From contig NZ_CP053538.1 in assembly GCF_013137895.1 (NCBI RefSeq), positions 2,635,001 to 2,699,000 of the forward strand: 64,000 bases of DNA, in the 5' to 3' direction. Positions within the stretch are counted from its first letter, which is position 1. The number at the start of each line of letters is the position of its first letter. The position numbers and the translations under genes were made by a program. The DNA is from Hymenobacter taeanensis. Its GTDB lineage: Bacteria > Bacteroidota > Bacteroidia > Cytophagales > Hymenobacteraceae. The notes under the pieces are model-generated. The model saw only the letters and a program-made list of their open reading frames with translations, did no database searches and was not told the origin of the DNA. Shown in pieces: positions 1 through 64,000 of the stretch.

Positions 1-661
1 CGACACGGAGCCCTGGAAGCTCATCAAATCGGATGAGGCGCGCACCGGCACCGTCCTGCACGTGGCTCTGCAGCTCGCCGCTAGCCTCGTGACGCTCATG
101 GAGCCCTTCTTGCCCTATTCGGCTGAGAAGCTAGGCCACATGCTGAACCTCGAGAAAGGCACCTGGCAGGCCGCTGGTCGCCCCGACGCCCTATCGGCTG
201 GCCATCAGTTGGGAGAAGCCGCGTTGCTCTTCACCAAAATCGAAGACAGCACCGTGGAAGCTCAGGTGCAAAAGCTCCTCGATACGAAGAAAGCCAACGA
301 GTTGGCCGCCGCCGTAGCTGCCCCCGCCAAGGATGACGTCAGCTTCGAGCAGTTCCAGACCATGGACCTGCGCATCGGCACCATTGTGGCCGCCGAGAAG
401 GTGGCTAAGACCAAAAAGCTTCTCAAGCTGAGCGTAGACCTGGGCTTCGATGAGCCCCGCACCATCGTGTCGGGCATAGCTGAGCACTTCCTGCCCGAGG
501 CCCTTATAGGCCAGCAGGTGCAGGTGCTGCTTAACCTCGCACCCCGCGAAATCAAAGGCATCCAAAGCCAGGGCATGCTCCTGATGGCCGAAAACGCTGA
601 TGGGGTGCTCAGCCTCATGCAGCCCAGCAGCCCCGTGCGCCCGGGTTCCGGAGTGGCCTAG
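1..661 (+). CDS. metG: Methionyl-tRNA synthetase, C-terminal part (5' truncated by window edge)
   Basis: Methionyl-tRNA synthetase charges tRNA-Met with methionine in the cytoplasm. The reading frame is open from base 2, where it encodes TEPWKLIKSDEARTG, so the gene begins before the window. What is visible is the end of the anticodon-binding helical domain (residues including LMEPFLPYSAEKLGHML), then an alanine-rich linker, then a C-terminal EMAP/Trbp111-type tRNA-binding OB fold (FQTMDLRIGTIVAAEKV, GIQSQGMLLMAEN). That appended domain is usual in long bacterial MetG. The protein ends Gly-Val-Ala with stop TAG inside the recurrent heptamer GGCCTAG. A strong hairpin terminator follows. Assignment is firm; only the catalytic core is unseen. 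Confidence 0.96.
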   Translation, partial: DTEPWKLIKSDEARTGTVLHVALQLAASLVTLMEPFLPYSAEKLGHMLNLEKGTWQAAGRPDALSAGHQLGEAALLFTKIEDSTVEAQVQKLLDTKKANELAAAVAAPAKDDVSFEQFQTMDLRIGTIVAAEKVAKTKKLLKLSVDLGFDEPRTIVSGIAEHFLPEALIGQQVQVLLNLAPREIKGIQSQGMLLMAENADGVLSLMQPSSPVRPGSGVA

Positions 662-832
662 ACCTCACCCCCCCCGGCCCCCTCTCCTCTGGGACAGGGG
701 AAGTCAAACAAATCTATAAAGCAAACGAGCCGCTGAAAACTTCAGCGGCTCGTTTGCTATTTACGCATAAATGAATCAGGAAGATATTAGGCTCCCCCTC
801 TCCCTGAGGAGAGGGGGCCGGGGGGTGAGGTC
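661..832. repeat. Long inverted repeat bracketing the metG-pth gap
   Basis: The left arm (661-688, beginning GACCTCACCCC) and right arm (807-832, ending GGGTGAGGTC) are near-perfect reverse complements, differing mainly in the length of a C/G run. They bracket the metG/pth terminator hairpin. The arms lie exactly between the two convergent genes. They look like a REP/BIME-style extragenic inverted repeat rather than a terminator, since the arms are about 120 bp apart. Confidence 0.6.
720..758. terminator. Bidirectional terminator between metG and pth
   Basis: A perfect 18-bp stem (720-737 with 741-758) closes a 3-nt loop. It is centred between convergent metG and pth. A/T-rich flanks on both sides fit use in both directions. 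Confidence 0.85.
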
Positions 833-833
833 C

Positions 834-1400
834 TTACTTCACATTCACCACGTTCATGGCGCGTTCTAGGCCTACCGTACCGAACAGCAGCACCGCTTCC
901 GCAGCCTTTTCCAGACGGCCATCCAGATCAATCTTCTCATCTGCTGAAAAGGGGCTGAGTACGTAGTCAACCTGCCGCCCTTTGCTAAAGCTGGAGTCAA
1001 TGCCGAAGCGTAGGCGGGCGTATTCGTCGGACCCAATCGTTTCCTGAATGTGCTTCAGGCCATTTTGCCCACCCGCCGAACCTTTACCTTTCAGGCGCAG
1101 CTTACCAAAGGGGAGGGCCAGGTCGTCCGTCACCACCAGCATCTGCTCTTTGGTGAGCTTGAGGGTGCTGAGCCAATGAGCGGCGGCCTTGCCACTCAGG
1201 TTCATGTAGGTAGTAGGCTTCACCAGTACAAATGTGTGGCCCTTATGCTTGATTTCAGTGGTGAAGGCATGGCGACCCAGCGTCCAGGGTGCCGCCTCGT
1301 GCTTCCTGGCCAGGTAGTCGCCCACCATAAAGCCTACGTTATGCCGCGTATCAGCGTACTCCGGCCCAATGTTGCCCAGGCACAGAACTAGAAACTTCAT
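834..1400 (-). CDS. pth: Peptidyl-tRNA hydrolase
   Basis: Pth cleaves the ester bond of peptidyl-tRNAs that drop off the ribosome, recycling tRNA. The 188-residue length is normal for the family. The N-terminal LCLGNIGPEYADTRHNVGFM carries the conserved Asn and catalytic His (His20 in the E. coli enzyme). VVTDDLALPFGKLRLK and GGQNGLKHI are the other two family blocks. The ATG at 1400 gives the standard start MKFLVLCLGN. It lies downstream of rplY on the same strand, as is common in bacteria (both proteins serve the ribosome/tRNA cycle), but a terminator hairpin lies between them, so it may have its own promoter. Confidence 0.96.
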   Translation of the reverse strand: MKFLVLCLGNIGPEYADTRHNVGFMVGDYLARKHEAAPWTLGRHAFTTEIKHKGHTFVLVKPTTYMNLSGKAAAHWLSTLKLTKEQMLVVTDDLALPFGKLRLKGKGSAGGQNGLKHIQETIGSDEYARLRFGIDSSFSKGRQVDYVLSPFSADEKIDLDGRLEKAAEAVLLFGTVGLERAMNVVNVK

Positions 1401-1401
1401 A

Positions 1402-1616
1402 AAATCACGGATTTAGACGGATTAAACGGATAACACGGATTCAGTTGTCAACTTACATCTCTGTTTCCAGCAGGGTGCTAGGAGTGGCCTAGGCCAGTAG
1501 AGCAAGTTGTAGACAATAAAAAAGCCGCTCTGCAAGCAGAACGGCTTTTTCGGTAGACGGAAGAACTCGGGCACGACATCCGTGTAATCCGATAAATCCG
1601 TCTGAATCCGTGATTT
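1402..1616. repeat. Inverted repeat of the 'cacggatt' type around the pth-rplY gap
   Basis: Left arm 1402-1437 (AATCACGGATTTAGACGGAT and onward) and right arm 1580-1616 are imperfect reverse complements built of repeated CGGATT units. The right arm runs into the rplY stop codon. The arms fall at both edges of the gap and enclose the rplY terminator. No protein or RNA gene is visible in the gap. Confidence 0.6.
1518..1550 (-). terminator. rplY terminator
   Basis: Hairpin with arms AAAAAAGCCGCTCTGC and GCAGAACGGCTTTTT around a 2-nt loop. On the minus strand the stem is followed by a T-run, as expected for intrinsic termination after rplY. Confidence 0.8.
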
Positions 1617-2187
1617 ATTTGTCGGCCTGCATCTGGCCTTTCAGAGCACGTGGGATGGTTACGGTGGCGATAGGAGCCAACGAGTTGGTGAGGATGGTGT
1701 AACCTTTAGGCTCAACCTTGTTCACCTTCACTGATTTACCTAGCTCCAGGTCCGAGATGTTTACTTCTACGGAATCGGGCAGGTTCTCAGGAGTAGCCTT
1801 CACTTTCAGCTTACGCAGCTTGCTAACCAGCTTGCCACCAGCCAGAACGCCGGGCGAAACGCCAACGAACTTAACGGGAACGTCCATTTTCACTTCTTTG
1901 CCATCCTGCAGCTCCAGGAAGTCAACGTGCAACAGCATTTCGTTTACGGGGTGGAACTGAGCGTCCTGCACGATAGCGCGACGGATGTCGCCTTCGATGT
2001 TCAGTTCAACGATGTGAACTTCAGGAGTGTACAACAGTTCGCGGAAGAGGATAGCTGGCGAGGAGAAGTGAATCTGCTCAGTGCCGCCGTACAGTACGCA
2101 AGGAACGTACGAATCCAGGCGCAGCGCCTTGGCGTCCTTCTTACCGAGATTCGCTCTTTTAAACCCTACAATCTCGAGGCTTTTCAT
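1615..2187 (-). CDS. rplY: 50S ribosomal protein L25/general stress protein Ctc
   Basis: L25 (TL5/CTC form) binds 5S rRNA in the large ribosomal subunit. The protein is 190 residues: an N-terminal L25 domain (MKSLEIVGFKRANLGKKDAK, VPCVLYGG) and a C-terminal beta domain typical of the long CTC form (HVDFLELQDGKEVKMDVPVKFVG, LPDSVEVNISDLELGKSV). The ATG at 2187 was chosen because it gives the family start MKSLEIVGFKR. The longer open frame to 2298 would run into the upstream hairpin and promoter. It sits between prs and pth; prs-rplY-pth is a widespread bacterial order. Confidence 0.95.
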   Translation of the reverse strand: MKSLEIVGFKRANLGKKDAKALRLDSYVPCVLYGGTEQIHFSSPAILFRELLYTPEVHIVELNIEGDIRRAIVQDAQFHPVNEMLLHVDFLELQDGKEVKMDVPVKFVGVSPGVLAGGKLVSKLRKLKVKATPENLPDSVEVNISDLELGKSVKVNKVEPKGYTILTNSLAPIATVTIPRALKGQMQADK

Positions 2188-2240
2188 AAAAGTGTGCTTT
2201 TGAGGAAAATAACGCCTACCCAAAGCAGGTAAACGGGCCG

Positions 2241-2248
2241 CAAAGATA
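2241..2248 (-). promoter_or_regulatory. Predicted rplY promoter (-7 element)
   Basis: On the minus strand the octamer TATCTTTG fits the Bacteroidota -7 consensus TAnnTTTG. A T-rich TTTT tract lies about 19 bp upstream in place of TTTG. The implied leader to the rplY ATG is about 45-50 nt. Confidence 0.6.
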
Positions 2249-2284
2249 GGTGGATTGTTCCGGAAAGAAAAGGCTATATATAAA

Positions 2285-2330
2285 AGAACCTCATACAAAG
2301 CACCGTCGGCTGTGCTCTGTATGAGGTTCT
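2285..2330 (-). terminator. prs terminator
   Basis: A 19-bp stem (2285-2303 with 2312-2330) with a single G-U type mismatch and an 8-nt loop sits just after the prs stop codon and before the rplY promoter. Confidence 0.8.
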
Positions 2331-2357
2331 AATCTTACCGCGTAACTACCTAGAGGC

Positions 2358-3287
2358 CTAGATAAACAGCGAGCTGATAGACTCGTGGGTTACTACATTG
2401 CGGATGGCCTGCGCAAAGAGACCAGCCACCGAGATAACCTTAATCTTATGGTTTTCCTCTTTCAGGGGGAGAGTGTCGGTAATAACCAACTCTTCTAGGG
2501 CTGAATTACGGATCCGCTCGTGGGCGGGCCCGCTCAGCACGCCGTGGGTGATAACCGCCCGTACAGACTTTGCGCCACGCTCCATCAGCAGCTCCGCGGC
2601 TTTACAGATAGTGCCGGCCGTATCCACGATGTCATCCACCAGCACCACGTTCATACCGGCTACGTCACCAATCACCTGCATAGAGGCAATCTCGTTGGCC
2701 CGCAGGCGCATTTTGTCGCAGACCACAATCTCAGCTCCAAACTTCTTGGCGAAGGCGCGGGTGCGTACTACACCGCCCACGTCGGGAGAGGCGAAGATGA
2801 GGTTGTCGAGGTTCAATGACTTGATGTAAGGCGCCGTCACGGTGGCGCCATCCAGATGGTCTACCGGAATATCAAAGAAACCCTGGATCTGACCCGCGTG
2901 CAGGTCGCAGGTCATGAGGCGGTCGGTGCCAACGCTCTGCACAATGTTCGCTACCACTTTGGCCCCAATGCTCACGCGCGGTTTGTCTTTGCGGTCTTGG
3001 CGGGCATAGCCCATGTAGGGCATCACAATGTTCACCTTGTAGGCTGAGGCGCGCTTGGCAGCATCTACCATCAGCATCAGCTCCATCAGGTTTTCGGCCG
3101 GGGGGTTGGTGCTCTGAATCAGGAATACCGCGCAGCCGCGCACGCTCTCGTTGAAACTGGGGCCAAGCTCCGTATCGGCGAAGCGCTGGATGCTCAGGTC
3201 GCCGAGGGGCGTACCATAGGCGGCGGCAATCTGTTCACCCAGTTCGCGGGATGCATTGCCCGCGAATATTTTTACCTGCTGTGACAT
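2358..3287 (-). CDS. prs: Ribose-phosphate pyrophosphokinase (PRPP synthetase)
   Basis: This enzyme makes PRPP from ribose 5-phosphate and ATP, feeding nucleotide, His, Trp and NAD synthesis. The 309-residue length is normal. Landmarks are the N-terminal VKIFAGNASRELGEQIAAAYG, the ATP-site flexible region YMGYARQDRKDKPRVSIGAK, and the PRPP loop VVLVDDIVDTAGTICKAAELL. The ATG at 3287 gives MSQQVKIFAG. The open frame continues far upstream, but that part crosses the tRNA-Gln gene and is not coding. The stop TAG lies in a GGCCTAG motif. It is followed by its own terminator. Confidence 0.96.
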   Translation of the reverse strand: MSQQVKIFAGNASRELGEQIAAAYGTPLGDLSIQRFADTELGPSFNESVRGCAVFLIQSTNPPAENLMELMLMVDAAKRASAYKVNIVMPYMGYARQDRKDKPRVSIGAKVVANIVQSVGTDRLMTCDLHAGQIQGFFDIPVDHLDGATVTAPYIKSLNLDNLIFASPDVGGVVRTRAFAKKFGAEIVVCDKMRLRANEIASMQVIGDVAGMNVVLVDDIVDTAGTICKAAELLMERGAKSVRAVITHGVLSGPAHERIRNSALEELVITDTLPLKEENHKIKVISVAGLFAQAIRNVVTHESISSLFI

Positions 3288-3403
3288 GGGGGTAGGGGGT
3301 AGAGGAGGAAAGGCTGCCACTCCGAGTGCAGCAAAGCACCTAAACGGCTCAAAGTTAACCGTTCGGCTTGCTTGCGGCGCTGGGAGCGGGTGAAACTGAA
3401 AAA

Positions 3404-3449
3404 GCGAAAGGCGCCGACTCTTCCGGGAGGAAGAATCAGCGCCTTTCGC
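3404..3449 (-). terminator. Terminator after tRNA-Gln
   Basis: Arms GCGAAAGGCGC (3404-3414) and GCGCCTTTCGC (3439-3449) pair perfectly, and the interior also pairs (GACTCTTCC with GGAAGAATC). On the minus strand a run of T follows. It lies between the tRNA and prs. Confidence 0.8.
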
Positions 3450-3462
3450 GTTGGGTAGTCGG

Positions 3463-3535
3463 TTGTCCGACCAGGGCTCGAACCTGGACTTTCTTGAATC
3501 AAAATCAAGCGTGTTGCCAGTTACACCATCGGACA
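3463..3535 (-). tRNA. tRNA-Gln(UUG)
   Basis: Read on the minus strand, acceptor arms TGTCCGA and TCGGACA pair (3529-3535 with 3464-3470). The anticodon stem CTTGA/TCAAG encloses loop TTTTGAT with anticodon TTG, which reads glutamine CAA codons. The T arm CCAGG-TTCGAGC-CCTGG is perfect. The 3' CCA is not fully encoded. A strong promoter lies upstream and a terminator downstream. Confidence 0.95.
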
Positions 3536-3577
3536 ATTTCCCTTACGGTAACCAAGTGGTTGTGCCGTTTCGGTGTG

Positions 3578-3608
3578 CAAATGTACCACGGCTTTTATTC
3601 AAGGCAAA
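3578..3608 (-). promoter_or_regulatory. Promoter of tRNA-Gln
   Basis: On the minus strand TTTG (3605-3608) is followed after exactly 19 bp by TACATTTG (3578-3585), a full match to the Bacteroidota sigma-A consensus. It lies about 43 bp before the mature tRNA 5' end. Confidence 0.8.
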
Positions 3609-3721
3609 TATTCTTGCAAAAATTTTTTGCGAGAGTTTAGCCCGAAAGGGCCGTGGAAGGGCTTTGGGCGCTGATTTTCAGCGTCTCAGAGCCTGAAAAA
3701 AAAGTTGAACGCTGTGGCTAG

Positions 3722-5308
<1,587 letters not shown>

Positions 5309-5310
5309 TT

Positions 5311-5383
5311 TGGTTGTTGACTGCTGGAAGTTGATTGCGCGTCACTCAGCTTCCAGCAGTCAGCTGTCAACCATCAACAACCA
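5311..5383 (+). repeat. Inverted repeat in the atpD-atpC gap
   Basis: Left arm 5311-5335 (TGGTTGTTGACTGCTGGAAG and onward) and right arm 5350-5383 (CTTCCAGCAGTC then CATCAACAACCA) are reverse complements apart from an 11-nt bulge in the right arm. They fill the whole gap and end 5 nt before the atpC ATG. In the mRNA this would form a large hairpin next to the start codon and could set the atpD:atpC ratio; that role is inference. Confidence 0.65.
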
Positions 5384-5388
5384 AGCAT

Positions 5389-5634
5389 ATGCATCTGGAA
5401 ATTATCACGCCGGACCGGAAAGTATTTGAAGGCGAAGTTTTGTCGGCTCAGTTTCCGGGTACCGATGGACTGTTTGAAGTTCTGAACAACCACGCACCGC
5501 TTATCTCGGCCCTAAAGGCTGGTGAAGTAGTAGTGAATGGTGGCGCCGGCCGCGAGTCGTTCCGTATTGAGGGCGGCGTGGTTGAGGTGCTTCGCAACAA
5601 CGTTATCGTGCTGGCTGAAGGCGCTTCGGTGTAA
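5389..5634 (+). CDS. atpC: ATP synthase F1 subunit epsilon (short form)
   Basis: Epsilon couples the rotor to F1 and can inhibit ATP hydrolysis. The protein is only 81 residues: the N-terminal beta-sandwich is complete (MHLEIITPDRKVFEGEV, FPGTDGLFEVLNNHAPLISAL, FRIEGGVVEVLRNNVIVLAE). The C-terminal two-helix inhibitory domain of about 50 residues seen in E. coli is absent. This short form is common in Bacteroidota. The ATG at 5389 follows the inverted repeat; the upstream open frame runs through the repeat and is not coding. Confidence 0.94.
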   Translation: MHLEIITPDRKVFEGEVLSAQFPGTDGLFEVLNNHAPLISALKAGEVVVNGGAGRESFRIEGGVVEVLRNNVIVLAEGASV

Positions 5635-5654
5635 TTTAAGCCCAGACACATGGT

Positions 5655-5687
5655 AAAAAGCCTTTCCTTTGCGGGGAAGGCTTTTTT
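5655..5687 (+). terminator. atpDC terminator
   Basis: Stem AAAAAGCCTTTCC with GGGGAAGGCTTTTTT followed by T-rich sequence, 20 nt after the atpC stop. Confidence 0.8.
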
Positions 5688-5766
5688 GCTTTTTAGCCCT
5701 AGGCTAGTGTAGCACCCACTACTCTGTCTTCCCTCGCTTTATCCCAGCTCCCACCCCTCACGCCGC

Positions 5767-6891
5767 ATGGAAATCCACCCCAAAATTACCCCTATCTATC
5801 AGACCTCTGTTTTCAAGTTTGATGATCTTAATGAGCTGGAACAATACTTTGGAGAGCCCGGGAGCCGGTACATGTATTCGCGCAACGGCAACCCCAACTC
5901 CGATGAGTTGGCGGCGGCTGTAAACCGGTTAGAGGGTGGTGCAGGAGCTATTGCTACGGGGTCGGGTATGGCCGCCATTTTTGCGGCGCTGCTGGCGTTC
6001 TGCCAGGCCGGCGACCATGTGCTCTGCGCGGCCGATATCTACGGGGGCTCCTCGAGCCTGCTGAATGCGGAACTGAGCCGCATGGGTATCACGGTAACGT
6101 ACGTGCCATTTGAAAAGCTCTACGACGTAGGCCAGTACGTGCAGCCTACCACGCGCGTGATGCTGGCGGAGACGCTGAGTAACCCGCTACTGCGCGTAGC
6201 TGATTTGCGCCGCCTGGCTACTGAGTGCCACGAGCATAAGCTGAAGCTGGTGGTAGATAACACCTTTGCCTCACCCATCTTAACGCAGCCGATAGGCCTA
6301 GGGGCAGACATTACGCTGCACAGCGTAACCAAGTACATTTCGGGCCACTCTGATGTGACGGCTGGCGTAGTGGTGGCGGCTGATGCGGAAGTGGCAGCCC
6401 GCCTCAAACAGATTGGTGTGGTGTACGGCCTCACGCTGAGCCCTATGGAGAGCTGGCTGGCGGTGCGCGGACTCAAGACTCTGCGCCTGCGCATGCGGGA
6501 GCACAGCCACAATGCCCTAGCCATTGCGCAATTTCTGCAGCAGCACCCAGCTGTGCGGGCCGTGTATTACCCTGGCCTAGCCGACCATCTGCAGCACGCG
6601 CTGGCTCAGGAGCAGGGCGGCGGTCTGTTTGGTGGCATGATGTCCATAAAGCTGGCCGACGATCCGGAGGTGGTAAACCGGTTTATGCAGCGGTGTCAGC
6701 GGTGGCCCTTCGCGCCTTCGCTGGCCGGAGTAGACTCCTCCTTGTCATACCCGCTCGGGACCTCGCACCGATACCTTACTCCAGAGCAGCAGGAAGAGCT
6801 GGGTATCAGCGTTGGCGTGATTCGCCTGTCTATCGGCATTGAGCCAGTAGAAGAATTGATAGCGGATCTAAAGCAGGCGCTGGAAAGCTAG
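5767..6891 (+). CDS. Cys/Met metabolism PLP-dependent enzyme (cystathionine gamma-synthase/lyase family)
   Basis: This is a trans-sulfuration fold-type I PLP enzyme, which handles cystathionine, O-acyl-homoserine or methionine as substrate. The 374-residue length fits. Visible motifs are YSRNGNPNSDELAAAVNRLEGG, ATGSGMAAIFAAL, the PLP-stacking block DIYGGSSSLLNAEL, VDNTFASPILTQP, and the Schiff-base lysine in LHSVTKYISGHSDVTAG. The C-terminal SLSYPLGTSHRYLTPEQ and VIRLSIGIEPVEELIADL are typical. It stands alone between the atpDC terminator and a convergent aminotransferase gene, with no SAM riboswitch seen in the short leader. The exact reaction cannot be fixed from sequence alone. Confidence 0.9.
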   Translation: MEIHPKITPIYQTSVFKFDDLNELEQYFGEPGSRYMYSRNGNPNSDELAAAVNRLEGGAGAIATGSGMAAIFAALLAFCQAGDHVLCAADIYGGSSSLLNAELSRMGITVTYVPFEKLYDVGQYVQPTTRVMLAETLSNPLLRVADLRRLATECHEHKLKLVVDNTFASPILTQPIGLGADITLHSVTKYISGHSDVTAGVVVAADAEVAARLKQIGVVYGLTLSPMESWLAVRGLKTLRLRMREHSHNALAIAQFLQQHPAVRAVYYPGLADHLQHALAQEQGGGLFGGMMSIKLADDPEVVNRFMQRCQRWPFAPSLAGVDSSLSYPLGTSHRYLTPEQQEELGISVGVIRLSIGIEPVEELIADLKQALES

Positions 6892-7000
6892 CTTTTTTTT
6901 GTGCTAGCTCTCCATCCGTTGTACCAAGCGCGTTTCCTTTTGTGCTGCTAGTACTGCTCAAGGAACTTTATGTACTGCTGGCAGGAGTTTTATACTGAAT

Positions 7001-8158
7001 TCAGGTGGTAGCAGTAGGCTTTACAGCCGCTTTAATGGCCTCAGCTATGCGCTGCAGATCCGCTTCTGTCATGGCAGTGCCAGATGGCAAGCACAAGCCT
7101 TGGGCGAATAGCTCTTCGCACGCACTGCCACCATACATAGGAGCCGTTGCGAAAAGTGGCTGCAGGTGCAGAGGCTTCCACAGCGGCCGGCTCTCAATAT
7201 TGTGAGACTCTAAGTGCAGCCGTAGCTGCTCTGGAGTGGTAGCAGTTTGCGCCGGGTCAAGGAGTAGGGTAGTAAGCCAACGGTTCGAGCGGCCCCCGGC
7301 GGGCTCCGTCTGACTAAGCGTTAAACCGGGTACGGACTGCAAGTTAATTTTATACCACAGGTACGTTTCGCGGCGTTTTTTTACCCGGTCTTCCAGCAGC
7401 TCCATTTGCCCCCGACCAATGCCCGCCAGCAGATTGCTGAGACGGTAGTTGTAGCCTACGTCGGAGTGCTGGTAATACGGTGCCGGGTCTTTGGCTTGTG
7501 TGGCCCAATACCTAGTTTTTTGTGCCCACTCCTGGCTGTTGGTAACCAAGGCACCGCCCCCACTCGTGGTGAGTATTTTGTTGCCGTTGAAAGAGAAGAC
7601 CCCCACCGCGCCAAAGGTGCCTAAAGGGCGGCCGTCGTAGCGGGCGCCGAGAGCCTCGGCGGCGTCTTCCAGAATCGGAATATCGAATTCAGTGGCTATT
7701 TCCAGTACCTCGCGCACTTTGGCGGGCATACCGTAGAGGTGCACCAGAAGCAGAGCTTTAGGCTTGCGGCCCTTCCGGATACGGTCTTCAATAGCCTCGC
7801 GAAGCCGCTGAGGACATATATTCCAGGTATCGGCCTCGCTGTCAACAAAAACAGGAGTGCCGCCTAAATACAGGATGGGGTTAGCCGTGGCTACGAACGT
7901 GAAGGAAGGGCAGAGCACTTCATCTCCGGGGCCCACGCCCAGCAGCCGCAAGCCCAAGTGGATAGCCGCTGTACCTGAGGTAAGCGCCACACAGTGACCA
8001 GCGCCGGTAAAGTCGCAGATGTCTCGCTCGAAGCCATCGAGATTTGGGCCGGCGGGGGCTACCCAGTTGTCCTCAATGGCTTTGTGCAGGTAGTTTAACT
8101 CGTGGCGGCCGAGGTGGGGTGGGGAAAGAAAAATCCGGTCGTAATCCTGACTGCGCAT
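7001..8158 (-). CDS. DegT/DnrJ/EryC1/StrS-family sugar aminotransferase
   Basis: A PLP-dependent aminotransferase acting on nucleotide-linked keto-sugars; by context probably a PglE/WecE-like UDP-4-keto-sugar aminotransferase. The 385 residues begin with the family signature FLSPPHLGRHELNYLHKAIE and contain VALTSGTAAIHLGLRLLGVG, DEVLCPSFTFVATANPILY, ILEDAAEALGARYDGRPLG and the PLP lysine in FSFNGNKILTTSGGGAL. It is the last gene of a minus-strand cassette after a PglD-like acetyltransferase and a PglC-like phosphosugar transferase. Together they fit the making of an acetamido-4-amino-sugar and its loading onto undecaprenyl phosphate. The 4,6-dehydratase expected for that pathway is not in the window. 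Confidence 0.9.
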   Translation of the reverse strand: MRSQDYDRIFLSPPHLGRHELNYLHKAIEDNWVAPAGPNLDGFERDICDFTGAGHCVALTSGTAAIHLGLRLLGVGPGDEVLCPSFTFVATANPILYLGGTPVFVDSEADTWNICPQRLREAIEDRIRKGRKPKALLLVHLYGMPAKVREVLEIATEFDIPILEDAAEALGARYDGRPLGTFGAVGVFSFNGNKILTTSGGGALVTNSQEWAQKTRYWATQAKDPAPYYQHSDVGYNYRLSNLLAGIGRGQMELLEDRVKKRRETYLWYKINLQSVPGLTLSQTEPAGGRSNRWLTTLLLDPAQTATTPEQLRLHLESHNIESRPLWKPLHLQPLFATAPMYGGSACEELFAQGLCLPSGTAMTEADLQRIAEAIKAAVKPTATT

Positions 8159-8298
8159 AAAGAGAAGTAAGCTGGCGCTGCGGGCGGTAGGTAAAACCGA
8201 AGCAACTGCTGCAAGATAGGAATATCAGGCAGGGGCCTGCCTGCTTAGCCTATATCTTTTGGAAACAGCGCGCTAGCCTTACTACGGGAGGCCGTTGG

Positions 8299-9012
8299 CT
8301 ACTTATGTTGCTTAATGGCATGCGCCGGAACTCCCACCGCTGTACAGTCAGCGGGCAAGTCACGGACGGCTACAGCACCGGCTCCAATGATGGTGCGGGC
8401 CCCAATGCGCACTTGATTGATAACCGTGGCATTGGTGCCCAAGTACACGCCGCGCTCCAGATAAGCCTCGCCGCCCACATTGGCGTGGGGCATAAGGGAG
8501 CAGAAGTCTTCCAGCACGGCGTCGTGGCCAATGGTGCAGCCGAGGTTAAGCAGTACATGGTAACCAAGCCGGATGTCGCAGGTAAGTACGCAGCCCTGAC
8601 TGATGATGCACCCTGGCCCAAACTGGAGCTGTTGGTACGGCTGGCAGGCCACCCCCGGATGGACGAGGGTAGCGAAGGTGAGCCGGGGCGAGGTGAGCCG
8701 GGCCGCTACGGCAGCTCGGCTTTGCCCATTACCTACGGCAATAACGACGTGCGCCGGCTCAATGGTAGCGTTCAAATCAGCGCTGGAGCCTAAATAAGGA
8801 AGCCCGTGAATGGTAGGAGTGGCTGGTACCCGGTCGTCATAGAATCCTTGGATGTCCCAGGTTAAGCGGGCTTCATTGATTTGACGCGCCAGCACCAGCA
8901 CTTCCCGGCCTAGGCCACCAGCGCCCACAATTACCAGGCGCGGTAAACCTGCCGTGGCTGGCAAGCCGGTTGCTTCTGAAGTGGTATGGGAAGGGAGCTG
9001 GGCGTGGCTCAT
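8299..9012 (-). CDS. PglD-like sugar O/N-acyltransferase (left-handed beta-helix)
   Basis: 237 residues. After a 24-residue N-terminal extension comes a PglD-type N-domain (RLVIVGAGGLGREVLVLARQ, GFYDD) and then hexapeptide repeats of a left-handed beta-helix (CIISQGCVLTCDIRLGYHV, NLGCTIGHDAVLEDFCSLMP, VYLGTNATVINQVRIGARTI). Such enzymes use acetyl-CoA to acetylate the 4-amino group of UDP-amino-sugars; the His in IGHD is the usual catalytic base. The start ATG overlaps the stop of the upstream PglC-like gene by 4 nt (ATGA), so the two are translationally coupled. The next gene, the aminotransferase, would supply its substrate. The exact sugar is inference. Confidence 0.88.
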   Translation of the reverse strand: MSHAQLPSHTTSEATGLPATAGLPRLVIVGAGGLGREVLVLARQINEARLTWDIQGFYDDRVPATPTIHGLPYLGSSADLNATIEPAHVVIAVGNGQSRAAVAARLTSPRLTFATLVHPGVACQPYQQLQFGPGCIISQGCVLTCDIRLGYHVLLNLGCTIGHDAVLEDFCSLMPHANVGGEAYLERGVYLGTNATVINQVRIGARTIIGAGAVAVRDLPADCTAVGVPAHAIKQHK

Positions 9013-9662
9013 GCGGAGGGAGGATCAGATGAAGTAGAGGAGCCGGTGAAAGCGGTGGTGGTGGCCTGGCCTGGGGCCGTGATGCCCGAAGCGCCGAGCA
9101 CCCGCGAGGCAGTGCGCCATAGGATACGCAAATCGAGCCAGAAGCTGAGGTGATCCACGTACCAGACATCGAACACAAACTTTTGCTCCCAGGAAATGGC
9201 GTTGCGGCCGTTTATCTGGGCCCAGCCCGTAATACCCGGCCGGACCTCATGGCGCCGGGCTTGCTCACGGGAGTACAGGGGCAAATACTGCTCCAGTAGT
9301 GGCCTAGGGCCCACTAAGCTAATGTCGCCGCGAAGCACGTTCCAGAGTTGAGGCAGCTCATCCAGGGACGTAGCCCGCACCCAGCGGCCGAGCCGGGTGA
9401 GGCGGTCCGCATCGGGTAGCAACTGGCCTAGCGCATCTCGGTGGGAGGTCATGGTCTGGAGCTTGTACAAGGTGAAAACCTGTCCGGCCAACCCTGGCCT
9501 ACGCTGGCGAAATAGCCAGGCACCCTGGTTCTGTGCGGCCAGTGCCAGCGCTACCGGCAGCAGCAACGGCAGGCTCAGCAGCAGCAACGGAGCCGCCACA
9601 GCTACATCGAGCAGGCGCTTGCCGTAACGGGCGTACCAGGAAGCAGATGGGGCAGTAGACAT
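9009..9662 (-). CDS. PglC-like undecaprenyl-phosphate sugar phosphotransferase
   Basis: 217 residues of the small, monotopic bacterial sugar transferase family (PglC/WbaP C-domain). It moves a phospho-sugar from UDP-sugar to undecaprenyl phosphate in the inner membrane, the first membrane step of surface glycan assembly. KRLLDVAVAAPLLLLSLPLL is the re-entrant membrane helix, followed by FRQRRPGLAGQVFTLYKLQTM, then the Asp-Glu dyad in TSLDELPQLWNVLRGDISLVG, PRPL, and RPGITGWAQINGRN. The start at 9662 gives MSTAPSASWYARYGKRLLD. A TTG nine bases upstream is possible, but the promoter -7 element ends only 7 bp before the ATG, which suggests a leaderless message. Confidence 0.9.
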   Translation of the reverse strand: MSTAPSASWYARYGKRLLDVAVAAPLLLLSLPLLLPVALALAAQNQGAWLFRQRRPGLAGQVFTLYKLQTMTSHRDALGQLLPDADRLTRLGRWVRATSLDELPQLWNVLRGDISLVGPRPLLEQYLPLYSREQARRHEVRPGITGWAQINGRNAISWEQKFVFDVWYVDHLSFWLDLRILWRTASRVLGASGITAPGQATTTAFTGSSTSSDPPSA

Positions 9663-9668
9663 GCAGGG

Positions 9669-9676
9669 CAAATCTA
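9669..9676 (-). promoter_or_regulatory. Promoter -7 element of the sugar cassette
   Basis: TAGATTTG on the minus strand fits TAnnTTTG. A TTG lies 23 bp further upstream (9700-9702). The ATG begins 7 bp after the last G, so the transcript should start at or within about 3 nt of the initiation codon. Confidence 0.6.
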
Positions 9677-9717
9677 CTTGTCTGCGGGGACAGATAGCGC
9701 AAGTAGTGCCGGAGCGC

Positions 9718-9725
9718 TAGCTTTG
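9718..9725 (+). promoter_or_regulatory. Promoter -7 element of ispE
   Basis: TAGCTTTG fits the Bacteroidota -7 consensus and ends 4 bp before the ispE ATG at 9730, predicting a leaderless transcript. No good TTTG is visible at the usual upstream distance. Confidence 0.5.
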
Positions 9726-9729
9726 CCGT

Positions 9730-10542
9730 ATGCTCGTTTTCCCCAATGCCAAGCTTAACCTGGGCCTCTACATCACGGGGCAGCGCCCCGATGGCTTCCG
9801 CAACCTTGAATCGGTGTTTGTGCCGCTGCCCTGGTCTGATGCGCTGGAGGTGCTGCCAGCCACTGAAACCAGTCTTGCGCTTACGGGCATCCCAATTCCC
9901 GGTGAGCCGGATACCAACCTGTGCCTACGGGCATACGAGCTGCTGAATGCGGATTTCAACCTGCCGCCGGTGCAGATACATCTGCACAAGTTGGTGCCTA
10001 TTGGAGCCGGCCTGGGCGGTGGCTCCGGCGACGCCGCGTTTGCCCTGCGCGCCCTCAACGAGCTATTCAAGCTAGAACTGTCCACAGAAGCATTACAGGC
10101 CTATGCCCGCCGCTTGGGCTCTGACTGTGCGTTCTTCATTCGCAACCAACCCGTGTTTGCCTACGAGAAGGGCGACGTGTTCGAGGATATTGCGTTGGAC
10201 CTGACCGGCGTGGCTTGCAAAGTGGTGTACCCTGGCCTGCACATCAGCACAGCCGAGGCCTACAGCCGCGTAATGGCCCGCCCGCCCCGCCACGAATTGC
10301 GGGCGGCGCTGGCGCAACCACCAGAGACCTGGCGTGAAACCGTCAGCAATGACTTTGAGGACGCCCTGACGCCCTTCTATCCGGTACTAGGGGAAATTAA
10401 GCAGGCACTTTACGCGGCAGGAGCAGCTTACGCCAGCCTCTCGGGTTCCGGCTCGGCGGTGTATGGGCTGTTCCCCGGCCTGGAAGTGCCGCCGCAAGTA
10501 GCTTTCCCCGCAGAATACACGGTATGGAATGGCCGGCTGTGA
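9730..10542 (+). CDS. ispE: 4-diphosphocytidyl-2-C-methyl-D-erythritol kinase
   Basis: IspE phosphorylates CDP-ME in the MEP pathway to isoprenoids. The 270-residue protein is a GHMP kinase: MLVFPNAKLNLGLYITGQRPDGFRNLESVF (normally PAKINL then the DGYH motif, here DGFR), the ATP-binding glycine loop PIGAGLGGGSGDAAFALRAL, and the C-terminal AYASLSGSGSAVYGLF. The catalytic Asp lies in RRLGSDCAFFI. It diverges from the sugar transferase gene; undecaprenyl phosphate, the acceptor of that transferase, is itself made from isoprenoids, though the pairing may be chance. It is followed by a shared hairpin terminator. Confidence 0.94.
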   Translation: MLVFPNAKLNLGLYITGQRPDGFRNLESVFVPLPWSDALEVLPATETSLALTGIPIPGEPDTNLCLRAYELLNADFNLPPVQIHLHKLVPIGAGLGGGSGDAAFALRALNELFKLELSTEALQAYARRLGSDCAFFIRNQPVFAYEKGDVFEDIALDLTGVACKVVYPGLHISTAEAYSRVMARPPRHELRAALAQPPETWRETVSNDFEDALTPFYPVLGEIKQALYAAGAAYASLSGSGSAVYGLFPGLEVPPQVAFPAEYTVWNGRL

Positions 10543-10568
10543 GCTAAGCCATGACCCGTCACGTCAGG

Positions 10569-10620
10569 ATAAAACAGAACGACCTGCTTTGCCACGGCAA
10601 AGCAAGTCGTTCTGTTTTAT
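10569..10620. terminator. Bidirectional terminator between ispE and the EamA gene
   Basis: A 25-bp stem (10569-10593 with 10596-10620) with one mismatch, flanked by A and T runs, placed between two convergent genes. Confidence 0.88.
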
Positions 10621-10627
10621 AAAATAC

Positions 10628-11542
10628 CTATATAACGGCCTCCACAGGCTCCGGCTGGCGCTGCCGGGGCTTGTTCCATCGCTCAATTACCGGGTGAATG
10701 AGCACACTGAAGAGAATGACCAAGGTGCCCATGTAGAAGCCGATGGACATTTTCTCCTGCGAACCGAAGATCAGGACGGCCAGCAGAATGCCGTACACAG
10801 GCTCTAAGTTGATGGTTAGGTTGATGACGAATGCGGATAGACGCCTCATCAACTCAACTGATGTGGAGAAGGCGTACACCGTACAACCCCCAGCCAGCAC
10901 CAGCAGCCACAGCCAATCGAAGCCGTGCAACGCCAGCTGTAGGCCAGTGCCATTAGTGAAATAACGGCCGTACACCGGAAAGAACAGCGCAATGCTGAGG
11001 CAGGCGCCGCTCATCTCATAAAACGTAAGCCGGAGCGGGGCGTGGCGCTTCACCAGTTTCACGTTCAGCACACTAAAGAGCGCCGACAGGCCCGCCGATA
11101 AAATAGCTACCAGCAAACCCGCCATCTGGTCAAACTCGGCCTGCGACACCAGGTACAGGCCTACCATGGTAAGCAGGCCCAGGCCTACTTCATACAGCCG
11201 GATGCGACGCCAGAGCAGTAATGGCTCCAGGAACGACGTCCAGAGGGCTAGGGTAGCCATGCCCGCGAGGCACACGCTTACCGAGGAAAGCCGGGCTGCC
11301 AGGAAAAAGGTAATCCAGTGCGCCGCCACCAACACGCCAACTCCTAACAGGCGCACGGCCTCACCAGCCGGTATCTGCCACGGCTGCTTGCGGGCCAACA
11401 GCAGCACGGCTAGGCCTACTGAGGCCAGCAGAGTGCGCCAGAAAACCAGCTCCACCGGCGGCACCGAAATAAGCTTGCCCAGAATGGCCGTAAAGCCCCA
11501 AAGCAGTACAATGAAATGCAGACGAAGGTAGTCTTTGAGCAT
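10628..11542 (-). CDS. EamA/DMT-superfamily permease
   Basis: 304-residue integral membrane protein with about ten hydrophobic segments in two repeated halves, as in drug/metabolite exporters (RhaT/YdcZ-like EamA domains). The first half runs from FIVLLWGFTAILGKLISVPP, including the Arg after LVFWRT; the second starts near GLLVAILSAGLSALFSVLNVKL and ends with EPVYGILLAVLIFGSQEKMS, a typical EamA C-terminal signature. The ATG at 11542 gives MLKDYLRLHFIVLL, a natural start; the longer frame to 11623 covers the intergenic repeat. Substrate unknown. Convergent with ispE. Confidence 0.88.
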   Translation of the reverse strand: MLKDYLRLHFIVLLWGFTAILGKLISVPPVELVFWRTLLASVGLAVLLLARKQPWQIPAGEAVRLLGVGVLVAAHWITFFLAARLSSVSVCLAGMATLALWTSFLEPLLLWRRIRLYEVGLGLLTMVGLYLVSQAEFDQMAGLLVAILSAGLSALFSVLNVKLVKRHAPLRLTFYEMSGACLSIALFFPVYGRYFTNGTGLQLALHGFDWLWLLVLAGGCTVYAFSTSVELMRRLSAFVINLTINLEPVYGILLAVLIFGSQEKMSIGFYMGTLVILFSVLIHPVIERWNKPRQRQPEPVEAVI

Positions 11543-11555
11543 AGAGGGGAAAGAG

Positions 11556-11676
11556 GTGATTAAGTGACTACGTGATGAAGTAAGTGTAGCACTCTGTCGG
11601 CGCGAACAGCGCCACACATGCACAGCCTAGGCCACTAGCTCATCAAACTCATTTCATCACGTAGTCAGTCAAACAC
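11556..11676. repeat. Inverted repeat 'gtgattaagtgactacgtgatgaa'-type
   Basis: Left arm 11556-11580 and right arm 11653-11676 share a perfect 15-bp complementary core (TGACTACGTGATGAA). They flank a 70-bp spacer that includes a CTAGGCC motif. A related half appears near 31440. The element fills the gap between the EamA gene and the LptF/G-type gene. Confidence 0.6.
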
Positions 11677-11678
11677 TG

Positions 11679-12758
11679 TTATTGCGGAACGACGCGGTAA
11701 AGGATCAGGCCGATGCCAGTGAAGACAATGCTTGGCACCCAAGCCGCGAGCAGCGGCGGCAGCGTGCCCACTGAGGCAAGGTTGCGGCTCAAAATCACGA
11801 AGATGATGAACACGAAGGCCAGCACGAAGCCCAGCGCAATCTGCCCACCCACGCCGGCCCGGCTCTTGCGGGCACTCATAATCACCCCAATCACCGTCAG
11901 GATAAACATGGCGTAGGGGTAGGCGTAACGCTCATACTTTTCACTCAGGTAGAGCTGCGTATCGTCGGCGCCGCGGTCTATCTTCTGCTGAATAAACTTG
12001 TTGAGTTCCGGGAGCGTGAGGGTTTCGGCGAGTCGGTAGGTGCTGGCGAAGTCCTTGGGGTAGAGGTTGAGAGTGGTGTCGCGGGCGGGCACGCTTTTCA
12101 GGGTTTCCTTTTCGCCGCTGAAGGTACGGATGAGCTGGGGCGTGAGCTTCCAGGCGTGCTTGGTAGAATCCCAGCTGATGGCTTCGGCGGTGAGGCGGCG
12201 CTTAAGCAGGGTGCCCTCCACGGTTTCCAGCGCAAACTTGTAGCCCACGTTATTCACATTATCGTAGCTCTCCATGAAGGCGTAGGCATTGGGCCCAATC
12301 TTGAAGTGCACGTTGCGCCCACTGAAGCGGTATGGGTTTTTAATGTAGGCCTTCTCGAACTGCACGCGCGTTTTATTGGCAATCGGAATCAGCCAGCCCG
12401 TCATGGCCATTGTGAGGGCGCCCAAAATAGCACTACCCATCACGTAGGGCAGCAGAAACCGCTTAAAACTGATGCCCGAAGCCAGCATGGCTACCACCTC
12501 GGTGCGGGAAGCCAGCTGCGCCGTCACGAACACCACCGCAATAAACACCGTGATGGGGGAGAGCAGGTTGGCGAAGTACGGGAACAGGTTCACGTAGTAC
12601 TCCGAGATAATCTGCCAGGCCCCGAGGTTGTGCTGAATGAAGTCGTCGTTTTTTTCCGTGAAGTCAATCACGCAGATAACCGACACCAGCAGCACCACCG
12701 TGAAGAAAAACGCGGTGAGAAACTTCTTGAGAATGTATTTATCGAGCAGTTTTAGCAT
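11679..12758 (-). CDS. LptF/LptG-family permease (YjgP/YjgQ)
   Basis: 359-residue inner-membrane subunit of the lipopolysaccharide export ABC complex LptB2FG, which extracts LPS from the inner membrane. The start LLDKYILKKFLTAFFFTVVL is the family's first helix. Further helices cover FANLLSPITVFIAVVFVTAQ and PYVMGSAILGALTMAMTGWL, then a periplasmic beta-jellyroll (about residues 130-265), then three C-terminal helices (YPYAMFILTVIGVIMSARKS, GQIALGFVLAFVFIIFVILS, PPLLAAWVPSIVFTGIGLIL). REVVAMLASGISFKRFL-like residues (TEVVAMLASGISFKRFLLP) form the coupling helix. It follows tgt, a common Bacteroidota arrangement. LptF and LptG cannot be told apart here. Confidence 0.92.
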   Translation of the reverse strand: MLKLLDKYILKKFLTAFFFTVVLLVSVICVIDFTEKNDDFIQHNLGAWQIISEYYVNLFPYFANLLSPITVFIAVVFVTAQLASRTEVVAMLASGISFKRFLLPYVMGSAILGALTMAMTGWLIPIANKTRVQFEKAYIKNPYRFSGRNVHFKIGPNAYAFMESYDNVNNVGYKFALETVEGTLLKRRLTAEAISWDSTKHAWKLTPQLIRTFSGEKETLKSVPARDTTLNLYPKDFASTYRLAETLTLPELNKFIQQKIDRGADDTQLYLSEKYERYAYPYAMFILTVIGVIMSARKSRAGVGGQIALGFVLAFVFIIFVILSRNLASVGTLPPLLAAWVPSIVFTGIGLILYRVVPQ

Positions 12759-12812
12759 TCAATTAAATATTCGATCAATACGAAGAGTACCGGTGCTTAA
12801 TGAACACAACAC

Positions 12813-13151
12813 TCAGTATGAGAAAATAGTATCTGCTTGAACAAGATGCCATTGGTCGTTGGCCTTATTAGAAACTGCTCGGCCACGAACAATCACCGTT
12901 CCTTTCTTTCCATCCACTGTTACTGCAAAAGTTATAGTATCAGGTAAGGAGCTAGTTGTCTGAAATTCGTAGTAAGAAGACTCTACGTCACCAACATGAG
13001 CTTTTACTCTGGCGTCAGTTTCAGTTGCTGTGAGGTATTGTCTCAGAAACTTCGGATCGGTTTGGGCGGCCAAATTCTCAACTGCTACTGACATGGCCCA
13101 CATTATCAGGGTAAGAATAAGTATGGTAATCAGCCAGTTCCTGTATTCCAT
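12813..13151 (-). CDS. Small membrane-anchored protein, possibly Coa1-like
   Basis: 112 residues. The start at 13151 gives MEYRNWLITILILTLIMWAMSVAV, one N-terminal membrane helix with the rest outside. The body (VKAHVGDVESSYYEFQTTSS, ITFAVTVDGKKGTVIVRGRA, NDQWHLVQADTIF) resembles the layout of Coa1/Tim21-like domains: a 'glG-p' segment, a beta strand rich in Gly-Lys-Gly, and a C-terminal Trp strand. That is a loose pattern match, not a firm identity. The open frame continues upstream into tgt but that part is unlikely to be translated. It lies 17 nt after tgt and 54 nt before the LptF/G-type gene, so all three are probably cotranscribed. Its codon use and lower GC differ slightly from neighbours. 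Confidence 0.65.
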   Translation of the reverse strand: MEYRNWLITILILTLIMWAMSVAVENLAAQTDPKFLRQYLTATETDARVKAHVGDVESSYYEFQTTSSLPDTITFAVTVDGKKGTVIVRGRAVSNKANDQWHLVQADTIFSY

Positions 13152-13168
13152 GACAAACGGATAGTGGC

Positions 13169-14299
13169 CTACAATCGGGTCATTACCTGTTTCACCATCT
13201 TCTCTTTCCATTCGCGGAAGGTGCCGGCCAGGATTTGCTGCCGGGCTTGTTTCACCAGCCACAGGTAGAAGCTCAGGTTGTGAATAGAGGCAATTTGCGG
13301 CCCTAGCATCTCCTTGCTCTGGAACAGGTGGCGCACGTAAGCACGCGAGTAGAAGGTGCTCACGTAGCCGCCCAGCTCGGCATCAATCGGCTCAAAATCC
13401 TCGGCCCACTTCTTATTGGTGACGTTCATGATGCCCTGGGTAGTAAACAGCATGCCGTTGCGGGCATTACGGGTGGGCATCACGCAATCAAACATGTCTA
13501 CGCCCAGCGCAATATTTTCGAGGATGTTGGCCGGCGTGCCCACGCCCATCAGGTAGCGCGGCTTGTCTTGAGGCAGAATGTCGCAGACGATTTCCGTCAT
13601 CTCGTACATCATCTCGGCAGGCTCGCCCACGCTTAGGCCCCCAATGGCGTTGCCCTCGCGGCCCTGCTCGGCAATAAACTCCGCCGACTTTACGCGCAGG
13701 TCTTTGAACGTGGAGCCTTGCACGATGGGGAAGAGGGTTTGCGAATAGCCGTAGTGGCCCTCGGTGCTGTCGAAGCGCTGGATGCAGCGCTTAAGCCAGC
13801 GGTGCGTCATGTCAAGGGAGCGGGCAGCGTAGTCGTACTCGCAGGGCCAGGGCGTGCACTCGTCGAAGGCCATGATAATATCGGCCCCGATGGTGCGCTG
13901 GATGTCCATCACACCCTCCGGCGAAAACAGGTGCTGCGAACCGTCAATGTGGGAGCGAAACTTCACGCCCTCCTCCTTGATCTTGCGCGTGCCACTCAGC
14001 GAGTACACCTGGTACCCGCCCGAGTCGGTGAGAATGGGTCGGTCCCAGCCGTTGAACTTATGTAGGCCACCCGCCTTGCTCAGCACCTCCAGGCCGGGGC
14101 GCAAGTAGAGGTGGTAGGTATTGCCGAGGATAATCTGGGCCTGAATATCGTCCTTGAGGTCGCGCTGCTGCACGGCCTTCACGGTGCCCGCCGTGCCTAC
14201 GGGCATAAAAATCGGGGTTTCAATGGCGCCGTGGTCGGTGTGCACCACGCCAGCGCGAGCTTTGGTATGTGGGTCCTGAGTTACTAAATCGAAGGTCAT
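13169..14299 (-). CDS. tgt: Queuine/preQ1 tRNA-ribosyltransferase (TGT), zinc-cysteine-less form
   Basis: Tgt exchanges guanine-34 for preQ1 in tRNAs with GUN anticodons (queuosine pathway). The 376 residues have the TIM-barrel blocks ARAGVVHTDHGAIETPIFMPVGTAGTVKAV, IILGNTYHLYLRPG, TDSGGYQVYSLS, IMAFDECTPWP (Asp for base binding), GGLSVGEP, and the nucleophile Asp in MFDCVMPTRNARNG. In E. coli the zinc site is CxCxxC plus His; here the matching stretch is PIDAELGGYVSTFYSRAY, so all three Cys are replaced (Leu, Gly, Ser) while the His of SIHNL remains. The fold is otherwise complete and I judge it functional. First gene of the tgt-small membrane protein-LptF/G operon. Confidence 0.95.
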   Translation of the reverse strand: MTFDLVTQDPHTKARAGVVHTDHGAIETPIFMPVGTAGTVKAVQQRDLKDDIQAQIILGNTYHLYLRPGLEVLSKAGGLHKFNGWDRPILTDSGGYQVYSLSGTRKIKEEGVKFRSHIDGSQHLFSPEGVMDIQRTIGADIIMAFDECTPWPCEYDYAARSLDMTHRWLKRCIQRFDSTEGHYGYSQTLFPIVQGSTFKDLRVKSAEFIAEQGREGNAIGGLSVGEPAEMMYEMTEIVCDILPQDKPRYLMGVGTPANILENIALGVDMFDCVMPTRNARNGMLFTTQGIMNVTNKKWAEDFEPIDAELGGYVSTFYSRAYVRHLFQSKEMLGPQIASIHNLSFYLWLVKQARQQILAGTFREWKEKMVKQVMTRL

Positions 14300-14405
14300 C
14301 CTAGCAGAAGTGAGTTACAGTTGCGCGCTGCCGTTGCCAAGCCGAAGGGGTTTTACTAAAACAACCCGGCCGCAGGCAACCCGCCACCGACAACTGATCC
14401 AACTA

Positions 14406-14441
14406 CAAAGGTACTCTGCCCACCCCGAATGCCTACTTTTG
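14406..14441. promoter_or_regulatory. Back-to-back -7 elements between tgt and the glycosyltransferase
   Basis: Minus strand TACCTTTG (14406-14413) points to tgt and plus strand TACTTTTG (14434-14441) points to the glycosyltransferase. Both fit TAnnTTTG. Clear TTTG partners at 19-20 bp are not visible, so these are partial promoter calls. Confidence 0.5.
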
Positions 14442-14464
14442 CGGACTAATTCACGTTCCGCGCT

Positions 14465-15586
14465 TTGTCTTTTTACGTTTCTCCGGCCCTGGGCCTGTTG
14501 CTGCTGAGTGTAGCAGTGCAGCTCTACTACCTGGCCTACTACTTTCTGCCCTTTGCCCGCCGGGCACCCGAGCCCACCGAAGGCCCAACTCCGGAGCCCG
14601 TATCGGTGCTGGTGTGTGCCCACAATGAGCTTGAAAACCTGCGCCGGCTATTACCGCTAATCTTGCAGCAGGACTACCCCGCCGGCTTCGAGATTATTCT
14701 GGTAGATGACCGGTCCGAGGATGACACATTTCTGTACGTGCAGCAGCTCACGCAGTACTATCCGCACGTCCGGATGGTTACTGTCAAGAACACGCCTGAC
14801 GGTTTGTCACCAAAAAAATACGCTCTTACGCTCGGAATAAAAACGGCTCGTTACCCGCGCATGCTGTTCACCGACGCCGACTGTATTCCGGCCACTAACC
14901 AGTGGCTCAACTATATGCAGCGCGGCTTTGGGCGCCCGGCTGACATGGTAGTGGGTTACTCCGCCTACGCCCCCGAACCGGGGTTTTTAAATAAGCTGAT
15001 TCGGTTTGAAACCTTCCTGACAGGGGCACAGTATTTGTCTTTCGCATGGCGTGGCTTTCCCTATATGGGAGTCGGGCGCAACCTTGCCTACACGCGTCAG
15101 GTCTTTCATTCTACCAAAGGCTTTGCCTCCCATATCCGCAGCCTCGGCGGCGACGACGACCTGCTGGTGCAGGATGCCGTGGCGCAGGGCGCGCGGGTAG
15201 CAGTGGTAGCTGAACCGGGGGCTCACACCCTCAGTGAGCCGGTGCAAACGTGGGGTGCATGGTGGCGGCAAAAGCGCCGGCATCTCTCCGCGGGGCGCCG
15301 GTATAAACTCTCTGACCGCCTCCGGGTTGGAATATTTATGGGAGCCAACCTGGTTTTCTATGGCACGGCAATCGGCCTGCTGTTTTCCCCGCCCAATTGG
15401 GTATATTTGGCTATAGTCTGGCTTATACGTACCGGGTGTCTCTCGGCGGTGTACGCCCGGCTTGGCCGCCGGCTCGATGACCGGCTGCCGCTGGCGTGGC
15501 TGCCGATTCTCGATGCTGTCTATTTTTTTTATTATCTCGCTCTGGGAATCTCGCTGTTCCTCTACCGCACTCTCCGATGGAAGTAA
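14465..15586 (+). CDS. Family 2 glycosyltransferase, membrane-bound
   Basis: 373 residues. N-terminal membrane helix (ALGLLLLSVAVQLYYLAYYF), a GT-A domain beginning EPVSVLVCAHNELENLRRLL with nucleotide-binding IILVDDRSEDDT and metal-binding DxD-like FTDADCIP, acceptor-side GGDDDLLVQDA, and the QxxRW-like WWRQKRRHLSAG. Two or three C-terminal helices follow (MGANLVFYGTAIGLLF, VYLAIVWLIRTGCL, ILDAVYFFYYLALGISLFLY). This layout matches processive or membrane GT2 enzymes. The start is a TTG at 14465, the first start after an in-frame stop; no ATG gives a full N-terminal helix. It overlaps the following sigma-factor gene by 10 nt. Sugar and acceptor unknown. Confidence 0.9.
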   Translation: MSFYVSPALGLLLLSVAVQLYYLAYYFLPFARRAPEPTEGPTPEPVSVLVCAHNELENLRRLLPLILQQDYPAGFEIILVDDRSEDDTFLYVQQLTQYYPHVRMVTVKNTPDGLSPKKYALTLGIKTARYPRMLFTDADCIPATNQWLNYMQRGFGRPADMVVGYSAYAPEPGFLNKLIRFETFLTGAQYLSFAWRGFPYMGVGRNLAYTRQVFHSTKGFASHIRSLGGDDDLLVQDAVAQGARVAVVAEPGAHTLSEPVQTWGAWWRQKRRHLSAGRRYKLSDRLRVGIFMGANLVFYGTAIGLLFSPPNWVYLAIVWLIRTGCLSAVYARLGRRLDDRLPLAWLPILDAVYFFYYLALGISLFLYRTLRWK

Positions 15587-16194
15587 ACAATCAGGAAAAA
15601 CAGTTCTCCACTAAAGCAAAGCATGATTTTAAGCTGATTCGCGCAGCTGTTGAGCAAGGTGATGAAAAGGCCTATGCTGAGCTGATGCAGATTTATAAGA
15701 AGCCGGTGTATCATGTGGTGCTCAAGATGGTGCGCAACCCCGATGATGCCGAGGACCTAACGATTGAAGCATTCGCCAAGGCGTTTAAAAACCTGCATAA
15801 ATTCAACCCGGAGTTTGCCTTCAGCACCTGGCTGTTCCGCATTGCTACCAACAACTGCATCGACTTTATTCGCAAGAATAAAATCAAGACGATGTCAATT
15901 GACTCCGCTATCAAGATTGATAACGGCGACGAAATCACCATTGATTTCCGCGACCAGAATCTGAACCCGCAGGAGTCAGCCATCAAGAACCAGAAGATCG
16001 AAATCATGCAGCACGTGGTATCACGGCTGCCCGAGAAATACCAGCGCCTTGTTACCCTGCGCTACTTCGATGAACTGAGCTACGAAGAAATTGCCCAGGA
16101 GCTTAAAGCTCCCCTTGGCACCGTGAAAGCGCAACTGCACCGCGCCCGTGAGTTGCTCTATGACATGGTGAAGAACAAAAAAGAAATCATCTAG
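15577..16194 (+). CDS. ECF-type RNA polymerase sigma factor
   Basis: 205 residues. Sigma region 2 includes AYAELMQIYKKPVYHVVLKM, VRNPDDAEDLTIEAFAKAF and FSTWLFRIATNNCIDFIRK. Region 4 includes VSRLPEKYQRLVTLRYFDEL, SYEEIAQELKAPLGTVKAQL and HRARELLY. The linker KIKTMSIDSAIKIDNGDEITIDF is charged. The ATG at 15577 lies inside the end of the glycosyltransferase gene (10-nt overlap), so the two are coupled. There is no adjacent anti-sigma gene; a strong terminator follows. Sigma factors of this class are abundant in Bacteroidota; what it controls cannot be read from the window. Confidence 0.93.
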   Translation: MEVNNQEKQFSTKAKHDFKLIRAAVEQGDEKAYAELMQIYKKPVYHVVLKMVRNPDDAEDLTIEAFAKAFKNLHKFNPEFAFSTWLFRIATNNCIDFIRKNKIKTMSIDSAIKIDNGDEITIDFRDQNLNPQESAIKNQKIEIMQHVVSRLPEKYQRLVTLRYFDELSYEEIAQELKAPLGTVKAQLHRARELLYDMVKNKKEII

Positions 16195-16198
16195 TAGT

Positions 16199-16228
16199 AA
16201 AGCCCTGGCCTAGGCCAGGGCTTTTTTT
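16199..16228 (+). terminator. Terminator of the GT2-sigma operon
   Basis: A perfect palindromic 12-bp stem, AAAGCCCTGGCC with GGCCAGGGCTTT, around TA and followed by a T-run. The centre is GGCCTAGGCC, the palindromic form of the recurrent motif of this chromosome. Confidence 0.88.
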
Positions 16229-16333
16229 ATGCAGCGCATATAGGGTGAGATTTAGCCAACGGTGCTCCTCCGGAATTTGAACAGGTGTTGGAAGGACCCA
16301 GATTAAAGCCTGGGCTACATAAGGCGGTAGCCT

Positions 16334-16341
16334 TACCTTTG
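16334..16341 (+). promoter_or_regulatory. Promoter -7 element of rsmG
   Basis: TACCTTTG fits TAnnTTTG and ends 8 bp before the rsmG ATG at 16350, predicting a leader of only 2-5 nt. No clear TTTG lies 19-20 bp upstream. Confidence 0.5.
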
Positions 16342-16349
16342 CTTTCACG

Positions 16350-16982
16350 ATGGATATTATCAACCACTACTTCCCTGACCTTACTGACCAGCAGCGCCGG
16401 TTATTCCGGCAGCTCGAAACAGAGTTTCGCGGCTGGAATGAGCGCCTCAATTTGGTTGCCCGCACTGATGTAGACAATCTTGCCGAGCGGCATTTCCTGC
16501 ACTCATTGGGCATTGCGAAAGTGGTGGAGTTTCCGGCGGGCGCGTCGGTGCTGGATGTGGGCACGGGAGGTGGCCTACCGGGCCTGCCGCTGGCTATCCT
16601 GTTTCCGGAGGTGAAGTTCCACCTCGTGGACAGCATTGGCAAGAAAATTCACGCCGTGCAGGAAATGGCCCGCGACCTAGGCCTCTCTAACGTTACGGCC
16701 GAGCAGATCAGGGCCGAGCAGCTACGTACCAAATACGACTATGTGGTAAGCCGCGCAGTGGCCCGCTTGGCTACTTTCCATACCTGGATTGCTCACCGCT
16801 ATAAGCCCAACGGCCACGCCAACAGCGGCCTATATTACCTGAAAGGCGGCGACCTGGCCGAAGAAATCGAAGAATCGGGCCTGAAAGCCACTATCCATGA
16901 CCTTAAGGATTTCTACCAGGAAGAATTCTTTGAGACGAAGAAGGTGGTGTACGTACCCGCCAGCTCGGCTAAGCAGCGCTAG
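16350..16982 (+). CDS. rsmG: 16S rRNA (guanine-527-N7)-methyltransferase
   Basis: RsmG (GidB) methylates G527 of 16S rRNA with SAM. The 210 residues contain the family start (LTDQQRRLFRQLETEFRGWNERLNLVA), the SAM-binding loop VLDVGTGGGLPGLPLAILFPE, FHLVDSIGKKIHAVQEMARDLGL and the YDYVVSRAVARLATFHTWI block. Length is normal. The stop codon TAG is part of CTAGGCCAC. It is monocistronic, between the GT2-sigma terminator and a convergent hydrolase gene. Confidence 0.95.
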   Translation: MDIINHYFPDLTDQQRRLFRQLETEFRGWNERLNLVARTDVDNLAERHFLHSLGIAKVVEFPAGASVLDVGTGGGLPGLPLAILFPEVKFHLVDSIGKKIHAVQEMARDLGLSNVTAEQIRAEQLRTKYDYVVSRAVARLATFHTWIAHRYKPNGHANSGLYYLKGGDLAEEIEESGLKATIHDLKDFYQEEFFETKKVVYVPASSAKQR

Positions 16983-17123
16983 GCCACTATAGTCCGCTGT
17001 AACAGGATAAACCAGCATACCTCTCCGCTAGATAGTGAGTGATAGCAGCGCCTTATGGCAGGCAGGCAATGTGGCAGCAATGCTCTTTGCTTGCTATTTA
17101 TATAATCTGGCAGCCTAATTACA

Positions 17124-17158
17124 AAGGCCCTCACTTCTGCACGGGAAGTAGGGCCCTT
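17124..17158. terminator. Hairpin between rsmG and the YheT-like gene
   Basis: Arms AAGGCCCTCACTTC (17124-17137) and GAAGTAGGGCCCTT (17145-17158) pair with one bulge, between two convergent genes. The flanking T-runs are weak. Confidence 0.55.
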
Positions 17159-17243
17159 CTGGTGAGATGAAGAGAAGATGCTCTACTTATAGCTACAGTG
17201 CTGCCTTACGCGAACTAGCTCTGCTAAGAGCAAAGCAACTGCT

Positions 17244-18230
17244 TTAAGCCGGCACTTCGGCAGTTAAGAATTCTACGGCGCGCCGTTCTGAGTAATATAT
17301 CCCGTCAGGTGATCCTTCGGCGAAGCCCACGTGCCCCCCATTCGCGGGCGTTTCCAGAAATACATACGGGCTCTGGGCCGCTACCTCCCTCGGAAAGCAG
17401 GTAGGCGAGAGAAATGGGTCGTTTTGCGCATTCACGAGCAATGTGGGCACCTGAATGTTGCCAAGGTAGCGCCCGGAGCTGGAGTGCTCGTAATAGTCGT
17501 CAGCCGACTTAAACCCGTGCATAGGAGCGGTAAAGCGCTCATCAAACTGCGGGAAGTCCTGAAGCTGATCTAAGTCGTGGAGGTCTACCTGGCCGGGCAG
17601 CAACTCCGCCTTCTGCCGCATTTTAGCGCGTAGGCTTTTCAAAAAGCGTTTGAGGTAAATGCGGTTTTCAGGGCGGGCTATCTGGTAGGAGCTGGCCTTC
17701 AAGTCAGTGGGTACTGAAAATACCGCGGCCCGCTTTACTTCAGCGGGTACCCGTTCTGGTTTCTCTCCTAGGTATTTCAAGGTAACGTTGCCGCCCGCCG
17801 AGAAGCCCGTGAGGTACACCCGGCGGTAGCGGCCGGTGCTCAACGCATAGCGCACCACAAAGTCCAGGTCGTCGGTGTCGCCGAGGTGGTAGGAGCGGAG
17901 CAGACGGTTCATTTCGCCGCTGCAGCTACGGTAGTTCCAGGCCAGCGCATCCAGGCCAGCGCGGTTCAGGGCGCGCACCATGCCACGCACGTAGGGCCGG
18001 GAGGCGTCGCCTTCCAGCCCATGCGACACAATTGCCAACGCATCAGAAGCTTCTCCGGCTGGCAACCGAGACCAATCAAGATCTAGAAAATCACCGTCGG
18101 TGGTTTCTATTCGCTCCCGTTGGTAGCGCACATCCGGCACCGTACGCCACAAGCTGGGTACAATAGTCTGCAGATGGCCATTAAACAGGTAGAAGGGAGG
18201 GTGGTAGGGCGAGGCAGCGACGAGAGGCAT
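17244..18230 (-). CDS. YheT-like alpha/beta hydrolase
   Basis: 328 residues of the YheT/ABHD1-3 (UPF0017) group of alpha/beta hydrolases. Start PLVAASPYHPPFYLFNGHLQTIVPSLW is the family signature; VSHGLEGDASRPYVRGM carries the oxyanion region, LTGFSAGGNVTLKYLGE the nucleophile Ser, VNAQNDPFLSP the Asp, and NGGHVGF the His of the triad. The ATG at 18230 was chosen because the longer frame adds an unconvincing hydrophobic stretch before the signature. Members act on esters or lipids, but the natural substrate is not known. Divergent from the DUF4142 gene. Confidence 0.92.
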   Translation of the reverse strand: MPLVAASPYHPPFYLFNGHLQTIVPSLWRTVPDVRYQRERIETTDGDFLDLDWSRLPAGEASDALAIVSHGLEGDASRPYVRGMVRALNRAGLDALAWNYRSCSGEMNRLLRSYHLGDTDDLDFVVRYALSTGRYRRVYLTGFSAGGNVTLKYLGEKPERVPAEVKRAAVFSVPTDLKASSYQIARPENRIYLKRFLKSLRAKMRQKAELLPGQVDLHDLDQLQDFPQFDERFTAPMHGFKSADDYYEHSSSGRYLGNIQVPTLLVNAQNDPFLSPTCFPREVAAQSPYVFLETPANGGHVGFAEGSPDGIYYSERRAVEFLTAEVPA

Positions 18231-18520
18231 AGTAAACGGGCAAAAAATGAAGGGCGTCGTCAGATAAAGTAATATACGGCAAAAAAGTAGGCATGCATAC
18301 AAATCAGGCAGGCAATTACGAGGTATACTTTAACATTATCTGAGTGCTGGCAAATAGGATATTGTGAGGTTGAGGCCGAAACTCGAAGCGTGAAATTATT
18401 GGGCTTTATTAGCTCAACAGTATCGGTAAGGCAATGCTAGTGTAGTCTAACTAGAAGAGAAGGGTTCATCGTTTTTTTATAAAATCCGTATACGGGTTCT
18501 CAGTTCAACCTCTCTACACT

Positions 18521-19243
18521 ATGAAGACAACAAAAGTATTTCCACAATTTCTTGTTGCCAGTGCCCTGCTATTTAGCACGGGCTGTGCCACCTCAAACAC
18601 CGGTACCAGCACCAGCGCTGGCACAACATCGGGGAGCTCGGTTGGCACGGGCATGAGTACCAACGGCGTTACGGGCACGGCCGATACCGGTGCCACGCTG
18701 GGCACTAACAACCCTGGTACTGATATGCGTTCATCCAGCTCGTACCCAGGGGTAGCTCCCACCGGAGGAACCACCTCAACCGATATGGCCGCTTTCATGG
18801 GCACGTTTGCCACGATGAAAGACCCTGTATTCCTGATGACAGCCGCCAGCAGCAACCTACTGGAAATTCAGCTGGGCCAGTTGGCTGCCCAACGAGCCTC
18901 CAACGCTGAAGTAAAGCGCTACGGTCAGATGATGGTAGACCATCACACCAAAGCCACTCAGCAACTGAAAAGTGTTGCTATACCCCTCGGTGTTGACTTA
19001 CCCCAAACCATGATGCCCATTCACCAAGCAATAGCCGATAAGGTAATGGCAAAGTCAGGCAAAGAGTTTGATGAGGCCTACATGGATGCCATGGAAACGG
19101 CCCATAAGATGGACGTAGCCATGTTTGAGGTAAAAGAGAAAGCCGCTGATACGCCCACCGTAAAATCATTTGCTTCTCAGACGCTGCCTCTGCTCCGCTC
19201 ACATGAGACCATGGCCAACGAAATAGAAAAGAAGGTTGATTAA
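18521..19243 (+). CDS. DUF4142 lipoprotein (ferritin-like helical bundle)
   Basis: 240 residues. The signal peptide ends in a lipobox, LLFSTGC, so the protein is a lipoprotein. A Ser/Thr/Gly-rich linker of about 60 residues follows. The C-terminal two-thirds is a DUF4142 helical bundle: DPVFLMTAASSNLLEIQLGQ, LAAQRASNAEVKRYGQMMVDHHTKATQQL, EFDEAYMDAMETAHKMDVAMFE, and LPLLRSHETMANEI. The His-rich VDHHTKA block is typical. The function of the family is not established; it is often linked to envelope or oxidative stress. Monocistronic, followed by a large perfect hairpin. Confidence 0.9.
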   Translation: MKTTKVFPQFLVASALLFSTGCATSNTGTSTSAGTTSGSSVGTGMSTNGVTGTADTGATLGTNNPGTDMRSSSSYPGVAPTGGTTSTDMAAFMGTFATMKDPVFLMTAASSNLLEIQLGQLAAQRASNAEVKRYGQMMVDHHTKATQQLKSVAIPLGVDLPQTMMPIHQAIADKVMAKSGKEFDEAYMDAMETAHKMDVAMFEVKEKAADTPTVKSFASQTLPLLRSHETMANEIEKKVD

Positions 19244-19273
19244 GACCTTCAAAAATAAGCTCTAGGCCAGTTG

Positions 19274-19329
19274 CGCCTACATAACACTGCCCGCTTGCAC
19301 TAGCGCAAGCGGGCAGTGTTATGTAGGCG
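19274..19329. terminator. Large perfect hairpin after the DUF4142 gene
   Basis: A perfect 25-bp stem (19274-19298 with 19305-19329) with a 6-nt loop. There is no T-run, so it may be a repeat-type element or a strong mRNA 3' end. A smaller hairpin, TCAGCACA with TGTGCTGA, lies just after it (19337-19358). Confidence 0.7.
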
Positions 19330-19519
19330 GTAGGTATCAGCACAGTGCTTTGTGCTGACAGAGCCTATGAAAATACGGCACTTGGCGTTGGGGCTTGAGT
19401 AGTAAGTAGAACCTACTACTGTCTTGCTATAGAGTATTGCCGGCCTTACTGTTTGTGGGGTTGTCTGCCAGGGGGCTCAGCTAGCTGTTCTGCGCGATAA
19501 ATGCTATACCCATCCGGGA

Positions 19520-19556
19520 TAAGGGTTTGCTATTTCAAACCAAACCCTTACCTTTG
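19520..19556 (+). promoter_or_regulatory. rpsT promoter embedded in a perfect dyad
   Basis: TTTG (19526-19529) and TACCTTTG (19549-19556) are 19 bp apart, a full consensus promoter. Both elements overlap a perfect 10-bp inverted repeat, TAAGGGTTTG (19520-19529) and CAAACCCTTA (19541-19550). The predicted leader to the rpsT ATG is about 42-45 nt. The symmetry suggests a regulator binding site over the promoter. Confidence 0.75.
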
Positions 19557-19604
19557 CCAACCCAATTGAATTGATTTCGAGCAGAAGACCATTTTTCTTA
19601 ACCC

Positions 19605-19862
19605 ATGGCAAATCATAAGTCGGCCCTGAAGCGCATCCGCTCCAATGAAGCGAAGCGCGTGCTGAACCGTTACCAGGCTAAATCCACTCGCACCGCTATC
19701 AAGAAGCTGCGTGCTACCACTGATGCTTCGGCTGCACAAGAGTTGCTGCAGAAAGTATCATCGATGTTGGACCGTCTGGCCAAGAAGAACATCATTCACA
19801 AGAACAAAGCCGCTAACAACAAGTCGAAGTTGGCTAAGTTCGTGAAGACGCTGGCTGCCTAA
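19605..19862 (+). CDS. rpsT: 30S ribosomal protein S20
   Basis: S20 binds 16S rRNA early in small-subunit assembly. The 85-residue helical, very basic protein starts MANHKSALKRIRSNEAKRVL and ends NKAANNKSKLAKFVKTLAA, the standard S20 pattern. The ATG is preceded by a consensus promoter and A/T-rich leader (CCATTTTTCTTAACCC). Monocistronic with its own terminator. Confidence 0.97.
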   Translation: MANHKSALKRIRSNEAKRVLNRYQAKSTRTAIKKLRATTDASAAQELLQKVSSMLDRLAKKNIIHKNKAANNKSKLAKFVKTLAA

Positions 19863-19893
19863 ACGGCAAAACTGGCGTTTCTGCTCTTTTATA

Positions 19894-19927
19894 GAAAAAG
19901 CTCCGTGCTGCAGCGCGGAGCTTTTTC
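19894..19927 (+). terminator. rpsT terminator
   Basis: 16-bp stem GAAAAAGCTCCGTGCT with AGCGCGGAGCTTTTTC (one wobble pair), 31 nt after the stop. Confidence 0.85.
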
Positions 19928-20003
19928 GCGTATAGGGTGGCCTAGAAACCACAAAGCTGGTCAAGCTGGTCAAGAGCTAGTGCTTTGCCGGCGGCAGAAG
20001 CAT

Positions 20004-20038
20004 AAAAAAGCCCGACCGTTTTTGGTCGGGCTTTTTTT
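20004..20038 (-). terminator. pyk terminator
   Basis: Stem AAAAAAGCCCGACC with GGTCGGGCTTTTTT. A-run and T-run on either side; it lies just after the pyk stop on the minus strand. Confidence 0.85.
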
Positions 20039-20056
20039 AACGCTGTAGCGGAGGCG

Positions 20057-21496
20057 CTAGGCCACGCTTACTTTCACCATGTTGGTTTTGCCCTTTTCGT
20101 TGATCGGCATAGAAGCAGTGTTGATAAACACGTCGCCCTTCTGCAGGTGTCCGGAGGCCGTTAGGGCGTACTTGATATCCGATACGGTGCCATCGGTGCT
20201 GATCATGCGGTCATAATAGAAACCACGCACACCCCAAATCAGACTTAGGGTAGTCAGAAGGGAACGGTTATCAGTGAAGATAAAGATGTTCGCCTTGGGC
20301 CGATACTTGGCAATTTGGAAGGCGGTGTAGCCGCGGTGCGTCATGCCGGTAATGGCTTTGGCGCCGGTATTCTTGGCTAAGTGGCAAGCCGCCGACAGCA
20401 CGCTATCCACCATGAAGGTTTGCGAGGTGGGGTCGATGGGGAACCAGTGGTTATAAAGGCTCGGCATGCGCGTTTCCACGCTCATGATAGTGGCCACCAT
20501 TGAGCGGATAACTTCGGCGGGGTAGGCACCCACGGCCGTTTCGGCCGACAGCATTACGGCATCGGCTCCGTCAATCACGGCGTTGGCTACGTCGCTGGTT
20601 TCGGCGCGAGTAGGGCGGGGGGCCGTAATCATGCTTTCCATCATCTGGGTAGCCACAATAACCGGTTTACCGGCCTTGTTGCACTTTTCTACAATCAGCT
20701 TCTGGGCCATCGGCACCTCTTCCATCTTCACCTCCACACCCAGGTCGCCGCGGGCTACCATTACGGCATCGGTGAGGGCAATGATTTCATCGAGGTTTTT
20801 AAGGCCTTCGGGGGTTTCAATCTTGGCAATTACTTTGGCAGTCTTGCCACTCTCGGCAATCAGGCTCTTAATGAAGCGGATGTCTTCGGCGCGGCGAGCA
20901 AACGAGAGGGCAATCCAGTCTACATCGTTCTCTAAGCCAAACTTCAGGTCCTCAATATCCTTCTCCGTCATTGACGGCGCCGACACTTCTGAATCGGGCA
21001 AATTGATGCCCTTGCGGGGCTTCACAGTACCGCCGTAGATAACTTCAACGTCAACCTCCTTGTCGCGGTCAGTGGCCAGCACGCGTAGCTCAATTTTGCC
21101 GTCGTCGATCAGGATCATGTCGCCGGCCTTCACGTCGCGGGCCAGGCCTAGGTAGATAGTGCTTAGGCGGGTGGCAGTAGTAATTTCTTTCTCGCCGCAA
21201 ACCAGCTTAATCCGGTCGCCGGCCTTAATTTCTACGGCCCCGCCTTCTACTTCACCCAGCCTGATTTTTGGGCCCTGCAGGTCCTGGAGCAGGCCTACGT
21301 GGGTGCGCATATCTTTATTCAGGCGGCGCACTGTGTTGATCACCGAGAGATGGTCTTCGTGGCTGCCGTGGGAGAAATTCAGGCGAAAGACATCCACTCC
21401 CTCGCGGATGAGCATACCCAGCTTTTCGTACGTATTGGAAGCGGGGCCAACAGTGGCCACAATTTTTGTTCTATTGAAATGCGGACGAGGTTCCAT
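20057..21496 (-). CDS. pyk: Pyruvate kinase
   Basis: Last step of glycolysis: PEP + ADP to pyruvate + ATP. The 479 residues contain NRTKIVATVGPASNTYEKL, LNFSHGSHEDH, LQDLQGPKIRLGEV, the catalytic Lys/Glu segment AKVIAKIETPEGLKNLDEII, VMVARGDLGVEV, and the ATQMMESMITAPRPTRAETSDVANAV block, then a C-terminal allosteric domain. Length is typical of the standard form. It lies downstream of the IPExxxVDY gene on the same strand, a pairing seen across Bacteroidota. The stop TAG is in CTAGGCC. Confidence 0.97.
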   Translation of the reverse strand: MEPRPHFNRTKIVATVGPASNTYEKLGMLIREGVDVFRLNFSHGSHEDHLSVINTVRRLNKDMRTHVGLLQDLQGPKIRLGEVEGGAVEIKAGDRIKLVCGEKEITTATRLSTIYLGLARDVKAGDMILIDDGKIELRVLATDRDKEVDVEVIYGGTVKPRKGINLPDSEVSAPSMTEKDIEDLKFGLENDVDWIALSFARRAEDIRFIKSLIAESGKTAKVIAKIETPEGLKNLDEIIALTDAVMVARGDLGVEVKMEEVPMAQKLIVEKCNKAGKPVIVATQMMESMITAPRPTRAETSDVANAVIDGADAVMLSAETAVGAYPAEVIRSMVATIMSVETRMPSLYNHWFPIDPTSQTFMVDSVLSAACHLAKNTGAKAITGMTHRGYTAFQIAKYRPKANIFIFTDNRSLLTTLSLIWGVRGFYYDRMISTDGTVSDIKYALTASGHLQKGDVFINTASMPINEKGKTNMVKVSVA

Positions 21497-21561
21497 GCAG
21501 TGAGGTATGGGCTGTTTAAAAATGGTGTGATGTCAATTCCGTAGCTGGCAGCCGCGCAACA

Positions 21562-21636
21562 AAGGACCTTCTTACGCAAGCCAGGACGCAGAAACAGAGG
21601 CTCTGTTGCCGGTGTGGCAGACGTAAGAAGGTCCTT
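21562..21636. repeat. Inverted repeat between the IPExxxVDY gene and pyk
   Basis: Perfect 15-bp arms AAGGACCTTCTTACG (21562-21576) and CGTAAGAAGGTCCTT (21622-21636) with a 45-bp centre that itself has CAGAGGCTCTG. Placement between cotranscribed genes suggests a REP-like element that may also shape the message. Confidence 0.65.
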
Positions 21637-21677
21637 CGCCGCGCGTGCGCTAGGTAGGAAATGGACGCAATGGAAGC

Positions 21678-22106
21678 TCAAAAGAGCAGATTTTCTTTGA
21701 ATTTTAGATCATTCGGATCCAATTGGCTGACGAGTTGCACCTCCGGCAGGGCCGCCAGGCACGAGAGCAACGCCTCCGGAGCTAAGGTTCCGGTCCCGTT
21801 ACTGACCTGGAGTAAATAATCATACTCTTTTATATCGGGAGCTAGAAAAGGTTTCTTCAGGGGCGAGGGATCAACGGAGCGGTTGCGCAACAAGCGTAGG
21901 GTATAGTGCTCTGTAGCATGAAGGTAGTTGCTGATAACGAGGCGGCCACGCGTAAGCAAATCGTAAATCAGATCCTGCTGTTTTACCAGGCGCAGGTGCA
22001 GCAGGCGGTTAAGCGTCCAAGCCAGCGTGTGCTCCCGCGACGACGAAACGAGCCCGAACAAGTCGAAGTCGCAGGTGTATTCTACGTCTAGGGTAAGGGT
22101 TTTCAT
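21678..22106 (-). CDS. IPExxxVDY family protein
   Basis: 142 residues. The name-giving motif near the C-terminal half is here APDIKEYDYLLQV. The N-terminus KTLTLDVEYTCDFDLFGLVS and the helix LAWTLNRLLHLRLVKQQDLI are also usual. The family is restricted to Bacteroidota and has no known function; it regularly precedes pyk and faces acpP, exactly as here. A -7 element lies about 26 bp upstream of its ATG. I cannot add a biochemical role. Confidence 0.88.
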   Translation of the reverse strand: MKTLTLDVEYTCDFDLFGLVSSSREHTLAWTLNRLLHLRLVKQQDLIYDLLTRGRLVISNYLHATEHYTLRLLRNRSVDPSPLKKPFLAPDIKEYDYLLQVSNGTGTLAPEALLSCLAALPEVQLVSQLDPNDLKFKENLLF

Positions 22107-22131
22107 GAGGCGTGATAGGGGGCAGAGAGGG

Positions 22132-22139
22132 CAAATTTA
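22132..22139 (-). promoter_or_regulatory. Promoter -7 element of the IPExxxVDY-pyk unit
   Basis: TAAATTTG on the minus strand matches TAnnTTTG; the predicted leader is about 20 nt. No clear TTTG partner is visible. Confidence 0.5.
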
Positions 22140-22207
22140 AGGAGGCTGGCAGCCCTATGGAATCACCCCGGCCATAATCTTGTACCCGGAAGATTAGGGG
22201 GGCGAAG

Positions 22208-22239
22208 TTTGACAATGTTAGGGAAGATGGTGTTATTTG
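22208..22239 (+). promoter_or_regulatory. Possible acpP promoter
   Basis: TTTG at 22208-22211 lies 20 bp before GTTATTTG (22232-22239). The TTTG part of the -7 element is present but the leading TA is not. Predicted leader about 25 nt. Confidence 0.4.
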
Positions 22240-22268
22240 TGCCGAGTTTTCCTTAAACCCCCACGGAA

Positions 22269-22505
22269 ATGTCTGAAATTGCAGAAAAAGTAAAAGCCAT
22301 CATCATCGATAAACTCGGCGTAGAAGCTTCTGAAGTAACCCCCGAAGCTAGCTTCACCAACGACCTGGGTGCTGACTCGCTGGATACTGTCGAGCTGATC
22401 ATGGAGTTCGAGAAAGAATTCAACGTGTCGATTCCTGACGACCAGGCCGAGAACATCGGTACCGTGGGCCAAGCTATCAGCTACCTCGAAGAGCACGCTA
22501 AATAA
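22269..22505 (+). CDS. acpP: Acyl carrier protein
   Basis: Carries acyl chains on phosphopantetheine during type II fatty-acid synthesis. The 78-residue acidic helical protein has the modification site [20 protein letters not shown] with the attachment Ser in DSL. The start [18 protein letters not shown] is standard. It leads the acpP-fabF-rnc cluster; the gap to fabF holds an inverted repeat. Confidence 0.97.
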
Positions 22506-22507
22506 GC

Positions 22508-22597
22508 AGTATTGGGTACTTGGTATTGAGTAGTTAGCCTCTCCTGCCCCGTGGTGTACTACAGGGCATTCCTACTAGCTACTCAGTACTCAATACT
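22508..22597. repeat. Inverted repeat between acpP and fabF
   Basis: Left arm 22508-22537 (AGTATTGGGTACTTGGTATT and onward) and right arm 22575-22597 (CTAGCTACTCAGTACTCAAT and onward) are imperfect reverse complements rich in GTATTGAGTA units. The loop is about 37 nt. Confidence 0.55.
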
Positions 22598-22678
22598 TTT
22601 CATAGTGCTTACCGGCCGGCTCGCCGCCGGCCGTTTGCTTTCCTACCATTCCTTTCTTTCGCTTCTCTGAGCCAGCCT

Positions 22679-23926
22679 ATGTCTCTTCGGAGAGTTGTCG
22701 TGACCGGCCTGGGTGCTATTACCCCGCTCGGCAAAACCGCCCCCGCTTATTGGGAGGGCCTGAAGGCCGGCGTTAGTGGCGCCGCGCCCATCACCCGTTT
22801 CGATGCCACCAAGTTCAAGACTCGCTTTGCGTGTGAAGTGAAGGACTACAATCCGGATGACTACTTCGAGCGCAAAGAAGGTCGGAAAATGGACATCTTT
22901 ACCCAGTTTGGTCTGATTGCCGCCGATGAGGCCATTCAGGACGCCAACCTGGAGGGAGTGGACAAAGACCGCGTGGGTGTTATCTGGGGCTCCGGTATCG
23001 GGGGCCTTACTTCCCTGCAAGCTGAGTGCATTGCCTTTGCCAACGGCGACGGCACCCCTCGCTTCAATCCTTTCTTCATTCCGAAGATGATTGCCGACAG
23101 CGCGTCGGGCAATATTTCCATCAAGCACAAATTCCGTGGTCCGAACTTCGTGACGACTTCGGCTTGCGCGTCTTCTTCTGATTCCATCATCTCCGCCTTT
23201 AACTACATCCGCCTGAACATGGCCGATGTAATGGTAACGGGCGGTTCCGAAGCAGCTGTCACTGAGTCGGGAGTAGGTGGTTTCAACGCCCTCAAGGCTA
23301 TGAGTGAGCGTAACGATACTCCCGAGCTGGCCTCTCGCCCCTACGATAAGGAGCGGGATGGTTTTGTGCTCGGTGAAGGTGCCGGTGCGCTGGTGCTCGA
23401 AGAATACGAGCACGCCAAAGCCCGCGGAGCAAAGATCTACGCTGAGCTCATCGGCGGCGGTATGTCGGCGGATGCGTACCATATTACGGCCCCCGACCCC
23501 GAGGGCAACGGTGTGGTACTGGTAATGCAGAACGCTCTGCGTGATGCTGGCATCACGCCCGCAGATGTAGACTACATCAACACCCACGGTACCAGCACTC
23601 CCCTCGGCGACGGGGCGGAGGTGAAGGCCATCCAGAAGGTGTTCGGTGAAGATGCTTACAAGCTCAACATCAGCTCTACCAAGAGCATGACGGGCCACCT
23701 GCTGGGTGGTGCTGGCGCTATTGAGGCCGTGGCCTGCATCCTGGCGATGCAACACAACCTCGTGCCGCCTACCATTAACCACTTCACCGACGACCCCGAG
23801 CTGGACCCCAAGTTGAACTTCACGTTCAACACGGCCCAGCCCCGCGAGGTGAACGTGGCCATGAGCAACACCTTTGGATTCGGTGGCCACAACACGTCGG
23901 TCATTTTTCGTAAAATCAGCGCCTAA
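22679..23926 (+). CDS. fabF: Beta-ketoacyl-ACP synthase II
   Basis: Condenses malonyl-ACP with acyl-ACP. The 415 residues contain RRVVVTGLGAITPLGKTAP, nucleophile Cys in TTSACASSSDSI (usually TACATG-like; here ACASS), the first His in INTHGTSTPLGD and the second in KSMTGHLLGGAGAIE, plus the C-terminal SNTFGFGGHNTSVIF. Its stop codon overlaps the rnc ATG by one base (TAATG), so fabF and rnc are coupled. The Cys-His-His triad is intact. Confidence 0.96.
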   Translation: MSLRRVVVTGLGAITPLGKTAPAYWEGLKAGVSGAAPITRFDATKFKTRFACEVKDYNPDDYFERKEGRKMDIFTQFGLIAADEAIQDANLEGVDKDRVGVIWGSGIGGLTSLQAECIAFANGDGTPRFNPFFIPKMIADSASGNISIKHKFRGPNFVTTSACASSSDSIISAFNYIRLNMADVMVTGGSEAAVTESGVGGFNALKAMSERNDTPELASRPYDKERDGFVLGEGAGALVLEEYEHAKARGAKIYAELIGGGMSADAYHITAPDPEGNGVVLVMQNALRDAGITPADVDYINTHGTSTPLGDGAEVKAIQKVFGEDAYKLNISSTKSMTGHLLGGAGAIEAVACILAMQHNLVPPTINHFTDDPELDPKLNFTFNTAQPREVNVAMSNTFGFGGHNTSVIFRKISA

Positions 23927-24675
23927 TGCCAAGGCCCGGTCAGCCCCTTCCGTTGTTCGGCTTCTTTCGCCGGATACTGGGCCATGACCGGGCCTTTCGG
24001 CAGGCTATTGCCACCGTCACGGGCAGCACCCCCGATAATATTCGGCTCTATCATCTGGCATTTACGCACTCCTCCATTATTCGGCAGCAGCCGGAAGTAG
24101 GGCGGCACCAGAGCAATGAGCGACTGGAGTTTCTCGGCGACGCCGTGCTGGGCACAGTGGTAGCTGAGTACCTGTTCCGCAAGTTCCCCTATGAGCAGGA
24201 AGGTTTCCTGACGGAGATGCGCAGCCGCATTGTAAATCGAGAAAGCCTCAATGGCCTGGCCTTGAAAATAGGCCTTGATAAGCTGGTGCAGCTAGATCCC
24301 GCTCAGGGCCGCGCCGCCCGTTCGCGTTCCGTGAACGGCAACGCACTGGAGGCACTGGTAGGAGCTATTTATCTCGACCACGGCTACAAAACAGCGCGTA
24401 AGTTTGTGCTCAGCCGGTTGGTTAAGCCGTTCATCGATGTGAAATCGATGACGACTACCACTACCAATTTCAAGAGCAAACTAATTGAGTGGGCCCAGCG
24501 CAATGGCAAAAACATGCGCTACGACCTGACCGGCGAGCCTAGGCCAGGTGGTGTTATGGAATTCTCTGCTACCGTAGTAGTAGATGAAAACCCCGTGGCA
24601 ACCGGCATGGGCCTCTCTAAGAAGCAAGCGGAGCAATTAGCCGCCGAGCGCGCCCTGGAAGTATTAGGCGTTTAG
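23926..24675 (+). CDS. rnc: Ribonuclease III
   Basis: Cuts double-stranded RNA in rRNA and mRNA processing. The 249 residues have an RNase III domain with the signature NERLEFLGDAVLGTVVAEYL and catalytic acidic residues in NALEALVGAIYLDHGY. A C-terminal dsRNA-binding domain follows (NFKSKLIEWAQRNGKNMRYD, GLSKKQAEQLAAERALEVLG). The start overlaps the fabF stop. The acpP-fabF-rnc order is standard in Bacteroidota. Confidence 0.96.
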   Translation: MPRPGQPLPLFGFFRRILGHDRAFRQAIATVTGSTPDNIRLYHLAFTHSSIIRQQPEVGRHQSNERLEFLGDAVLGTVVAEYLFRKFPYEQEGFLTEMRSRIVNRESLNGLALKIGLDKLVQLDPAQGRAARSRSVNGNALEALVGAIYLDHGYKTARKFVLSRLVKPFIDVKSMTTTTTNFKSKLIEWAQRNGKNMRYDLTGEPRPGGVMEFSATVVVDENPVATGMGLSKKQAEQLAAERALEVLGV

Positions 24676-24699
24676 GCCACTTTACTAGTTATGAATTTC

Positions 24700-24727
24700 A
24701 AGCTCTGGCTTTGGTCAGGGCTTTTTT
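24700..24727 (+). terminator. rnc terminator
   Basis: Stem AAGCTCTG with CAGGGCTT (one wobble) followed by a T-run, 25 nt after the rnc stop. Confidence 0.75.
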
Positions 24728-24813
24728 GCGTTGTAGAGGTAACCTAGGGGCAACCTCAACTCGCAAAATGGAGTTGTTTTGCAGAACATACTTCCCTTCC
24801 GACTTCCTGACTT

Positions 24814-26748
24814 ATGCGAATAGCCGGCGCCGCCATCAACCAGATACCCTTCGACTGGACCCATAACCTGCGGACCATCCGCGAAGCCATTGAGCAAGCC
24901 AAGGCCTCGGGCGTGGAATTGCTCTGTCTGCCCGAACTGTGCCTTACGGGCTACGGTTGCGAAGACCTGTTTCTGAGCGACTGGCTGCCGCAGTCGGCGC
25001 TGGAGCACCTGCAGCAGGTGCGCCCCTGGACCGACGGTATCTGCGTGGTGATAGGCCTACCCGTGCGCCTCAACCACCGCACGTACAACACCGCCGCCGT
25101 GCTGCGCGATGGGCAGATTCTGGGCTTTGCCGCTAAGCAGTTCCTGGCCAATGATGGTGTGCACTATGAGCCACGTTTTTTTCACCCATGGCCGGCTAGC
25201 GAGACTACCACCGTGCAGTGGGAAGGGGAGGAGTGGACGCTGGGCGACATGATTTTCGAGCATAAAGGCGTAAAGTTCGGTTTTGAGATTTGTGAGGATG
25301 CGTGGCGGCCCGATGATGTGCGGCCCGCTTGCCGCCTTAAGGGCCGGGTGGATATGATTGTGAATCCATCGGCTAGCCACTTTGCGATGAGCAAGACTGA
25401 CCTGCGGTACAAGCTGGTGCTGAATGCCTCTCGCAACTTCAACTGTACTTACCTCTACGCCAACCTGCTCGGCAACGAGGCCGGCCGCATCATCTACGAC
25501 GGTGAGATTCTGGTGGCCCGCAATGGGCACTTGCTGCTGCGCAACCAGCTCATGAGCTTCAAGGAGGTAGACATGGAGTGCGTGGACGTAGACTTCGCCA
25601 CTGAGCAAGCGCGCGCTGAGGAAATACAGCCCTTACCTACCCCCGACGAATACCGCGAGCTAAACCAGGCCTTGAGCCTGGCGCTGTTTGACTACCTGCG
25701 CAAGGCCCGGAGCCGAGGTTTCGTGCTCAGCCTGAGTGGCGGCGCCGACTCCGTGATGTGTGCCGTGGCCGTAGCCGAGCTAGTGCGCTTGGGCACTGCA
25801 GAGCTGGGCACCGCCGAGTTTATGCGCCGGGCGGGCTGCTTTACTGCCGATGACATAGAGCAGCTGGCGGGCCCCGTAGCGCCGGTACCCGACCAGAATG
25901 CGCCCGGCCCCAAGGATGCCTCGCACTCTGAGCCCGACCAGGAGCAGGCCCGCGTGAACCAGATCCTAACAGGCCGTCTGCTCACTTGCGCTTACCAAGG
26001 CACCGTTAACTCCTCCGATGATACCTTCAACTCAGCTAAGGAGCTAGCTGATTCTATTGGAGCAGTGTTCTACAACTGGACTATTGACGACGAAGTGACG
26101 GGCTACGTGGGTAAAATTGAGCACGCCCTTGGCCGTGAATTGACCTGGAAGACCGATGATTTGACGCTGCAGAACATCCAGGCCCGGGTGCGGGCTCCCG
26201 CCATCTGGATGCTGGCCAACATCCAGAATGCTCTATTGATAACCACCTCAAACCGCTCAGAGGCCAGCGTAGGCTATTGCACTATGGATGGTGATACGGC
26301 TGGCTCTATCTCACCTATTGCCGGCGTTGACAAGGCGTTTGTGAAAGATTGGCTGCGGTGGGCCGAAACGGCGCTGAACTACCCGGCTCTGCGCCACGTG
26401 AATGCCCTGCAGCCCACCGCCGAGCTGCGCCCCTTGGAAGACAAGCAGACCGACGAGCGGGACCTGATGCCATACCCGTTGCTCAACCGCATTGAGCGGC
26501 TGGCCTTCTATGACCGGCTCAGCCCGCGCCAGGTTTTCAGTGTGCTGAAAGGCGAGGAATCTGCCACCGACCCGGAGCTGCTGAAAACCTACGTGAAGCG
26601 CTTCTATAGCCTCTGGAGCCGCAACCAGTGGAAGCGTGAGCGGTTTGCCCCAGCCTTCCACCTCGACGACTACAACGTAGACCCGCGCTCGTGGCTGCGT
26701 TTCCCCATTTTGAGCGGCGGCTACACTGAGGAGCTGAACGGGCTGTAG
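24814..26748 (+). CDS. nadE: Glutamine-dependent NAD+ synthetase
   Basis: Last step of NAD synthesis: amidates deamido-NAD using ammonia from glutamine. The 644 residues join an N-terminal nitrilase-type glutaminase (catalytic Glu in LPELCLTGYGCEDL, Lys near GFAAKQFLANDGVHYEP, Cys160 in FEICEDAWRPDD) to a C-terminal NAD synthetase with the ATP PP-loop SLSGGADSVMCAVAV (around residue 305). TTSNRSEASVGYCTMDGDTAG is the ATP/substrate block. The ATG at 24814 gives MRIAGAAINQIPFDW. Monocistronic, ending in a hairpin. Confidence 0.95.
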   Translation: MRIAGAAINQIPFDWTHNLRTIREAIEQAKASGVELLCLPELCLTGYGCEDLFLSDWLPQSALEHLQQVRPWTDGICVVIGLPVRLNHRTYNTAAVLRDGQILGFAAKQFLANDGVHYEPRFFHPWPASETTTVQWEGEEWTLGDMIFEHKGVKFGFEICEDAWRPDDVRPACRLKGRVDMIVNPSASHFAMSKTDLRYKLVLNASRNFNCTYLYANLLGNEAGRIIYDGEILVARNGHLLLRNQLMSFKEVDMECVDVDFATEQARAEEIQPLPTPDEYRELNQALSLALFDYLRKARSRGFVLSLSGGADSVMCAVAVAELVRLGTAELGTAEFMRRAGCFTADDIEQLAGPVAPVPDQNAPGPKDASHSEPDQEQARVNQILTGRLLTCAYQGTVNSSDDTFNSAKELADSIGAVFYNWTIDDEVTGYVGKIEHALGRELTWKTDDLTLQNIQARVRAPAIWMLANIQNALLITTSNRSEASVGYCTMDGDTAGSISPIAGVDKAFVKDWLRWAETALNYPALRHVNALQPTAELRPLEDKQTDERDLMPYPLLNRIERLAFYDRLSPRQVFSVLKGEESATDPELLKTYVKRFYSLWSRNQWKRERFAPAFHLDDYNVDPRSWLRFPILSGGYTEELNGL

Positions 26749-26794
26749 TTGCTTGAGAGATAGTGGCTAGGCTTCTGTGAGAAGGCAATACTGC

Positions 26795-26834
26795 TTTTGT
26801 AGAATACTGTGCTGTAGCTCAGTATTCTACAAAA
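26795..26834. terminator. Terminator-like hairpin after nadE
   Basis: Perfect 15-bp stem TTTTGTAGAATACTG with CAGTATTCTACAAAA and a 10-nt loop, 46 nt after the stop. Confidence 0.7.
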
Positions 26835-26957
26835 AACATAGAAGGGTAGCGCAAGTATTTCGCGTTAATTTGGCCTAAGCAGATGTAACCTCAGTAGTCG
26901 CGGGAAAAACGGGCACTGAGTAGGTGTCGTTTCTATCTTTCTGTTCTCGCTTCGCTG

Positions 26958-27590
26958 GTGTACACCCTTTCATTACCTGCTGCTCGCAGCGTCCTGCCCC
27001 TTGCGCCATACATCCCCGCTTCTGCTGAGGCCGAGTTGGTAGCGCAGCTGCAGCAGGGAAGTGAGGAGGCATTTCGCACGCTGGTAGAACAATACCAACA
27101 TCGTGTTTACCGCACAGTACTGGCCCTGGTACGCTCGCCGGAAGATGCCGAAGACGTAGCGCAGGAAGTATTCGTGGAGGTCTACCAAACTATTGATCGG
27201 TTTCGGAGTGAGGCTGCACTAAGTACCTGGCTGTATCGGCTGGCTACTTCGCGGGCCCTCAAACACCAGCAGCGGCTGCGGGCCCAAAAGCGCTTTGCCT
27301 ATTTCACCAGCTTGCTGGGCCTTAACAACCAAGTGCTGCACGAGCCACCAGATTATGCCCACCCGCAGGCGCAACTAGAGGGGCAGCAGCAGGTAGAGCT
27401 GCTCCGGGCGCATATTGCCCGGTTACCCGGCCAGCAACAAGTGGCCTTTACGTTGCGGCATGAGCAGGAATTGAGCTACGAGGAAATAGCGGCGGTTCTC
27501 AACACCACGGTGCCAGGCGTAGAGTCGCTGCTGTTCCGCGCCCGCAAAACCCTTCGCCATTATCTTTCACTCCCTCCGAACCATGTCTGA
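26958..27590 (+). CDS. ECF-type RNA polymerase sigma factor
   Basis: 210 residues. Region 2: SEEAFRTLVEQYQHRVYRTV, SPEDAEDVAQEVFVEVYQTI and STWLYRLATSRAL. Region 4: LPGQQQVAFTLRHEQELSYE, EIAAVLNTTVPGVESLLFRA and RKTLRHYL. The gene has no ATG start; the frame begins with GTG at 26958, about 17 bp after a -7-like TATCTTTC (26934-26941). It overlaps the next gene by 8 nt, which encodes a small membrane protein of anti-sigma size. The pair looks like a sigma/anti-sigma module. Confidence 0.9.
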   Translation: MYTLSLPAARSVLPLAPYIPASAEAELVAQLQQGSEEAFRTLVEQYQHRVYRTVLALVRSPEDAEDVAQEVFVEVYQTIDRFRSEAALSTWLYRLATSRALKHQQRLRAQKRFAYFTSLLGLNNQVLHEPPDYAHPQAQLEGQQQVELLRAHIARLPGQQQVAFTLRHEQELSYEEIAAVLNTTVPGVESLLFRARKTLRHYLSLPPNHV

Positions 27591-27867
27591 TTCCGCCCCT
27601 CGCCCTACTGCCGACGAAGACTGGGACAACTTACTGCACCAATGGCGCACGCAGCAAACTGCCCAGCCCCAGCCTTTTTTTTATAGTCGGGTACGTGCCC
27701 GGCTCGTCGAGCAAGAATTTAAGGGGCCTCAACCGTTTCCCGTGTGGCTGCGCTGGCCTAGCTACGCCGTTATGCTGGCCATCATACTGATGTTAAGCGG
27801 CGACGGTGCAGTGGAGCGCTCAATTGAGCCTGCTAACCACTATCAAGTCTACCCTGATGGTCGATGA
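27583..27867 (+). CDS. Small single-pass membrane protein, putative anti-sigma partner
   Basis: 94 residues, starting with an ATG that overlaps the end of the sigma-factor gene by 8 nt. Residues 1-60 are hydrophilic and cytoplasmic by prediction (DEDWDNLLHQWRTQQTAQPQ, FYSRVRARLVEQEF). One helix follows (LRWPSYAVMLAIILMLSG), then a short tail. The layout is that of truncated anti-sigma or DUF-type partners; no zinc HxxxCxxC motif is present. The anti-sigma role is inferred from position and topology only. Confidence 0.7.
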   Translation: MSDSAPRPTADEDWDNLLHQWRTQQTAQPQPFFYSRVRARLVEQEFKGPQPFPVWLRWPSYAVMLAIILMLSGDGAVERSIEPANHYQVYPDGR

Positions 27868-27985
27868 GCTCTTTTCCAATGCTGCTAGGCCACCTATCAG
27901 ATTCCGCGCTTGCCTTAATGTTACACTGTAGGCGCAGCTAAAACCGTTTCCGTACTTTCGGGCCTATATTCTTCCTTTTCTGCTT

Positions 27986-28978
27986 ATGAGCTTTCTAAGC
28001 GCCATTCTTTGGAGCCCCGACCCCGACATCGTGAACATCGGGCCACTGACGTTGCGTTGGTATGGATTGTTGTTCATGTCGGGCTTTGTGGTCGGCACGT
28101 TCATCTTGTCGCACGTCTATAAGTCGGAGCGTACGTCGCCGCGGTGGGTTGATGTTATTACCATTTACGTGCTGATTGGTACGGTGCTGGGCGCGCGGCT
28201 AGGCCACGTGTTTTTCTACGACTGGGCTTCCTACAAAGACCAGCCCTGGGAAATTCTGAAGATCTGGCACGGTGGCCTAGCCAGCCACGGTGCCACCATT
28301 GGTATCATCTTCGCCGTATGGCTGTTCAGCCGCAACAACAAGTTTGATGTGCTCTGGACCCTCGACCGCATTGTGCTGGTAGTAGCCGTGGGCGGGGCCC
28401 TCATCCGAATGGGCAACCTGATGAACTCCGAGATTGTAGGCCAGCCGACGGATAAGCCCTGGGCCTTCGTGTTTCCGCGCGATGTGGAGCACCTGCAGCC
28501 TTACAGCCCCGACCAGCCCGTGCCCGAAGGCTCCTACCAGGTGCAACGCACGCGGCAGGCCGATGGCAGCATTAAAGTAGATGCGCAGCCGATGGGCACC
28601 AGCGTAACGCCGGGCTCAGAAGTAGCCGTACCACGCCACCCTACCCAGATTTATGAGTCGCTGTTTTGTGTGTTCCTCTTCGTGCTACTCTACAGTATGT
28701 GGAATCGTACCAAAGAGCGCACCCCCCGCGGCCAGCTATTTGGGCTGTTTGTAGTGCTCTTGTTCTCCTTCCGCTTCTTGGTAGAGTTCCTGAAGGAAGA
28801 TCAAGTGGCTTTCGAGAAAGGCATGACCCTGAATATGGGCCAGTGGCTGAGCATTCCGTTGGTGTTTATAGGGCTATATGTGTTCTGGCGTGCCGGCAAA
28901 AACCCGAATAACCCCTACGGCTACGCCCCCCGTGATTTAGGCCAGGAGGAAGCCAAGGAGGCCATTACAAGCCGCTAG
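27986..28978 (+). CDS. lgt: Phosphatidylglycerol-prolipoprotein diacylglyceryl transferase
   Basis: Lgt adds diacylglycerol to the lipobox Cys of prolipoproteins, the first lipoprotein maturation step, at the inner membrane. The 330 residues form about seven helices. Conserved blocks are LRWYGLLFMSGFVVG, the His segment HGGLASHGATIG, GGALIRMGNLMNSEIVGQPT (E. coli GRxGNFxN region), and HPTQIYESLFC with the essential Tyr. A periplasmic insert (about residues 165-215) makes it longer than E. coli Lgt. The window has several of its substrates (lipoproteins at 18521, 30483, 56728 and 63403). Stop TAG lies in CTAGGCC. Confidence 0.94.
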   Translation: MSFLSAILWSPDPDIVNIGPLTLRWYGLLFMSGFVVGTFILSHVYKSERTSPRWVDVITIYVLIGTVLGARLGHVFFYDWASYKDQPWEILKIWHGGLASHGATIGIIFAVWLFSRNNKFDVLWTLDRIVLVVAVGGALIRMGNLMNSEIVGQPTDKPWAFVFPRDVEHLQPYSPDQPVPEGSYQVQRTRQADGSIKVDAQPMGTSVTPGSEVAVPRHPTQIYESLFCVFLFVLLYSMWNRTKERTPRGQLFGLFVVLLFSFRFLVEFLKEDQVAFEKGMTLNMGQWLSIPLVFIGLYVFWRAGKNPNNPYGYAPRDLGQEEAKEAITSR

Positions 28979-29007
28979 GCCAGTCCCTGCAAGCAGTTAA
29001 TAAGAAA

Positions 29008-29101
29008 CGTCATGCTGAGCGGAGTCGAAGCATCTCTACCACTGGCTAACCAAGTGGCCTAGAGAAGCGGTAGAGATGCTTCGGCTGCGCTCAGCATGAC
29101 G
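29008..29101. repeat. REP-like inverted repeat (cgtcatgctgagcg family)
   Basis: Two 33-nt arms, 29008-29040 and 29069-29101, are reverse complements with only two mismatches. They read CGTCATGCTGAGCG at the outer edge and TCTCTACC at the inner edge. The 28-nt centre holds a GGCCTAG motif. A degraded relative follows (CTCGACAAGCTCGACATGAC, 29133-29152) and another lies at 61485-61530. No gene is visible in the 28979-29224 gap. Confidence 0.75.
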
Positions 29102-29165
29102 GTCAAATTATCGACGTCAGCACGCGAGATGTCTCGACAAGCTCGACATGACGAACTTTAAACAT

Positions 29166-29201
29166 AAAAGCCCCCGCGCTCAGCTGAGTGCGGGGGCTTT
29201 T
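29166..29201 (-). terminator. fba terminator
   Basis: 18-bp palindromic stem, AAAAGCCCCCGCGCTCAG with CTGAGTGCGGGGGCTTTT (one wobble), just after the fba stop on the minus strand. Confidence 0.85.
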
Positions 29202-29224
29202 TCTGTAGCTAAGTTCTAGGCCAC

Positions 29225-30313
29225 TTAGGGGCGCTTACCTACGGCGTTGAGGTCTTCGAAGGCCGACTTCAAACGGGCAATGAAGGTCTTCTCACCCTCG
29301 CGCAGCCATACGCGGGGGTCGTAGTACTTCTTGTTGGGCGAGTCCTCACCGTTGGGGTTGCCAATCTGGCTCTGTAGGAAGCCTTCGTTCTTCTGGTAGT
29401 AGTTCTTGATACCATCCCAGAACGCCCACTGCAGGTCGGTGTCAATGTTCATCTTGATGGCACCGTAGCTGATAGCCTCGCGAATTTCCTCCTGCGAAGA
29501 GCCCGAACCGCCGTGGAATACGAAGTTGATGGGGCGCTCCTCCGTCAGGTTGAATTTCTCTTTCACGAAGTCCTGAGAGTTTTTCAGGATAACGGGCTGC
29601 AGTTTCACGTTGCCGGGCTTGTACACGCCGTGTACGTTACCGAAAGCCGCCGCAATAGTGAAGCGCGAGCTGATTTTGCTGAGCTCCTCGTAGGCGTAGG
29701 CCACTTCCGAAGGCTGGGTATAGAGCTTACTGGAATCAACATCGGAGTTGTCTACGCCGTCTTCCTCGCCGCCGGTAACACCTAGCTCGATTTCCAGCGT
29801 CATTCCCATCTTATCCATCCGCTTCAGGTATTCCTTGCAGATCTCGATGTTCTCCTCAATCGGCTCCTCCGAGAGGTCGAGCATGTGCGAGCTGTACAGG
29901 GGCTGACCGTACTGAGCGAAGTGCTTCTCACCAGCTTCCAGCAAGCCATCAATCCAGGTCAGCAGCTTCTTGGCAGCGTGGTCAGTGTGCAGAATTACGG
30001 GCACGCCGTACGCCTCAGCCATCAGGTGCACGTGCTGCGCGCCCGAGATGCCGCCAGCAATACTCGCTTGTTGCTGGTCGTTAGGGAGACCTTTACCCGC
30101 AAAGAACTGGGCACCACCATTAGAAAACTGGATGATAACCGGCGAGTTCAGGTCGCGGGCGGCTTCCAGCACACCGTTCACCGTGTCGGTGCCGGTTACG
30201 TTCACGGCGGGCAAGGCAAAGTTGTTGGCCTTGGCGTATTCGAAGAGCTGCTGCACTTCGTCGCCGTGCAGCACACCGGCGCGTAGGCCAGTAAGAGTGG
30301 ATTGTTCAGCCAT
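29225..30313 (-). CDS. fbaA: Class II fructose-bisphosphate aldolase
   Basis: Zinc-dependent cleavage/condensation of fructose 1,6-bisphosphate in glycolysis and gluconeogenesis. The 362 residues contain the start GVLHGDEVQQLFEYAKANNFALPAVNVTGTD, the zinc/catalytic region VILHTDHAAKKLL, GVTGGEEDGVDN, AFGNVHGVYKPGNVKL, FVFHGGSGSS and INMDIDTDLQWAFW-like NIDTDLQWAFWDGI. This is the E. coli FbaA-like (class IIA) length. The ATG at 30313 gives MAEQSTLTGLRAGVLHG. A -7 element lies about 60 bp upstream. Monocistronic. Confidence 0.96.
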   Translation of the reverse strand: MAEQSTLTGLRAGVLHGDEVQQLFEYAKANNFALPAVNVTGTDTVNGVLEAARDLNSPVIIQFSNGGAQFFAGKGLPNDQQQASIAGGISGAQHVHLMAEAYGVPVILHTDHAAKKLLTWIDGLLEAGEKHFAQYGQPLYSSHMLDLSEEPIEENIEICKEYLKRMDKMGMTLEIELGVTGGEEDGVDNSDVDSSKLYTQPSEVAYAYEELSKISSRFTIAAAFGNVHGVYKPGNVKLQPVILKNSQDFVKEKFNLTEERPINFVFHGGSGSSQEEIREAISYGAIKMNIDTDLQWAFWDGIKNYYQKNEGFLQSQIGNPNGEDSPNKKYYDPRVWLREGEKTFIARLKSAFEDLNAVGKRP

Positions 30314-30373
30314 ATGCTGGGGGATGATGACGCGGAACAGGGGAAGGCCGCGCCGGGTTTCGGAATCAGAAGC

Positions 30374-30381
30374 CAAACTTA
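30374..30381 (-). promoter_or_regulatory. Promoter -7 element of fba
   Basis: TAAGTTTG on the minus strand matches TAnnTTTG; predicted leader about 55 nt. No TTTG at 19-20 bp. Confidence 0.45.
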
Positions 30382-30482
30382 AGGAAAAGAACAGGGCCTA
30401 TCCACAGCTTAACAAGCATAGGGGGTAAAACCTTTCTGCTCATTTGCCATGATTAGGCCCCGATAGTACGAAATAGTGGCTT

Positions 30483-31364
30483 TTAGAACGCGTATTCGTA
30501 CAGAGAACCTTGCTCACTGCTGATATAGAGAGTGTTATCATCTGTGAAAGCGGCCCCTTCGGTTTGGCCTGTCCCTTTGAGGGAAATTTGATGAGGTTTT
30601 GCTTTCAGCAGATCAGCGAGGCTGTTGCCCTCCAGTACAAACATTTCCTGCCGGCCCAGCAGCACCAGGCGGCGGCCGTTGGGGCTCAAGGCTGCATCCG
30701 TTACCTCACCCGGAATAGCCAGCTTGGTAAGGAGCTTGGCCGTATAAGAACCCGGTTGGTCGGGTACGGTATATACCTTGCTAGTAGAGGACTGAGCCCG
30801 GTCCTTGGTAAACAGGTAAATCTGGCCTTGGTGCCACAAGGTGGCTTCGCAGTCAAAATTCCGCTCGCTCTTAGAGGGCGGGAAATCCTTCTGATCGGGG
30901 TACTTAAGATGGATATCGGCTACCTGGTTGGGCGCTTCGGGCTTCAGGCGGTGAATGACCAGGTTCTTGCGGTTATTGTTGTTGTTGCCCACGTCGCCGA
31001 TGTACACGTAGCCTTTATCGTCGCGCGTCACGCTCTCCCAATCGAAGCTGTCGGTCTGCACCTCAATTTCTTCCAGCAGCTTGCCTTTAGTGTCAATCTT
31101 GTAAAGAATAGCGCGGTTGCCATCGTCGCCGTGCGTGTAGAAGGAGCCCGGCTGGCCGGTAAGGGCTAAGCCTGAGCTTTCAGGCACCTGATCCAGGGTG
31201 CCCACTCGATTCAGGTTTTCAACGTCGGCATCCTTCTTCGATTTCTTGCCTTTTTTCTTGCCGGATTTCTCCTGCTTTTCGGGTTGATTTCCGGTTTGAG
31301 CTTCGGAGCAGCTGCCACTCAAAAGAGAGCCGGCGAAGAGGGTAGCAAGAAATAGAACGCGCAT
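30483..31364 (-). CDS. Lipoprotein, probable beta-propeller (SdiA-regulated/esterase-like type)
   Basis: 293 residues. The start at 31364 gives MRVLFLATLFAGSLLSGSC, a signal peptide with lipobox LSGSC. A Lys-rich stretch follows (EKQEKSGKKKGKKSKKD). The rest is a run of short beta-rich units of propeller type (GTLDQVPESSGLALTG, GSFYTHGDDGNRAILYKID, WESVTRDDKGYVYIGDVGNN, ERNFDCEATLWHQGQIYLFT, VTDAALSPNGRRLVLLGRQE, TEGAAFTDDNTLYISSEQGS). No catalytic motif is clear. Upstream start codons would destroy the signal peptide. Function unknown. Confidence 0.82.
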   Translation of the reverse strand: MRVLFLATLFAGSLLSGSCSEAQTGNQPEKQEKSGKKKGKKSKKDADVENLNRVGTLDQVPESSGLALTGQPGSFYTHGDDGNRAILYKIDTKGKLLEEIEVQTDSFDWESVTRDDKGYVYIGDVGNNNNNRKNLVIHRLKPEAPNQVADIHLKYPDQKDFPPSKSERNFDCEATLWHQGQIYLFTKDRAQSSTSKVYTVPDQPGSYTAKLLTKLAIPGEVTDAALSPNGRRLVLLGRQEMFVLEGNSLADLLKAKPHQISLKGTGQTEGAAFTDDNTLYISSEQGSLYEYAF

Positions 31365-31452
31365 ACAGAGCAATAATGTCAGAAAATAAAGCCGCAGTAA
31401 CCCTAAGGCCACAGCCGCACACGGGCACCTTATACGGTGATTAAGTGAATAA

Positions 31453-31574
31453 GTGATTTAGTAAAATGGCCAAGGCCTGTCATTGCGAGCAGATGGGGCA
31501 ACAAGCCAGTGTTGAAGTAAGAACAGAACAGTACCGCTTCGGTCCCTCTCCAACTCACCGTTTTACTGCATCAC
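31453..31574. repeat. Inverted repeat between the lipoprotein and yidD
   Basis: Left arm 31453-31469 and right arm 31558-31574 pair at 13 of 17 positions (GTGAT..AGTAAAA). The right arm overlaps the yidD stop. The centre holds TGTCATTGCGAGC (31479-31491), a unit that recurs at 57382. Confidence 0.5.
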
Positions 31575-31792
31575 GGTACTGGGTCGTAGCCGCTGCCGCC
31601 CCAGGGATGGCAGCGGCTGATGCGACGTAAGGCCAGCTGGCCGCCGCGCCAGGGGCCATATTTATGAATGGCCTGCACGGCATAAGCGGAGCAGGTGGGC
31701 GTATAGCGGCAGCTGGCCGGTGTGAGGGGCGAAATCAGGTGGCGGTACACCCAGAGCAGGCCTAGCAGTAGCTGGCGGAACAGGTACGACAT
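31571..31792 (-). CDS. yidD: Membrane protein insertion efficiency factor YidD
   Basis: 73 residues. YidD assists the YidC insertase at the inner membrane. Family blocks are [35 protein letters not shown] and the C-terminal [17 protein letters not shown] (conserved Cys and the GGxDPVP end). The ATG at 31792 gives [17 protein letters not shown], the usual length. It is not next to yidC or rnpA here. Confidence 0.93.
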
Positions 31793-31947
31793 ATCAGCAA
31801 ATAACCACAACCTGCCCCGAATGATTGCAGTCGTGGCCATACACCACTGCAGCTGGGGCTGCTAAGCCAACAGCCGAGTACTAGGCTTTTTGTAGATTCG
31901 CAAACTGGCCTAGCCAACTAGTTCCCTTTCCTCAACCCACCCTTACT

Positions 31948-34248
31948 ATGCGCAAAAATCACTGGGCGAAAATCCTGCTCCTGACGCTGCTACTACCCCT
32001 CGCGGCGCACGCCGACGAAGGCATGTGGCTGCCCCTCTTCGTGAAACGCCTTAACCAGGCCGACATGCAGAAGAAAGGCCTGAAGCTGACCGCGGAAGAA
32101 ATTTATGACGTTAACAACGCCTCTCTGAAGGATGCTGTGGTGCAGCTTGGCGGCTTTTGCACCGGTGAGTTTGTAAGTAAGCAAGGTTTACTGCTGACCA
32201 ACCACCACTGCGGCTACGACGCGCTGCAAACCCACAGCACACCCCAAAACAACATTCTCCAGAACGGTTTCTTTGCCACCACACCTCAGGAAGAGAAAAC
32301 CAACCCCGGTCTGTTCGTGGATATTCTGGTGCGCATGGAAGACGTAACGGGCAAAGTGCTGGAAGGCATTACGCCTGGTACGCCGGAGCAGGAGCGCGTG
32401 GCCGCCGTGCAGAAGCGCCAGCGTGAGCTAGCCGATGCTGCCAAAGAAAACGGCCAGTATGTGGCTTATGTGCGCGACATGTTTGGTGGCAACGAGTACT
32501 ACCTGTTCGTGTATCAGCGCTTTGGCGACGTACGCCTGGTAGGCGCGCCGCCGGAAGCCGTGGGCAAGTTTGGCGGTGACACCGACAACTGGATGTGGCC
32601 CCGCCACACCGGCGACTTCTCCATGTTCCGCGTGTACGCCGATAAAAACAACAAGCCTACCGCCCAGCCTCAGGCTGATAACGTGCCCTACGTGCCCAAA
32701 AAGCACCTGCCCGTAAGCCTGCAGGGGGTGAGTGAAGGCGACTTCGCCATGGTGTTTGGTTTCCCCGGCCGCACCCAGCGTTTTCTGCCCGCTGCTGGTT
32801 TGCAGATGACTCTGGACCAGACCAACCCCGCCCGCATCAAGCTGCGCGACACGCGCCTGAAGCTCTGGAAAGAGGACATGGACCAAGACGCCGCGCTGCG
32901 CCTGAAGTATGCCTCCAAGTATGCCGGCATTGCCAACTACTGGAAGTACTACATTGGCCAGAACGAAGGCATGAAGCGCCTGAAAACGGTACAGGCCAAG
33001 CAGGCCGAAGAAAACTCCCTTATGCAGTGGATTGGCCAGGATCAAACCCGTGCTCAGCAGTACGGCGAGGCTCTGAACACCATCAACCAGGCCTACGCTG
33101 GCATGCGCCAGTACAACCTCAGCACCCAATACATACAGGAGGCGGCCTTCGGGACGGAGATTGTAACGCTGGCTGCCCGCATGATGCCGCTCTACACCAC
33201 CCTGAAAAACTCGCCCGCGGATAAAGCCGCCATCAGCAAGGCCGTAGCCGACCTGAAGGAGCCCCTGACCGATTACTTCAAAGACTACAGCGCTCCTACC
33301 GACAAGAAGGTGTTTGCCGCTCTCATGGGCCTCTACATGCAGGACGTACCCAAAGACCAGCAGCCCGATGTATTCCAGACGGTGCAGAAGCAGTATGGCG
33401 GCTCTATGCAGAAGTACGCCGACTATGTGTTTGCCAACTCTTTCCTGACCTCGGAAGCTAAAGTGAATGCTTTCCTGGCTAACCCTACGCTGGCAAAGCT
33501 GGAAGCTGATCCTGGGTTCAAGACGTATCAGTCAGTGTACACGAACTATGTGCAGAACATTCTGCCCAAGTTGCAGGGCATGCAGGCCGGCTTGGGCCGC
33601 GCCAACCGCCTGTACGTTGCCGCTCTGCGCGAGAAAAACAGCCAGAAAGTGTACTCGCCCGATGCTAACTCCACCATTCGGCTGAGCTATGGTACCGTGC
33701 GCCCCTACGAAGGCCGCGACGCCGTAAGCTACGATTACAAGACCACGGCGCAGGGCATTCTGGAAAAGGAAGACCCCACCAACCCCGAGTTTGTAGTGCC
33801 CAAAAAGGAGCTGGAACTATTGAAAATGAAAGATTACGGCCGCTTCGCCGATAAGCAGGGCAACCTGCCCGTGGCCTTTATTACCGACAACGACATCACC
33901 GGCGGCAACTCCGGCTCGCCGGTTATCAACGGACGGGGCGAGCTAATCGGCATTGCCTTCGATGGCAACTGGGAAGCCATGACCGGCGACCTGGCCTACG
34001 ACCCCGAGCTGAAGCGCTGCATCAACGTTGACATTCGGTACGTGCTGTGGTGCATAGAGAAGCTGGGCGGCGCCAAAAGCCTGGTTGATGAAATGACTAT
34101 CGTTAATAATGGCCCCAACCCCGGAGTAGGACCCGCGGCCTCAGCATCTGCCACCAATGATATGAGCGACGTGGAGAAGATGAAGGTGAAAACCGAAAAA
34201 GGTGGCAAAACCAAGATCAAACGCAAAAAAGATTCTGCCATGTTGTAA
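31948..34248 (+). CDS. S46-family dipeptidyl-peptidase (DPP7-like)
   Basis: 766 residues. A signal peptide (KILLLTLLLPLAAHA) is followed by the S46 start DEGMWLPLFVKRLN. Catalytic His is in LLTNHHCGYDA, Asp probably in FGGDTDNWMWPRHTGDFS, and Ser in GGNSGSPVINGRGELIGIAF. S46 enzymes remove dipeptides from peptide N-termini in the periplasm, feeding amino-acid catabolism. The residue 18 after the catalytic Ser is Gly (FDGNW). In characterised S46 enzymes Gly there goes with hydrophobic P1 (DPP7) and Arg with acidic P1 (DPP11), so a DPP7-type preference is expected. The C-terminal 50 residues are Lys-rich. Monocistronic. Confidence 0.93.
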   Translation: MRKNHWAKILLLTLLLPLAAHADEGMWLPLFVKRLNQADMQKKGLKLTAEEIYDVNNASLKDAVVQLGGFCTGEFVSKQGLLLTNHHCGYDALQTHSTPQNNILQNGFFATTPQEEKTNPGLFVDILVRMEDVTGKVLEGITPGTPEQERVAAVQKRQRELADAAKENGQYVAYVRDMFGGNEYYLFVYQRFGDVRLVGAPPEAVGKFGGDTDNWMWPRHTGDFSMFRVYADKNNKPTAQPQADNVPYVPKKHLPVSLQGVSEGDFAMVFGFPGRTQRFLPAAGLQMTLDQTNPARIKLRDTRLKLWKEDMDQDAALRLKYASKYAGIANYWKYYIGQNEGMKRLKTVQAKQAEENSLMQWIGQDQTRAQQYGEALNTINQAYAGMRQYNLSTQYIQEAAFGTEIVTLAARMMPLYTTLKNSPADKAAISKAVADLKEPLTDYFKDYSAPTDKKVFAALMGLYMQDVPKDQQPDVFQTVQKQYGGSMQKYADYVFANSFLTSEAKVNAFLANPTLAKLEADPGFKTYQSVYTNYVQNILPKLQGMQAGLGRANRLYVAALREKNSQKVYSPDANSTIRLSYGTVRPYEGRDAVSYDYKTTAQGILEKEDPTNPEFVVPKKELELLKMKDYGRFADKQGNLPVAFITDNDITGGNSGSPVINGRGELIGIAFDGNWEAMTGDLAYDPELKRCINVDIRYVLWCIEKLGGAKSLVDEMTIVNNGPNPGVGPAASASATNDMSDVEKMKVKTEKGGKTKIKRKKDSAML

Positions 34249-34274
34249 GACAGGCCTAACCAGCTAATTGAAAT

Positions 34275-34311
34275 AAAAAGCCCCTGTGCCAATTGGTACA
34301 GGGGCTTTTTT
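34275..34311 (+). terminator. Terminator of the S46 peptidase gene
   Basis: Stem AAAAAGCCCCTGTGCC with GGTACAGGGGCTTTTT (one wobble), followed by T. Confidence 0.85.
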
Positions 34312-34399
34312 GTGGCGTTGGTCGAAAATGATTGTGGGCGCTGAAGCGAGGTAGTATTTTTCCGGAATAGAATCTTTTGTAGTTGTCTAATACTTATTG

Positions 34400-35308
34400 A
34401 TGGTGAAACTATACGCAGTTAGTTACCTGCTCTGTTTAGGAGCAGGAGTACATGAGGCACAGGCGCAAGCAAGCACGCTGGGCACGGGAGGTGCCCGCGC
34501 CGCTGGCCTAGGCCAGGTAAGCACCGTGCTGGAAAACGACGTGTGGGCGGCTACCAACAACTCGGCCGCACTAGGTGTCCTAACCCGCCCAATGGTAGGC
34601 TTCGGAGCCGCCAATAAATTTTTGCTGCCTTCCCTGAATACCGCTTCAGTAGTGGCGGCTGTGCCGCTAGGCCACCGAGCCACCGCCGCCGGAAGCGCTG
34701 CTGGCGTGCCGGCTGTGGTAGCTGCCGCAGACGCTCCGCGCTTTGGCGTGGTAGGCGTCATGGCCCAACGGTTCGGAGGGAAGCTGTACGCTGAGCAGGC
34801 CTTGGGAGTGGCCTACGGCTACCAGTTGGGTACCGTGCGCGTAGGAGCCCGCGTGGAGGTGTTGCAAACCAGCCTCGAAGGCTTGGGCAGCCGCCGAACG
34901 GTGGCGGCTTCCCTGGCCGGACAGGCCGATATTATCCCACGTAAGCTCACGTTTGGGGCCACGCTCTACAACCTGAACCAGGCTCGGCTGGCGCCTTACC
35001 AGGATGAGCGCGTGCCCACAGTACTGCGGGCCGGTCTGGGGTGGCGCACTTCTGAGAAAGTGCTGGTGCTGGTAGAGACGGAGAAGGATGTGGAGCAAGA
35101 TGCCAATTTCAAAGCGGGCTTGGAGTACCGCCCGGTTCCGGTGCTGGCGCTCCGGGGTGGCCTAGCAACACGTACCCATCAAACCACCGGCGGAGTTGGG
35201 TTTAAGAGCGGAGTGTTTCAGGTGGATTATGCCGCCGCGTGGCAGCAAGCTTTGGGCCTGAGCCAGCAAGTAAGCATAGCGCTGCAATGGGAGCAGAAGC
35301 AGCCATGA
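34400..35308 (+). CDS. Outer-membrane beta-barrel-like protein (PorV/PorQ-like)
   Basis: 302 residues. Signal peptide (KLYAVSYLLCLGAGVHEAQA) then STLGTGGARAAGLGQVSTVLENDVWAATNNSAALG, which resembles the N-terminal hatch of FadL/PorV/PorQ-type barrels. The rest is a series of amphipathic strands (VGARVEVLQTSL, KLTFGATLYNLNQARL, EYRPVPVLALRGGLATR, GVFQVDYAAAWQQALG, QQVSIALQWEQK). An ATG at 34400 is preferred to the TTG three bases before it. Its stop overlaps the ATG of the next gene by 4 nt (ATGA), so the two products are probably made together at the outer membrane. A T9SS role is only a similarity-based guess. Confidence 0.75.
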   Translation: MVKLYAVSYLLCLGAGVHEAQAQASTLGTGGARAAGLGQVSTVLENDVWAATNNSAALGVLTRPMVGFGAANKFLLPSLNTASVVAAVPLGHRATAAGSAAGVPAVVAAADAPRFGVVGVMAQRFGGKLYAEQALGVAYGYQLGTVRVGARVEVLQTSLEGLGSRRTVAASLAGQADIIPRKLTFGATLYNLNQARLAPYQDERVPTVLRAGLGWRTSEKVLVLVETEKDVEQDANFKAGLEYRPVPVLALRGGLATRTHQTTGGVGFKSGVFQVDYAAAWQQALGLSQQVSIALQWEQKQP

Positions 35309-37419
35309 TGCGCACCCAGAGGGCCATAGTGGGGCTAGGCCTGCTGCTGGGCTTGGCTTACCGGGTCCAGGCGCAGGAATACCCACGCCCCGCCGTGCCC
35401 GACCTCGACCGCCTGACTCAGGAGCTGTTTGCGGAAGCGCAGAACGATCAAGTGCCCCATGAGGACCTGTACGAGACGCTGCTACAGTATTACCAAACGC
35501 CACTGAATCTTAACGTGGCTACCCGCGAAGAGCTGCGGAGCCTGCTGCTGCTCTCGGAAACCCAAATCACCAACCTGCTCAGCCACCGTCAGCGCACGGG
35601 TGGGCTGTTGAGCCTGTATGAGCTGCAGAGTATTGATGGGTTTGACCTGCGCACCATTTACCGGACGGCCCCCTTCGTGACGGTGCATACGCCTGACCCC
35701 AACGCGGCGCGGGGCCCGCTCTGGCAGCGTATTCAGCAGGAAGAGAATAATGCCCTGTTTGTGCGCTATGAGCGCGGCTTACAGACCCGCCGTGGGTACA
35801 CCACCCCCGATACCGTGCGCGGTGGCCAGCTGGCTACGCGCTACCTTGGCTCGCCAGACAAGCTGTTGGTGCGTTACCGCGTAAGCAGGGCCCGGGATTT
35901 TAGCCTAGGCCTCACGGCCGAAAAAGACGCCGGCGAGCAGCTGGCCTGGAGCCCCAGCACCCACCGGTACGGCGCCGATTTTTACTCGGGTCACTTTCTG
36001 GTGCAGGAGCGCGGGCGCCTCAAGTCCCTTGCCCTCGGCGACTACCAGCTGCAGTTCGGGCAGGGTCTGTTGCTGTCGTCGGGGTTGGCGGTAGGGAAGG
36101 GGGCCGAAACCATTACTACGCTGCGGCGCAGCTCTGTGGGCCTGCGGCCCTATTCTTCGGTGCTTGAAAACACGTTCTTTCGGGGTGCGGCGGCCACGGT
36201 GGCGGTAAACGCTACCGTGCGGGCCACTGCGTTTGTCACTCGTAAGCGGGTTGATGCCAGCTTTAGCCAGCGCCAGGATACGCTAGGAGATTACTCTGAG
36301 GTAGCTTCTTCGCTGCAACTAGCGGGTATGCACCGCACGCCCTCGGAGCTGGCAAACCGGCAGGCACTCCGCGAAACGGTACTGGGCGGCAACCTCAACT
36401 ATGCCAGTCGATCCGGCGACTTGGCCTTAGGCCTCACGGCCATTAACACGCAGTTTGATAAACCGCTCCTGCGCCGGCCTGAAGCGTACAATGCCTATGA
36501 GTTCAGTGGCCGCCAGAACCTGGCCCTTAGTGCTTACTACAGCTATGTATGGCATAACGCGCTGCTGTTTGGTGAAACTGCCCGGACCAGCAGTGGTGGC
36601 CTAGGGACGGTAAATGGGCTGCTGGCCAGCCTCGCTCCAGGCCTAGATGTATCGGTGCTGCATCGCTCTTATGCCCGCAGCTTTCACACGTTTTACGGCA
36701 ATGCCCTGAGCGAAAACACGCGCAACATTAATGAGAAAGGTTTGTACCTGGGCCTGAAGCTGCGCCCACTGGCACGGTGGGAAGTTTCAGCCTACTATGA
36801 TCAGTTCAGCTTCCCGTGGTTGAAATATCAGGTGGGGGCCCCCTCCCAGGGGCACGACTGGCTGGTGCGGGTTACCTACAGTCCTACCAAAACCAGCCTT
36901 CTCTACGCACAGCTACGGCAGCGCACCAAGGCTTATGATGCCGACACGCTGCGCCTGGTGCCCTTACCCGTGCCTACTGAACGGCGGAGCCTGTTACTGT
37001 TCTATGATGCCAGCCCCCTGCCTATCCTCAGTCTGCGTACCCGTGTGCAGGGCACCCAGTACCGTGAAGACCAGGGGCCGCGCCGCCAGGGCTACGTGCT
37101 GGCTCAGGATGTAACCGTAAGCCCCCGGCCCCACCTGCGCTTTTCCGGTCGCTACGCCCTTTTTGACACCGACGACTACGACACCCGGCAATACGTGTAT
37201 GAGCAGGATGTACTCTACGCCTTCTCAGTGCCCGTGTTGGCTGGCCGCGGTACCCGTACCTATCTGCTCACGCAGGTAGATGTAAACCGGCACCTCACCA
37301 TTTGGCTGCGGTACGCTGAAACGCACTACCGCCATCAGCAGACTATTGGCTCCGGGCTAGAGGAAATACGAGGCTCACGCCGCTCAGAGGTAAAAGCTCA
37401 GGTGCGGTACCGGTTTTAG
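35305..37419 (+). CDS. Secreted helix-hairpin-helix domain protein with C-terminal beta-barrel
   Basis: 704 residues from the ATG at 35305 (a second ATG follows at once). Signal peptide (RAIVGLGLLLGLAYRVQAQ). Residues about 66-122 form a ComEA-type helix-hairpin-helix unit: LNLNVATREELRSLLLLSE, TQITNLLSHRQRTGGLLSLY and ELQSIDGFDLRTIY. From about 130 on, alternating strands with turn residues (LLVRYRVSRARDFSLGLTAE, LKSLALGDYQLQFGQGLLLS) run to a final aromatic in KAQVRYRF, as in outer-membrane barrels. ComEA HhH domains bind DNA in the periplasm during uptake. The same kind of domain joined to a barrel is known in Bacteroidota only as an uncharacterised protein. It is coupled to the barrel gene upstream. 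Confidence 0.85.
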   Translation: MMRTQRAIVGLGLLLGLAYRVQAQEYPRPAVPDLDRLTQELFAEAQNDQVPHEDLYETLLQYYQTPLNLNVATREELRSLLLLSETQITNLLSHRQRTGGLLSLYELQSIDGFDLRTIYRTAPFVTVHTPDPNAARGPLWQRIQQEENNALFVRYERGLQTRRGYTTPDTVRGGQLATRYLGSPDKLLVRYRVSRARDFSLGLTAEKDAGEQLAWSPSTHRYGADFYSGHFLVQERGRLKSLALGDYQLQFGQGLLLSSGLAVGKGAETITTLRRSSVGLRPYSSVLENTFFRGAAATVAVNATVRATAFVTRKRVDASFSQRQDTLGDYSEVASSLQLAGMHRTPSELANRQALRETVLGGNLNYASRSGDLALGLTAINTQFDKPLLRRPEAYNAYEFSGRQNLALSAYYSYVWHNALLFGETARTSSGGLGTVNGLLASLAPGLDVSVLHRSYARSFHTFYGNALSENTRNINEKGLYLGLKLRPLARWEVSAYYDQFSFPWLKYQVGAPSQGHDWLVRVTYSPTKTSLLYAQLRQRTKAYDADTLRLVPLPVPTERRSLLLFYDASPLPILSLRTRVQGTQYREDQGPRRQGYVLAQDVTVSPRPHLRFSGRYALFDTDDYDTRQYVYEQDVLYAFSVPVLAGRGTRTYLLTQVDVNRHLTIWLRYAETHYRHQQTIGSGLEEIRGSRRSEVKAQVRYRF

Positions 37420-37474
37420 CCCAGGCTAGTGCCCTTGTAAAATGACCAGCATATATCTGAGCCTTTGATTCAGT

Positions 37475-37510
37475 AAAAAGGCGGCACCCAAGTGGGAGCC
37501 GCCTTTTTTA
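37475..37510. terminator. Bidirectional terminator between the HhH-barrel and metalloprotease genes
   Basis: Stem AAAAAGGCGGC with GCCGCCTTTTTT between two convergent genes, with flanking A and T runs. Confidence 0.8.
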
Positions 37511-37531
37511 GTAGCTAGTAGTTTACCCTTT

Positions 37532-40500
37532 TTATTGCTTCAGCAACCGCACCACGGTAGAGCCGTTGGGCAAGTCAAGGTGCAGGGAATAGACGCCGTT
37601 GCTGAGGTTGCTCAGGTCAAGCACCTGCCTCAGGCTGGCGGCTCCTTTGGTGAGGGTTTGGGCTGAAACCGTACGGCCCAAGGCATCGGTAACGCGCAAC
37701 GTAACTGGCCCCCGTTGGGCATTATCAATTTTGACTTCAAACACTCCCGTGCTGGGGTTGGGGTATACCTCAATGCCTTGAAGTAAGGAGGCATTGCGCA
37801 CAGCCGTAATCGTAGAAACCGTCTGGCAGCTCTCATTGCTATACCCTGAGTTGCCAGTGGTATTAGTGGCTCGTACGCGGTAGCAGTAGCGGCTGTTAGC
37901 ACTTACCTGATCAGTGTAGAAGGAGCTGTTGGCGGGCAGCGTGGCAATACGGGTAAATGCCCCGTTATCAGTGGAGCGCTCCACCTCAAAGGCCGTTTCA
38001 TTGGTTGAGCCATCCAGCCAGGTCAGATCAATGCTAGCCAGGTTATTGGCCGTAACAGGCGCCAGAGTAGCCAGGTTGGTAGGAGCGGTAGGTGCCTCAG
38101 CCAACGTGCATAGCTCCAGCGACCAGCCCGTTAGGGTGCCGCCGTTACCCGCCGCGTTATCCGTGATGGTAAGCGTCCAGTTGCCATTGGCTGGCTTGTT
38201 CAGCAGGGCGCTGAGGGTGTTGGCCGGCCGGGTGGTACTGCCTGGGGCCAGCGGGCAAGCCAGCGCCGCTGAGGCTGCCTCATCAAAGGAGATGGAAAGG
38301 TTGGCCGTACCAGGGCAGTTGCGCGAATACAGCACTGCCCGCGTACCGGCTGGGCTGGTGAGAGAAATTTCCAGCTCCCCAATATCCGGATGAGTGATGG
38401 CCAGGTTACGGATGCGTATATCGGACACCCGCTCAGTGTTAACAATATTGATAACCGACGTGACCGTAGACGTGCCAGTTGCCGAGATGGTCACGGGTAC
38501 TGAGGTAGCGGCTACCGTCTGGCAAACTTGTATACCCGTTTGGAAAGTAGTGGTAGCTGAGAACGGGGCCACGCCGCACGCGCCCACTCCCCGCACCCGC
38601 AGGTAGTAGGTAGCGTTAGGCTGCAGCGCAGAGCTTGCCGTGAAGGAGGTGCCGGTAATGCCGGTTTGGTTAACCACAAGTGTAGTAAAGTTTGGGTCGG
38701 TGGCTACCTGCACATCGTAAGAGGTGGCATTGGGCACGGCATTCCAGGTAAAGGCCGGGCGCAACGTGGTGCGCGATGCTGCCGTTGGGGCCGTAATAAC
38801 TGCCGCCTGCGTAGTGGCCGGCAACACCGTAAACCGTACTTGCTGACGTTGCGTAACGCTGCCACTCGTGCCGGTGAGGGTTACGGTATACGTGCCTGCT
38901 GGCGTGGAGGCCGCCGTATTAACAACAAACGTGGTGGTAGCACCTGGGTTCAGGCTGGCCGTGCCAAACGTTATGGTAGCGCCGGCGGGTAAATCTGTGG
39001 CCCCCAGCGTTACCTCGCCCGCAAAGCCCTGCAACGCCCCTACTGCTAGAGTTTGGCTAGCAGAACTGGTGCCTGGGCATAATACGGGAATGGTAGCGGG
39101 AGCAGTGGCATTCAGGTAAAAAGTAGGGCCCGTAGGCACCTGAATGCTGAAGTTTTGATTTGAGATATCGAAGAAGATATTGCCGGTGGCCTGCACCCGA
39201 ATGCGTGCCGTGCTGGTATTGCCCACGCTGGCCGGAATCGTTACCGTTTCAGTACCATCGTTAGGAGTGCCCGCCAGCAGCGTGGTGGGGTAGGTAAATC
39301 CGCCGTCCGTAGAAAGCAGAATATCCACGGTGGCAGCATTTATGGGCGCTGCAGTGGTATTGGCTACATCCCAGGTTACTTGCTGGGGAGCGGTAGCCAG
39401 CAGCGTGGTGGGAGTATTCGGCAGCGTTACCACAAACGGCCCAGCACTAGGAATTACCACCACGTTCATAGAATCGTAGTCGATGCCCCCGCCGCCCACG
39501 CGGTTGTCGCGGGCTACCAGGCGGAAAATCAGACGCCGGCCGTATGAGGGCAGCAACTCTCCAATTATCTGCGAATTGTTAACCAGCGTGGCCAGGCGCG
39601 GAAACGTGCGGGTTGGGCTGGGGGTAGGGGTAAAGAACCGAAAGATAGGCGCGTCTCCCGCGGGGAGGTTAGGCGACCCCGAAGCGCCAATGTTGTACTG
39701 CTCCCATGAGTAGGTGAGGGCATCGCCATTAGCGTCGGTAGCGGAGCCCGTTAGTACAAACGGTGTGCTGACGGGGATGGCGTAGTTGCGGCCGGCATCT
39801 ACTACGGGAGGCGTATTGCCGGTGGGCGTATTCACGGAGCAGTTGCCAGCACCCGTAATGTGTGCCACAATCTGATCAATACTGCGGGAGTGGAAGTACG
39901 GGTCGGAATTGGGCTGAATGTTGTCGTTGCCACAAATGCCCGCGTAGGCCATAATGGTGGTGCCAGAGCCCGGCTCGTAGGCGGAGAAGGCTGAGCGGTT
40001 GCCGCCTCCGCAGCTGCCAACTACACTATTAAATGTGTGGTCGGCGCCAAACTGGTGACCCATTTCGTGGGCTACGTAGTCAATGTTAAAGGCATCGTTA
40101 ATGGGAGCCCGTAGGCCAGTTACTCCGCGGGCCTTGCCTTGGGTAAAGCTGCTGTTGGTGGGCAGGCACACAGAGGGCCGTTGCGCAATGCCACCCCCGC
40201 CGGTGCTGAAAACGTGACCAATATCGTAATTGGGCTCCCCAATTATGGTACTGATTGTTTTCTGATTCTGGTTCAGCATAACTGTGCCATCATCGTTGGT
40301 GTAGGGGTCGGTAGCAGGGTCGAGGTAGATAAGCTCATCGGTCTGCGGAATCAGCACCAGCCGTATGGCCAGCTCTTGCTCATAGATGCCGCTTACGCGG
40401 TTCACAGAGGCTACCATACCCGCCAGCGCACCCTCTTTGGTGCCACCATAGTAGGTGGCGTATTCGCCGGTGCAAGCCAGGGCCAGGCGGTACGTGCGCA

Positions 40501-41128
40501 GGGTAGTGCCATTGGCTAGTAGAGCCTGGCTTGTTGCTGAGGCCGCTATATCCAGCTCATCGGTGCCGGGAGTAGCGCACACAAAGGAGAAAGCGTTCCG
40601 GTTCATGGCCCGGCGCTCAAACACCAGGTGGGTTTCCTGGTTCTGGCCGGCTGGGTCAATAAACACTGTTTTATCAGCCGCCAGAATCATGGCGTGCAGG
40701 CCAGCTGGGCTTACATCGAGGCGGGCAGTGGCAGCAGGATCATCAATACCCTGGGCCGCATACGTCCGGATGGCAGGGTAACGAGCGGCCAGGGCAGGTG
40801 CCATCACAGTGGTCTGCACAATACGGAAGCGCTGAGAGGTGCCATCGGGCAGTGGCAACGACACCACCGTGGCAGAAGCGCGGGCACCGGCTTTCTGTTC
40901 AGCTGGGGCCGTGCTCAGCACGTCGCGCACAGCCTGCAGCTGAAAGTTAACCGCCCTGAAGTGTGACAGTGGCTGCGTAGCCGCCCGGGCAGACGTGGGC
41001 ACTTGCGTATCGCTCCAGAGCACACGCTGGGCCGCGGCCGTCAGGGGCGCGCCCAGCGCGGCCAGTAGCAAGCCACCCAGCAGCGCCGGTTTAGGGCACT
41101 GCCGGAGGAGAGTAAACTGTTTGAACAT
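37532..41128 (-). CDS. T9SS-secreted reprolysin-like zinc metalloprotease
   Basis: 1198 residues. Signal peptide (ALLGGLLLAALGAPLTAAAQ). A propeptide-like region to about residue 200 is followed by a reprolysin (M12B-type) domain with zinc site HEMGHQFGADH at 354-364. Next come Ig/cadherin-like and FN3 repeats (for example PTAASRTTLRPAFTWNAVPN and ETAFEVERSTDNGAFTRIAT), and a proprotein-convertase P domain (IRNLAITHPDIGELEISLTS, NGNWTLTITDNAAGNGGTLT, GWSLELC). The end is a T9SS type A sorting domain (EVYPNPSTGVFEVKI, GVYSLHLDLPNGSTVVRLLK). The protein should be exported by Sec, then by T9SS, and anchored or released outside. It probably degrades extracellular protein. Monocistronic. Confidence 0.93.
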   Translation of the reverse strand: MFKQFTLLRQCPKPALLGGLLLAALGAPLTAAAQRVLWSDTQVPTSARAATQPLSHFRAVNFQLQAVRDVLSTAPAEQKAGARASATVVSLPLPDGTSQRFRIVQTTVMAPALAARYPAIRTYAAQGIDDPAATARLDVSPAGLHAMILAADKTVFIDPAGQNQETHLVFERRAMNRNAFSFVCATPGTDELDIAASATSQALLANGTTLRTYRLALACTGEYATYYGGTKEGALAGMVASVNRVSGIYEQELAIRLVLIPQTDELIYLDPATDPYTNDDGTVMLNQNQKTISTIIGEPNYDIGHVFSTGGGGIAQRPSVCLPTNSSFTQGKARGVTGLRAPINDAFNIDYVAHEMGHQFGADHTFNSVVGSCGGGNRSAFSAYEPGSGTTIMAYAGICGNDNIQPNSDPYFHSRSIDQIVAHITGAGNCSVNTPTGNTPPVVDAGRNYAIPVSTPFVLTGSATDANGDALTYSWEQYNIGASGSPNLPAGDAPIFRFFTPTPSPTRTFPRLATLVNNSQIIGELLPSYGRRLIFRLVARDNRVGGGGIDYDSMNVVVIPSAGPFVVTLPNTPTTLLATAPQQVTWDVANTTAAPINAATVDILLSTDGGFTYPTTLLAGTPNDGTETVTIPASVGNTSTARIRVQATGNIFFDISNQNFSIQVPTGPTFYLNATAPATIPVLCPGTSSASQTLAVGALQGFAGEVTLGATDLPAGATITFGTASLNPGATTTFVVNTAASTPAGTYTVTLTGTSGSVTQRQQVRFTVLPATTQAAVITAPTAASRTTLRPAFTWNAVPNATSYDVQVATDPNFTTLVVNQTGITGTSFTASSALQPNATYYLRVRGVGACGVAPFSATTTFQTGIQVCQTVAATSVPVTISATGTSTVTSVINIVNTERVSDIRIRNLAITHPDIGELEISLTSPAGTRAVLYSRNCPGTANLSISFDEAASAALACPLAPGSTTRPANTLSALLNKPANGNWTLTITDNAAGNGGTLTGWSLELCTLAEAPTAPTNLATLAPVTANNLASIDLTWLDGSTNETAFEVERSTDNGAFTRIATLPANSSFYTDQVSANSRYCYRVRATNTTGNSGYSNESCQTVSTITAVRNASLLQGIEVYPNPSTGVFEVKIDNAQRGPVTLRVTDALGRTVSAQTLTKGAASLRQVLDLSNLSNGVYSLHLDLPNGSTVVRLLKQ

Positions 41129-41484
41129 GGAAGCCTGAAAGAAGGAAGAATGGTACCGGAGGAGAGGTACGGGGGAGTTATACTAATGTAAGCGTTTTAT
41201 GAGCCAGACAAGGCAATTATCTGCAGCTTAGGTGTTTTAATAGATGGTTGCGCGCAATGCCCGGAGCATCTCTTGCAAACTCAAGGGATAAATAAGCGCT
41301 ACTCTGCTAACTACTGAATACAGAAATTTCCCCTCAGACGAGCCCGGGTTCAGGAGCCTCTGAGAGGAAATATACTGCGCAGTACCAGTCCTGTAAAGCC
41401 GCTATATAAGTAAGATAGGGGCACTACACAGAGCTATTCTATCCGCCGCCTAGCTGCTGTGCTTGCGGAGCCCTTCTTTAGGCG
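41129..41484. other. Intergenic gap without recognised features
   Basis: 356 bp between the protease start and the first DUF3857 gene stop, both on the minus strand. I see no open frame of useful length, RNA gene, clear terminator or consensus promoter in it. The promoter of the protease gene must be here but lacks a TAnnTTTG match. Confidence 0.5.
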
Positions 41485-43446
41485 CTAGGCATCGGTTTTC
41501 ACCAGTACTACCTGGGCCTTATCGGCTGCACTGATTTTGCGCCGAAACTCTCGGTAGGCTGGGTAGTCAGTGGGGGCAAAACGGGTGTGAGGCATCAGCA
41601 GGCGTCGTACGTAAAGCAGCGTGCCATCGGGGAGGGGCTGCAGCTGGCTGGAGTACGTTCCAAATGCGGTAGTTAGCTGTACCGGCGTGGGGAGGCTTTC
41701 GGGGCGAAAACCGGCGGGCACGTGAATGCGCACGGTATCGGTGTACGTGTAAGCGTTATCGAGCCAAATGGGCGTACGACGTTCACCTACGGCGGCGGGC
41801 AGCGCACTCCAGCGGCTCAGCAGATTGGGGGTGAGAAACGCCCGCTTGCCCGATACCGACGCCCAGCCTGGCAGGGTGAGGGCCAATGTTTCTGTTAGGG
41901 CTGGTACTGCCGCGTGTTGGTCGGCGGTGTAGGCCAGTTTGTTGATGCTGAAGCTGGAAAATGGCAAGTGTTCGGCAATGTACTTTTTCTGATCGGCGGC
42001 GTTGAGCGCGTTTGTGAGCTGAGCGTACATATCCTGCTCCAGGCCAGTGCGGCGCGTAGAAATGCTGGCCGTGGCGTTGCCCGTGGCATCCACGTACACA
42101 TCCGTCCGTCGCTCGCGCTGGTTGTCACTCGCGCCGTAGCGGGGGGTGCGCACCAGCTTACCACCTTGAGGCGTAATGAGCAGGGCATGGCGGTTACCCG
42201 TGAAGCTGCTCATGTACCCGAAAGGGTTAGTTTGGCTGGTGCATTCCAGCCACACCGTATCGGGTTTGGCGGCCTTCTGCAGGGGCACGCACAGCACCAC
42301 GTGGTTGAACTGCTGGCTCGGAAACTCTGTCCGGATATCAGGCGCATCGGCTCTTACCAGGGCGCAGTAGGAGGATAGGTTCGCGGCCTTTAACAAGGCC
42401 TGGCAATAGTTAGTCAGGGCCTTGCAGTCGCCGTAGCCATTGCTGGCCACGCTGCTGGCCGGGAACGTCTGCCAGCCACCAATGCCCAACTGTACTGAAA
42501 CGTAGCGCGTGTTGGCCTGCAGCCACTCATACACCTTCCGGATGCGGGCCCGCTCATCGGGCTCTTGCTGCACCAGAGCGGCAATTTTAGTGCGCACGGC
42601 CTCAGGTAGCTCATCGCGCCCCTGGTTCAGCTCGTAGTTCCACTGGCCCAGGGTTTGCCAGGAGGTAAGCATACCCGTGTGGCCCTGCACTTCAAAAGTA
42701 CTGGGAGCGGTGTATATCCTGGGAGTAATCTCGGTAATGGGCGGTCCGTCTACTTCTTCTTCTACGGCGGGCAGGCTATTCACTTGCCACTCATAGGCCT
42801 CTAGGCCACCAGGCTGGGTTGACTTACGCAGGGCTACGCCCGCGGGCAAGTCGCGCTCCTGGTAGCGCAAAGGCAGGTTACTGGGCGTCAGGACCCGGAA
42901 CGAGGCATGTTCTACTGAGACTTCTTCATCGTCTTGGGGGCGCCAAACGGGGTAAAACAGGGTGTTGGAAGAAGCAATTTCATACTCGAACTCCACTGTG
43001 TAGGGGTACACCGGCTGGCGCAGGTCGGCGGCGCGGCCCCGGCCGTCGTTGGCCAGACTGAAGCCATCAGAAAGAGCAATGTCTTTGATGTCGGCGGCAC
43101 GCAGGGAGCGTAGCAGCCGGCCCTCAGCATCATACACGGAGCCACGGAAGTAGCTAACGCTGTTCAGCTGGTCGTACACCACCAGCTCCCGGCCGTAGTT
43201 TGAGCCCGCCTCATCCAGGATAGTTACCGCGCGCCGCACGGTTTGCACCGTGCGGCCCACTGATTTCACCAGAAAGGTTTCGTCGGCCTCGCGGATTACA
43301 GCATGCGCGTTTTCGCGCAGCTCACCCGCCATAGCAGCCACCGCATATTTGGGGGCGGGCCCCGCCAGTAGGCCAGTTGGGAGAATAGCTGCCCCGACCA
43401 ACAGGCCTAGTAGGGTGCGGGTCCGGGGGGATAAAGTCACTTTCAC
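41485..43446 (-). CDS. DUF3857 and transglutaminase-like protein (Cys and His present)
   Basis: 653 residues with a signal peptide (LLGLLVGAAILPTGLLAGPA). An N-terminal DUF3857 beta domain (about 50-230: VRRAVTILDEAGSNYGRELV, FRGSVYDAEGRLLRSLRAAD) precedes a transglutaminase-like core: RKVYEWLQANTRYVSVQLGI, GYGDCKALTNYCQALLKAAN with Cys341, and FNHVVLCVP with His382. The third catalytic position, normally Asp in 'LDAT', is Glu401 in VWLECTSQ. Periplasmic proteins of this type are common in Bacteroidota and have no defined reaction. The start overlaps the stop of the next upstream DUF3857 gene by 4 nt. Confidence 0.9.
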   Translation of the reverse strand: MKVTLSPRTRTLLGLLVGAAILPTGLLAGPAPKYAVAAMAGELRENAHAVIREADETFLVKSVGRTVQTVRRAVTILDEAGSNYGRELVVYDQLNSVSYFRGSVYDAEGRLLRSLRAADIKDIALSDGFSLANDGRGRAADLRQPVYPYTVEFEYEIASSNTLFYPVWRPQDDEEVSVEHASFRVLTPSNLPLRYQERDLPAGVALRKSTQPGGLEAYEWQVNSLPAVEEEVDGPPITEITPRIYTAPSTFEVQGHTGMLTSWQTLGQWNYELNQGRDELPEAVRTKIAALVQQEPDERARIRKVYEWLQANTRYVSVQLGIGGWQTFPASSVASNGYGDCKALTNYCQALLKAANLSSYCALVRADAPDIRTEFPSQQFNHVVLCVPLQKAAKPDTVWLECTSQTNPFGYMSSFTGNRHALLITPQGGKLVRTPRYGASDNQRERRTDVYVDATGNATASISTRRTGLEQDMYAQLTNALNAADQKKYIAEHLPFSSFSINKLAYTADQHAAVPALTETLALTLPGWASVSGKRAFLTPNLLSRWSALPAAVGERRTPIWLDNAYTYTDTVRIHVPAGFRPESLPTPVQLTTAFGTYSSQLQPLPDGTLLYVRRLLMPHTRFAPTDYPAYREFRRKISAADKAQVVLVKTDA

Positions 43447-45500
43447 GATTTTTTCTTCAGAACGATTTGCTCCATTTGCTTGGCTACCACCAGGCGGTAG
43501 AACTCACGCAAGGAGCTGTATTCTTCGGCGCTGTAGATTGGGCGGCTCAGGTTCAGGCGGCTCGTGATTTGCAGCACGCCCAAGCTTGGCTGCGCCTGGA
43601 ATATGAAGCGGCCCCCGTTGTCAGGAAGTGCCAGGGAAGTGGGTTTCGGTAATTCCTCCACCTCATATCCTGACGGGAGATTGACGGTCAAGAGCAAGGT
43701 TTCATCAAGCGGGAAGCCAAAATCAACCGGGAACAAGCGGCTCTCGTGCACAAAGGGGTTGCGGGTGTTGCCAAAGTGCTGCAAGGGGCGCAGATAAAGC
43801 GTACCCGCCGGAGCCTCGCCCCCGGCTACGGTCATTTCATAGTCGAGCGTTAGAGGCTTCTCCAGCGCGTCGCGCTGCAGAAACTGAAATTTATCAATGC
43901 TCCAGCCCTCACGGCCTTTCAGCAACTCTTCCACAAACTTCTTTTCGCCTTTGTCGCGTAGTTTGTCGCGCTGCATCAGGCCGGCGTAACCACCATGCTC
44001 AGCGTGCACTTTGCCACTGTAGCCACCTTTCTCATCCAGGGTAAGCTGTATCTGCTGGTACTCCGTCAGGCGGTGCTGGGGGGCCAGGCTAATCCAGCGC
44101 GAGGCCGAGGCGGTGGGCATAATCAAGCGGCCTACACTGTTGAGGCAGCGTGTGGGCAGCATCCCCACTGGCAGGAGCTCATCGGTAGCATCGGCTAGTA
44201 CTTCCTGGCCATCAGGCAGGGCTATGTGGGCCACTACGTAGTTGAAGCGGGAGAGCAGCGGCATGATTTCGGGGTCAACGTAGCCATGGTCGCGGGTGCT
44301 GAGCAGTACAGGGTTGGCCTGGAAGCCCGCCTCACGCAGGGCCGCAATCAGCAACAGGTTGATATCGGCGGAGCTGCCCCGGTGCTGGTCGTAGGCTTTG
44401 CGCAACGGGCCTGAGCTATACATCCAGTTCTGGCCATCGTGCTTTACGGCCTTGCGCACCAAGCTATGAATGGCGGCTACCTGCGCGGCCGGGGTGGGCT
44501 CCTTGGCCATTAGGGCCGTAAGCTGGTCTTTCAGAAAGCTGCAGCGCTTCAGCTGCACCCCAAAATTCTCGTTGTCAATCAGCTCCTCATTGATCTTGTG
44601 CCAGGTGTTGGCCACCGCCCGATACGGCTGGTTTTCCCACTGCATGCCGGCCAGCTCAAAGTCAATGCGTGAGATATAGTCCTTTGATGAGGTCATGAAG
44701 GGCTCATCACGGAAGGCAGGTACATTCTTCATGGCCCAGCGGTGTTCCTTTACCTCCACCGGTATGGTGGTGCTGGAGCCCGAAACCCGTTGGGTGTTAA
44801 AACCACTCCCAACAAAGCCGCCGCCCTCTTGCACGGTAACCTGCATAGTGCCCGTAGTATGCTCCGAAACATCTACGTTGGCGTAGCCCTGCATCAGCAT
44901 TTTGTAGTCGTAATACTTCGGAATGCTGGCGCGGTACTCGCTCCAGCGTACCGGAATATCATCCTGAAACTGCCAGTCCTGGAAATTAAAGGTGAAATCG
45001 GAGCTGACGGTGTAGGCGTATTCTATCACTGAGTTTTCGCGCACGTTGGGCAGCGTAAACTTGCGAACAGTAACGTTGGGGCTGGCCTCTTCCCGAAACA
45101 TGGCCTCCGATTCCAGCTTCTCCTTTACCAGCTGCCCGTTCACCATGTTGTAAGTAAAGCCCCGGAGTTTGGTGAGCTTTTCCTCGCTGGCGTTTTTGTG
45201 GTACAAAGGTACCTTAACCGTGGCCCGCTCGTAGCCCGATTTCTTGAGGATTTTGATGCGGGTTACGCGTTCAAACACGATGTGAAAATCGTCGTCGTAG
45301 TACGCAAAGCGAGACACCCCATAGTCGCAGAGCACTACTGCCTCCGCAGTGCTGTCAGCAACGAAATTTTTCGGGTTGAAATCCTCGAGGTTTGGTTTCC
45401 CGAATTTGATAGGCTCGGGAGCTTGGGCCAGGGTGGGCACGGCGGCACCACCACCTAGTACAGCTAGCAAAGCCAGCCGGCGCAGTATAGGTAGAATCAT
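43443..45500 (-). CDS. DUF3857 and transglutaminase-like protein (Cys and His lost)
   Basis: 685 residues, signal peptide (LALLAVLGGGAAVPTLAQA). DUF3857 domain (FHIVFERVTRIKILKKSGYE, LRGFTYNMVNGQLVKEKLES, ENSVIEYAYTVSSDF) then a transglutaminase-like region. Aligned with the paralog downstream, its nucleophile Cys is Ser377 in RGSSADINLLL and its catalytic His is Tyr421 in FNYVVAHIAL. Asp437 in LADATDEL is kept. Hence it is unlikely to be a Cys protease or transglutaminase and may bind peptides or sugars. It shares layout with the third paralog. The 3' end overlaps the next gene by 4 nt. Confidence 0.9.
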   Translation of the reverse strand: MILPILRRLALLAVLGGGAAVPTLAQAPEPIKFGKPNLEDFNPKNFVADSTAEAVVLCDYGVSRFAYYDDDFHIVFERVTRIKILKKSGYERATVKVPLYHKNASEEKLTKLRGFTYNMVNGQLVKEKLESEAMFREEASPNVTVRKFTLPNVRENSVIEYAYTVSSDFTFNFQDWQFQDDIPVRWSEYRASIPKYYDYKMLMQGYANVDVSEHTTGTMQVTVQEGGGFVGSGFNTQRVSGSSTTIPVEVKEHRWAMKNVPAFRDEPFMTSSKDYISRIDFELAGMQWENQPYRAVANTWHKINEELIDNENFGVQLKRCSFLKDQLTALMAKEPTPAAQVAAIHSLVRKAVKHDGQNWMYSSGPLRKAYDQHRGSSADINLLLIAALREAGFQANPVLLSTRDHGYVDPEIMPLLSRFNYVVAHIALPDGQEVLADATDELLPVGMLPTRCLNSVGRLIMPTASASRWISLAPQHRLTEYQQIQLTLDEKGGYSGKVHAEHGGYAGLMQRDKLRDKGEKKFVEELLKGREGWSIDKFQFLQRDALEKPLTLDYEMTVAGGEAPAGTLYLRPLQHFGNTRNPFVHESRLFPVDFGFPLDETLLLTVNLPSGYEVEELPKPTSLALPDNGGRFIFQAQPSLGVLQITSRLNLSRPIYSAEEYSSLREFYRLVVAKQMEQIVLKKKS

Positions 45501-45727
45501 ATAAATTAGGTTAGGAAGGCAATTTCGGCACGCTGATCCGAGCTAGTAGCTGGAGTAGACGATAAGTAGAATAACGTAGTGCAAAAGCACTGGTACTGAT
45601 ACAGGCCATAAAGGTGGGAAATATATGGCTGTATTTACGCCTCAGATGAAGAAATAGTGAAGCCCCTGCTGTAAAATTAAGTGTCTTGGTTTAATCCTAA
45701 ATCCGGTGGCTGGCTTTTTTCGTTTTT

Positions 45728-45860
45728 GAATTGCGGTAGCCTTAGTAGCACATGTAGGTATATGGGCAGCGGGTGGTTGACCGCATCCGGCAGAATTGCG
45801 GTAGCCCTAGCAGTACATGTAGGCCTGCATTGGTCATCAGGCAGTGCAGGCCTACATGTA
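45728..45860. repeat. Direct and inverted repeats between two DUF3857 genes
   Basis: Direct copies of a 33-bp unit starting GAATTGCGGTAGCC lie at 45728-45760 and 45793-45825. The second copy ends in TACATGTAGGCCTGCA (45814-45829), which has a perfect 16-bp reverse complement at 45845-45860. The gap is 45501-45907 (407 bp); nothing else is recognisable in it, and no gene is visible. Confidence 0.7.
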
Positions 45861-45907
45861 TCAGAAGTATGGGCTGCTCGAAACGGGCACTAAACTGCTG
45901 GATACCC

Positions 45908-47935
45908 CTATTTCCGGCGTACTACCAACATCTCGGCGCACTTGGCGGTAGCTTGCTGATGCAGCGCGCGTAGAGCGGCGTATTCGCTGGGAGTGTACTC
46001 ATCCTTCATCAGCTGCAAGCGGGTAACAAGCTGCACCGTTTCGGGGGCCGACTGCGACACCTGGTAGAGGAAGCGGCCACCATTATCAGGTAAGTTCAGG
46101 GCTATTGAGGTGGGCATCTCCTGCACTGAGTAGCCGGCGGGCAGCGTGAGGGTAACCAGGGAGGTGTACTCGTGGGGCATCCCAAAATTGACGGGGTAGC
46201 GCCGGTCATCTGACTTAAACGGGTTAGAAACTGCCCCCAACGATTTCAGCAGCGGGATATAGAGCAGCTCAGGCTGGCTTTCAGGGCCCGCAAAATTCAG
46301 CTCCATTTCTACGGCCAGCGGCTTATGCACGGAGTCGGGGTTGATGAGGTGCAGCTTAGAGGGCTGCCACTCTGCCCACCGGTGGCCTAGCGAGGCCAAG
46401 TACTCACTGGGTGAGCTCTGCCTGATTTGGCGGCGGGCCTGCAGCCCGGCGTAACCGGCGTACTCCAGCTTGGTATTGCCCTGCAGGTCACCCTGGGGCG
46501 TGAGGCGCAGGCGGGTTGTCCAGAGCTCAGTATACGAGGTAGCTGACTTAAGTGACACCCAGCGGCCAGCGGCATTTGCCAGGCACCCCTGCCCATTGAG
46601 GCAGCGTTCTGGCAGCACCCCAAACGGCAGGCTGGGCTCGGTGGCATCCAGCAGCACCTCGGTGTTGTTGGGCAGGGCTACGTGGGCGGCCACGTAGTTA
46701 AACTGCGTGATAACGGGCAAATCGGTTTGCACCATGCCGTGGCTGCGGGTGCTGATGAGCAGGGGCGTGGCCTCCAGGCCTGCGGCCTGCAGCGTTTGCA
46801 CCAGCAACAGGTTCACATCGGCGGCGTTGCCGGCGTGACGCTCAAAGCTCCGGCGTAGCGGCTGCGACACAAATACGGCGGGCTGGTCATTGTACTTAAT
46901 GCTGCGCTGCACAAGCGCTAACACCGCCGCTGCCCGGGCCTTCTGGTCGGGGTAACGCGCTTTCAACACCTGGGCTTCGGCCGCTAACGGGGCTGCGCCC
47001 GAAATGGCGTTGCCAAACTCATCATCCTGCTGCAGAATTTTCCAGAGAGCAGCCCACTTGCCAGTTACATCGTGGTAATCATTGCCCGAGAAGTTGGTGC
47101 CGGCCAGCTCAAAGTGCACGCTCCGCAGATAATCGTGGTCGGTGGTCATGAACGGCTCCTCCCGGAAAGCCGGCGCATCTTTCAGTACCCAGCGTAGCTG
47201 CAGGGCCAGCCCCGAAATTTGGGAAGTTACGCCTGGCGCCAGCCCTTCAGAGGCGGAGGTGTAGCTGGTAGAGTAGGGCACCGTTAAGGACTCCTGCACG
47301 GCAAAAGGCAAGTAGCCGCGGGTAATGGTTTTATAGGAGTAGAACTGCGGAATGTTAGCCCTGTATTCGCTCCAACGCACCGGAATATCGTGCTCAAACT
47401 GCCAGTCCTGCAGATTGAAAATGAAATCGGAGGTAACGCTATAGGTAAACTCCACAATGGAACCCTCGCGCACCTCGGGCATGGTGAAGGAGAATTGCAC
47501 GTGGTTTTTATCGAGCTTCTCCTTGGCTACCTGCGGATCGGCTACCAGCTTGGTTTGCGTTACGCGGCCATCGGTTAAGTTGTAAGTGAGGCCTTTAAGC
47601 GAGGTGATACGCTCCTGTTTGCCGTCGCGGGTATAGAGCGGGATGCGCACCGTAGCGTACTCGTAGCCGGCTTTTTGGTGAATGCGCAGGCGGGCCGTGC
47701 GCTCAAACACCACCTTAAAGTCGCCATTCCCGCCTACTATTTTGCTGATGCCATAGTCGCAGAGATATTCGGCGGGGGCAGCGGTGCTGTCGGTGGTAGC
47801 TGGCCGGGAGTCAAAATCGGTCTTGGTAACCGTGCCAAACTTGATAGGCGGAGCAGCGGCTTTTTGCGCCAACACGCGGCCGCTCAATAGCATGCAGAGG
47901 CCTACGAGCCCCAAACGGGTAACTTTTGCTAGCAT
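45908..47935 (-). CDS. DUF3857 and transglutaminase-like protein (Cys and His lost)
   Basis: 675 residues. The start at 47935 gives a clean signal peptide (LVGLCMLLSGRVLAQ). DUF3857 domain (FKVVFERTARLRIHQKAGYE, LKGLTYNLTDGRVTQTKLVA, EGSIVEFTYSVTSDFIFN) then the transglutaminase-like core. The Cys position is Ala371 (HAGNAADVNLLL) and the His is Tyr414 (FNYVAAHVAL), with Asp430 kept. It is closest to the 43443-45500 protein (shared NLQDWQFEHDIPVRWSEYRA-like block), so the two arose by duplication. It is separated from it by a repeat-filled gap, so it may have its own transcript. Confidence 0.9.
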   Translation of the reverse strand: MLAKVTRLGLVGLCMLLSGRVLAQKAAAPPIKFGTVTKTDFDSRPATTDSTAAPAEYLCDYGISKIVGGNGDFKVVFERTARLRIHQKAGYEYATVRIPLYTRDGKQERITSLKGLTYNLTDGRVTQTKLVADPQVAKEKLDKNHVQFSFTMPEVREGSIVEFTYSVTSDFIFNLQDWQFEHDIPVRWSEYRANIPQFYSYKTITRGYLPFAVQESLTVPYSTSYTSASEGLAPGVTSQISGLALQLRWVLKDAPAFREEPFMTTDHDYLRSVHFELAGTNFSGNDYHDVTGKWAALWKILQQDDEFGNAISGAAPLAAEAQVLKARYPDQKARAAAVLALVQRSIKYNDQPAVFVSQPLRRSFERHAGNAADVNLLLVQTLQAAGLEATPLLISTRSHGMVQTDLPVITQFNYVAAHVALPNNTEVLLDATEPSLPFGVLPERCLNGQGCLANAAGRWVSLKSATSYTELWTTRLRLTPQGDLQGNTKLEYAGYAGLQARRQIRQSSPSEYLASLGHRWAEWQPSKLHLINPDSVHKPLAVEMELNFAGPESQPELLYIPLLKSLGAVSNPFKSDDRRYPVNFGMPHEYTSLVTLTLPAGYSVQEMPTSIALNLPDNGGRFLYQVSQSAPETVQLVTRLQLMKDEYTPSEYAALRALHQQATAKCAEMLVVRRK

Positions 47936-48041
47936 GAAGATAAAATAGGATGAAACACCAGGCCCCTTCCCCAAGGAAGGGGCCGCAGTATAGAGCTGGC
48001 TAAAGTTGCACGTAATTCAGCACAGGGCCAAATAGGATGAG

Positions 48042-49223
48042 CTAGGCCACTACCGGCTTTTCGCGCACGGCTACTAACAGGTAGGCCAGGGCCAGCAGCA
48101 CGCAGCTGGCACTCAGGGCATGCACGTAAGGCAGGCGCTCTGAGAGATTGGTGTAAATCCAACCGGCTAGCAGGGCCCCCAGACCTATGCCAGCTTCCAG
48201 GGCAATGTACATGGTTGCCACGGCCCGGCCCCGCCGCTCAGGGTGGCTCAGGTCAATCGTCCAGGCGTAGAGGGTGGGGGAGTTGAGGCCAGTAGCAAGC
48301 CCAAACAGCACGGCCGCGGTCAGGAACAGCAAGGGCGTAGTAGCAAACGACAACAGGCCCAGCGCCACCACCAGCAGCCCCGAGGACCAGCGCAGTACCG
48401 GCACGCGGCCATACGTGTCAGAAGTACGACCCGCTATGAGGCGCACTACCAGCGAGGCCACCGTGAAGCAGGTGAAAAACAACCCCTTGTTTTCAATGCC
48501 CAGCAGCCGGCTTTGGTCGGGAATAACGGTGAGCACGGCCCCATACGGGAAGAGACACAGCAGCGTAACAAGGGCCGGGGCCAGCACGCGGGGCTCCAGC
48601 ACTTCGCTCCAATCCAGCTTCAGCAAGCTCCAGCTGAATTTCTCGCGCTGGGCCTGGGGCAAGGTTTCCGTCATGGTGCCCTGCACAACTAAGCTCAGTA
48701 GGGCCATACCCGAAGAAGCATAAAACATGGTATTGAGCGAGAAGTGCTGAGCCAGCAGGCCCCCAATGGCGGGGCCGGCCGCCATACCCAAAGAACCCGC
48801 CACACCTAGCAGGCCCATGGCCTCACCACGGCGCTCATACGGGATAATATCAGCAATAAAAGCAGCGGTGCCGGTAGGTTTGAAGCCCGTACTGAAGCCG
48901 TGCAGCAGGCGCAGCAGCAGGAACCCGGTAACGGTAGTGGCCCAGGGATAAAAAAAACCGCAGATAAAACACACCAGGGAGCCAAATACCATCACCGGAA
49001 TGCGGCCCACGGTGTCGGCGAGCTTGCCGCTGAAGGGGCGCGAAAGACCGGCTGTGAGGGTAAAGAGGGCAATAATAAACCCTTTGTAGTCGGCGCCGCC
49101 CAGGCGGGTGAGGTGGTCGGGTAGTTCTGGCAGGAGCATGTTGAAGCTCATGAAGAACAAAAACGACGACAAGCACATCAGCCAGAAGCCGATGGTATAC
49201 GTAGAAGAACGAAAAGAGGGCAT
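48042..49223 (-). CDS. MFS transporter
   Basis: 393 residues with 12 hydrophobic segments in two six-helix halves. Family signatures are the loop 2-3 motif GLSRPFSGKLADTVGRIPVMVFG (GxLaDrxGRrpvl), GAAFIADIIPYERRGEAMGL and PERRGRAVATMYIALEAGIGLGALL in the second half, with RLIAGRTSDTYGRVPVLRWS as the second copy of the loop motif. It is of the drug/metabolite exporter type; substrate unknown. Stop TAG lies in CTAGGCCAC. A -7 element sits about 24 bp upstream of the ATG. Confidence 0.9.
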   Translation of the reverse strand: MPSFRSSTYTIGFWLMCLSSFLFFMSFNMLLPELPDHLTRLGGADYKGFIIALFTLTAGLSRPFSGKLADTVGRIPVMVFGSLVCFICGFFYPWATTVTGFLLLRLLHGFSTGFKPTGTAAFIADIIPYERRGEAMGLLGVAGSLGMAAGPAIGGLLAQHFSLNTMFYASSGMALLSLVVQGTMTETLPQAQREKFSWSLLKLDWSEVLEPRVLAPALVTLLCLFPYGAVLTVIPDQSRLLGIENKGLFFTCFTVASLVVRLIAGRTSDTYGRVPVLRWSSGLLVVALGLLSFATTPLLFLTAAVLFGLATGLNSPTLYAWTIDLSHPERRGRAVATMYIALEAGIGLGALLAGWIYTNLSERLPYVHALSASCVLLALAYLLVAVREKPVVA

Positions 49224-49246
49224 GAGCTACGCGGGCAATTAGACTG

Positions 49247-49254
49247 CAAAGGTA
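49247..49254 (-). promoter_or_regulatory. Promoter -7 element of the MFS gene
   Basis: TACCTTTG on the minus strand fits TAnnTTTG; predicted leader 15-20 nt. Confidence 0.5.
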
Positions 49255-49400
49255 GGGCCCTGGCCCGGAAGCCACAGAAAACTCCCGTTGCGGGTAGCCT
49301 TATGCCAACCGAACCCCCAAATTTTATAAGCCTGAATTCAAACAGCCTACTGGCCTAGCTGGTAGTTTAGGCAAGTTTTCCATCCTTCATTTCCGATACC

Positions 49401-51083
49401 ATGAGTCAAGAACCAGAAAACCACACCGGATCCAATGGCCATGCCGCCAATGGCAATGGTACAGGTACGGCCGTAACCGGCGCCGGAACCTCTGAGGATA
49501 CGCGTACCGCCGCTGGTGAAAATGCCCAGACGCTGACCACCCGCCAGGGTCACCCACTCACCAATAACCAGAACACCCGCACCGTGGGCAACCGTGGGCC
49601 GGCTACCCTTGAGAACTATCAGTTCATTGAGAAAATCAGCCATTTTGATCGGGAGCGGGTACCAGAACGGGTAGTACACGCCCGTGGAGCCGGCGCCCAC
49701 GGCGTATTTGAGGCCTACGGCAAGGTAGGCGATGAGCCAATTGAGAAGTACACCCGCGCCAAGCTGTTTAACACCGCGGGCAAGCAAACGCCGGTATTCG
49801 TGCGCTTCAGCACGGTAGGCCACGGCGGCCACTCGCCAGAAACCCTGCGCGACCCCCGCGGCTTTGCCGTGAAATTCTACACCGAAGACGGCAACTGGGA
49901 CCTGGTAGGCAACAACCTGAAGGTGTTCTTTATCCGGGATGCCATGAAGTTCCCAGACCTGATTCACTCGCAGAAGCCCGACCCGGTGCACAACCGCCAG
50001 ACCGGCGAGCGAATCTTCGACTTTATCTCGAACACGCCGGAAGCCATGCACATGGTGTCGTTCCTGTTCTCGCCCTGGGGCATTCCGGCTAACTATCGCC
50101 AGATGCAGGGCTCGGGCGTAAACACGTATAAGTGGGTGAACAAGGACGGTGAAGCCGTGCTGGTGAAATACCACTGGGAACCCCAGCAAGGCATCAAAAA
50201 CCTAACGGCGGCTGAAGCAGAAGCCATCCAGGCCAAAAACTTTAACCACGCCACCCAAGACCTGTACGAGAACATCAAGAAGGGCAACTTCCCGAAGTGG
50301 GAGCTGCGCGTGCAGATTATGAGCGACGACGAGCATCCGGAGCTGGACTTCGACCCGCTTGACGACACCAAAATCTGGCCCGAAGACCAGTTTCCGCACT
50401 TGCCCGTGGGCATGATGACCCTGAACAAAAACCCCGAGAACTACTTCGCTGAGGTGGAGCAGTCGGCGTTTGGTACGGGCGTGCTGGTAGATGGCCTCGA
50501 TTTCTCCGACGACAAGATGTTGCAGGGGCGTACGTTCTCGTACTCCGATACGCAGCGTTACCGGGTAGGCACCAACTATTTGCAGCTGCCCATCAACGCG
50601 CCCAAAAAGCACGTGGCTACCAACCAGCGCGACGGCCAGATGGCCTACCACGTTGACTCGGCGCCCGGCCAGAACCTGCACGTGAACTACGAGCCCAGCA
50701 GCCTCAACGGCCTGAAGGAAGCTCCTCGCTCGGCCCCCGACCACATGCCCGAGTACAAGGGCCGCCTGATACGGCAGACCATTGACCGCGAAAACAACTT
50801 CAAGCAAGCCGGTGAGCGGTACCGTTTGCACGAAGACTGGGAGCGTGACGACCTCATCAGCAACATGGTAGGTGCCCTCGCCGATGCCGACCGTAAGGTG
50901 AGCGATAAAATGGTAGAGCTGTGCACCAACTGCGACCCTGATTGGGGCCGCCGCCTGGAAGAAGGCCTGAAAGCTGCCCGCGCCGGCAAAACAGCTGAAG
51001 GTGGCAACCAGTACAACGAAAGCAAAACCTCTGAGGCAGCCGCCGAAGCCGAGGCCATTGCTCACGACGCAAAGCCGTACTAG
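49401..51083 (+). CDS. Catalase (heme, monofunctional)
   Basis: Converts hydrogen peroxide to water and oxygen. The 560 residues start with a 60-residue low-complexity extension ([20 protein letters not shown]) and then a catalase core: [20 protein letters not shown] with distal His93, [20 protein letters not shown] with the distal Asn, and [20 protein letters not shown] with the proximal Tyr. A C-terminal tail of about 40 residues is Ala/Glu-rich. No signal peptide is seen, so it is cytoplasmic. Length and order suit a small-subunit-type catalase with an extra tail. Followed by a perfect 50-bp palindrome. Confidence 0.95.
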
Positions 51084-51100
51084 TCCTCACAAGAGTAAAA

Positions 51101-51150
51101 CAACAAGTAAAAAGGGTTCCTGCCGCGGCAGGAACCCTTTTTACTTGTTG
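51101..51150. terminator. Perfect 50-bp palindrome after the catalase gene
   Basis: 51101-51150 is a perfect palindrome (24-bp arms plus central GC). It reads CAACAAGTAAAAAGGGTTCC at the left and mirrors it at the right. It lies between two convergent genes, so it probably terminates both. It would also form a cruciform. Confidence 0.8.
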
Positions 51151-51181
51151 ACTGGTAAGGGTTGACTGCGGAGAGGCTATT

Positions 51182-52780
51182 TTATGGAGCGATGGGGCCT
51201 GATGAGCCTACAGAATCAGCTGGCTCTGCTTCAGCAGGAGCTTCGGTGGTTTCCGCCGAATCAGATTCGGGAGTAATGGTTTCGGTGGTGACCCTGGGAG
51301 CAACAGGTTCCGGCAATGAACGACCTTCGGTGGTCAGGTCAATGGTATCAGGCTGAATATCATCAATCGTGGGCGGCGTAGCCTCTGCTTCATCCGTGTC
51401 GGCCTCTGGCTGATATTCAGGGCGGCTGACGGTATGAGCTGGAGTGGGGGTGGTTTCCCGCAGCAGCTTGCCAGACCACCGCACAATTCCCCAGCCAGCC
51501 AGCGCTACGCATACCAGCACTGCCACCACCAGCGCCACGCGCGGCAACCGCAGATGTACGGTTTGGCGCCGCAGCCCGTGCAGAGCCGGGGGTGTTTGAG
51601 GCTGGCGCTGGGGCGCGGCCGCCTTAGGGCGGGCAGCTGCCGCTGGCTTAGGTGTGGCGGTAGGCATGCCAGCCGGAGCTACCACAGGCTTGGCTGAGCT
51701 TGCTGGAGCCACCACCGCCGGAGCAGCAGCTGGTGGGGTGAGTGGGCGTTGCTGCATCTGCTCAATCAGCTGGCCTAGCTGCTGAATGCGGGTATCCAGC
51801 TCCCGGTTGCGGGCGTCGGCTTCCGTTCGGGCAGCCTTGATGGCCTCTTCTAAAGCCGCTTTCTCCTGGCTTTCCTGCTGCAACCGGGCACGAAGCTCGG
51901 CGGCCTCAGCGGCGGCTGAGGGAGCTTGCTCCAGTTGGGCCCGCAGTTGCGCAATACTCTGCTCGCGTTCAGCCTCCCGCGCCTCCATAGCCTGGCGCTG
52001 GGCATTTAGCTCAGTGTGTACCTGTTGGCTGAGCTGCTCTAGCCGTTGCATTTCCTGCTGGCCTGCCACCACAGCCTCGGCGGGGGCTCCGTAAGGGGCA
52101 TCTTCCGGAATGTCAACCGCGCCCAGCCAGTACCACAGCTGGCGGGCCTTCTGCTCCCAAAAACCGGCTTCAGGAGTTTCCTCGGGCGCACTGCCTGCGG
52201 CGGCGCTGGTGGCGAGGTCGTGGGCCCAGGTCAGGAGTTCATCTTCGGAGAAGTTGAGCGCAGAGTGGCCTAGCTGGCGCAGGCGGCGGGGTAATTGGGT
52301 TGTAGCCCCCAGGAGCTGAAAGTTCTCGGCACCCGGCTGCCGGCGCAGGTATGCCTCCACGCTTGGCCCAAACTGCACGGTTTCGGCAAAAAGCACAATA
52401 CCTGTAATGTACTCGGGTAGAATGCTGATGCGGGGAAGCTGGGCGGTTAGCCAGGTTGCTACGGCTTCCTGCTGGTGCAAAAACTGCTCAAAGGGATTGG
52501 CGGCGTGCTCGTCGCCGTGCAGGGTGTAAGGGCCCAGCTGCCAGGCGGCATCTGGCTGCGTAGAAATTTCAAGCAGCCCACCCTCAGGCACAAAAAGCAG
52601 TACCGTAATGCTATGAGGGCGCACTACCAGGGCATCAATCACCTCGCCTTCTACCTCAAAATTACCGAGCAGCAGGGCCGTAGTAGGGGCAGTGTCGGCT
52701 AGCAGGGCCGCACGCACAGCCTCGTACTGGGCCTGGCGAGCCGCGTCAGCAAAGGGGGTATACAAAAGGCTGTGCAGCAT
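51182..52780 (-). CDS. NERD-like N-terminal domain, coiled-coil and single-pass membrane protein
   Basis: 532 residues. Residues 1-180 resemble a nuclease-related (NERD-like) domain: LLLGNFEVEGEVIDALVVRP, HSITVLLFVPEGGLLEISTQ, YITGIVLFAETVQFGP. About 215-345 is a long Gln/Glu/Ala coiled coil (MQRLEQLSQQVHTELNAQRQ, AALEEAIKAARTEADARNRE). A Pro/Ala-rich linker follows, then one membrane helix (VALVVAVLVCVALAGWGIVR), and an acidic Thr/Pro/Glu-rich tail. The start at 52780 gives MLHSLLYTPFADAARQAQYE. NERD catalytic residues are not obvious, so nuclease activity is uncertain. Function unknown. Confidence 0.7.
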   Translation of the reverse strand: MLHSLLYTPFADAARQAQYEAVRAALLADTAPTTALLLGNFEVEGEVIDALVVRPHSITVLLFVPEGGLLEISTQPDAAWQLGPYTLHGDEHAANPFEQFLHQQEAVATWLTAQLPRISILPEYITGIVLFAETVQFGPSVEAYLRRQPGAENFQLLGATTQLPRRLRQLGHSALNFSEDELLTWAHDLATSAAAGSAPEETPEAGFWEQKARQLWYWLGAVDIPEDAPYGAPAEAVVAGQQEMQRLEQLSQQVHTELNAQRQAMEAREAEREQSIAQLRAQLEQAPSAAAEAAELRARLQQESQEKAALEEAIKAARTEADARNRELDTRIQQLGQLIEQMQQRPLTPPAAAPAVVAPASSAKPVVAPAGMPTATPKPAAAARPKAAAPQRQPQTPPALHGLRRQTVHLRLPRVALVVAVLVCVALAGWGIVRWSGKLLRETTPTPAHTVSRPEYQPEADTDEAEATPPTIDDIQPDTIDLTTEGRSLPEPVAPRVTTETITPESDSAETTEAPAEAEPADSVGSSGPIAP

Positions 52781-53064
52781 GAGGTAGTTGAAATATAAAA
52801 AGCGGTAACTGCCGCGCATCAGCTGCTAAAGAGCCGCAGCGGGTACGCCGTAATGTACTGCGTTGGGTAAGCGTTGATTGGAAACTTACCTGAGCCAGCG
52901 GGCTTTGGTTGCTGGTTCATAACGCAGCAGTTTTCAGCTGCATTATACAACACGGTGACGGGAGTAAGCCAGCGTGATGCCGAGGGCCCCTGATAGGAAC
53001 GGAACGCCCTCAATCGGCAAGGCTATAGCTAGGCTGCGCAAAAGGCCCCCCTAGGCCACTAAAA

Positions 53065-53078
53065 TATTACCGGTAATA
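53065..53078. promoter_or_regulatory. 14-bp perfect palindrome before the ABC transporter gene
   Basis: TATTACCGGTAATA is a perfect palindrome about 54 bp before the ABC transporter ATG. It may be an operator. The rest of the gap 52781-53131 (351 bp) has no recognised gene. Confidence 0.45.
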
Positions 53079-53131
53079 CTGCCAAAACGGCCGCGTTATG
53101 GTTTCGGCGCGAAGTGTGCCGTACACGGACT

Positions 53132-55009
53132 ATGGCTCGTTCTGACTCTTTTTTTTCTACAATATCCGCCAAAAAACCGCGGCCCGATGGTAAGCCGGCC
53201 CTTTCGGTGCAGGAGCGGTTTTCGGCTTTGAAAAACCTGCCGGAGTTTCTGCGTCTGGTTTGGCAGACCAGCCCGGCCTTAACCCTCGGCAATATAGGTC
53301 TACGCCTGCTGCGCGCGGCGTTGCCCGTGGCCATGCTTTACATAGGCCAGCTGATTCTCGACACGGTAGTGCAGCTAAGCCGGCAACCCGCCCCAGACCG
53401 GGTATTAGCTCCGGTGATGGGGCTAGTGGCACTGGAGTTTGGTCTGGCAATTCTTTCTGATGCGCTGGGCCGCGGTGTGGCTCTGCTCGACTCGCTGCTG
53501 GGCGACCTGTTTGCCAATCAGACTTCCGTGCGCCTGATGGAGCACGCGGCCGAACTCGACCTCGATCAGTTTGAGGATAGCGTATTCTATGATAAGCTGG
53601 AGCGCGCCCGCCGCCAGACCCTGTCGCGCACCGTGCTCATGGCCCAGGTGCTCAGTCAGGCCCAGGACTTCATCACCATGGGCTTTTTGGCCGTTGGCCT
53701 CACGGCCTTCAACCCGTGGCTGCTGCTGTTGCTGCTGGTGGCGGTGGTGCCGGCTTTCCTCGGCGAATCTCACTTTAATGAGCGTAGCTATTCGCTGGTG
53801 CATGGCTGGACGCCGGAACGGCGTGAGCTAGACTACCTACGCCAGACCGGGGCTTCCGATGAAACGGCCAAAGAGGTAAAAATCTTTGGGCTGTCGGGCT
53901 TTCTGATTGATAGATTCCGGACCCTCTCAGATGAATTTTACCAGAAGAACAAAGACCTCGTGATTCGTCGGGCGGGCTGGGGTACGTTCTTCGCGGCCGT
54001 GGGCGCTGGGGGGTATTATGCTGCCTATGTCTACATCATCAGCCAGGCCGTGTACGGGCGCGTGAGCATTGGCCAGCTAACGTTTCTGGCGGGCTCATTT
54101 GGCCGTATGCGGGGTTTGCTGGAAGGCATCCTGAGTCGGTTCAGCTCCGTGGCTGAAGGTGCCCTGTACCTGCAGGACTTTTTCGATTTCTTTCACCTGC
54201 AGCCCCGTATCCGGCGCGATGACACGCAGCCGGTGCGCCCATTTCCTCACCCTATTCGGCAGGGTTTTACCTTCGAGAATGTAGGCTTTAAATACCGCAA
54301 TGCCGAAAAATGGGCCTTGCGTAACCTTAACTTCACGCTGCAGGCTGGCGAGAAGCTGGCGCTGGTAGGTGAGAACGGCGCCGGCAAAACCACCCTCGTG
54401 AAGCTGCTTTCCCGCCTCTACGATCCCACTGAAGGCCGAATCCTGCTCGATGGCTACGACCTGCGTGAGTACGACCCCGCCGAACTGCGCCAGGAAATTG
54501 GCGTTATCTTCCAGGACTTTGTACGCTTCCAGCTTCCAGCTGGCCAAAACCTGGCTGTTGGTCGCATTGAGCAGAAAGACAACCGTCCGCGCATTGAGCA
54601 AGCAGCAGCCCAAAGTCTCGCCGACTCCGTAATTGCCAAGCTACCTCAGGGCTACGACCAAATGATTGGCCGGCGCTTCAATGGGGGCGTTGACCTGAGC
54701 GGGGGCGAGTGGCAGAAGATTGCGCTGGGCCGCGCCTATATGCGTGAAGCACAACTGTTGATTCTTGATGAGCCTACTGCTGCCCTCGACGCCCGCGCTG
54801 AGTACGAGGTGTTCCAACGCTTCAACGACCTTACCCAGGGCAAAACCGCTGTTCTTATTTCGCACCGGTTCAGCACTGTGCGTATGGCCAACCGGATTCT
54901 GGTTATTGAGAACGGGCAATTTGTGGAGATAGGCAGCCACGAAGAACTGCTGGGCAAAGGTGGCCGCTACGCAGAGCTGTTTCAGCTGCAGGCTGCTGGA
55001 TACCGTTAA
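53132..55009 (+). CDS. ABC transporter, fused permease-ATPase (exporter type)
   Basis: 625 residues. Six-helix permease domain (about 50-330: MLYIGQLILDTVVQL, LGRGVALLDSLLGDLFANQT, WLLLLLLVAVVPAFLGES, GGYYAAYVYIISQAV) then an ATPase domain with Walker A LVGENGAGKTTLVKLLSRLY, Q-loop GVIFQDFVRF, signature VDLSGGEWQKIALGRAYM and Walker B LLILDEPTAALD, H-loop LISHRFSTV. Start at ATG 53132 rather than GTG 53114, which sits 18 bp upstream in frame. Homodimeric lipid/peptide exporter in type; the cargo cannot be told. Confidence 0.92.
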   Translation: MARSDSFFSTISAKKPRPDGKPALSVQERFSALKNLPEFLRLVWQTSPALTLGNIGLRLLRAALPVAMLYIGQLILDTVVQLSRQPAPDRVLAPVMGLVALEFGLAILSDALGRGVALLDSLLGDLFANQTSVRLMEHAAELDLDQFEDSVFYDKLERARRQTLSRTVLMAQVLSQAQDFITMGFLAVGLTAFNPWLLLLLLVAVVPAFLGESHFNERSYSLVHGWTPERRELDYLRQTGASDETAKEVKIFGLSGFLIDRFRTLSDEFYQKNKDLVIRRAGWGTFFAAVGAGGYYAAYVYIISQAVYGRVSIGQLTFLAGSFGRMRGLLEGILSRFSSVAEGALYLQDFFDFFHLQPRIRRDDTQPVRPFPHPIRQGFTFENVGFKYRNAEKWALRNLNFTLQAGEKLALVGENGAGKTTLVKLLSRLYDPTEGRILLDGYDLREYDPAELRQEIGVIFQDFVRFQLPAGQNLAVGRIEQKDNRPRIEQAAAQSLADSVIAKLPQGYDQMIGRRFNGGVDLSGGEWQKIALGRAYMREAQLLILDEPTAALDARAEYEVFQRFNDLTQGKTAVLISHRFSTVRMANRILVIENGQFVEIGSHEELLGKGGRYAELFQLQAAGYR

Positions 55010-55016
55010 TGTACAG

Positions 55017-55061
55017 CACATAAAACAGGCCTAGGATAAGATACTAGGCCTGTTTTATGTG
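55017..55061 (+). terminator. Terminator of the ABC transporter gene
   Basis: Perfect 18-bp stem, CACATAAAACAGGCCTAG with CTAGGCCTGTTTTATGTG. Each arm ends in the recurrent motif (GGCCTAG and CTAGGCC). Confidence 0.85.
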
Positions 55062-55119
55062 CGTGGGAGTTGGATCAGTAGTCAATTTAATTAATGCTCA
55101 TAAAGGGTTTAATAGTATT

Positions 55120-55133
55120 TGTAAGTACTTACA
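55120..55133. promoter_or_regulatory. 14-bp perfect palindrome, likely operator of the MarR-GNAT gene
   Basis: TGTAAGTACTTACA is a perfect palindrome in an A/T-rich stretch ending 20 bp before the ATG at 55154. A site of this size and place fits autoregulation by the MarR-type domain encoded just downstream (inference). Confidence 0.55.
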
Positions 55134-55153
55134 TAAATGCTTTTATTTGTGTC

Positions 55154-56107
55154 ATGAATTTCTTCGAGGAAGTGGGTACTGCCGCGCTGGGGAGCAGGCT
55201 GCGGCGCCTCAACGACATGATGACCAGTCAGGCTGCGGAAGTATACAGCTTGTACCACGTGCCCTTTGAGCCCCGCTGGTTTCCAGTCTTCTACACGGTG
55301 GCATCAGCGGCTGGCCGCCACATTGGTGATATTGCCGAAAGCATCGGCCAGACCCATGCGGCGGTAAGCCAGGTGGTAAAGGACTTAGCAAAGCATGAGC
55401 TGGTAACCGTACAGCGCGCTCAAGTGGATCAGCGCCGCAGTGAAGTGTCGCTTACTGAAAGGGGGGCTGAGCTATGGACGGGTCTGCAGCAGCAAACCAC
55501 CGATGTGCGCCAAGCCACGGAAGAACTACTGGCAGAAACGCGGCATAACCTGTGGCTAGCCCTGGGCGAGATGGAATACGCGTTGTCGCGCCAAAGCCTG
55601 GCGAGCCGGGTGAAAGCCATTCGCGATGCTCGCGTGGCCGGAGAGGTACATATTCTCGAGTACCAGCCCCATTACCATCCCGATTTCAAGCGCCTCAACG
55701 TGGAATGGATTGAACGCTATTTCCGCGTGGAAGAAGCCGACCTCAAAGCTCTAAACCACCCAGATGAATACATTCTGCAGCGGGGCGGCCACATACTGCT
55801 AGCTGAATACCACGGCCAGGTGGTAGGCACCTGCGCCCTCCTGCGCATGGATGACGACACGTTTGAGCTGGCAAAAATGGCCGTTTCGCCCACTGCGCAA
55901 GGCCTGGGCATTGGGTTCCGGTTGGGCGAGGCGGCTATTGCCAAAGCTCAAATGCTAGGGGCCCGGCGCCTGTACTTAGAGAGTAATACCAAGCTTGCGC
56001 CGGCGTTGCAGCTCTACCACAAGCTCGGATTTCGCAAAACCGTGGCCGGGCAGCCTTCGCCCTATGAGCGGTGTAATATTCAGATGGAGAAAATATTAAC
56101 TGCCTAA
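55154..56107 (+). CDS. MarR-family regulator fused to a GNAT N-acetyltransferase
   Basis: 317 residues from the ATG at 55154, which gives MNFFEEVGTAALGSRLRRLN, the usual start of this fused family. Residues 1-145 are a MarR-type winged helix (FPVFYTVASAAGRHIGDIAE, SIGQTHAAVSQVVKDLAKHE, LVTVQRAQVDQRRSEVSLTE). Residues about 155-317 are a GNAT domain (HILLAEYHGQVVGTCALLRM, FELAKMAVSPTAQGLGIGFR, LGEAAIAKAQMLGARRLYLE, YHKLGFRKTVAG) with the acetyl-CoA loop QGLGIG. A possible earlier ATG at 55094 would put the palindrome inside the gene. The regulator may sense an acyl or amine substrate; not known. Confidence 0.9.
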   Translation: MNFFEEVGTAALGSRLRRLNDMMTSQAAEVYSLYHVPFEPRWFPVFYTVASAAGRHIGDIAESIGQTHAAVSQVVKDLAKHELVTVQRAQVDQRRSEVSLTERGAELWTGLQQQTTDVRQATEELLAETRHNLWLALGEMEYALSRQSLASRVKAIRDARVAGEVHILEYQPHYHPDFKRLNVEWIERYFRVEEADLKALNHPDEYILQRGGHILLAEYHGQVVGTCALLRMDDDTFELAKMAVSPTAQGLGIGFRLGEAAIAKAQMLGARRLYLESNTKLAPALQLYHKLGFRKTVAGQPSPYERCNIQMEKILTA

Positions 56108-56170
56108 ACGGGCAGCGCGAATGTGCACCTGCTACCTGAGCCTTAGGCCACCCTCACCATATTGCGCTTT

Positions 56171-56668
56171 ATGCCCGTTGTTTTCCGTTTTCTGCCCGAC
56201 CTGCCGCCCCCTGGCTCCGACTGGGAAAACCTGCTGGCGCTGCTCACTACTATTTTCTCCACTATCGAAGGGCGGCAAGCGGCTGAGCTACGCTACCAAC
56301 AAGCCCGCGGGCCGGTGCAGGTGTGGCTGGCAGAAGCCGAGGGAAAACTGGTGGGGTGCAAGCTAGGCTATGAGCGCAAGCCGGAGCACTATTACAGCTG
56401 GCTGGGCGGCGTAGAGCCCGCTTACCGGGGGCAGGGCATTGCTGCCGAGCTACTGCGCCAGCAGCACACCTGGTGTCGGCTGCAAGGCTACCAACGCATT
56501 CGTACCCAAACCTACAACCAGTGGCGCGCCATGCTGCTGCTAAACCTAAAATCGGGGTTTGATATTGTAGGAACGCAGCAGGGGGCATACGGCTTAGTTA
56601 TTGTATTGGAAAAATCAGTGCTGCCAACCAAAACTGCTGAGGCACAAAGTTATGCTAGTGAAAAGTAG
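56171..56668 (+). CDS. GNAT-family N-acetyltransferase
   Basis: 165 residues. GNAT core: RGPVQVWLAEAEGKLVGCKL, YYSWLGGVEPAYRGQGIAAE with the acetyl-CoA pyrophosphate loop RGQGIA, LLRQQHTWCRLQGYQRIRTQ, and NQWRAMLLLNLKSGFDIVGT. The start ATG at 56171 gives MPVVFRFLPDLPPPG; a TTG nine bases upstream is less likely. It follows the MarR-GNAT gene by 63 nt on the same strand and may be in the same unit. Substrate unknown. Confidence 0.87.
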   Translation: MPVVFRFLPDLPPPGSDWENLLALLTTIFSTIEGRQAAELRYQQARGPVQVWLAEAEGKLVGCKLGYERKPEHYYSWLGGVEPAYRGQGIAAELLRQQHTWCRLQGYQRIRTQTYNQWRAMLLLNLKSGFDIVGTQQGAYGLVIVLEKSVLPTKTAEAQSYASEK

Positions 56669-56727
56669 TTGATAATTGGCACGGAGAGCCGTATCTTAGG
56701 CAAGGTTCCACCCTGTGCTTTTTGTCT

Positions 56728-57321
56728 ATGAAATGGTTTTTACTTCTGCTAGTAGGGCTCAGTATGGCCCTTTCCAGCTGCTTGATGTCTCGGGAGGCTC
56801 GTGTAGAGTCTGATTACAGCTTTTCGGGGCAGTTCCGGCGTTACCGCACCTATGAGTTTGTGACCGGCGACGGTATTGCCTCCGACACCAGCCGGCTGGG
56901 TGAGGCTGTGCGCGATGCCATTCGTACCCGCATGAAGGTGCAGGGGTATCGCCCAGCCCGGAGGCGCCCCGATCTGCTGGTAAACTTTCGGCTGTTTGAG
57001 GGCACCATGCGGTTTCGCGGCTATCAGCAGCCCGATTTCTCCCGCTGGGTAAAAACAGGCTACGCCGATGATGATGAAACCCCCAATGAACAGCGCCAGG
57101 GCTATAGCCCCGTCCGGATGCTACTACTTGATGGTACCCTGCTGGTAACCCTCATCGATAACCAAACCAACCGGGCCGTCTGGAACGGTTATGCTTCCGG
57201 AGTTTCCGTACCCACGGGCCCCCAGGGTGAGCTTATCCTGCGCCGCTCAGTGCGCTCCATCTTCGACCAATACCACGTCTTTACCGAAGGCTACCTGCAA
57301 GGCAACAACAGCGGGGAGTAA
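56728..57321 (+). CDS. DUF4136 lipoprotein
   Basis: 197 residues. Start at ATG 56728: KWFLLLLVGLSMALSSC is a signal peptide with lipobox LSSC. The mature part is DUF4136-like: ARVESDYSFSGQFRRYRTYE, the helical RLGEAVRDAIRTRMKVQGYR, DLLVNFRLFEGTMRFRGYQQ, GTLLVTLIDNQTNRAVWNGY, and a final RRSVRSIFDQY. Family members are periplasmic lipoproteins without known function. A hairpin terminator follows 115 nt later. Confidence 0.88.
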   Translation: MKWFLLLLVGLSMALSSCLMSREARVESDYSFSGQFRRYRTYEFVTGDGIASDTSRLGEAVRDAIRTRMKVQGYRPARRRPDLLVNFRLFEGTMRFRGYQQPDFSRWVKTGYADDDETPNEQRQGYSPVRMLLLDGTLLVTLIDNQTNRAVWNGYASGVSVPTGPQGELILRRSVRSIFDQYHVFTEGYLQGNNSGE

Positions 57322-57435
57322 GCGGTGAAATTGTGAAGTTGTGAGTTTGTGCATGAGCAAAGAAGCCTAACAACTCCGTTCTTGCGAGCGGAGCGGCAAC
57401 ATTCTTAACTGGCTCTCTGCCATCCTGATCTAGTC

Positions 57436-57472
57436 AAAAGCTCTTACTTCTACCAAGGAGGTAAGAGCTTTT
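57436..57472 (+). terminator. Terminator after the DUF4136 gene
   Basis: 12-bp stem AAAAGCTCTTAC with GTAAGAGCTTTT. The upstream gap contains CTTGCGAGCGGAGC (57381 onward), part of a repeat family seen elsewhere in this window. Confidence 0.7.
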
Positions 57473-57518
57473 CCAGTCTCTAGGCTTTTCACTGCGAAAA
57501 GAAGGAATAGCAGCACTT

Positions 57519-57558
57519 GCTTAGCGTGCTAGTGCTTCGTTCCACTGACACGCTAAGC
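57519..57558 (-). terminator. Terminator-like hairpin after xdhC
   Basis: Perfect 10-bp arms GCTTAGCGTG (57519-57528) and CACGCTAAGC (57549-57558) with a 20-nt loop, 12 bp past the xdhC stop on the minus strand. Confidence 0.6.
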
Positions 57559-57570
57559 CACTTCATAAGT

Positions 57571-58566
57571 TCACTTCGTATTCCTAACCCGGATCAACTC
57601 CGCAGCTATGCTGATAGCAATTTCCTCAGGGGTGCGGCTGTGAATTGGTAGGCCTATGGGAGCTGAGATGCGGGCCAGCTGCTGCTCTGGGGTTCCTTCA
57701 CTGCGGAGGGTGCCCAAGAGCTCAGTGATTTTGGCCTGACTGCCCAATGCGCCCAAGTACCGGACCTGGTGGCCTAGCAGCTGCCGCAGTACCACCAGAT
57801 CGGAGCGGTACCCAACGGTCATGATGAGTACGTACTCGTCGGGGCCCTCCGGTATTTCGGCGGCTATGGCCTCGTAGGCCACTGTGCGCTTGTGGTGAGG
57901 GAAGGGGTTAGCTAGGAGTGTTGGTAGGTCCGGGCGGTCGTCAAGAACCGTTAGCTCAAAATCTAACGCCGCCAGCACGCGGCACAGCGCCAGGCTTACG
58001 TGGCCCGCCCCAATGATGGTAGCCCGGGAGGCAAAGCCCAGCCGTTCCTGATACTGCCACTGCTCTCCGGCCTGAAAGCGGTACCGCGGCGTGCCTGGCG
58101 GTACCGGCAGCACCCGTAAGCCAGTAGCCCCCGACAAGGCCAGTAACCCGCCCGTGTGCTTGCTCAGGGCCTCTTCGCACGCCACCACCGCGGGCAGGTC
58201 AGGCAGGGATAAGGGCAGGAACAGCACCCATTGCTCACCCGAGCAAATCATGCCGGAGCGGTCGGTGGGGGAGTCTTTACGATGGATTTGTGGGCGCAGG
58301 AGTGGCCTGGGCTGCGGGTCAAGTAAGCGGGTGCGGGCCAGTTCCACAAACTTGTGCTCCATAACGCCGCCCCCGATAGAGCCGACCGTTTCAGTAGCCG
58401 TTACGCTCATCTTAAAGCCCTGCCGGCCCGGGCTGCTGCCCTCGCTGGCCAGCACGCACAGCAGCGCTACCGGCACTCCGGCCCGCAAGTTGGCGGCCGC
58501 GTGCTGCCAAACAGGTAAGTCGCGCGGTGTGGCGGGAGAGGTGTAAGGCTCAGGAGTAATTAACAT
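57571..58566 (-). CDS. xdhC: XdhC-family molybdenum cofactor protein
   Basis: 331 residues. XdhC proteins bind molybdopterin, aid its sulfuration and hand it to the xanthine dehydrogenase large subunit. N-terminal XdhC/CoxI domain: LCVLASEGSSPGRQGFKMSV, TVGSIGGGVMEHKFVELART, SGMICSGEQWVLFLPL (Cys of the MCSG-like motif). The C-terminal NAD-binding fold has ATIIGAGHVSLALCRVLAAL, FELTVLDDRPDL and YRSDLVVLRQLL, ending GLPIHSRTPEEIAISIAAEL. It is the last gene of the xdhA-xdhB-membrane protein-xdhC run, so it is presumably the chaperone of XdhB. Confidence 0.93.
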   Translation of the reverse strand: MLITPEPYTSPATPRDLPVWQHAAANLRAGVPVALLCVLASEGSSPGRQGFKMSVTATETVGSIGGGVMEHKFVELARTRLLDPQPRPLLRPQIHRKDSPTDRSGMICSGEQWVLFLPLSLPDLPAVVACEEALSKHTGGLLALSGATGLRVLPVPPGTPRYRFQAGEQWQYQERLGFASRATIIGAGHVSLALCRVLAALDFELTVLDDRPDLPTLLANPFPHHKRTVAYEAIAAEIPEGPDEYVLIMTVGYRSDLVVLRQLLGHQVRYLGALGSQAKITELLGTLRSEGTPEQQLARISAPIGLPIHSRTPEEIAISIAAELIRVRNTK

Positions 58567-58643
58567 GGAGTTTAAGGTAGGCCCGGTTGCCGTAGCCCGC
58601 AGTTTTCACAGGAAAGCCGCCAAGAGTAACGGGCTACTTGCAG

Positions 58644-59120
58644 TTACCAGTTGGCGCTAAGAGCGTAATAAACGGCCATGACACCCGAAAATAAAGCGCT
58701 GACCAGAAACCGCCGGTCAGCCTGCAGCTTGTTCTGGATGTAGTAGTTCACCAGCAACGACACCGGCGCGTTCAGCAGAAACGAACGGGCAGCCATTGGG
58801 AGCAGGTCCCAGGTTATTTGATCGAACTGGCCTGCGCACAGCCGGATGAACACAAAATGGCGCGCAATCCAGAGAGGATTAAAGTAGGCCAGGGCCAGGG
58901 AGGCCCGCCGGAGTTGGGCCGTCCAGCCGGGGCGGTGAGGCACCCGGTGGTCAATCCAGCGGAAATAAGTGGGTACTTCCCAGGCGTAAATAGTGCCTGC
59001 AATGAAGGCAACGCCCAGCAGGCGTGACCAGGAAAACTCATGTTGAAGCAGAGCCGCGGCCGTATCGCCGGCGGCGTAAATCAGAGAGCCACGGACGTGG
59101 TTACGGTAGTTGAAGCGCAA
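58644..59120 (-). CDS. Integral membrane protein embedded in the xdh operon
   Basis: 158 residues with three or four hydrophobic segments (LLGVAFIAGTIYAWEVPTYF, LALAYFNPLWIARHFVFIRL, FLLNAPVSLLVNYYIQNKL, FLVSALFSGVMAVYYALSA). The N-terminus FNYRNHVRGSLIYAAGDTAA and the NAPVSLLVNY block recall Mpv17/PMP22-like proteins, but the match is weak. The ATG overlaps the xdhB 3' end by 40 nt, so the gene is read after xdhB and ends 77 bp before xdhC. It may place the dehydrogenase at the membrane or pass a substrate; neither is shown by sequence. Confidence 0.75.
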   Translation of the reverse strand: MRFNYRNHVRGSLIYAAGDTAAALLQHEFSWSRLLGVAFIAGTIYAWEVPTYFRWIDHRVPHRPGWTAQLRRASLALAYFNPLWIARHFVFIRLCAGQFDQITWDLLPMAARSFLLNAPVSLLVNYYIQNKLQADRRFLVSALFSGVMAVYYALSANW

Positions 59121-61387
59121 GCGGGGGTGAGTAAAGCGTCGGGGTACAGGCTGAGCAGTACCTTTTCAGGGGTGATAGGAGCGGAAAACGGGAGGGAGGC
59201 ACCGGGGCGGAAGCTGCGGATAGCGTCGCGCACGGCGAAGTAGGCCCCAATGCCATACATCAGGGGGGGCTCGCCCACGGCTTTGGAGCGCATGATGGCG
59301 TTAGGGTGGCCAGGAGTATCCAGGAAATGCACGTCAATGACTTTTGGCGCTGAGTACAGGTCCGGGATTTTGTAGCTATTGAGGGAGTTGCTGAGCAGGC
59401 GGCCTTCGTCGTTGAACACCAATTCTTCCAGCGTCATCCAACCGAGGCCCTGCACGAGGCCGCCCTCAATCTGCCCGCGGTCAATCTGGGGGTGCAGGCT
59501 CTGGCCGAAGTCGTGGGCAATTTGTACTGCATCAAAGGTATAGGTACCCCGGAGGCAGTCGACGGTGACGGTGGTAAGAGCCGTGCCGTAGACGTGGTAA
59601 GCGAAGGGGTGACCCTGGTTGGTTTGGGCGTCGAAATGAATGCCAGGCGTGGCGTAATGAGCGTTTTCCGTCAGGCTCACCCGCTGCCAGTAGGCTGCTG
59701 AAACCAGCTTCTCCCACGTAGTATCGGCGGGCGTGCCGGCTGCCAGCACCTGCTCGCCTTCAATGGTGAGGCCCTCATAGTCCATCTGCAGGTCGGTGGC
59801 CGCCAGGCGCAGCAGCCGCTCGCGCAGGGCCAGGCAGGCCATTTCAGTGGCTTTGCCGTTGAGGTCGGCGGTGGCACTGGCGGCAGACGGGGAGGTATTG
59901 GCTACGCGAGTGGTGTTGGTGCTCTCCACTTTCACGCGCTCCGGCGAGATGCCCAGGGTGCGTGCCGCCACCTGCATAATCTTGGTGTTCACGCCCTGGC
60001 CCATTTCCACCGCGCCGGTGCTCACACCCACCGAGCCATCGGTGTAGATGTGCACCAAGGCGCGGGCCTGGTTCATGGGGGTTTTGGTGAAGCTAATGCC
60101 GAAGCAAATGGGCATTACGGAAAGGCCTTTCTTGAACTGCTTGTTTTGGGCGTTGAAGGCCTCTACCTCGGCTCGCAGAGAAGGCAGGTTATACAGGCTG
60201 GCGGTCGTGTCCCAGGCTTGCTCAGCGTGGCAGCCCTCGGTGGGCTGGCGGTAGGGCAGCACATCACCCTCCCGGAGTAGGTTGCGCCGCTGCAGCTCTG
60301 CCACCGGCACGCCCAACTGCTCCGCCGCACACGTCAGCGCCGACTCTATCACGAACATGCCCTGCGGACCGCCAAAACCCCGAAAAGCGGTGTTAGGCGG
60401 CAGGTTAGTGCGGCAGCTATAGGCGGTGGCCGTCACGTTCGGGACGAAGTAGCTGTTGGTAGCATGAAACAGCGTCCGCTCCAGCACAGCTGGCGAGAGG
60501 TCGGCGGCGGCTCCGGCATTCTGGTAGAAGGTAGCCTCGTAGGCCACTAGCTTCAGGTTTTTATCGAGGCCAATTTTGAAGTCGGAAGAGTAGGGGTGGC
60601 GCTTGCCGGTCATGCGCATGTCGGCCATGCGGTCGAGCACCAGCTTCACTGGCCTACGTACCACAAAAGCCCCCAGCGCAGCCAAGGCACCCCAAGTGGT
60701 AGCCTGGTCTTCTTTACCCCCAAAACCACCCCCAAGGCGCGTAACATCAACTTCTACCTGGTGCATACCAATGCCTAGCACCCGCGCCGTATGGCGTTGC
60801 ACGGCCGTTGGCCCCTGGGTAGAGGACACCATGCGCACCCCGCCCATTTCGGTGGGGAAGGCGTAAGCACCCTGCGTTTCTATGTACAGGTGCTCTTGCC
60901 CGCCCGATTCTGCCACGCCCTCAAATACGTGCGCGCACTGCGCCCAGGCTGCTTGCGTGTCACCGATCTGGAAAGTGCGCGGTGGCACAATCAGCTCATT
61001 TTGCGCGGCGGCTACGCGTGGGTCAGTGATGATGGGTAGGGGCGAAACCTCCACCCGCACGTGGCCTAGCGCGGCATGAGCCTGATGCTCGGTTTCGGCC
61101 AGCACCAGCGCCACGGGCTGCCCACGAAAGTGCACGTGGCCTTCCGCCAGCAGGGGCTCATCGGGCACGATACCACCAATCTGGTTCTCCCCGGGTATAT
61201 CCTGGGCCGTAAGCACGCGCACCACTCCCGGTAGCTGCAAAGCGGCTTCGAAATCAATGTTCAATAGCTTACCATGTGCCACCGGCGACTCCACCACGGC
61301 CGCGTAGAGGGTGCCCTGTTGCACCAAAATATCATCGAGGTACTGCGATTCGCCGCGCACATGGCGGGCCGGGTCGAGGTGATTCAT
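59081..61387 (-). CDS. xdhB: Xanthine dehydrogenase, molybdopterin-binding subunit
   Basis: 768 residues. The molybdenum-containing large subunit of a two-subunit xanthine dehydrogenase (R. capsulatus XdhAB type). Key residues known from bovine and R. capsulatus enzymes are all present: Glu of GGGFGGKEDQATTW (bovine Glu802), Arg in FRGFGGPQGMFVIE (Arg880), and Glu in AVGEPPLMYGIGAY (Glu1261). EMGQGVNTKIMQVAARTLGI contacts the cofactor. These support purine oxidation rather than aldehyde oxidation. Start MNHLDPARHVRGESQYLDD. It follows xdhA after a gap containing a repeat hairpin, and overlaps the membrane protein gene downstream. Confidence 0.95.
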   Translation of the reverse strand: MNHLDPARHVRGESQYLDDILVQQGTLYAAVVESPVAHGKLLNIDFEAALQLPGVVRVLTAQDIPGENQIGGIVPDEPLLAEGHVHFRGQPVALVLAETEHQAHAALGHVRVEVSPLPIITDPRVAAAQNELIVPPRTFQIGDTQAAWAQCAHVFEGVAESGGQEHLYIETQGAYAFPTEMGGVRMVSSTQGPTAVQRHTARVLGIGMHQVEVDVTRLGGGFGGKEDQATTWGALAALGAFVVRRPVKLVLDRMADMRMTGKRHPYSSDFKIGLDKNLKLVAYEATFYQNAGAAADLSPAVLERTLFHATNSYFVPNVTATAYSCRTNLPPNTAFRGFGGPQGMFVIESALTCAAEQLGVPVAELQRRNLLREGDVLPYRQPTEGCHAEQAWDTTASLYNLPSLRAEVEAFNAQNKQFKKGLSVMPICFGISFTKTPMNQARALVHIYTDGSVGVSTGAVEMGQGVNTKIMQVAARTLGISPERVKVESTNTTRVANTSPSAASATADLNGKATEMACLALRERLLRLAATDLQMDYEGLTIEGEQVLAAGTPADTTWEKLVSAAYWQRVSLTENAHYATPGIHFDAQTNQGHPFAYHVYGTALTTVTVDCLRGTYTFDAVQIAHDFGQSLHPQIDRGQIEGGLVQGLGWMTLEELVFNDEGRLLSNSLNSYKIPDLYSAPKVIDVHFLDTPGHPNAIMRSKAVGEPPLMYGIGAYFAVRDAIRSFRPGASLPFSAPITPEKVLLSLYPDALLTPACASTTVTTSVAL

Positions 61388-61484
61388 GACGAAGAAAATG
61401 ACACGAGGCTTTCGCTACGTGGTGGTTTTAAAAACTGACCTAGGCCAGTTGGTGAGCAATTGCGGCGGCTTTACAAACTCCTCA

Positions 61485-61530
61485 GAACGTCATGCTTCGG
61501 CAAGCCGACGCCCGATGAAGTATGACGTTC
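61485..61530. repeat. REP-like hairpin between xdhA and xdhB
   Basis: 14-bp arms GAACGTCATGCTTC (61485-61498) and GAAGTATGACGTTC (61517-61530) pair with one wobble around an 18-nt loop. The arm sequence CGTCATGCT is shared with the repeat at 29008-29101. It lies in the 156-bp gap inside the operon, so both genes' relative expression could be affected. Confidence 0.6.
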
Positions 61531-61543
61531 CTTCTTTGCGTCT

Positions 61544-63028
61544 CTACAGTAAATCCGTCAAGCTCAACTGCTCCGGAAAGAACTGCAGGAAGTGAGCTGC
61601 CAGCAACTGCCGTAATAGCAACCGCTTGTACTGCACGGTGCCGCGTACGTCACTGATCGGGCTGATTTCCTCCTGAGCCAGCTCCAGCGCACCACGTACG
61701 GTTTCAATGCTGATTTCACGCCCAATTAAGAACTCGGCCGTACGAGGCAGCACCAGCGGAATTGGGCCTACGCCACCCGCTGAGAGGCGCGCCGCTTCTA
61801 CTAGGCCACCCTGCACCCGTAGCCACGCCGCCGAGTTCACGCTGGCAATATCCAGGTGCGTGCGCTTCGAAACCTTCTCAAAATTGAAAAAGTCAGCGGC
61901 TTGGGGCGCCTGAAACTGAATGTGTAGCACCTGCTCGTCGGCGCTTTTGGCTAGCTGCTTGTAGCCCACATACAACTCCTGCAATGGCAGCTCTCGCCGC
62001 TGACCTAGGCCAGTATCTTCCAGCGTGATGCTGGCTCCAAGAGCTAGGAAGAGAATGGTTAGGTCGCCGATGGGGGAGGCGTTGATGAAGTTGCCCGCCA
62101 CCGTACCCATGTTGCGAATGGGCGTGCTGGAAACCAGCTTCAGGTGCTCGGGCAGGCGCGGCAGCAACTCCCGCATTACCCCCGACTCCATAAGCTCTTG
62201 GGCCGTAGTGGCAGCCCCCAGTACAATGTTGTTGCCCTCCCGACGAATACCGCGGCGCTCGGGCTGGCCGTACACCAACTGCACTGGCATTTCCCGCAGC
62301 TGCTCGGGGCGCTGTACCAGCAGATCAGTGCCGCCGCCCAGCACCTGGGCGCGGGCTGCTGTGGCTGCATCTAGGCCAGTTACGGTAGCAGTGTGACCAT
62401 TCTGAGACTGGTTAATGCCTGCTGCCACCGTCTCTGTAGCATTTCGCAACGCGGTGAGCTTAGCCGGAATATCCTGGAAATAGCCTGGCACAAAGCCCTG
62501 CTCTGCCAGCCAGGCCAGGGGCTGCTCGGTAGGCCTATCAGTAAGCTGCTGCTGCAGAGCCAGCGTGGCCCGCTCCAGCGACTTGTAGCCCGTGCAGCGA
62601 CAGATGTTACCATCAATGGCCGCTAGCGCCGTTTCTGGGGTGCCGGGCTTTTGGCTGAGTGAGTGCCCCGTTAACGACATCACGAAGCCCACCGTGCAAA
62701 ACCCGCACTGCGAGCCACCTTCCGCTACAATAGCCTGCTGAATGGGCGTGAGCGTGCCCCGTGCTGCGTTAATACCCTCTACCGTTACTACATGACGGCC
62801 GTGGGCGTTGCCCAGCGGCGTTAGGCACGAAGTCATCGACTGGTAGGCCACTGTTTGTCCGCCTGGCTGCAACTCACCCACCAGCACGGTGCAGGCCCCG
62901 CAGTCGCCCTCCCGGCATCCAATTTTTGTGCCCGTCAGGTGGCGGTTATAGCGCACAAAATCAAGCAGGGTACTGCCCGCCGGTTGGGTGGTCCGGATGA
63001 GCTGATCGTTAAGATAAAACTGAAGCAT
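61544..63028 (-). CDS. xdhA: Xanthine dehydrogenase, FeS and FAD subunit
   Basis: 494 residues. The electron-transfer subunit with two [2Fe-2S] clusters and FAD. First cluster: GCREGDCGACTVLVGEL. Second cluster: GSQCGFCTVGFVMSL with DGNICRCTGYKSL. FAD domain: VLGGGTDLLVQRP, FISSTPIRNMGTVAGNFINA-like segment SSTPIRNMGTVAGNFINASP, and SPIGDLTILFLALGASI. The ATG at 63028 gives MLQFYLNDQLIRTT; a TTG two codons earlier is possible. It is the first gene of the xdhA-xdhB-membrane protein-xdhC operon. No purine regulator lies beside it in the window. Confidence 0.95.
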   Translation of the reverse strand: MLQFYLNDQLIRTTQPAGSTLLDFVRYNRHLTGTKIGCREGDCGACTVLVGELQPGGQTVAYQSMTSCLTPLGNAHGRHVVTVEGINAARGTLTPIQQAIVAEGGSQCGFCTVGFVMSLTGHSLSQKPGTPETALAAIDGNICRCTGYKSLERATLALQQQLTDRPTEQPLAWLAEQGFVPGYFQDIPAKLTALRNATETVAAGINQSQNGHTATVTGLDAATAARAQVLGGGTDLLVQRPEQLREMPVQLVYGQPERRGIRREGNNIVLGAATTAQELMESGVMRELLPRLPEHLKLVSSTPIRNMGTVAGNFINASPIGDLTILFLALGASITLEDTGLGQRRELPLQELYVGYKQLAKSADEQVLHIQFQAPQAADFFNFEKVSKRTHLDIASVNSAAWLRVQGGLVEAARLSAGGVGPIPLVLPRTAEFLIGREISIETVRGALELAQEEISPISDVRGTVQYKRLLLRQLLAAHFLQFFPEQLSLTDLL

Positions 63029-63158
63029 GAGCAAGGCAGAAAACAGAAGCGGAAGGGAAAGTTACGGCTTTTTAACCTTCTGGCGTAACAATTCGGTAAC
63101 ATAGCTGTGGGCCCGCAGGTAGGCGTATGGCCTCATTGTTACCCAAAAGGCAAGCGTG

Positions 63159-63191
63159 GGTTGAAGCCCCCTCACTTGGCTGGCTTCAACC
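63159..63191. repeat. Hairpin in the gap before xdhA
   Basis: Perfect 10-bp arms GGTTGAAGCC (63159-63168) and GGCTTCAACC (63182-63191) around a 13-nt loop. The gap 63029-63402 (374 bp) separates divergent xdhA and a lipoprotein gene. It also has a possible -7 element, TACTTTCG (63333-63340), pointing to the lipoprotein. Confidence 0.5.
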
Positions 63192-63402
63192 AAATAGCCA
63201 ACGGGTATAAGGGAAAGTTAAGTCAGAAAGCGCTGCTGAACAATGCCCTGCCACCGCCAGCGTTCAAGCATGCAATACCCTTGCGAGTGGAAATATCACC
63301 GCTACCTCACAGAAGGCTACGTGCGCATTGCCTACTTTCGGCCCGGTTTTCGCCAGCAGCCCCATCAGTGGCTGGTGGCCAGTTCTTCCCTGTTTCGCTC
63401 TT

Positions 63403-64000
63403 ATGAAAGCATTCTCCTCTCTCCGCTCGGTATCCGGGCTGGCTATGGTGGCCGGCCTGCTGGCTATGGCCTCCTGCACAGCGCCCCGCGCCATTGTTAG
63501 TACTGGCAAGGTTACGCCCAGGGGCGAGTTTAAAGTAGGTGGTAACCTGGCCTTCAATGTGCCCACCGAAACCATCAGCAAGACCGGTTCGGCCCTGATT
63601 ACTGCCGCCCGTGAGGCCGCTAACAAGGACACCGTACGTTACAACCAGACCATTGAAAACCTGCAGGTAGCTGCCATAGCCTATGTACTCGACCCTGTGC
63701 GGCCCTCCTCGGATCTGTATGTGCGGTATGGTGTCATCGACCGCCTCGATGTAGGCTATAAATACGCTTTCGGCTCGCACGTATTTGATGCCATGTATCA
63801 GTTCCTGGGCCCAACGGGTACGCCTGAGAGTCCCGGCAGCCGCGAAACCGGCGTTACATACGGGAGCATTGGGCTGCAATACGCCACCCAGCGCGCCAAG
63901 CTGCCCAGCGTGCCCTTTCTCGACAATGTGAACGATGTGCTGGGCTTCAAGGCTAGCCGCCACGACCTGATCATCCCGCTGGTATTCAGCCAGTCGTTTG
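63403..64000 (+). CDS. Lipoprotein, 5' part (truncated by window end)
   Basis: An open frame from the ATG at 63403 runs past the window with no stop, encoding at least 199 residues. The start MKAFSSLRSVSGLAMVAGLL leads to a lipobox, AMASC, so a lipoprotein is predicted. The mature part has APRAIVSTGKVTPRGEFKVG and GVIDRLDVGYKYAFGSHVFD, AAIAYVLDPVRPSSDLYVRY. Alternating strands are suggestive of a beta-barrel or OmpA-like outer-membrane protein. No known family recognised. A -7-like TACTTTCG is 62 bp upstream of the ATG, giving a leader of about 56 nt. Function unknown; the 3' end is missing. Confidence 0.75.
   Translation, partial: MKAFSSLRSVSGLAMVAGLLAMASCTAPRAIVSTGKVTPRGEFKVGGNLAFNVPTETISKTGSALITAAREAANKDTVRYNQTIENLQVAAIAYVLDPVRPSSDLYVRYGVIDRLDVGYKYAFGSHVFDAMYQFLGPTGTPESPGSRETGVTYGSIGLQYATQRAKLPSVPFLDNVNDVLGFKASRHDLIIPLVFSQSF

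What the first reader, a model, noticed from the sequence alone, without database searches (positions are those of the whole stretch)
655..62377. Highly iterated motif CTAGGCC/GGCCTAG across the window
By hand count the heptamer occurs about 55 times on either strand in 64 kb. About 8 are expected at random, and CTAG is usually rare in bacteria. Most extend to the octamer CTAGGCCA/TGGCCTAG (about 40 seen versus 2 expected). Examples: 655-661, 1486-1495, 8907-8916, 11627-11633, 16207-16216, 20057-20063, 28274-28280, 34505-34514, 48042-48048, 55028-55050, 61440-61446, 62371-62377. The 10-mer palindrome GGCCTAGGCC occurs at least four times. It lies in genes on both strands, in gaps, and inside terminators. 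This recalls HIP1 in cyanobacteria, but I know of no named equivalent in this group. A role in methylation, nucleoid protein binding, repair or mutation bias is open.
Basis: partly seen in the sequence, partly recalled or inferred. Interest (0 to 1): 0.72.

Follow-up and report, generated by a model that had tools for sequence, protein, structure and literature searches.

The report
Genome-wide eight-letter word in Hymenobacter
A small group of Hymenobacter bacteria keeps thousands of copies of one eight-letter DNA word scattered through its genome, gaining and holding them more than chance would, while some related bacteria do the same with other words; no known system tested here explains it.

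Summary
Confirmed, and stronger than claimed. The window lies in a 4.88-Mb Hymenobacter genome. GGCCTAG/CTAGGCC occurs 56 times here (expected 11-15), TGGCCTAG 42 times (expected 2-4), and 2,587 times genome-wide. The unit is WGGCCTAS. Synonymous-codon shuffling leaves a 4- to 12-fold excess. Synonymous bases inside the word are 70-89% identical between relatives against 48-53% expected; flanks are near expectation; TGGCCTA ranks first of 6,642 heptamers. Losses run at 0.3 and gains at about 2 times neutral, which fits weak whole-word selection or drive (2Nes about 2). Only 4 of 120 Hymenobacter genomes carry this word; some relatives carry others (ACCTAGG type; AAGTATAA in Pontibacter) that also top conservation scans. 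It behaves like cyanobacterial HIP1 and like uptake-sequence dialects but fails tested features of both: no C5 or beta-class methylase is shared by the four genomes, and no type IV pilus/type II secretion ATPase was found. My reading: a sequence-specific DNA-binding chromosome-maintenance factor with drifting specificity. The pressure is shown; the factor is inferred.

The parts
131..62850 (.). 96 WGGCCTAS sites in the window (either strand): 74 in predicted genes, 18 intergenic, 4 across a gene edge
   Evidence: One search lists all 96. Retained in H. wooponensis at 67 of 89 aligned sites, H. fodinae 68 of 90, G159 59 of 83
654..661 (+). TGGCCTAG; its TAG is the stop codon of ORF 62-661 (+)
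   Evidence: retained in H. fodinae and G159, not in H. wooponensis
1485..1496 (.). TGGCCTAGGCCA, two overlapping sites holding the 10-mer palindrome 1486-1495
8907..8917 (.). 10-mer palindrome 8907-8916 with one WGGCCTAS site, 8910-8917 (-)
16196..16227 (.). terminator-like hairpin with T run whose stem is two overlapping sites (16206-16213 +, 16210-16217 -)
   Evidence: (sequence)
20057..20064 (-). TGGCCTAG (CTAGGCCA on +) at the 3' end of the pyruvate kinase ORF 20057-21496 (-); its TAG is the stop codon
   Evidence: present in all three relatives
34504..34515 (.). TGGCCTAGGCCA, two overlapping sites holding the palindrome 34505-34514
48042..48049 (-). site whose TAG is the stop codon of ORF 48042-49223 (-)
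55027..55051 (.). two separated sites in inverted orientation forming a hairpin in a gap
   Evidence: left site kept in H. fodinae only, right site kept in H. wooponensis and H. fodinae, G159 not aligned
62371..62378 (-). TGGCCTAG on the - strand, retained in all three relatives

Best explanation
Each affected lineage carries thousands of copies of one short double-stranded DNA word (here WGGCCTAS) that is read as a whole by a sequence-specific DNA-binding factor. Having a copy is very slightly favoured, about 2Nes = 2 per site, either by weak selection for a chromosome-wide function such as nucleoid organisation or recombination and repair, or by a repair/conversion process that favours the bound word. 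Copies are therefore gained about twice as fast and lost about 0.3 times as fast as neutral sequence, wherever coding allows, and this gives the observed abundance. The factor's specificity drifts between lineages, which produces 'dialects' (ACCTAGG type in deep Hymenobacter and Solirubrum, AAGTATAA in many Pontibacter). SHOWN: whole-word maintenance, gain and loss rates, strand symmetry, other words in relatives, no tested methylase family shared by the four carriers, no pilus ATPase. INFERRED: that one protein reads the word, that the other words belong to the same system, and that its job is chromosome maintenance.
For: Excess survives synonymous shuffling. Synonymous bases inside the word conserved 70-89% against 48-53% in ten ordered comparisons, flanks 61-66% against 61-64%. 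TGGCCTA first of 6,642 heptamers, and of 21 one-mismatch heptamers only AGGCCTA is also conserved. TGGCCTAS loss 0.29 (91/309.3), gain 2.19 (44/20.1); 40 scrambled heptamers median loss 0.96, gain 0.97. No coding-strand preference of the octamer, 254:270. Different words top the same blind scan in G138/G185 and in Pontibacter. Tested methylase families and pilus ATPase do not account for it.
Against: No binding protein was identified and no function tested. Selection and biased conversion give the same numbers. Conditional on presence in three genomes, retention in the fourth (G000 48/63, H. wooponensis 48/59, H. fodinae 48/55, G159 48/68) is only a little above anagram controls (74%, 77%, 75%, 60%). 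Isolated copies are not better kept than crowded ones, so no spacing-dependent function shows. The nearest relatives outside the four genomes lack the word, so the function is dispensable or served otherwise.
Confidence: 0.45

Rival explanations
1. Methylation-linked repair, as proposed for HIP1: an orphan or IIG/IIL methylase of a class not searched (gamma-class N6, type I, Dam-like) marks the word, and mismatch repair guided by the mark creates and keeps copies.
For: Abundance and behaviour like HIP1 (PMC4390886, sections seen). The base before the last is A, as the methylated A is in the sites of most MmeI-family enzymes (PMC4833311 passages), and the window genome does hold such an enzyme.
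Against: PF00145 absent in 2 and PF01555 in 3 of the 4 carriers. The MmeI-type enzymes of G000 and G159 are 97-98% alike in the N-terminal parts but 51% in the recognition domain, though both genomes share the word. Homologues occur in species whose nadE locus is word-poor, such as H. rigui and H. psychrophilus.
Confidence: 0.2
2. DNA uptake sequence: the word is preferred during uptake of kin DNA by a receptor not based on type IV pili, and accumulates by transformation.
For: Dialects between relatives, about one copy per kb, denser between genes, maintenance at orthologous places. ComEC intact in 14 of 14 genomes.
Against: No pilus/type II secretion ATPase over the cut-off in 20 of 20 Hymenobacter and Solirubrum genomes searched. 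Weak hairpin association, 37 of 391. ComEC is equally present in word-poor genomes. No depletion in accessory genes of three genomes.
Confidence: 0.12
3. Chi-like recombination hotspot read by an AddAB/RecBCD-type enzyme.
For: Short frequent word that differs between lineages; asymmetric here.
Against: No leading-strand bias, about 199:183 by hand sum over 20 samples. One dialect, CCTAGG, is a palindrome. Nothing about the recombination enzymes was tested.
Confidence: 0.08
4. Pure mutational pattern: codon or context bias, or a word that simply mutates less.
For: A cold word would be both conserved and somewhat enriched.
Against: Codon bias is removed by shuffling. All word positions are constrained, not one mutable base. 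Gains exceed neutral about 2-fold, whereas a cold spot predicts 1.
Confidence: 0.05

Closest known systems
HIP1 and alternate HIPs of cyanobacteria (Elhai 2015, PMC4390886; abstract and sections 2.3, 2.6 and part of 3.4 seen)
   Same: Genome-wide iterated octamer at 500-2,500 per Mb scale (here about 530 TGGCCTAG per Mb in G000), in genes and gaps, replaced by other words in some relatives.
   Different: HIPs are palindromes and are associated with cognate methylases; WGGCCTAS is asymmetric and the tested methylase families are not shared. Bacteroidota instead of cyanobacteria.
DNA uptake sequence dialects of Neisseriaceae (PMC3630211, passages seen) and USS of Pasteurellaceae (PMC12616744, abstract seen)
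   Same: Asymmetric word, about one per kb, dialects between related species.
   Different: Known or predicted receptors are type IV minor pilins; these genomes lack the pilus ATPase. Inverted pairs in terminators are not common here.
Chi sites (recalled, no paper read)
   Same: Frequent short word differing between lineages.
   Different: No leading-strand bias; one dialect is palindromic.
Type IIL (MmeI-family) recognition sites (PMC4833311, passages seen)
   Same: Asymmetric; A is the penultimate base; such an enzyme is encoded in the window genome.
   Different: Recognition domain not shared by G000 and G159; restriction sites are usually avoided rather than enriched (recalled).

Membership tests
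HIP (highly iterated palindrome) | Highly over-represented octamer, 500-2,500 per Mb | tested here: met
   2,587 TGGCCTAG in 4.88 Mb; 4,401 WSTGGCCTAS in about 5.1 Mb of G159
HIP (highly iterated palindrome) | Palindromic word | tested here: not met
   WGGCCTAS is asymmetric; T before GGCC is commoner and better kept than A
HIP (highly iterated palindrome) | Cognate methylase present where the word is enriched | tested here: inconclusive
   PF00145 and PF01555 not shared by the four carriers; other methylase classes only sought by a motif scan in 35% of G000, one IIL hit
DNA uptake sequence | Type IV pilus-type uptake machinery (minor pilin receptor, PilB/PilT ATPase) | tested here: not met
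   PF00437: none over the cut-off in 19 Hymenobacter genomes and Solirubrum, one match below it (G114); control rings in 14 of 14
DNA uptake sequence | Common inverted pairs in terminators | tested here: not met
   37 of 391 intergenic sites in hairpins against 4.6-8.0% of same-GC words; above control in the aligned G000 stretch (12 of 53 against 8.0%) and at 1 of 103 in the other G000 samples
DNA uptake sequence | Dialects between related species | tested here: met
   that the words belong to one system is inferred
DNA uptake sequence | Raises transformation by DNA that carries it | not testable with these tools
   bench experiment
Chi site | Leading-strand bias | tested here: not met
   about 199:183 by hand sum (400 kb, replichores guessed from a noisy GC skew)
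Chi site | Attenuates AddAB/RecBCD | not testable with these tools
   bench experiment
Type IIL (MmeI) recognition site | Same target-recognition domain wherever the word is enriched | tested here: not met
   G000 and G159 recognition domains 51% identical, N-terminal parts 97-98%

The most novel reading that the evidence does not exclude
A chromosome-wide recognition system in Hymenobacteraceae that I found in none of the literature searched: an unknown DNA-binding factor whose target word is held at about 1,800-7,000 sites per genome by weak pressure (2Nes about 2) and has taken at least three forms (WGGCCTAS, ACCTAGG/CCCTAGGG types, AAGTATAA), with neither a known type of cognate methylase nor a pilus-based uptake system behind it.
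Probability: 0.5. Interest if true: 0.85.

Novelty: new variant of a known kind. Interest (0 to 1): 0.72.

Why it matters
Why some bacteria carry thousands of copies of one short word is an old open question for HIP1. Here is a second phylum with at least three words, related species with and without them, and measurable gain and loss rates. That makes the search for the responsible gene tractable by gene-content comparison, pull-down and methylome sequencing.

Tried and rejected
Rejected or weakened: codon or dinucleotide bias; RNA-level role (octamers 254 sense to 270 antisense summed over five sets; the heptamer TGGCCTA alone leans to sense, 570 to 418, which its codons can explain); C5 and beta-class methylases; the MmeI-type enzyme as cause; type IV pilus uptake; Chi strand bias; absence from accessory genes (O/E 6.2, 5.0 and 3.7 in three genomes against 4.2-5.8 in core; only in G000, 12 low-GC accessory genes, 0 against 0.4 expected); site redundancy, since isolated copies are not better kept (346/573, 235/341, 80/122, 8/18 and 1/2 with rising distance); positional memory across dialects (25 of 316 A sites face CCTAGG in B genomes against 41 of 1,675 controls; rows share sites and the words overlap in sequence, so this is not independent evidence). 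AGCTAACAG in L037-L039 looked like another word but is largely a local tandem repeat. Even spacing was not found (CV 1.15-1.51). Searches for an earlier report: seen as listings only apart from the papers named; none of the listed titles or abstract starts reports such a word in Hymenobacter or Pontibacter.

Limits: genes are my own ORF predictions; pooled pairs are not independent; gene-family searches used hand-picked genomes (13, 14, 15, 44); 'accessory' was judged from 200-kb stretches only; the 40 scrambled words were those with an expectation over 5. The nadE tree is one gene. A paper on selection for HIP1 that I recall (NAR 2018) is not held and is not used.
Full report
THE OBSERVATION. 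All twelve quoted coordinates read as the finder wrote them. GGCCTAG/CTAGGCC occurs 56 times in the window, TGGCCTAG/CTAGGCCA 42 times and GGCCTAGGCC 4 times. Markov models of order 0 to 2 expect 11.2-14.8 for the heptamer and 2.4-3.5 for the octamer, both strands. The window is bases 2,635,001-2,699,000 of a single 4,879,662-base contig. Whole-genome counts are 248 for the 10-mer palindrome, with 2 for its reversed control, and 2,587 for TGGCCTAG, with 60 for the control; the other 149 genomes of the family searched have 11-540. The organism is a Hymenobacter: the nearest named relatives at the nadE locus are H. wooponensis and H. fodinae, 97% amino-acid identity.

CODON BIAS IS NOT THE CAUSE. 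Shuffling synonymous codons within each predicted gene keeps protein and codon usage. In genes of a 204-kb stretch of this genome TGGCCTA occurs 135 times against 35.1 expected and TGGCCTAG 68 against 9.0. In G159 the figures are 223 against 38.9 and 114 against 10.3. Over all five sets the excess is 3.8- to 5.7-fold for the heptamer and 7.6- to 12.5-fold for the octamer. Intergenic density is about 1.5 to 2.7 times the coding density. The octamer has no preference for the coding strand, 254 sense to 270 antisense summed over the five sets (all). It therefore most likely acts as double-stranded DNA, not as RNA or codons. Some copies supply a stop codon: the TAG of ORFs ending at 661, 20057 and 48042 is part of a site.

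WHAT THE UNIT IS. Around GGCCTA the preceding base is T in 54% and A in 32%, and the following base is C or G in 84%. A conservation footprint over synonymous positions in six ordered genome pairs stands clearly above expectation over the eight bases of WGGCCTAS and, less, at the base before (0.88 against 0.77). Most further flank positions sit near expectation; offsets -5 and -8 are somewhat above (0.74 against 0.63 and 0.62) and -13 and 17 below. Of 21 one-mismatch heptamers only AGGCCTA is conserved in excess (z 14.5); the others lie between z -3.1 and 1.9. Among 6,642 heptamers TGGCCTA is first (z 26.7; all words mean -0.08, sd 1.9). The word is thus WGGCCTAS, asymmetric. The 10-mer palindrome is two overlapping copies or near-copies.

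MAINTENANCE. Heptamer sites of this genome are identical in H. wooponensis at 71% (n 146) and H. fodinae at 74% (n 156) of aligned sites, against 31-32% for heptamers of equal GC; in the reverse direction the figures are lower, 58% from H. wooponensis and 44% from G159 into G000, against 28-32%. At codons with unchanged amino acid, third bases inside the word are 76-89% identical in nine of ten ordered comparisons and 70% in the tenth, G159 into G000, against 48-53% expected from the same codons elsewhere; the ten flank controls read 61-66% against 61-64%. In four-way alignments 48 of 219 sites are present in all four genomes, against 1,000 of 20,727 (4.8%) for anagram words; given presence in three, retention in the fourth is 71-87% against 60-77% for anagrams, a small difference. 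Intergenic copies are kept at 89 of 182 against 30% of intergenic heptamers.

GAINS AND LOSSES. Between H. wooponensis and H. fodinae, codons inside TGGCCTAS changed 91 times against 309.3 expected (0.29). Near-miss codons became the word 44 times against 20.1 expected (2.19). For the looser WGGCCTA the same pair gives 0.36 and 1.67, and ten ordered pairs give 0.43 and 2.00. Forty scrambled heptamers gave median loss 0.96 (range 0.58-1.78) and median gain 0.97 (0.30-1.52). A one-parameter model with 2Nes about 2.1 predicts loss 0.30, gain 2.4 and abundance about 8-fold, close to the measured in-gene excess. A mere mutation cold spot predicts gain 1. Weak selection and biased conversion cannot be told apart by these numbers.

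THE WINDOW GENOME SEEMS TO BE RELAXING. It has fewest copies: 2,569 WSTGGCCTAS against 3,767, 3,875 and 4,401 in the other three. It has 5 private sites against 16 in its sister H. wooponensis and 17 in H. fodinae (sister relation from one protein tree). The numbers are small.

DISTRIBUTION AND DIALECTS. Of 120 Hymenobacter genomes, 4 have 2,569-4,401 WSTGGCCTAS and the other 116 have 25-195. The four form one clade nested among species that are word-poor at the nadE locus. A blind scan of the fetched loci showed other words. ACCTAGGS occurs 1,824-4,613 times in five Hymenobacter genomes (G138, G185, G156, G196, G080), 581 times in G059 and at most 483 times in the other 114 of 120. It is also enriched in Solirubrum puertoriconensis. 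G059 prefers CCCTAGGG. On the nadE tree the carriers of this type sit on three deep branches, so it may be the older one (inference). AAGTATAA exceeds 1,000 in 24 of 50 genomes of genus g3 (1,201-7,030; the other 26 have 204-921) and in none of the other 100 genomes searched. g3 is Pontibacter by inference: the P. arcticus record G207 has the same counts as G023. Blind conservation scans put these words on top again: ACCTAG and CCTAGG first and second of 1,732 hexamers and ACCTAGG first of 2,518 heptamers between G138 and G185; AAGTAT first of 1,775 hexamers and AAGTATA first of 2,572 heptamers among three Pontibacter, there closely followed by an unrelated word (z 7.4 and 7.2). Between G138/G185 and G059 the CCTAGG signal is weaker (57% against 48%) and other words rank above it.

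WHAT IT IS NOT. The HIP model (PMC4390886, abstract and sections seen) expects a cognate methylase. PF00145 has no match in 10 of 13 genomes searched, among them G000, G159, G138 and G206. PF01555 has none in 7 of 15, among them G000, G158 and G203. A motif scan of the 35% of G000 held found one methylase-like protein, an MmeI-type IIL enzyme. A homologue with 83% identity lies on a contig of exactly the length of G159's contig 1, in a protein named from H. gelipurpurascens. The two are 97-98% identical in the N-terminal parts but 51% in the recognition domain, although both genomes share the word; the enzyme also occurs in species word-poor at the nadE locus (120 best of 7,990 listed, none named H. 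wooponensis or H. fodinae). It is thus unlikely to be the cause, though the penultimate adenine of the word fits that family's usual site (PMC4833311 passages), and other gamma-class methylases elsewhere remain possible. For uptake sequences, PF00437 (pilus and type II secretion ATPase) gave nothing over the cut-off in 19 Hymenobacter genomes and Solirubrum (one match below it, in G114), and only short matches of about 60 residues near the cut-off (three over it by at most 1 bit) in 24 g3 genomes, while the control rang in 14 of 14, over the cut-off in 13. ComEC is intact in 14 of 14, carriers or not. Hairpin association is weak (37 of 391). Chi-like strand bias is absent: about 199 leading to 183 lagging by my hand sum over the 20 samples.

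READING. The pressure acts on a whole word in double-stranded DNA, at each copy on its own as far as tested, along the whole 1.245-Mb stretch examined (60-94 WGGCCTA per 50 kb), and relatives have other words. The simplest cause is a sequence-specific DNA-binding factor with a chromosome-wide job whose specificity drifts. Nucleoid organisation or recombination and repair are the most likely jobs; this last step is inference, and I give the whole explanation 0.45.

Noticed in passing
G000 samples L001-L020 and window; 30 loci L021-L048, L054, L062: GCGATC is almost absent: 2 against 161 expected (both strands) in 464 kb of G000 and 1 copy in all in 30 Hymenobacter/Solirubrum loci of about 22 kb, against 7-11 per locus in two Pontibacter and one Adhaeribacter locus.
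   Followed up: no
L137-L140 (G138), L166-L172 (G185), L173-L176 (G059): GATC itself is nearly absent in these Hymenobacter genomes, 0.01-0.03 per kb, against about 1.9-2.0 in G080, G196 and G156.
   Followed up: no
L015:5066-8515 (-), G000 about 3.435 Mb: MmeI-type IIL restriction-modification enzyme widespread in Hymenobacter with conserved outer parts and strongly diverged target-recognition domain, as if that domain is exchanged.
   Followed up: partly
L037, L038, L039: Short repeats of AGCTAACAG/AGCTAA in gaps, often in tandem, in H. psychrophilus, H. rubripertinctus and H. sp. CCM 8763.
   Followed up: partly
L024 (H. mucosus): CTAG is raised (66 in 21.9 kb) in a near relative of the carrier clade without the word; contexts are mixed, GCTAGC commonest.
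   Followed up: partly
window 51182-52819 (-): 545-aa P-loop protein with a weak BrxC match far below the cut-off (19.2 of 400 bits).
   Followed up: no
window 37532-41128 (-): 1198-aa protein with a T9SS type A sorting domain.
   Followed up: no
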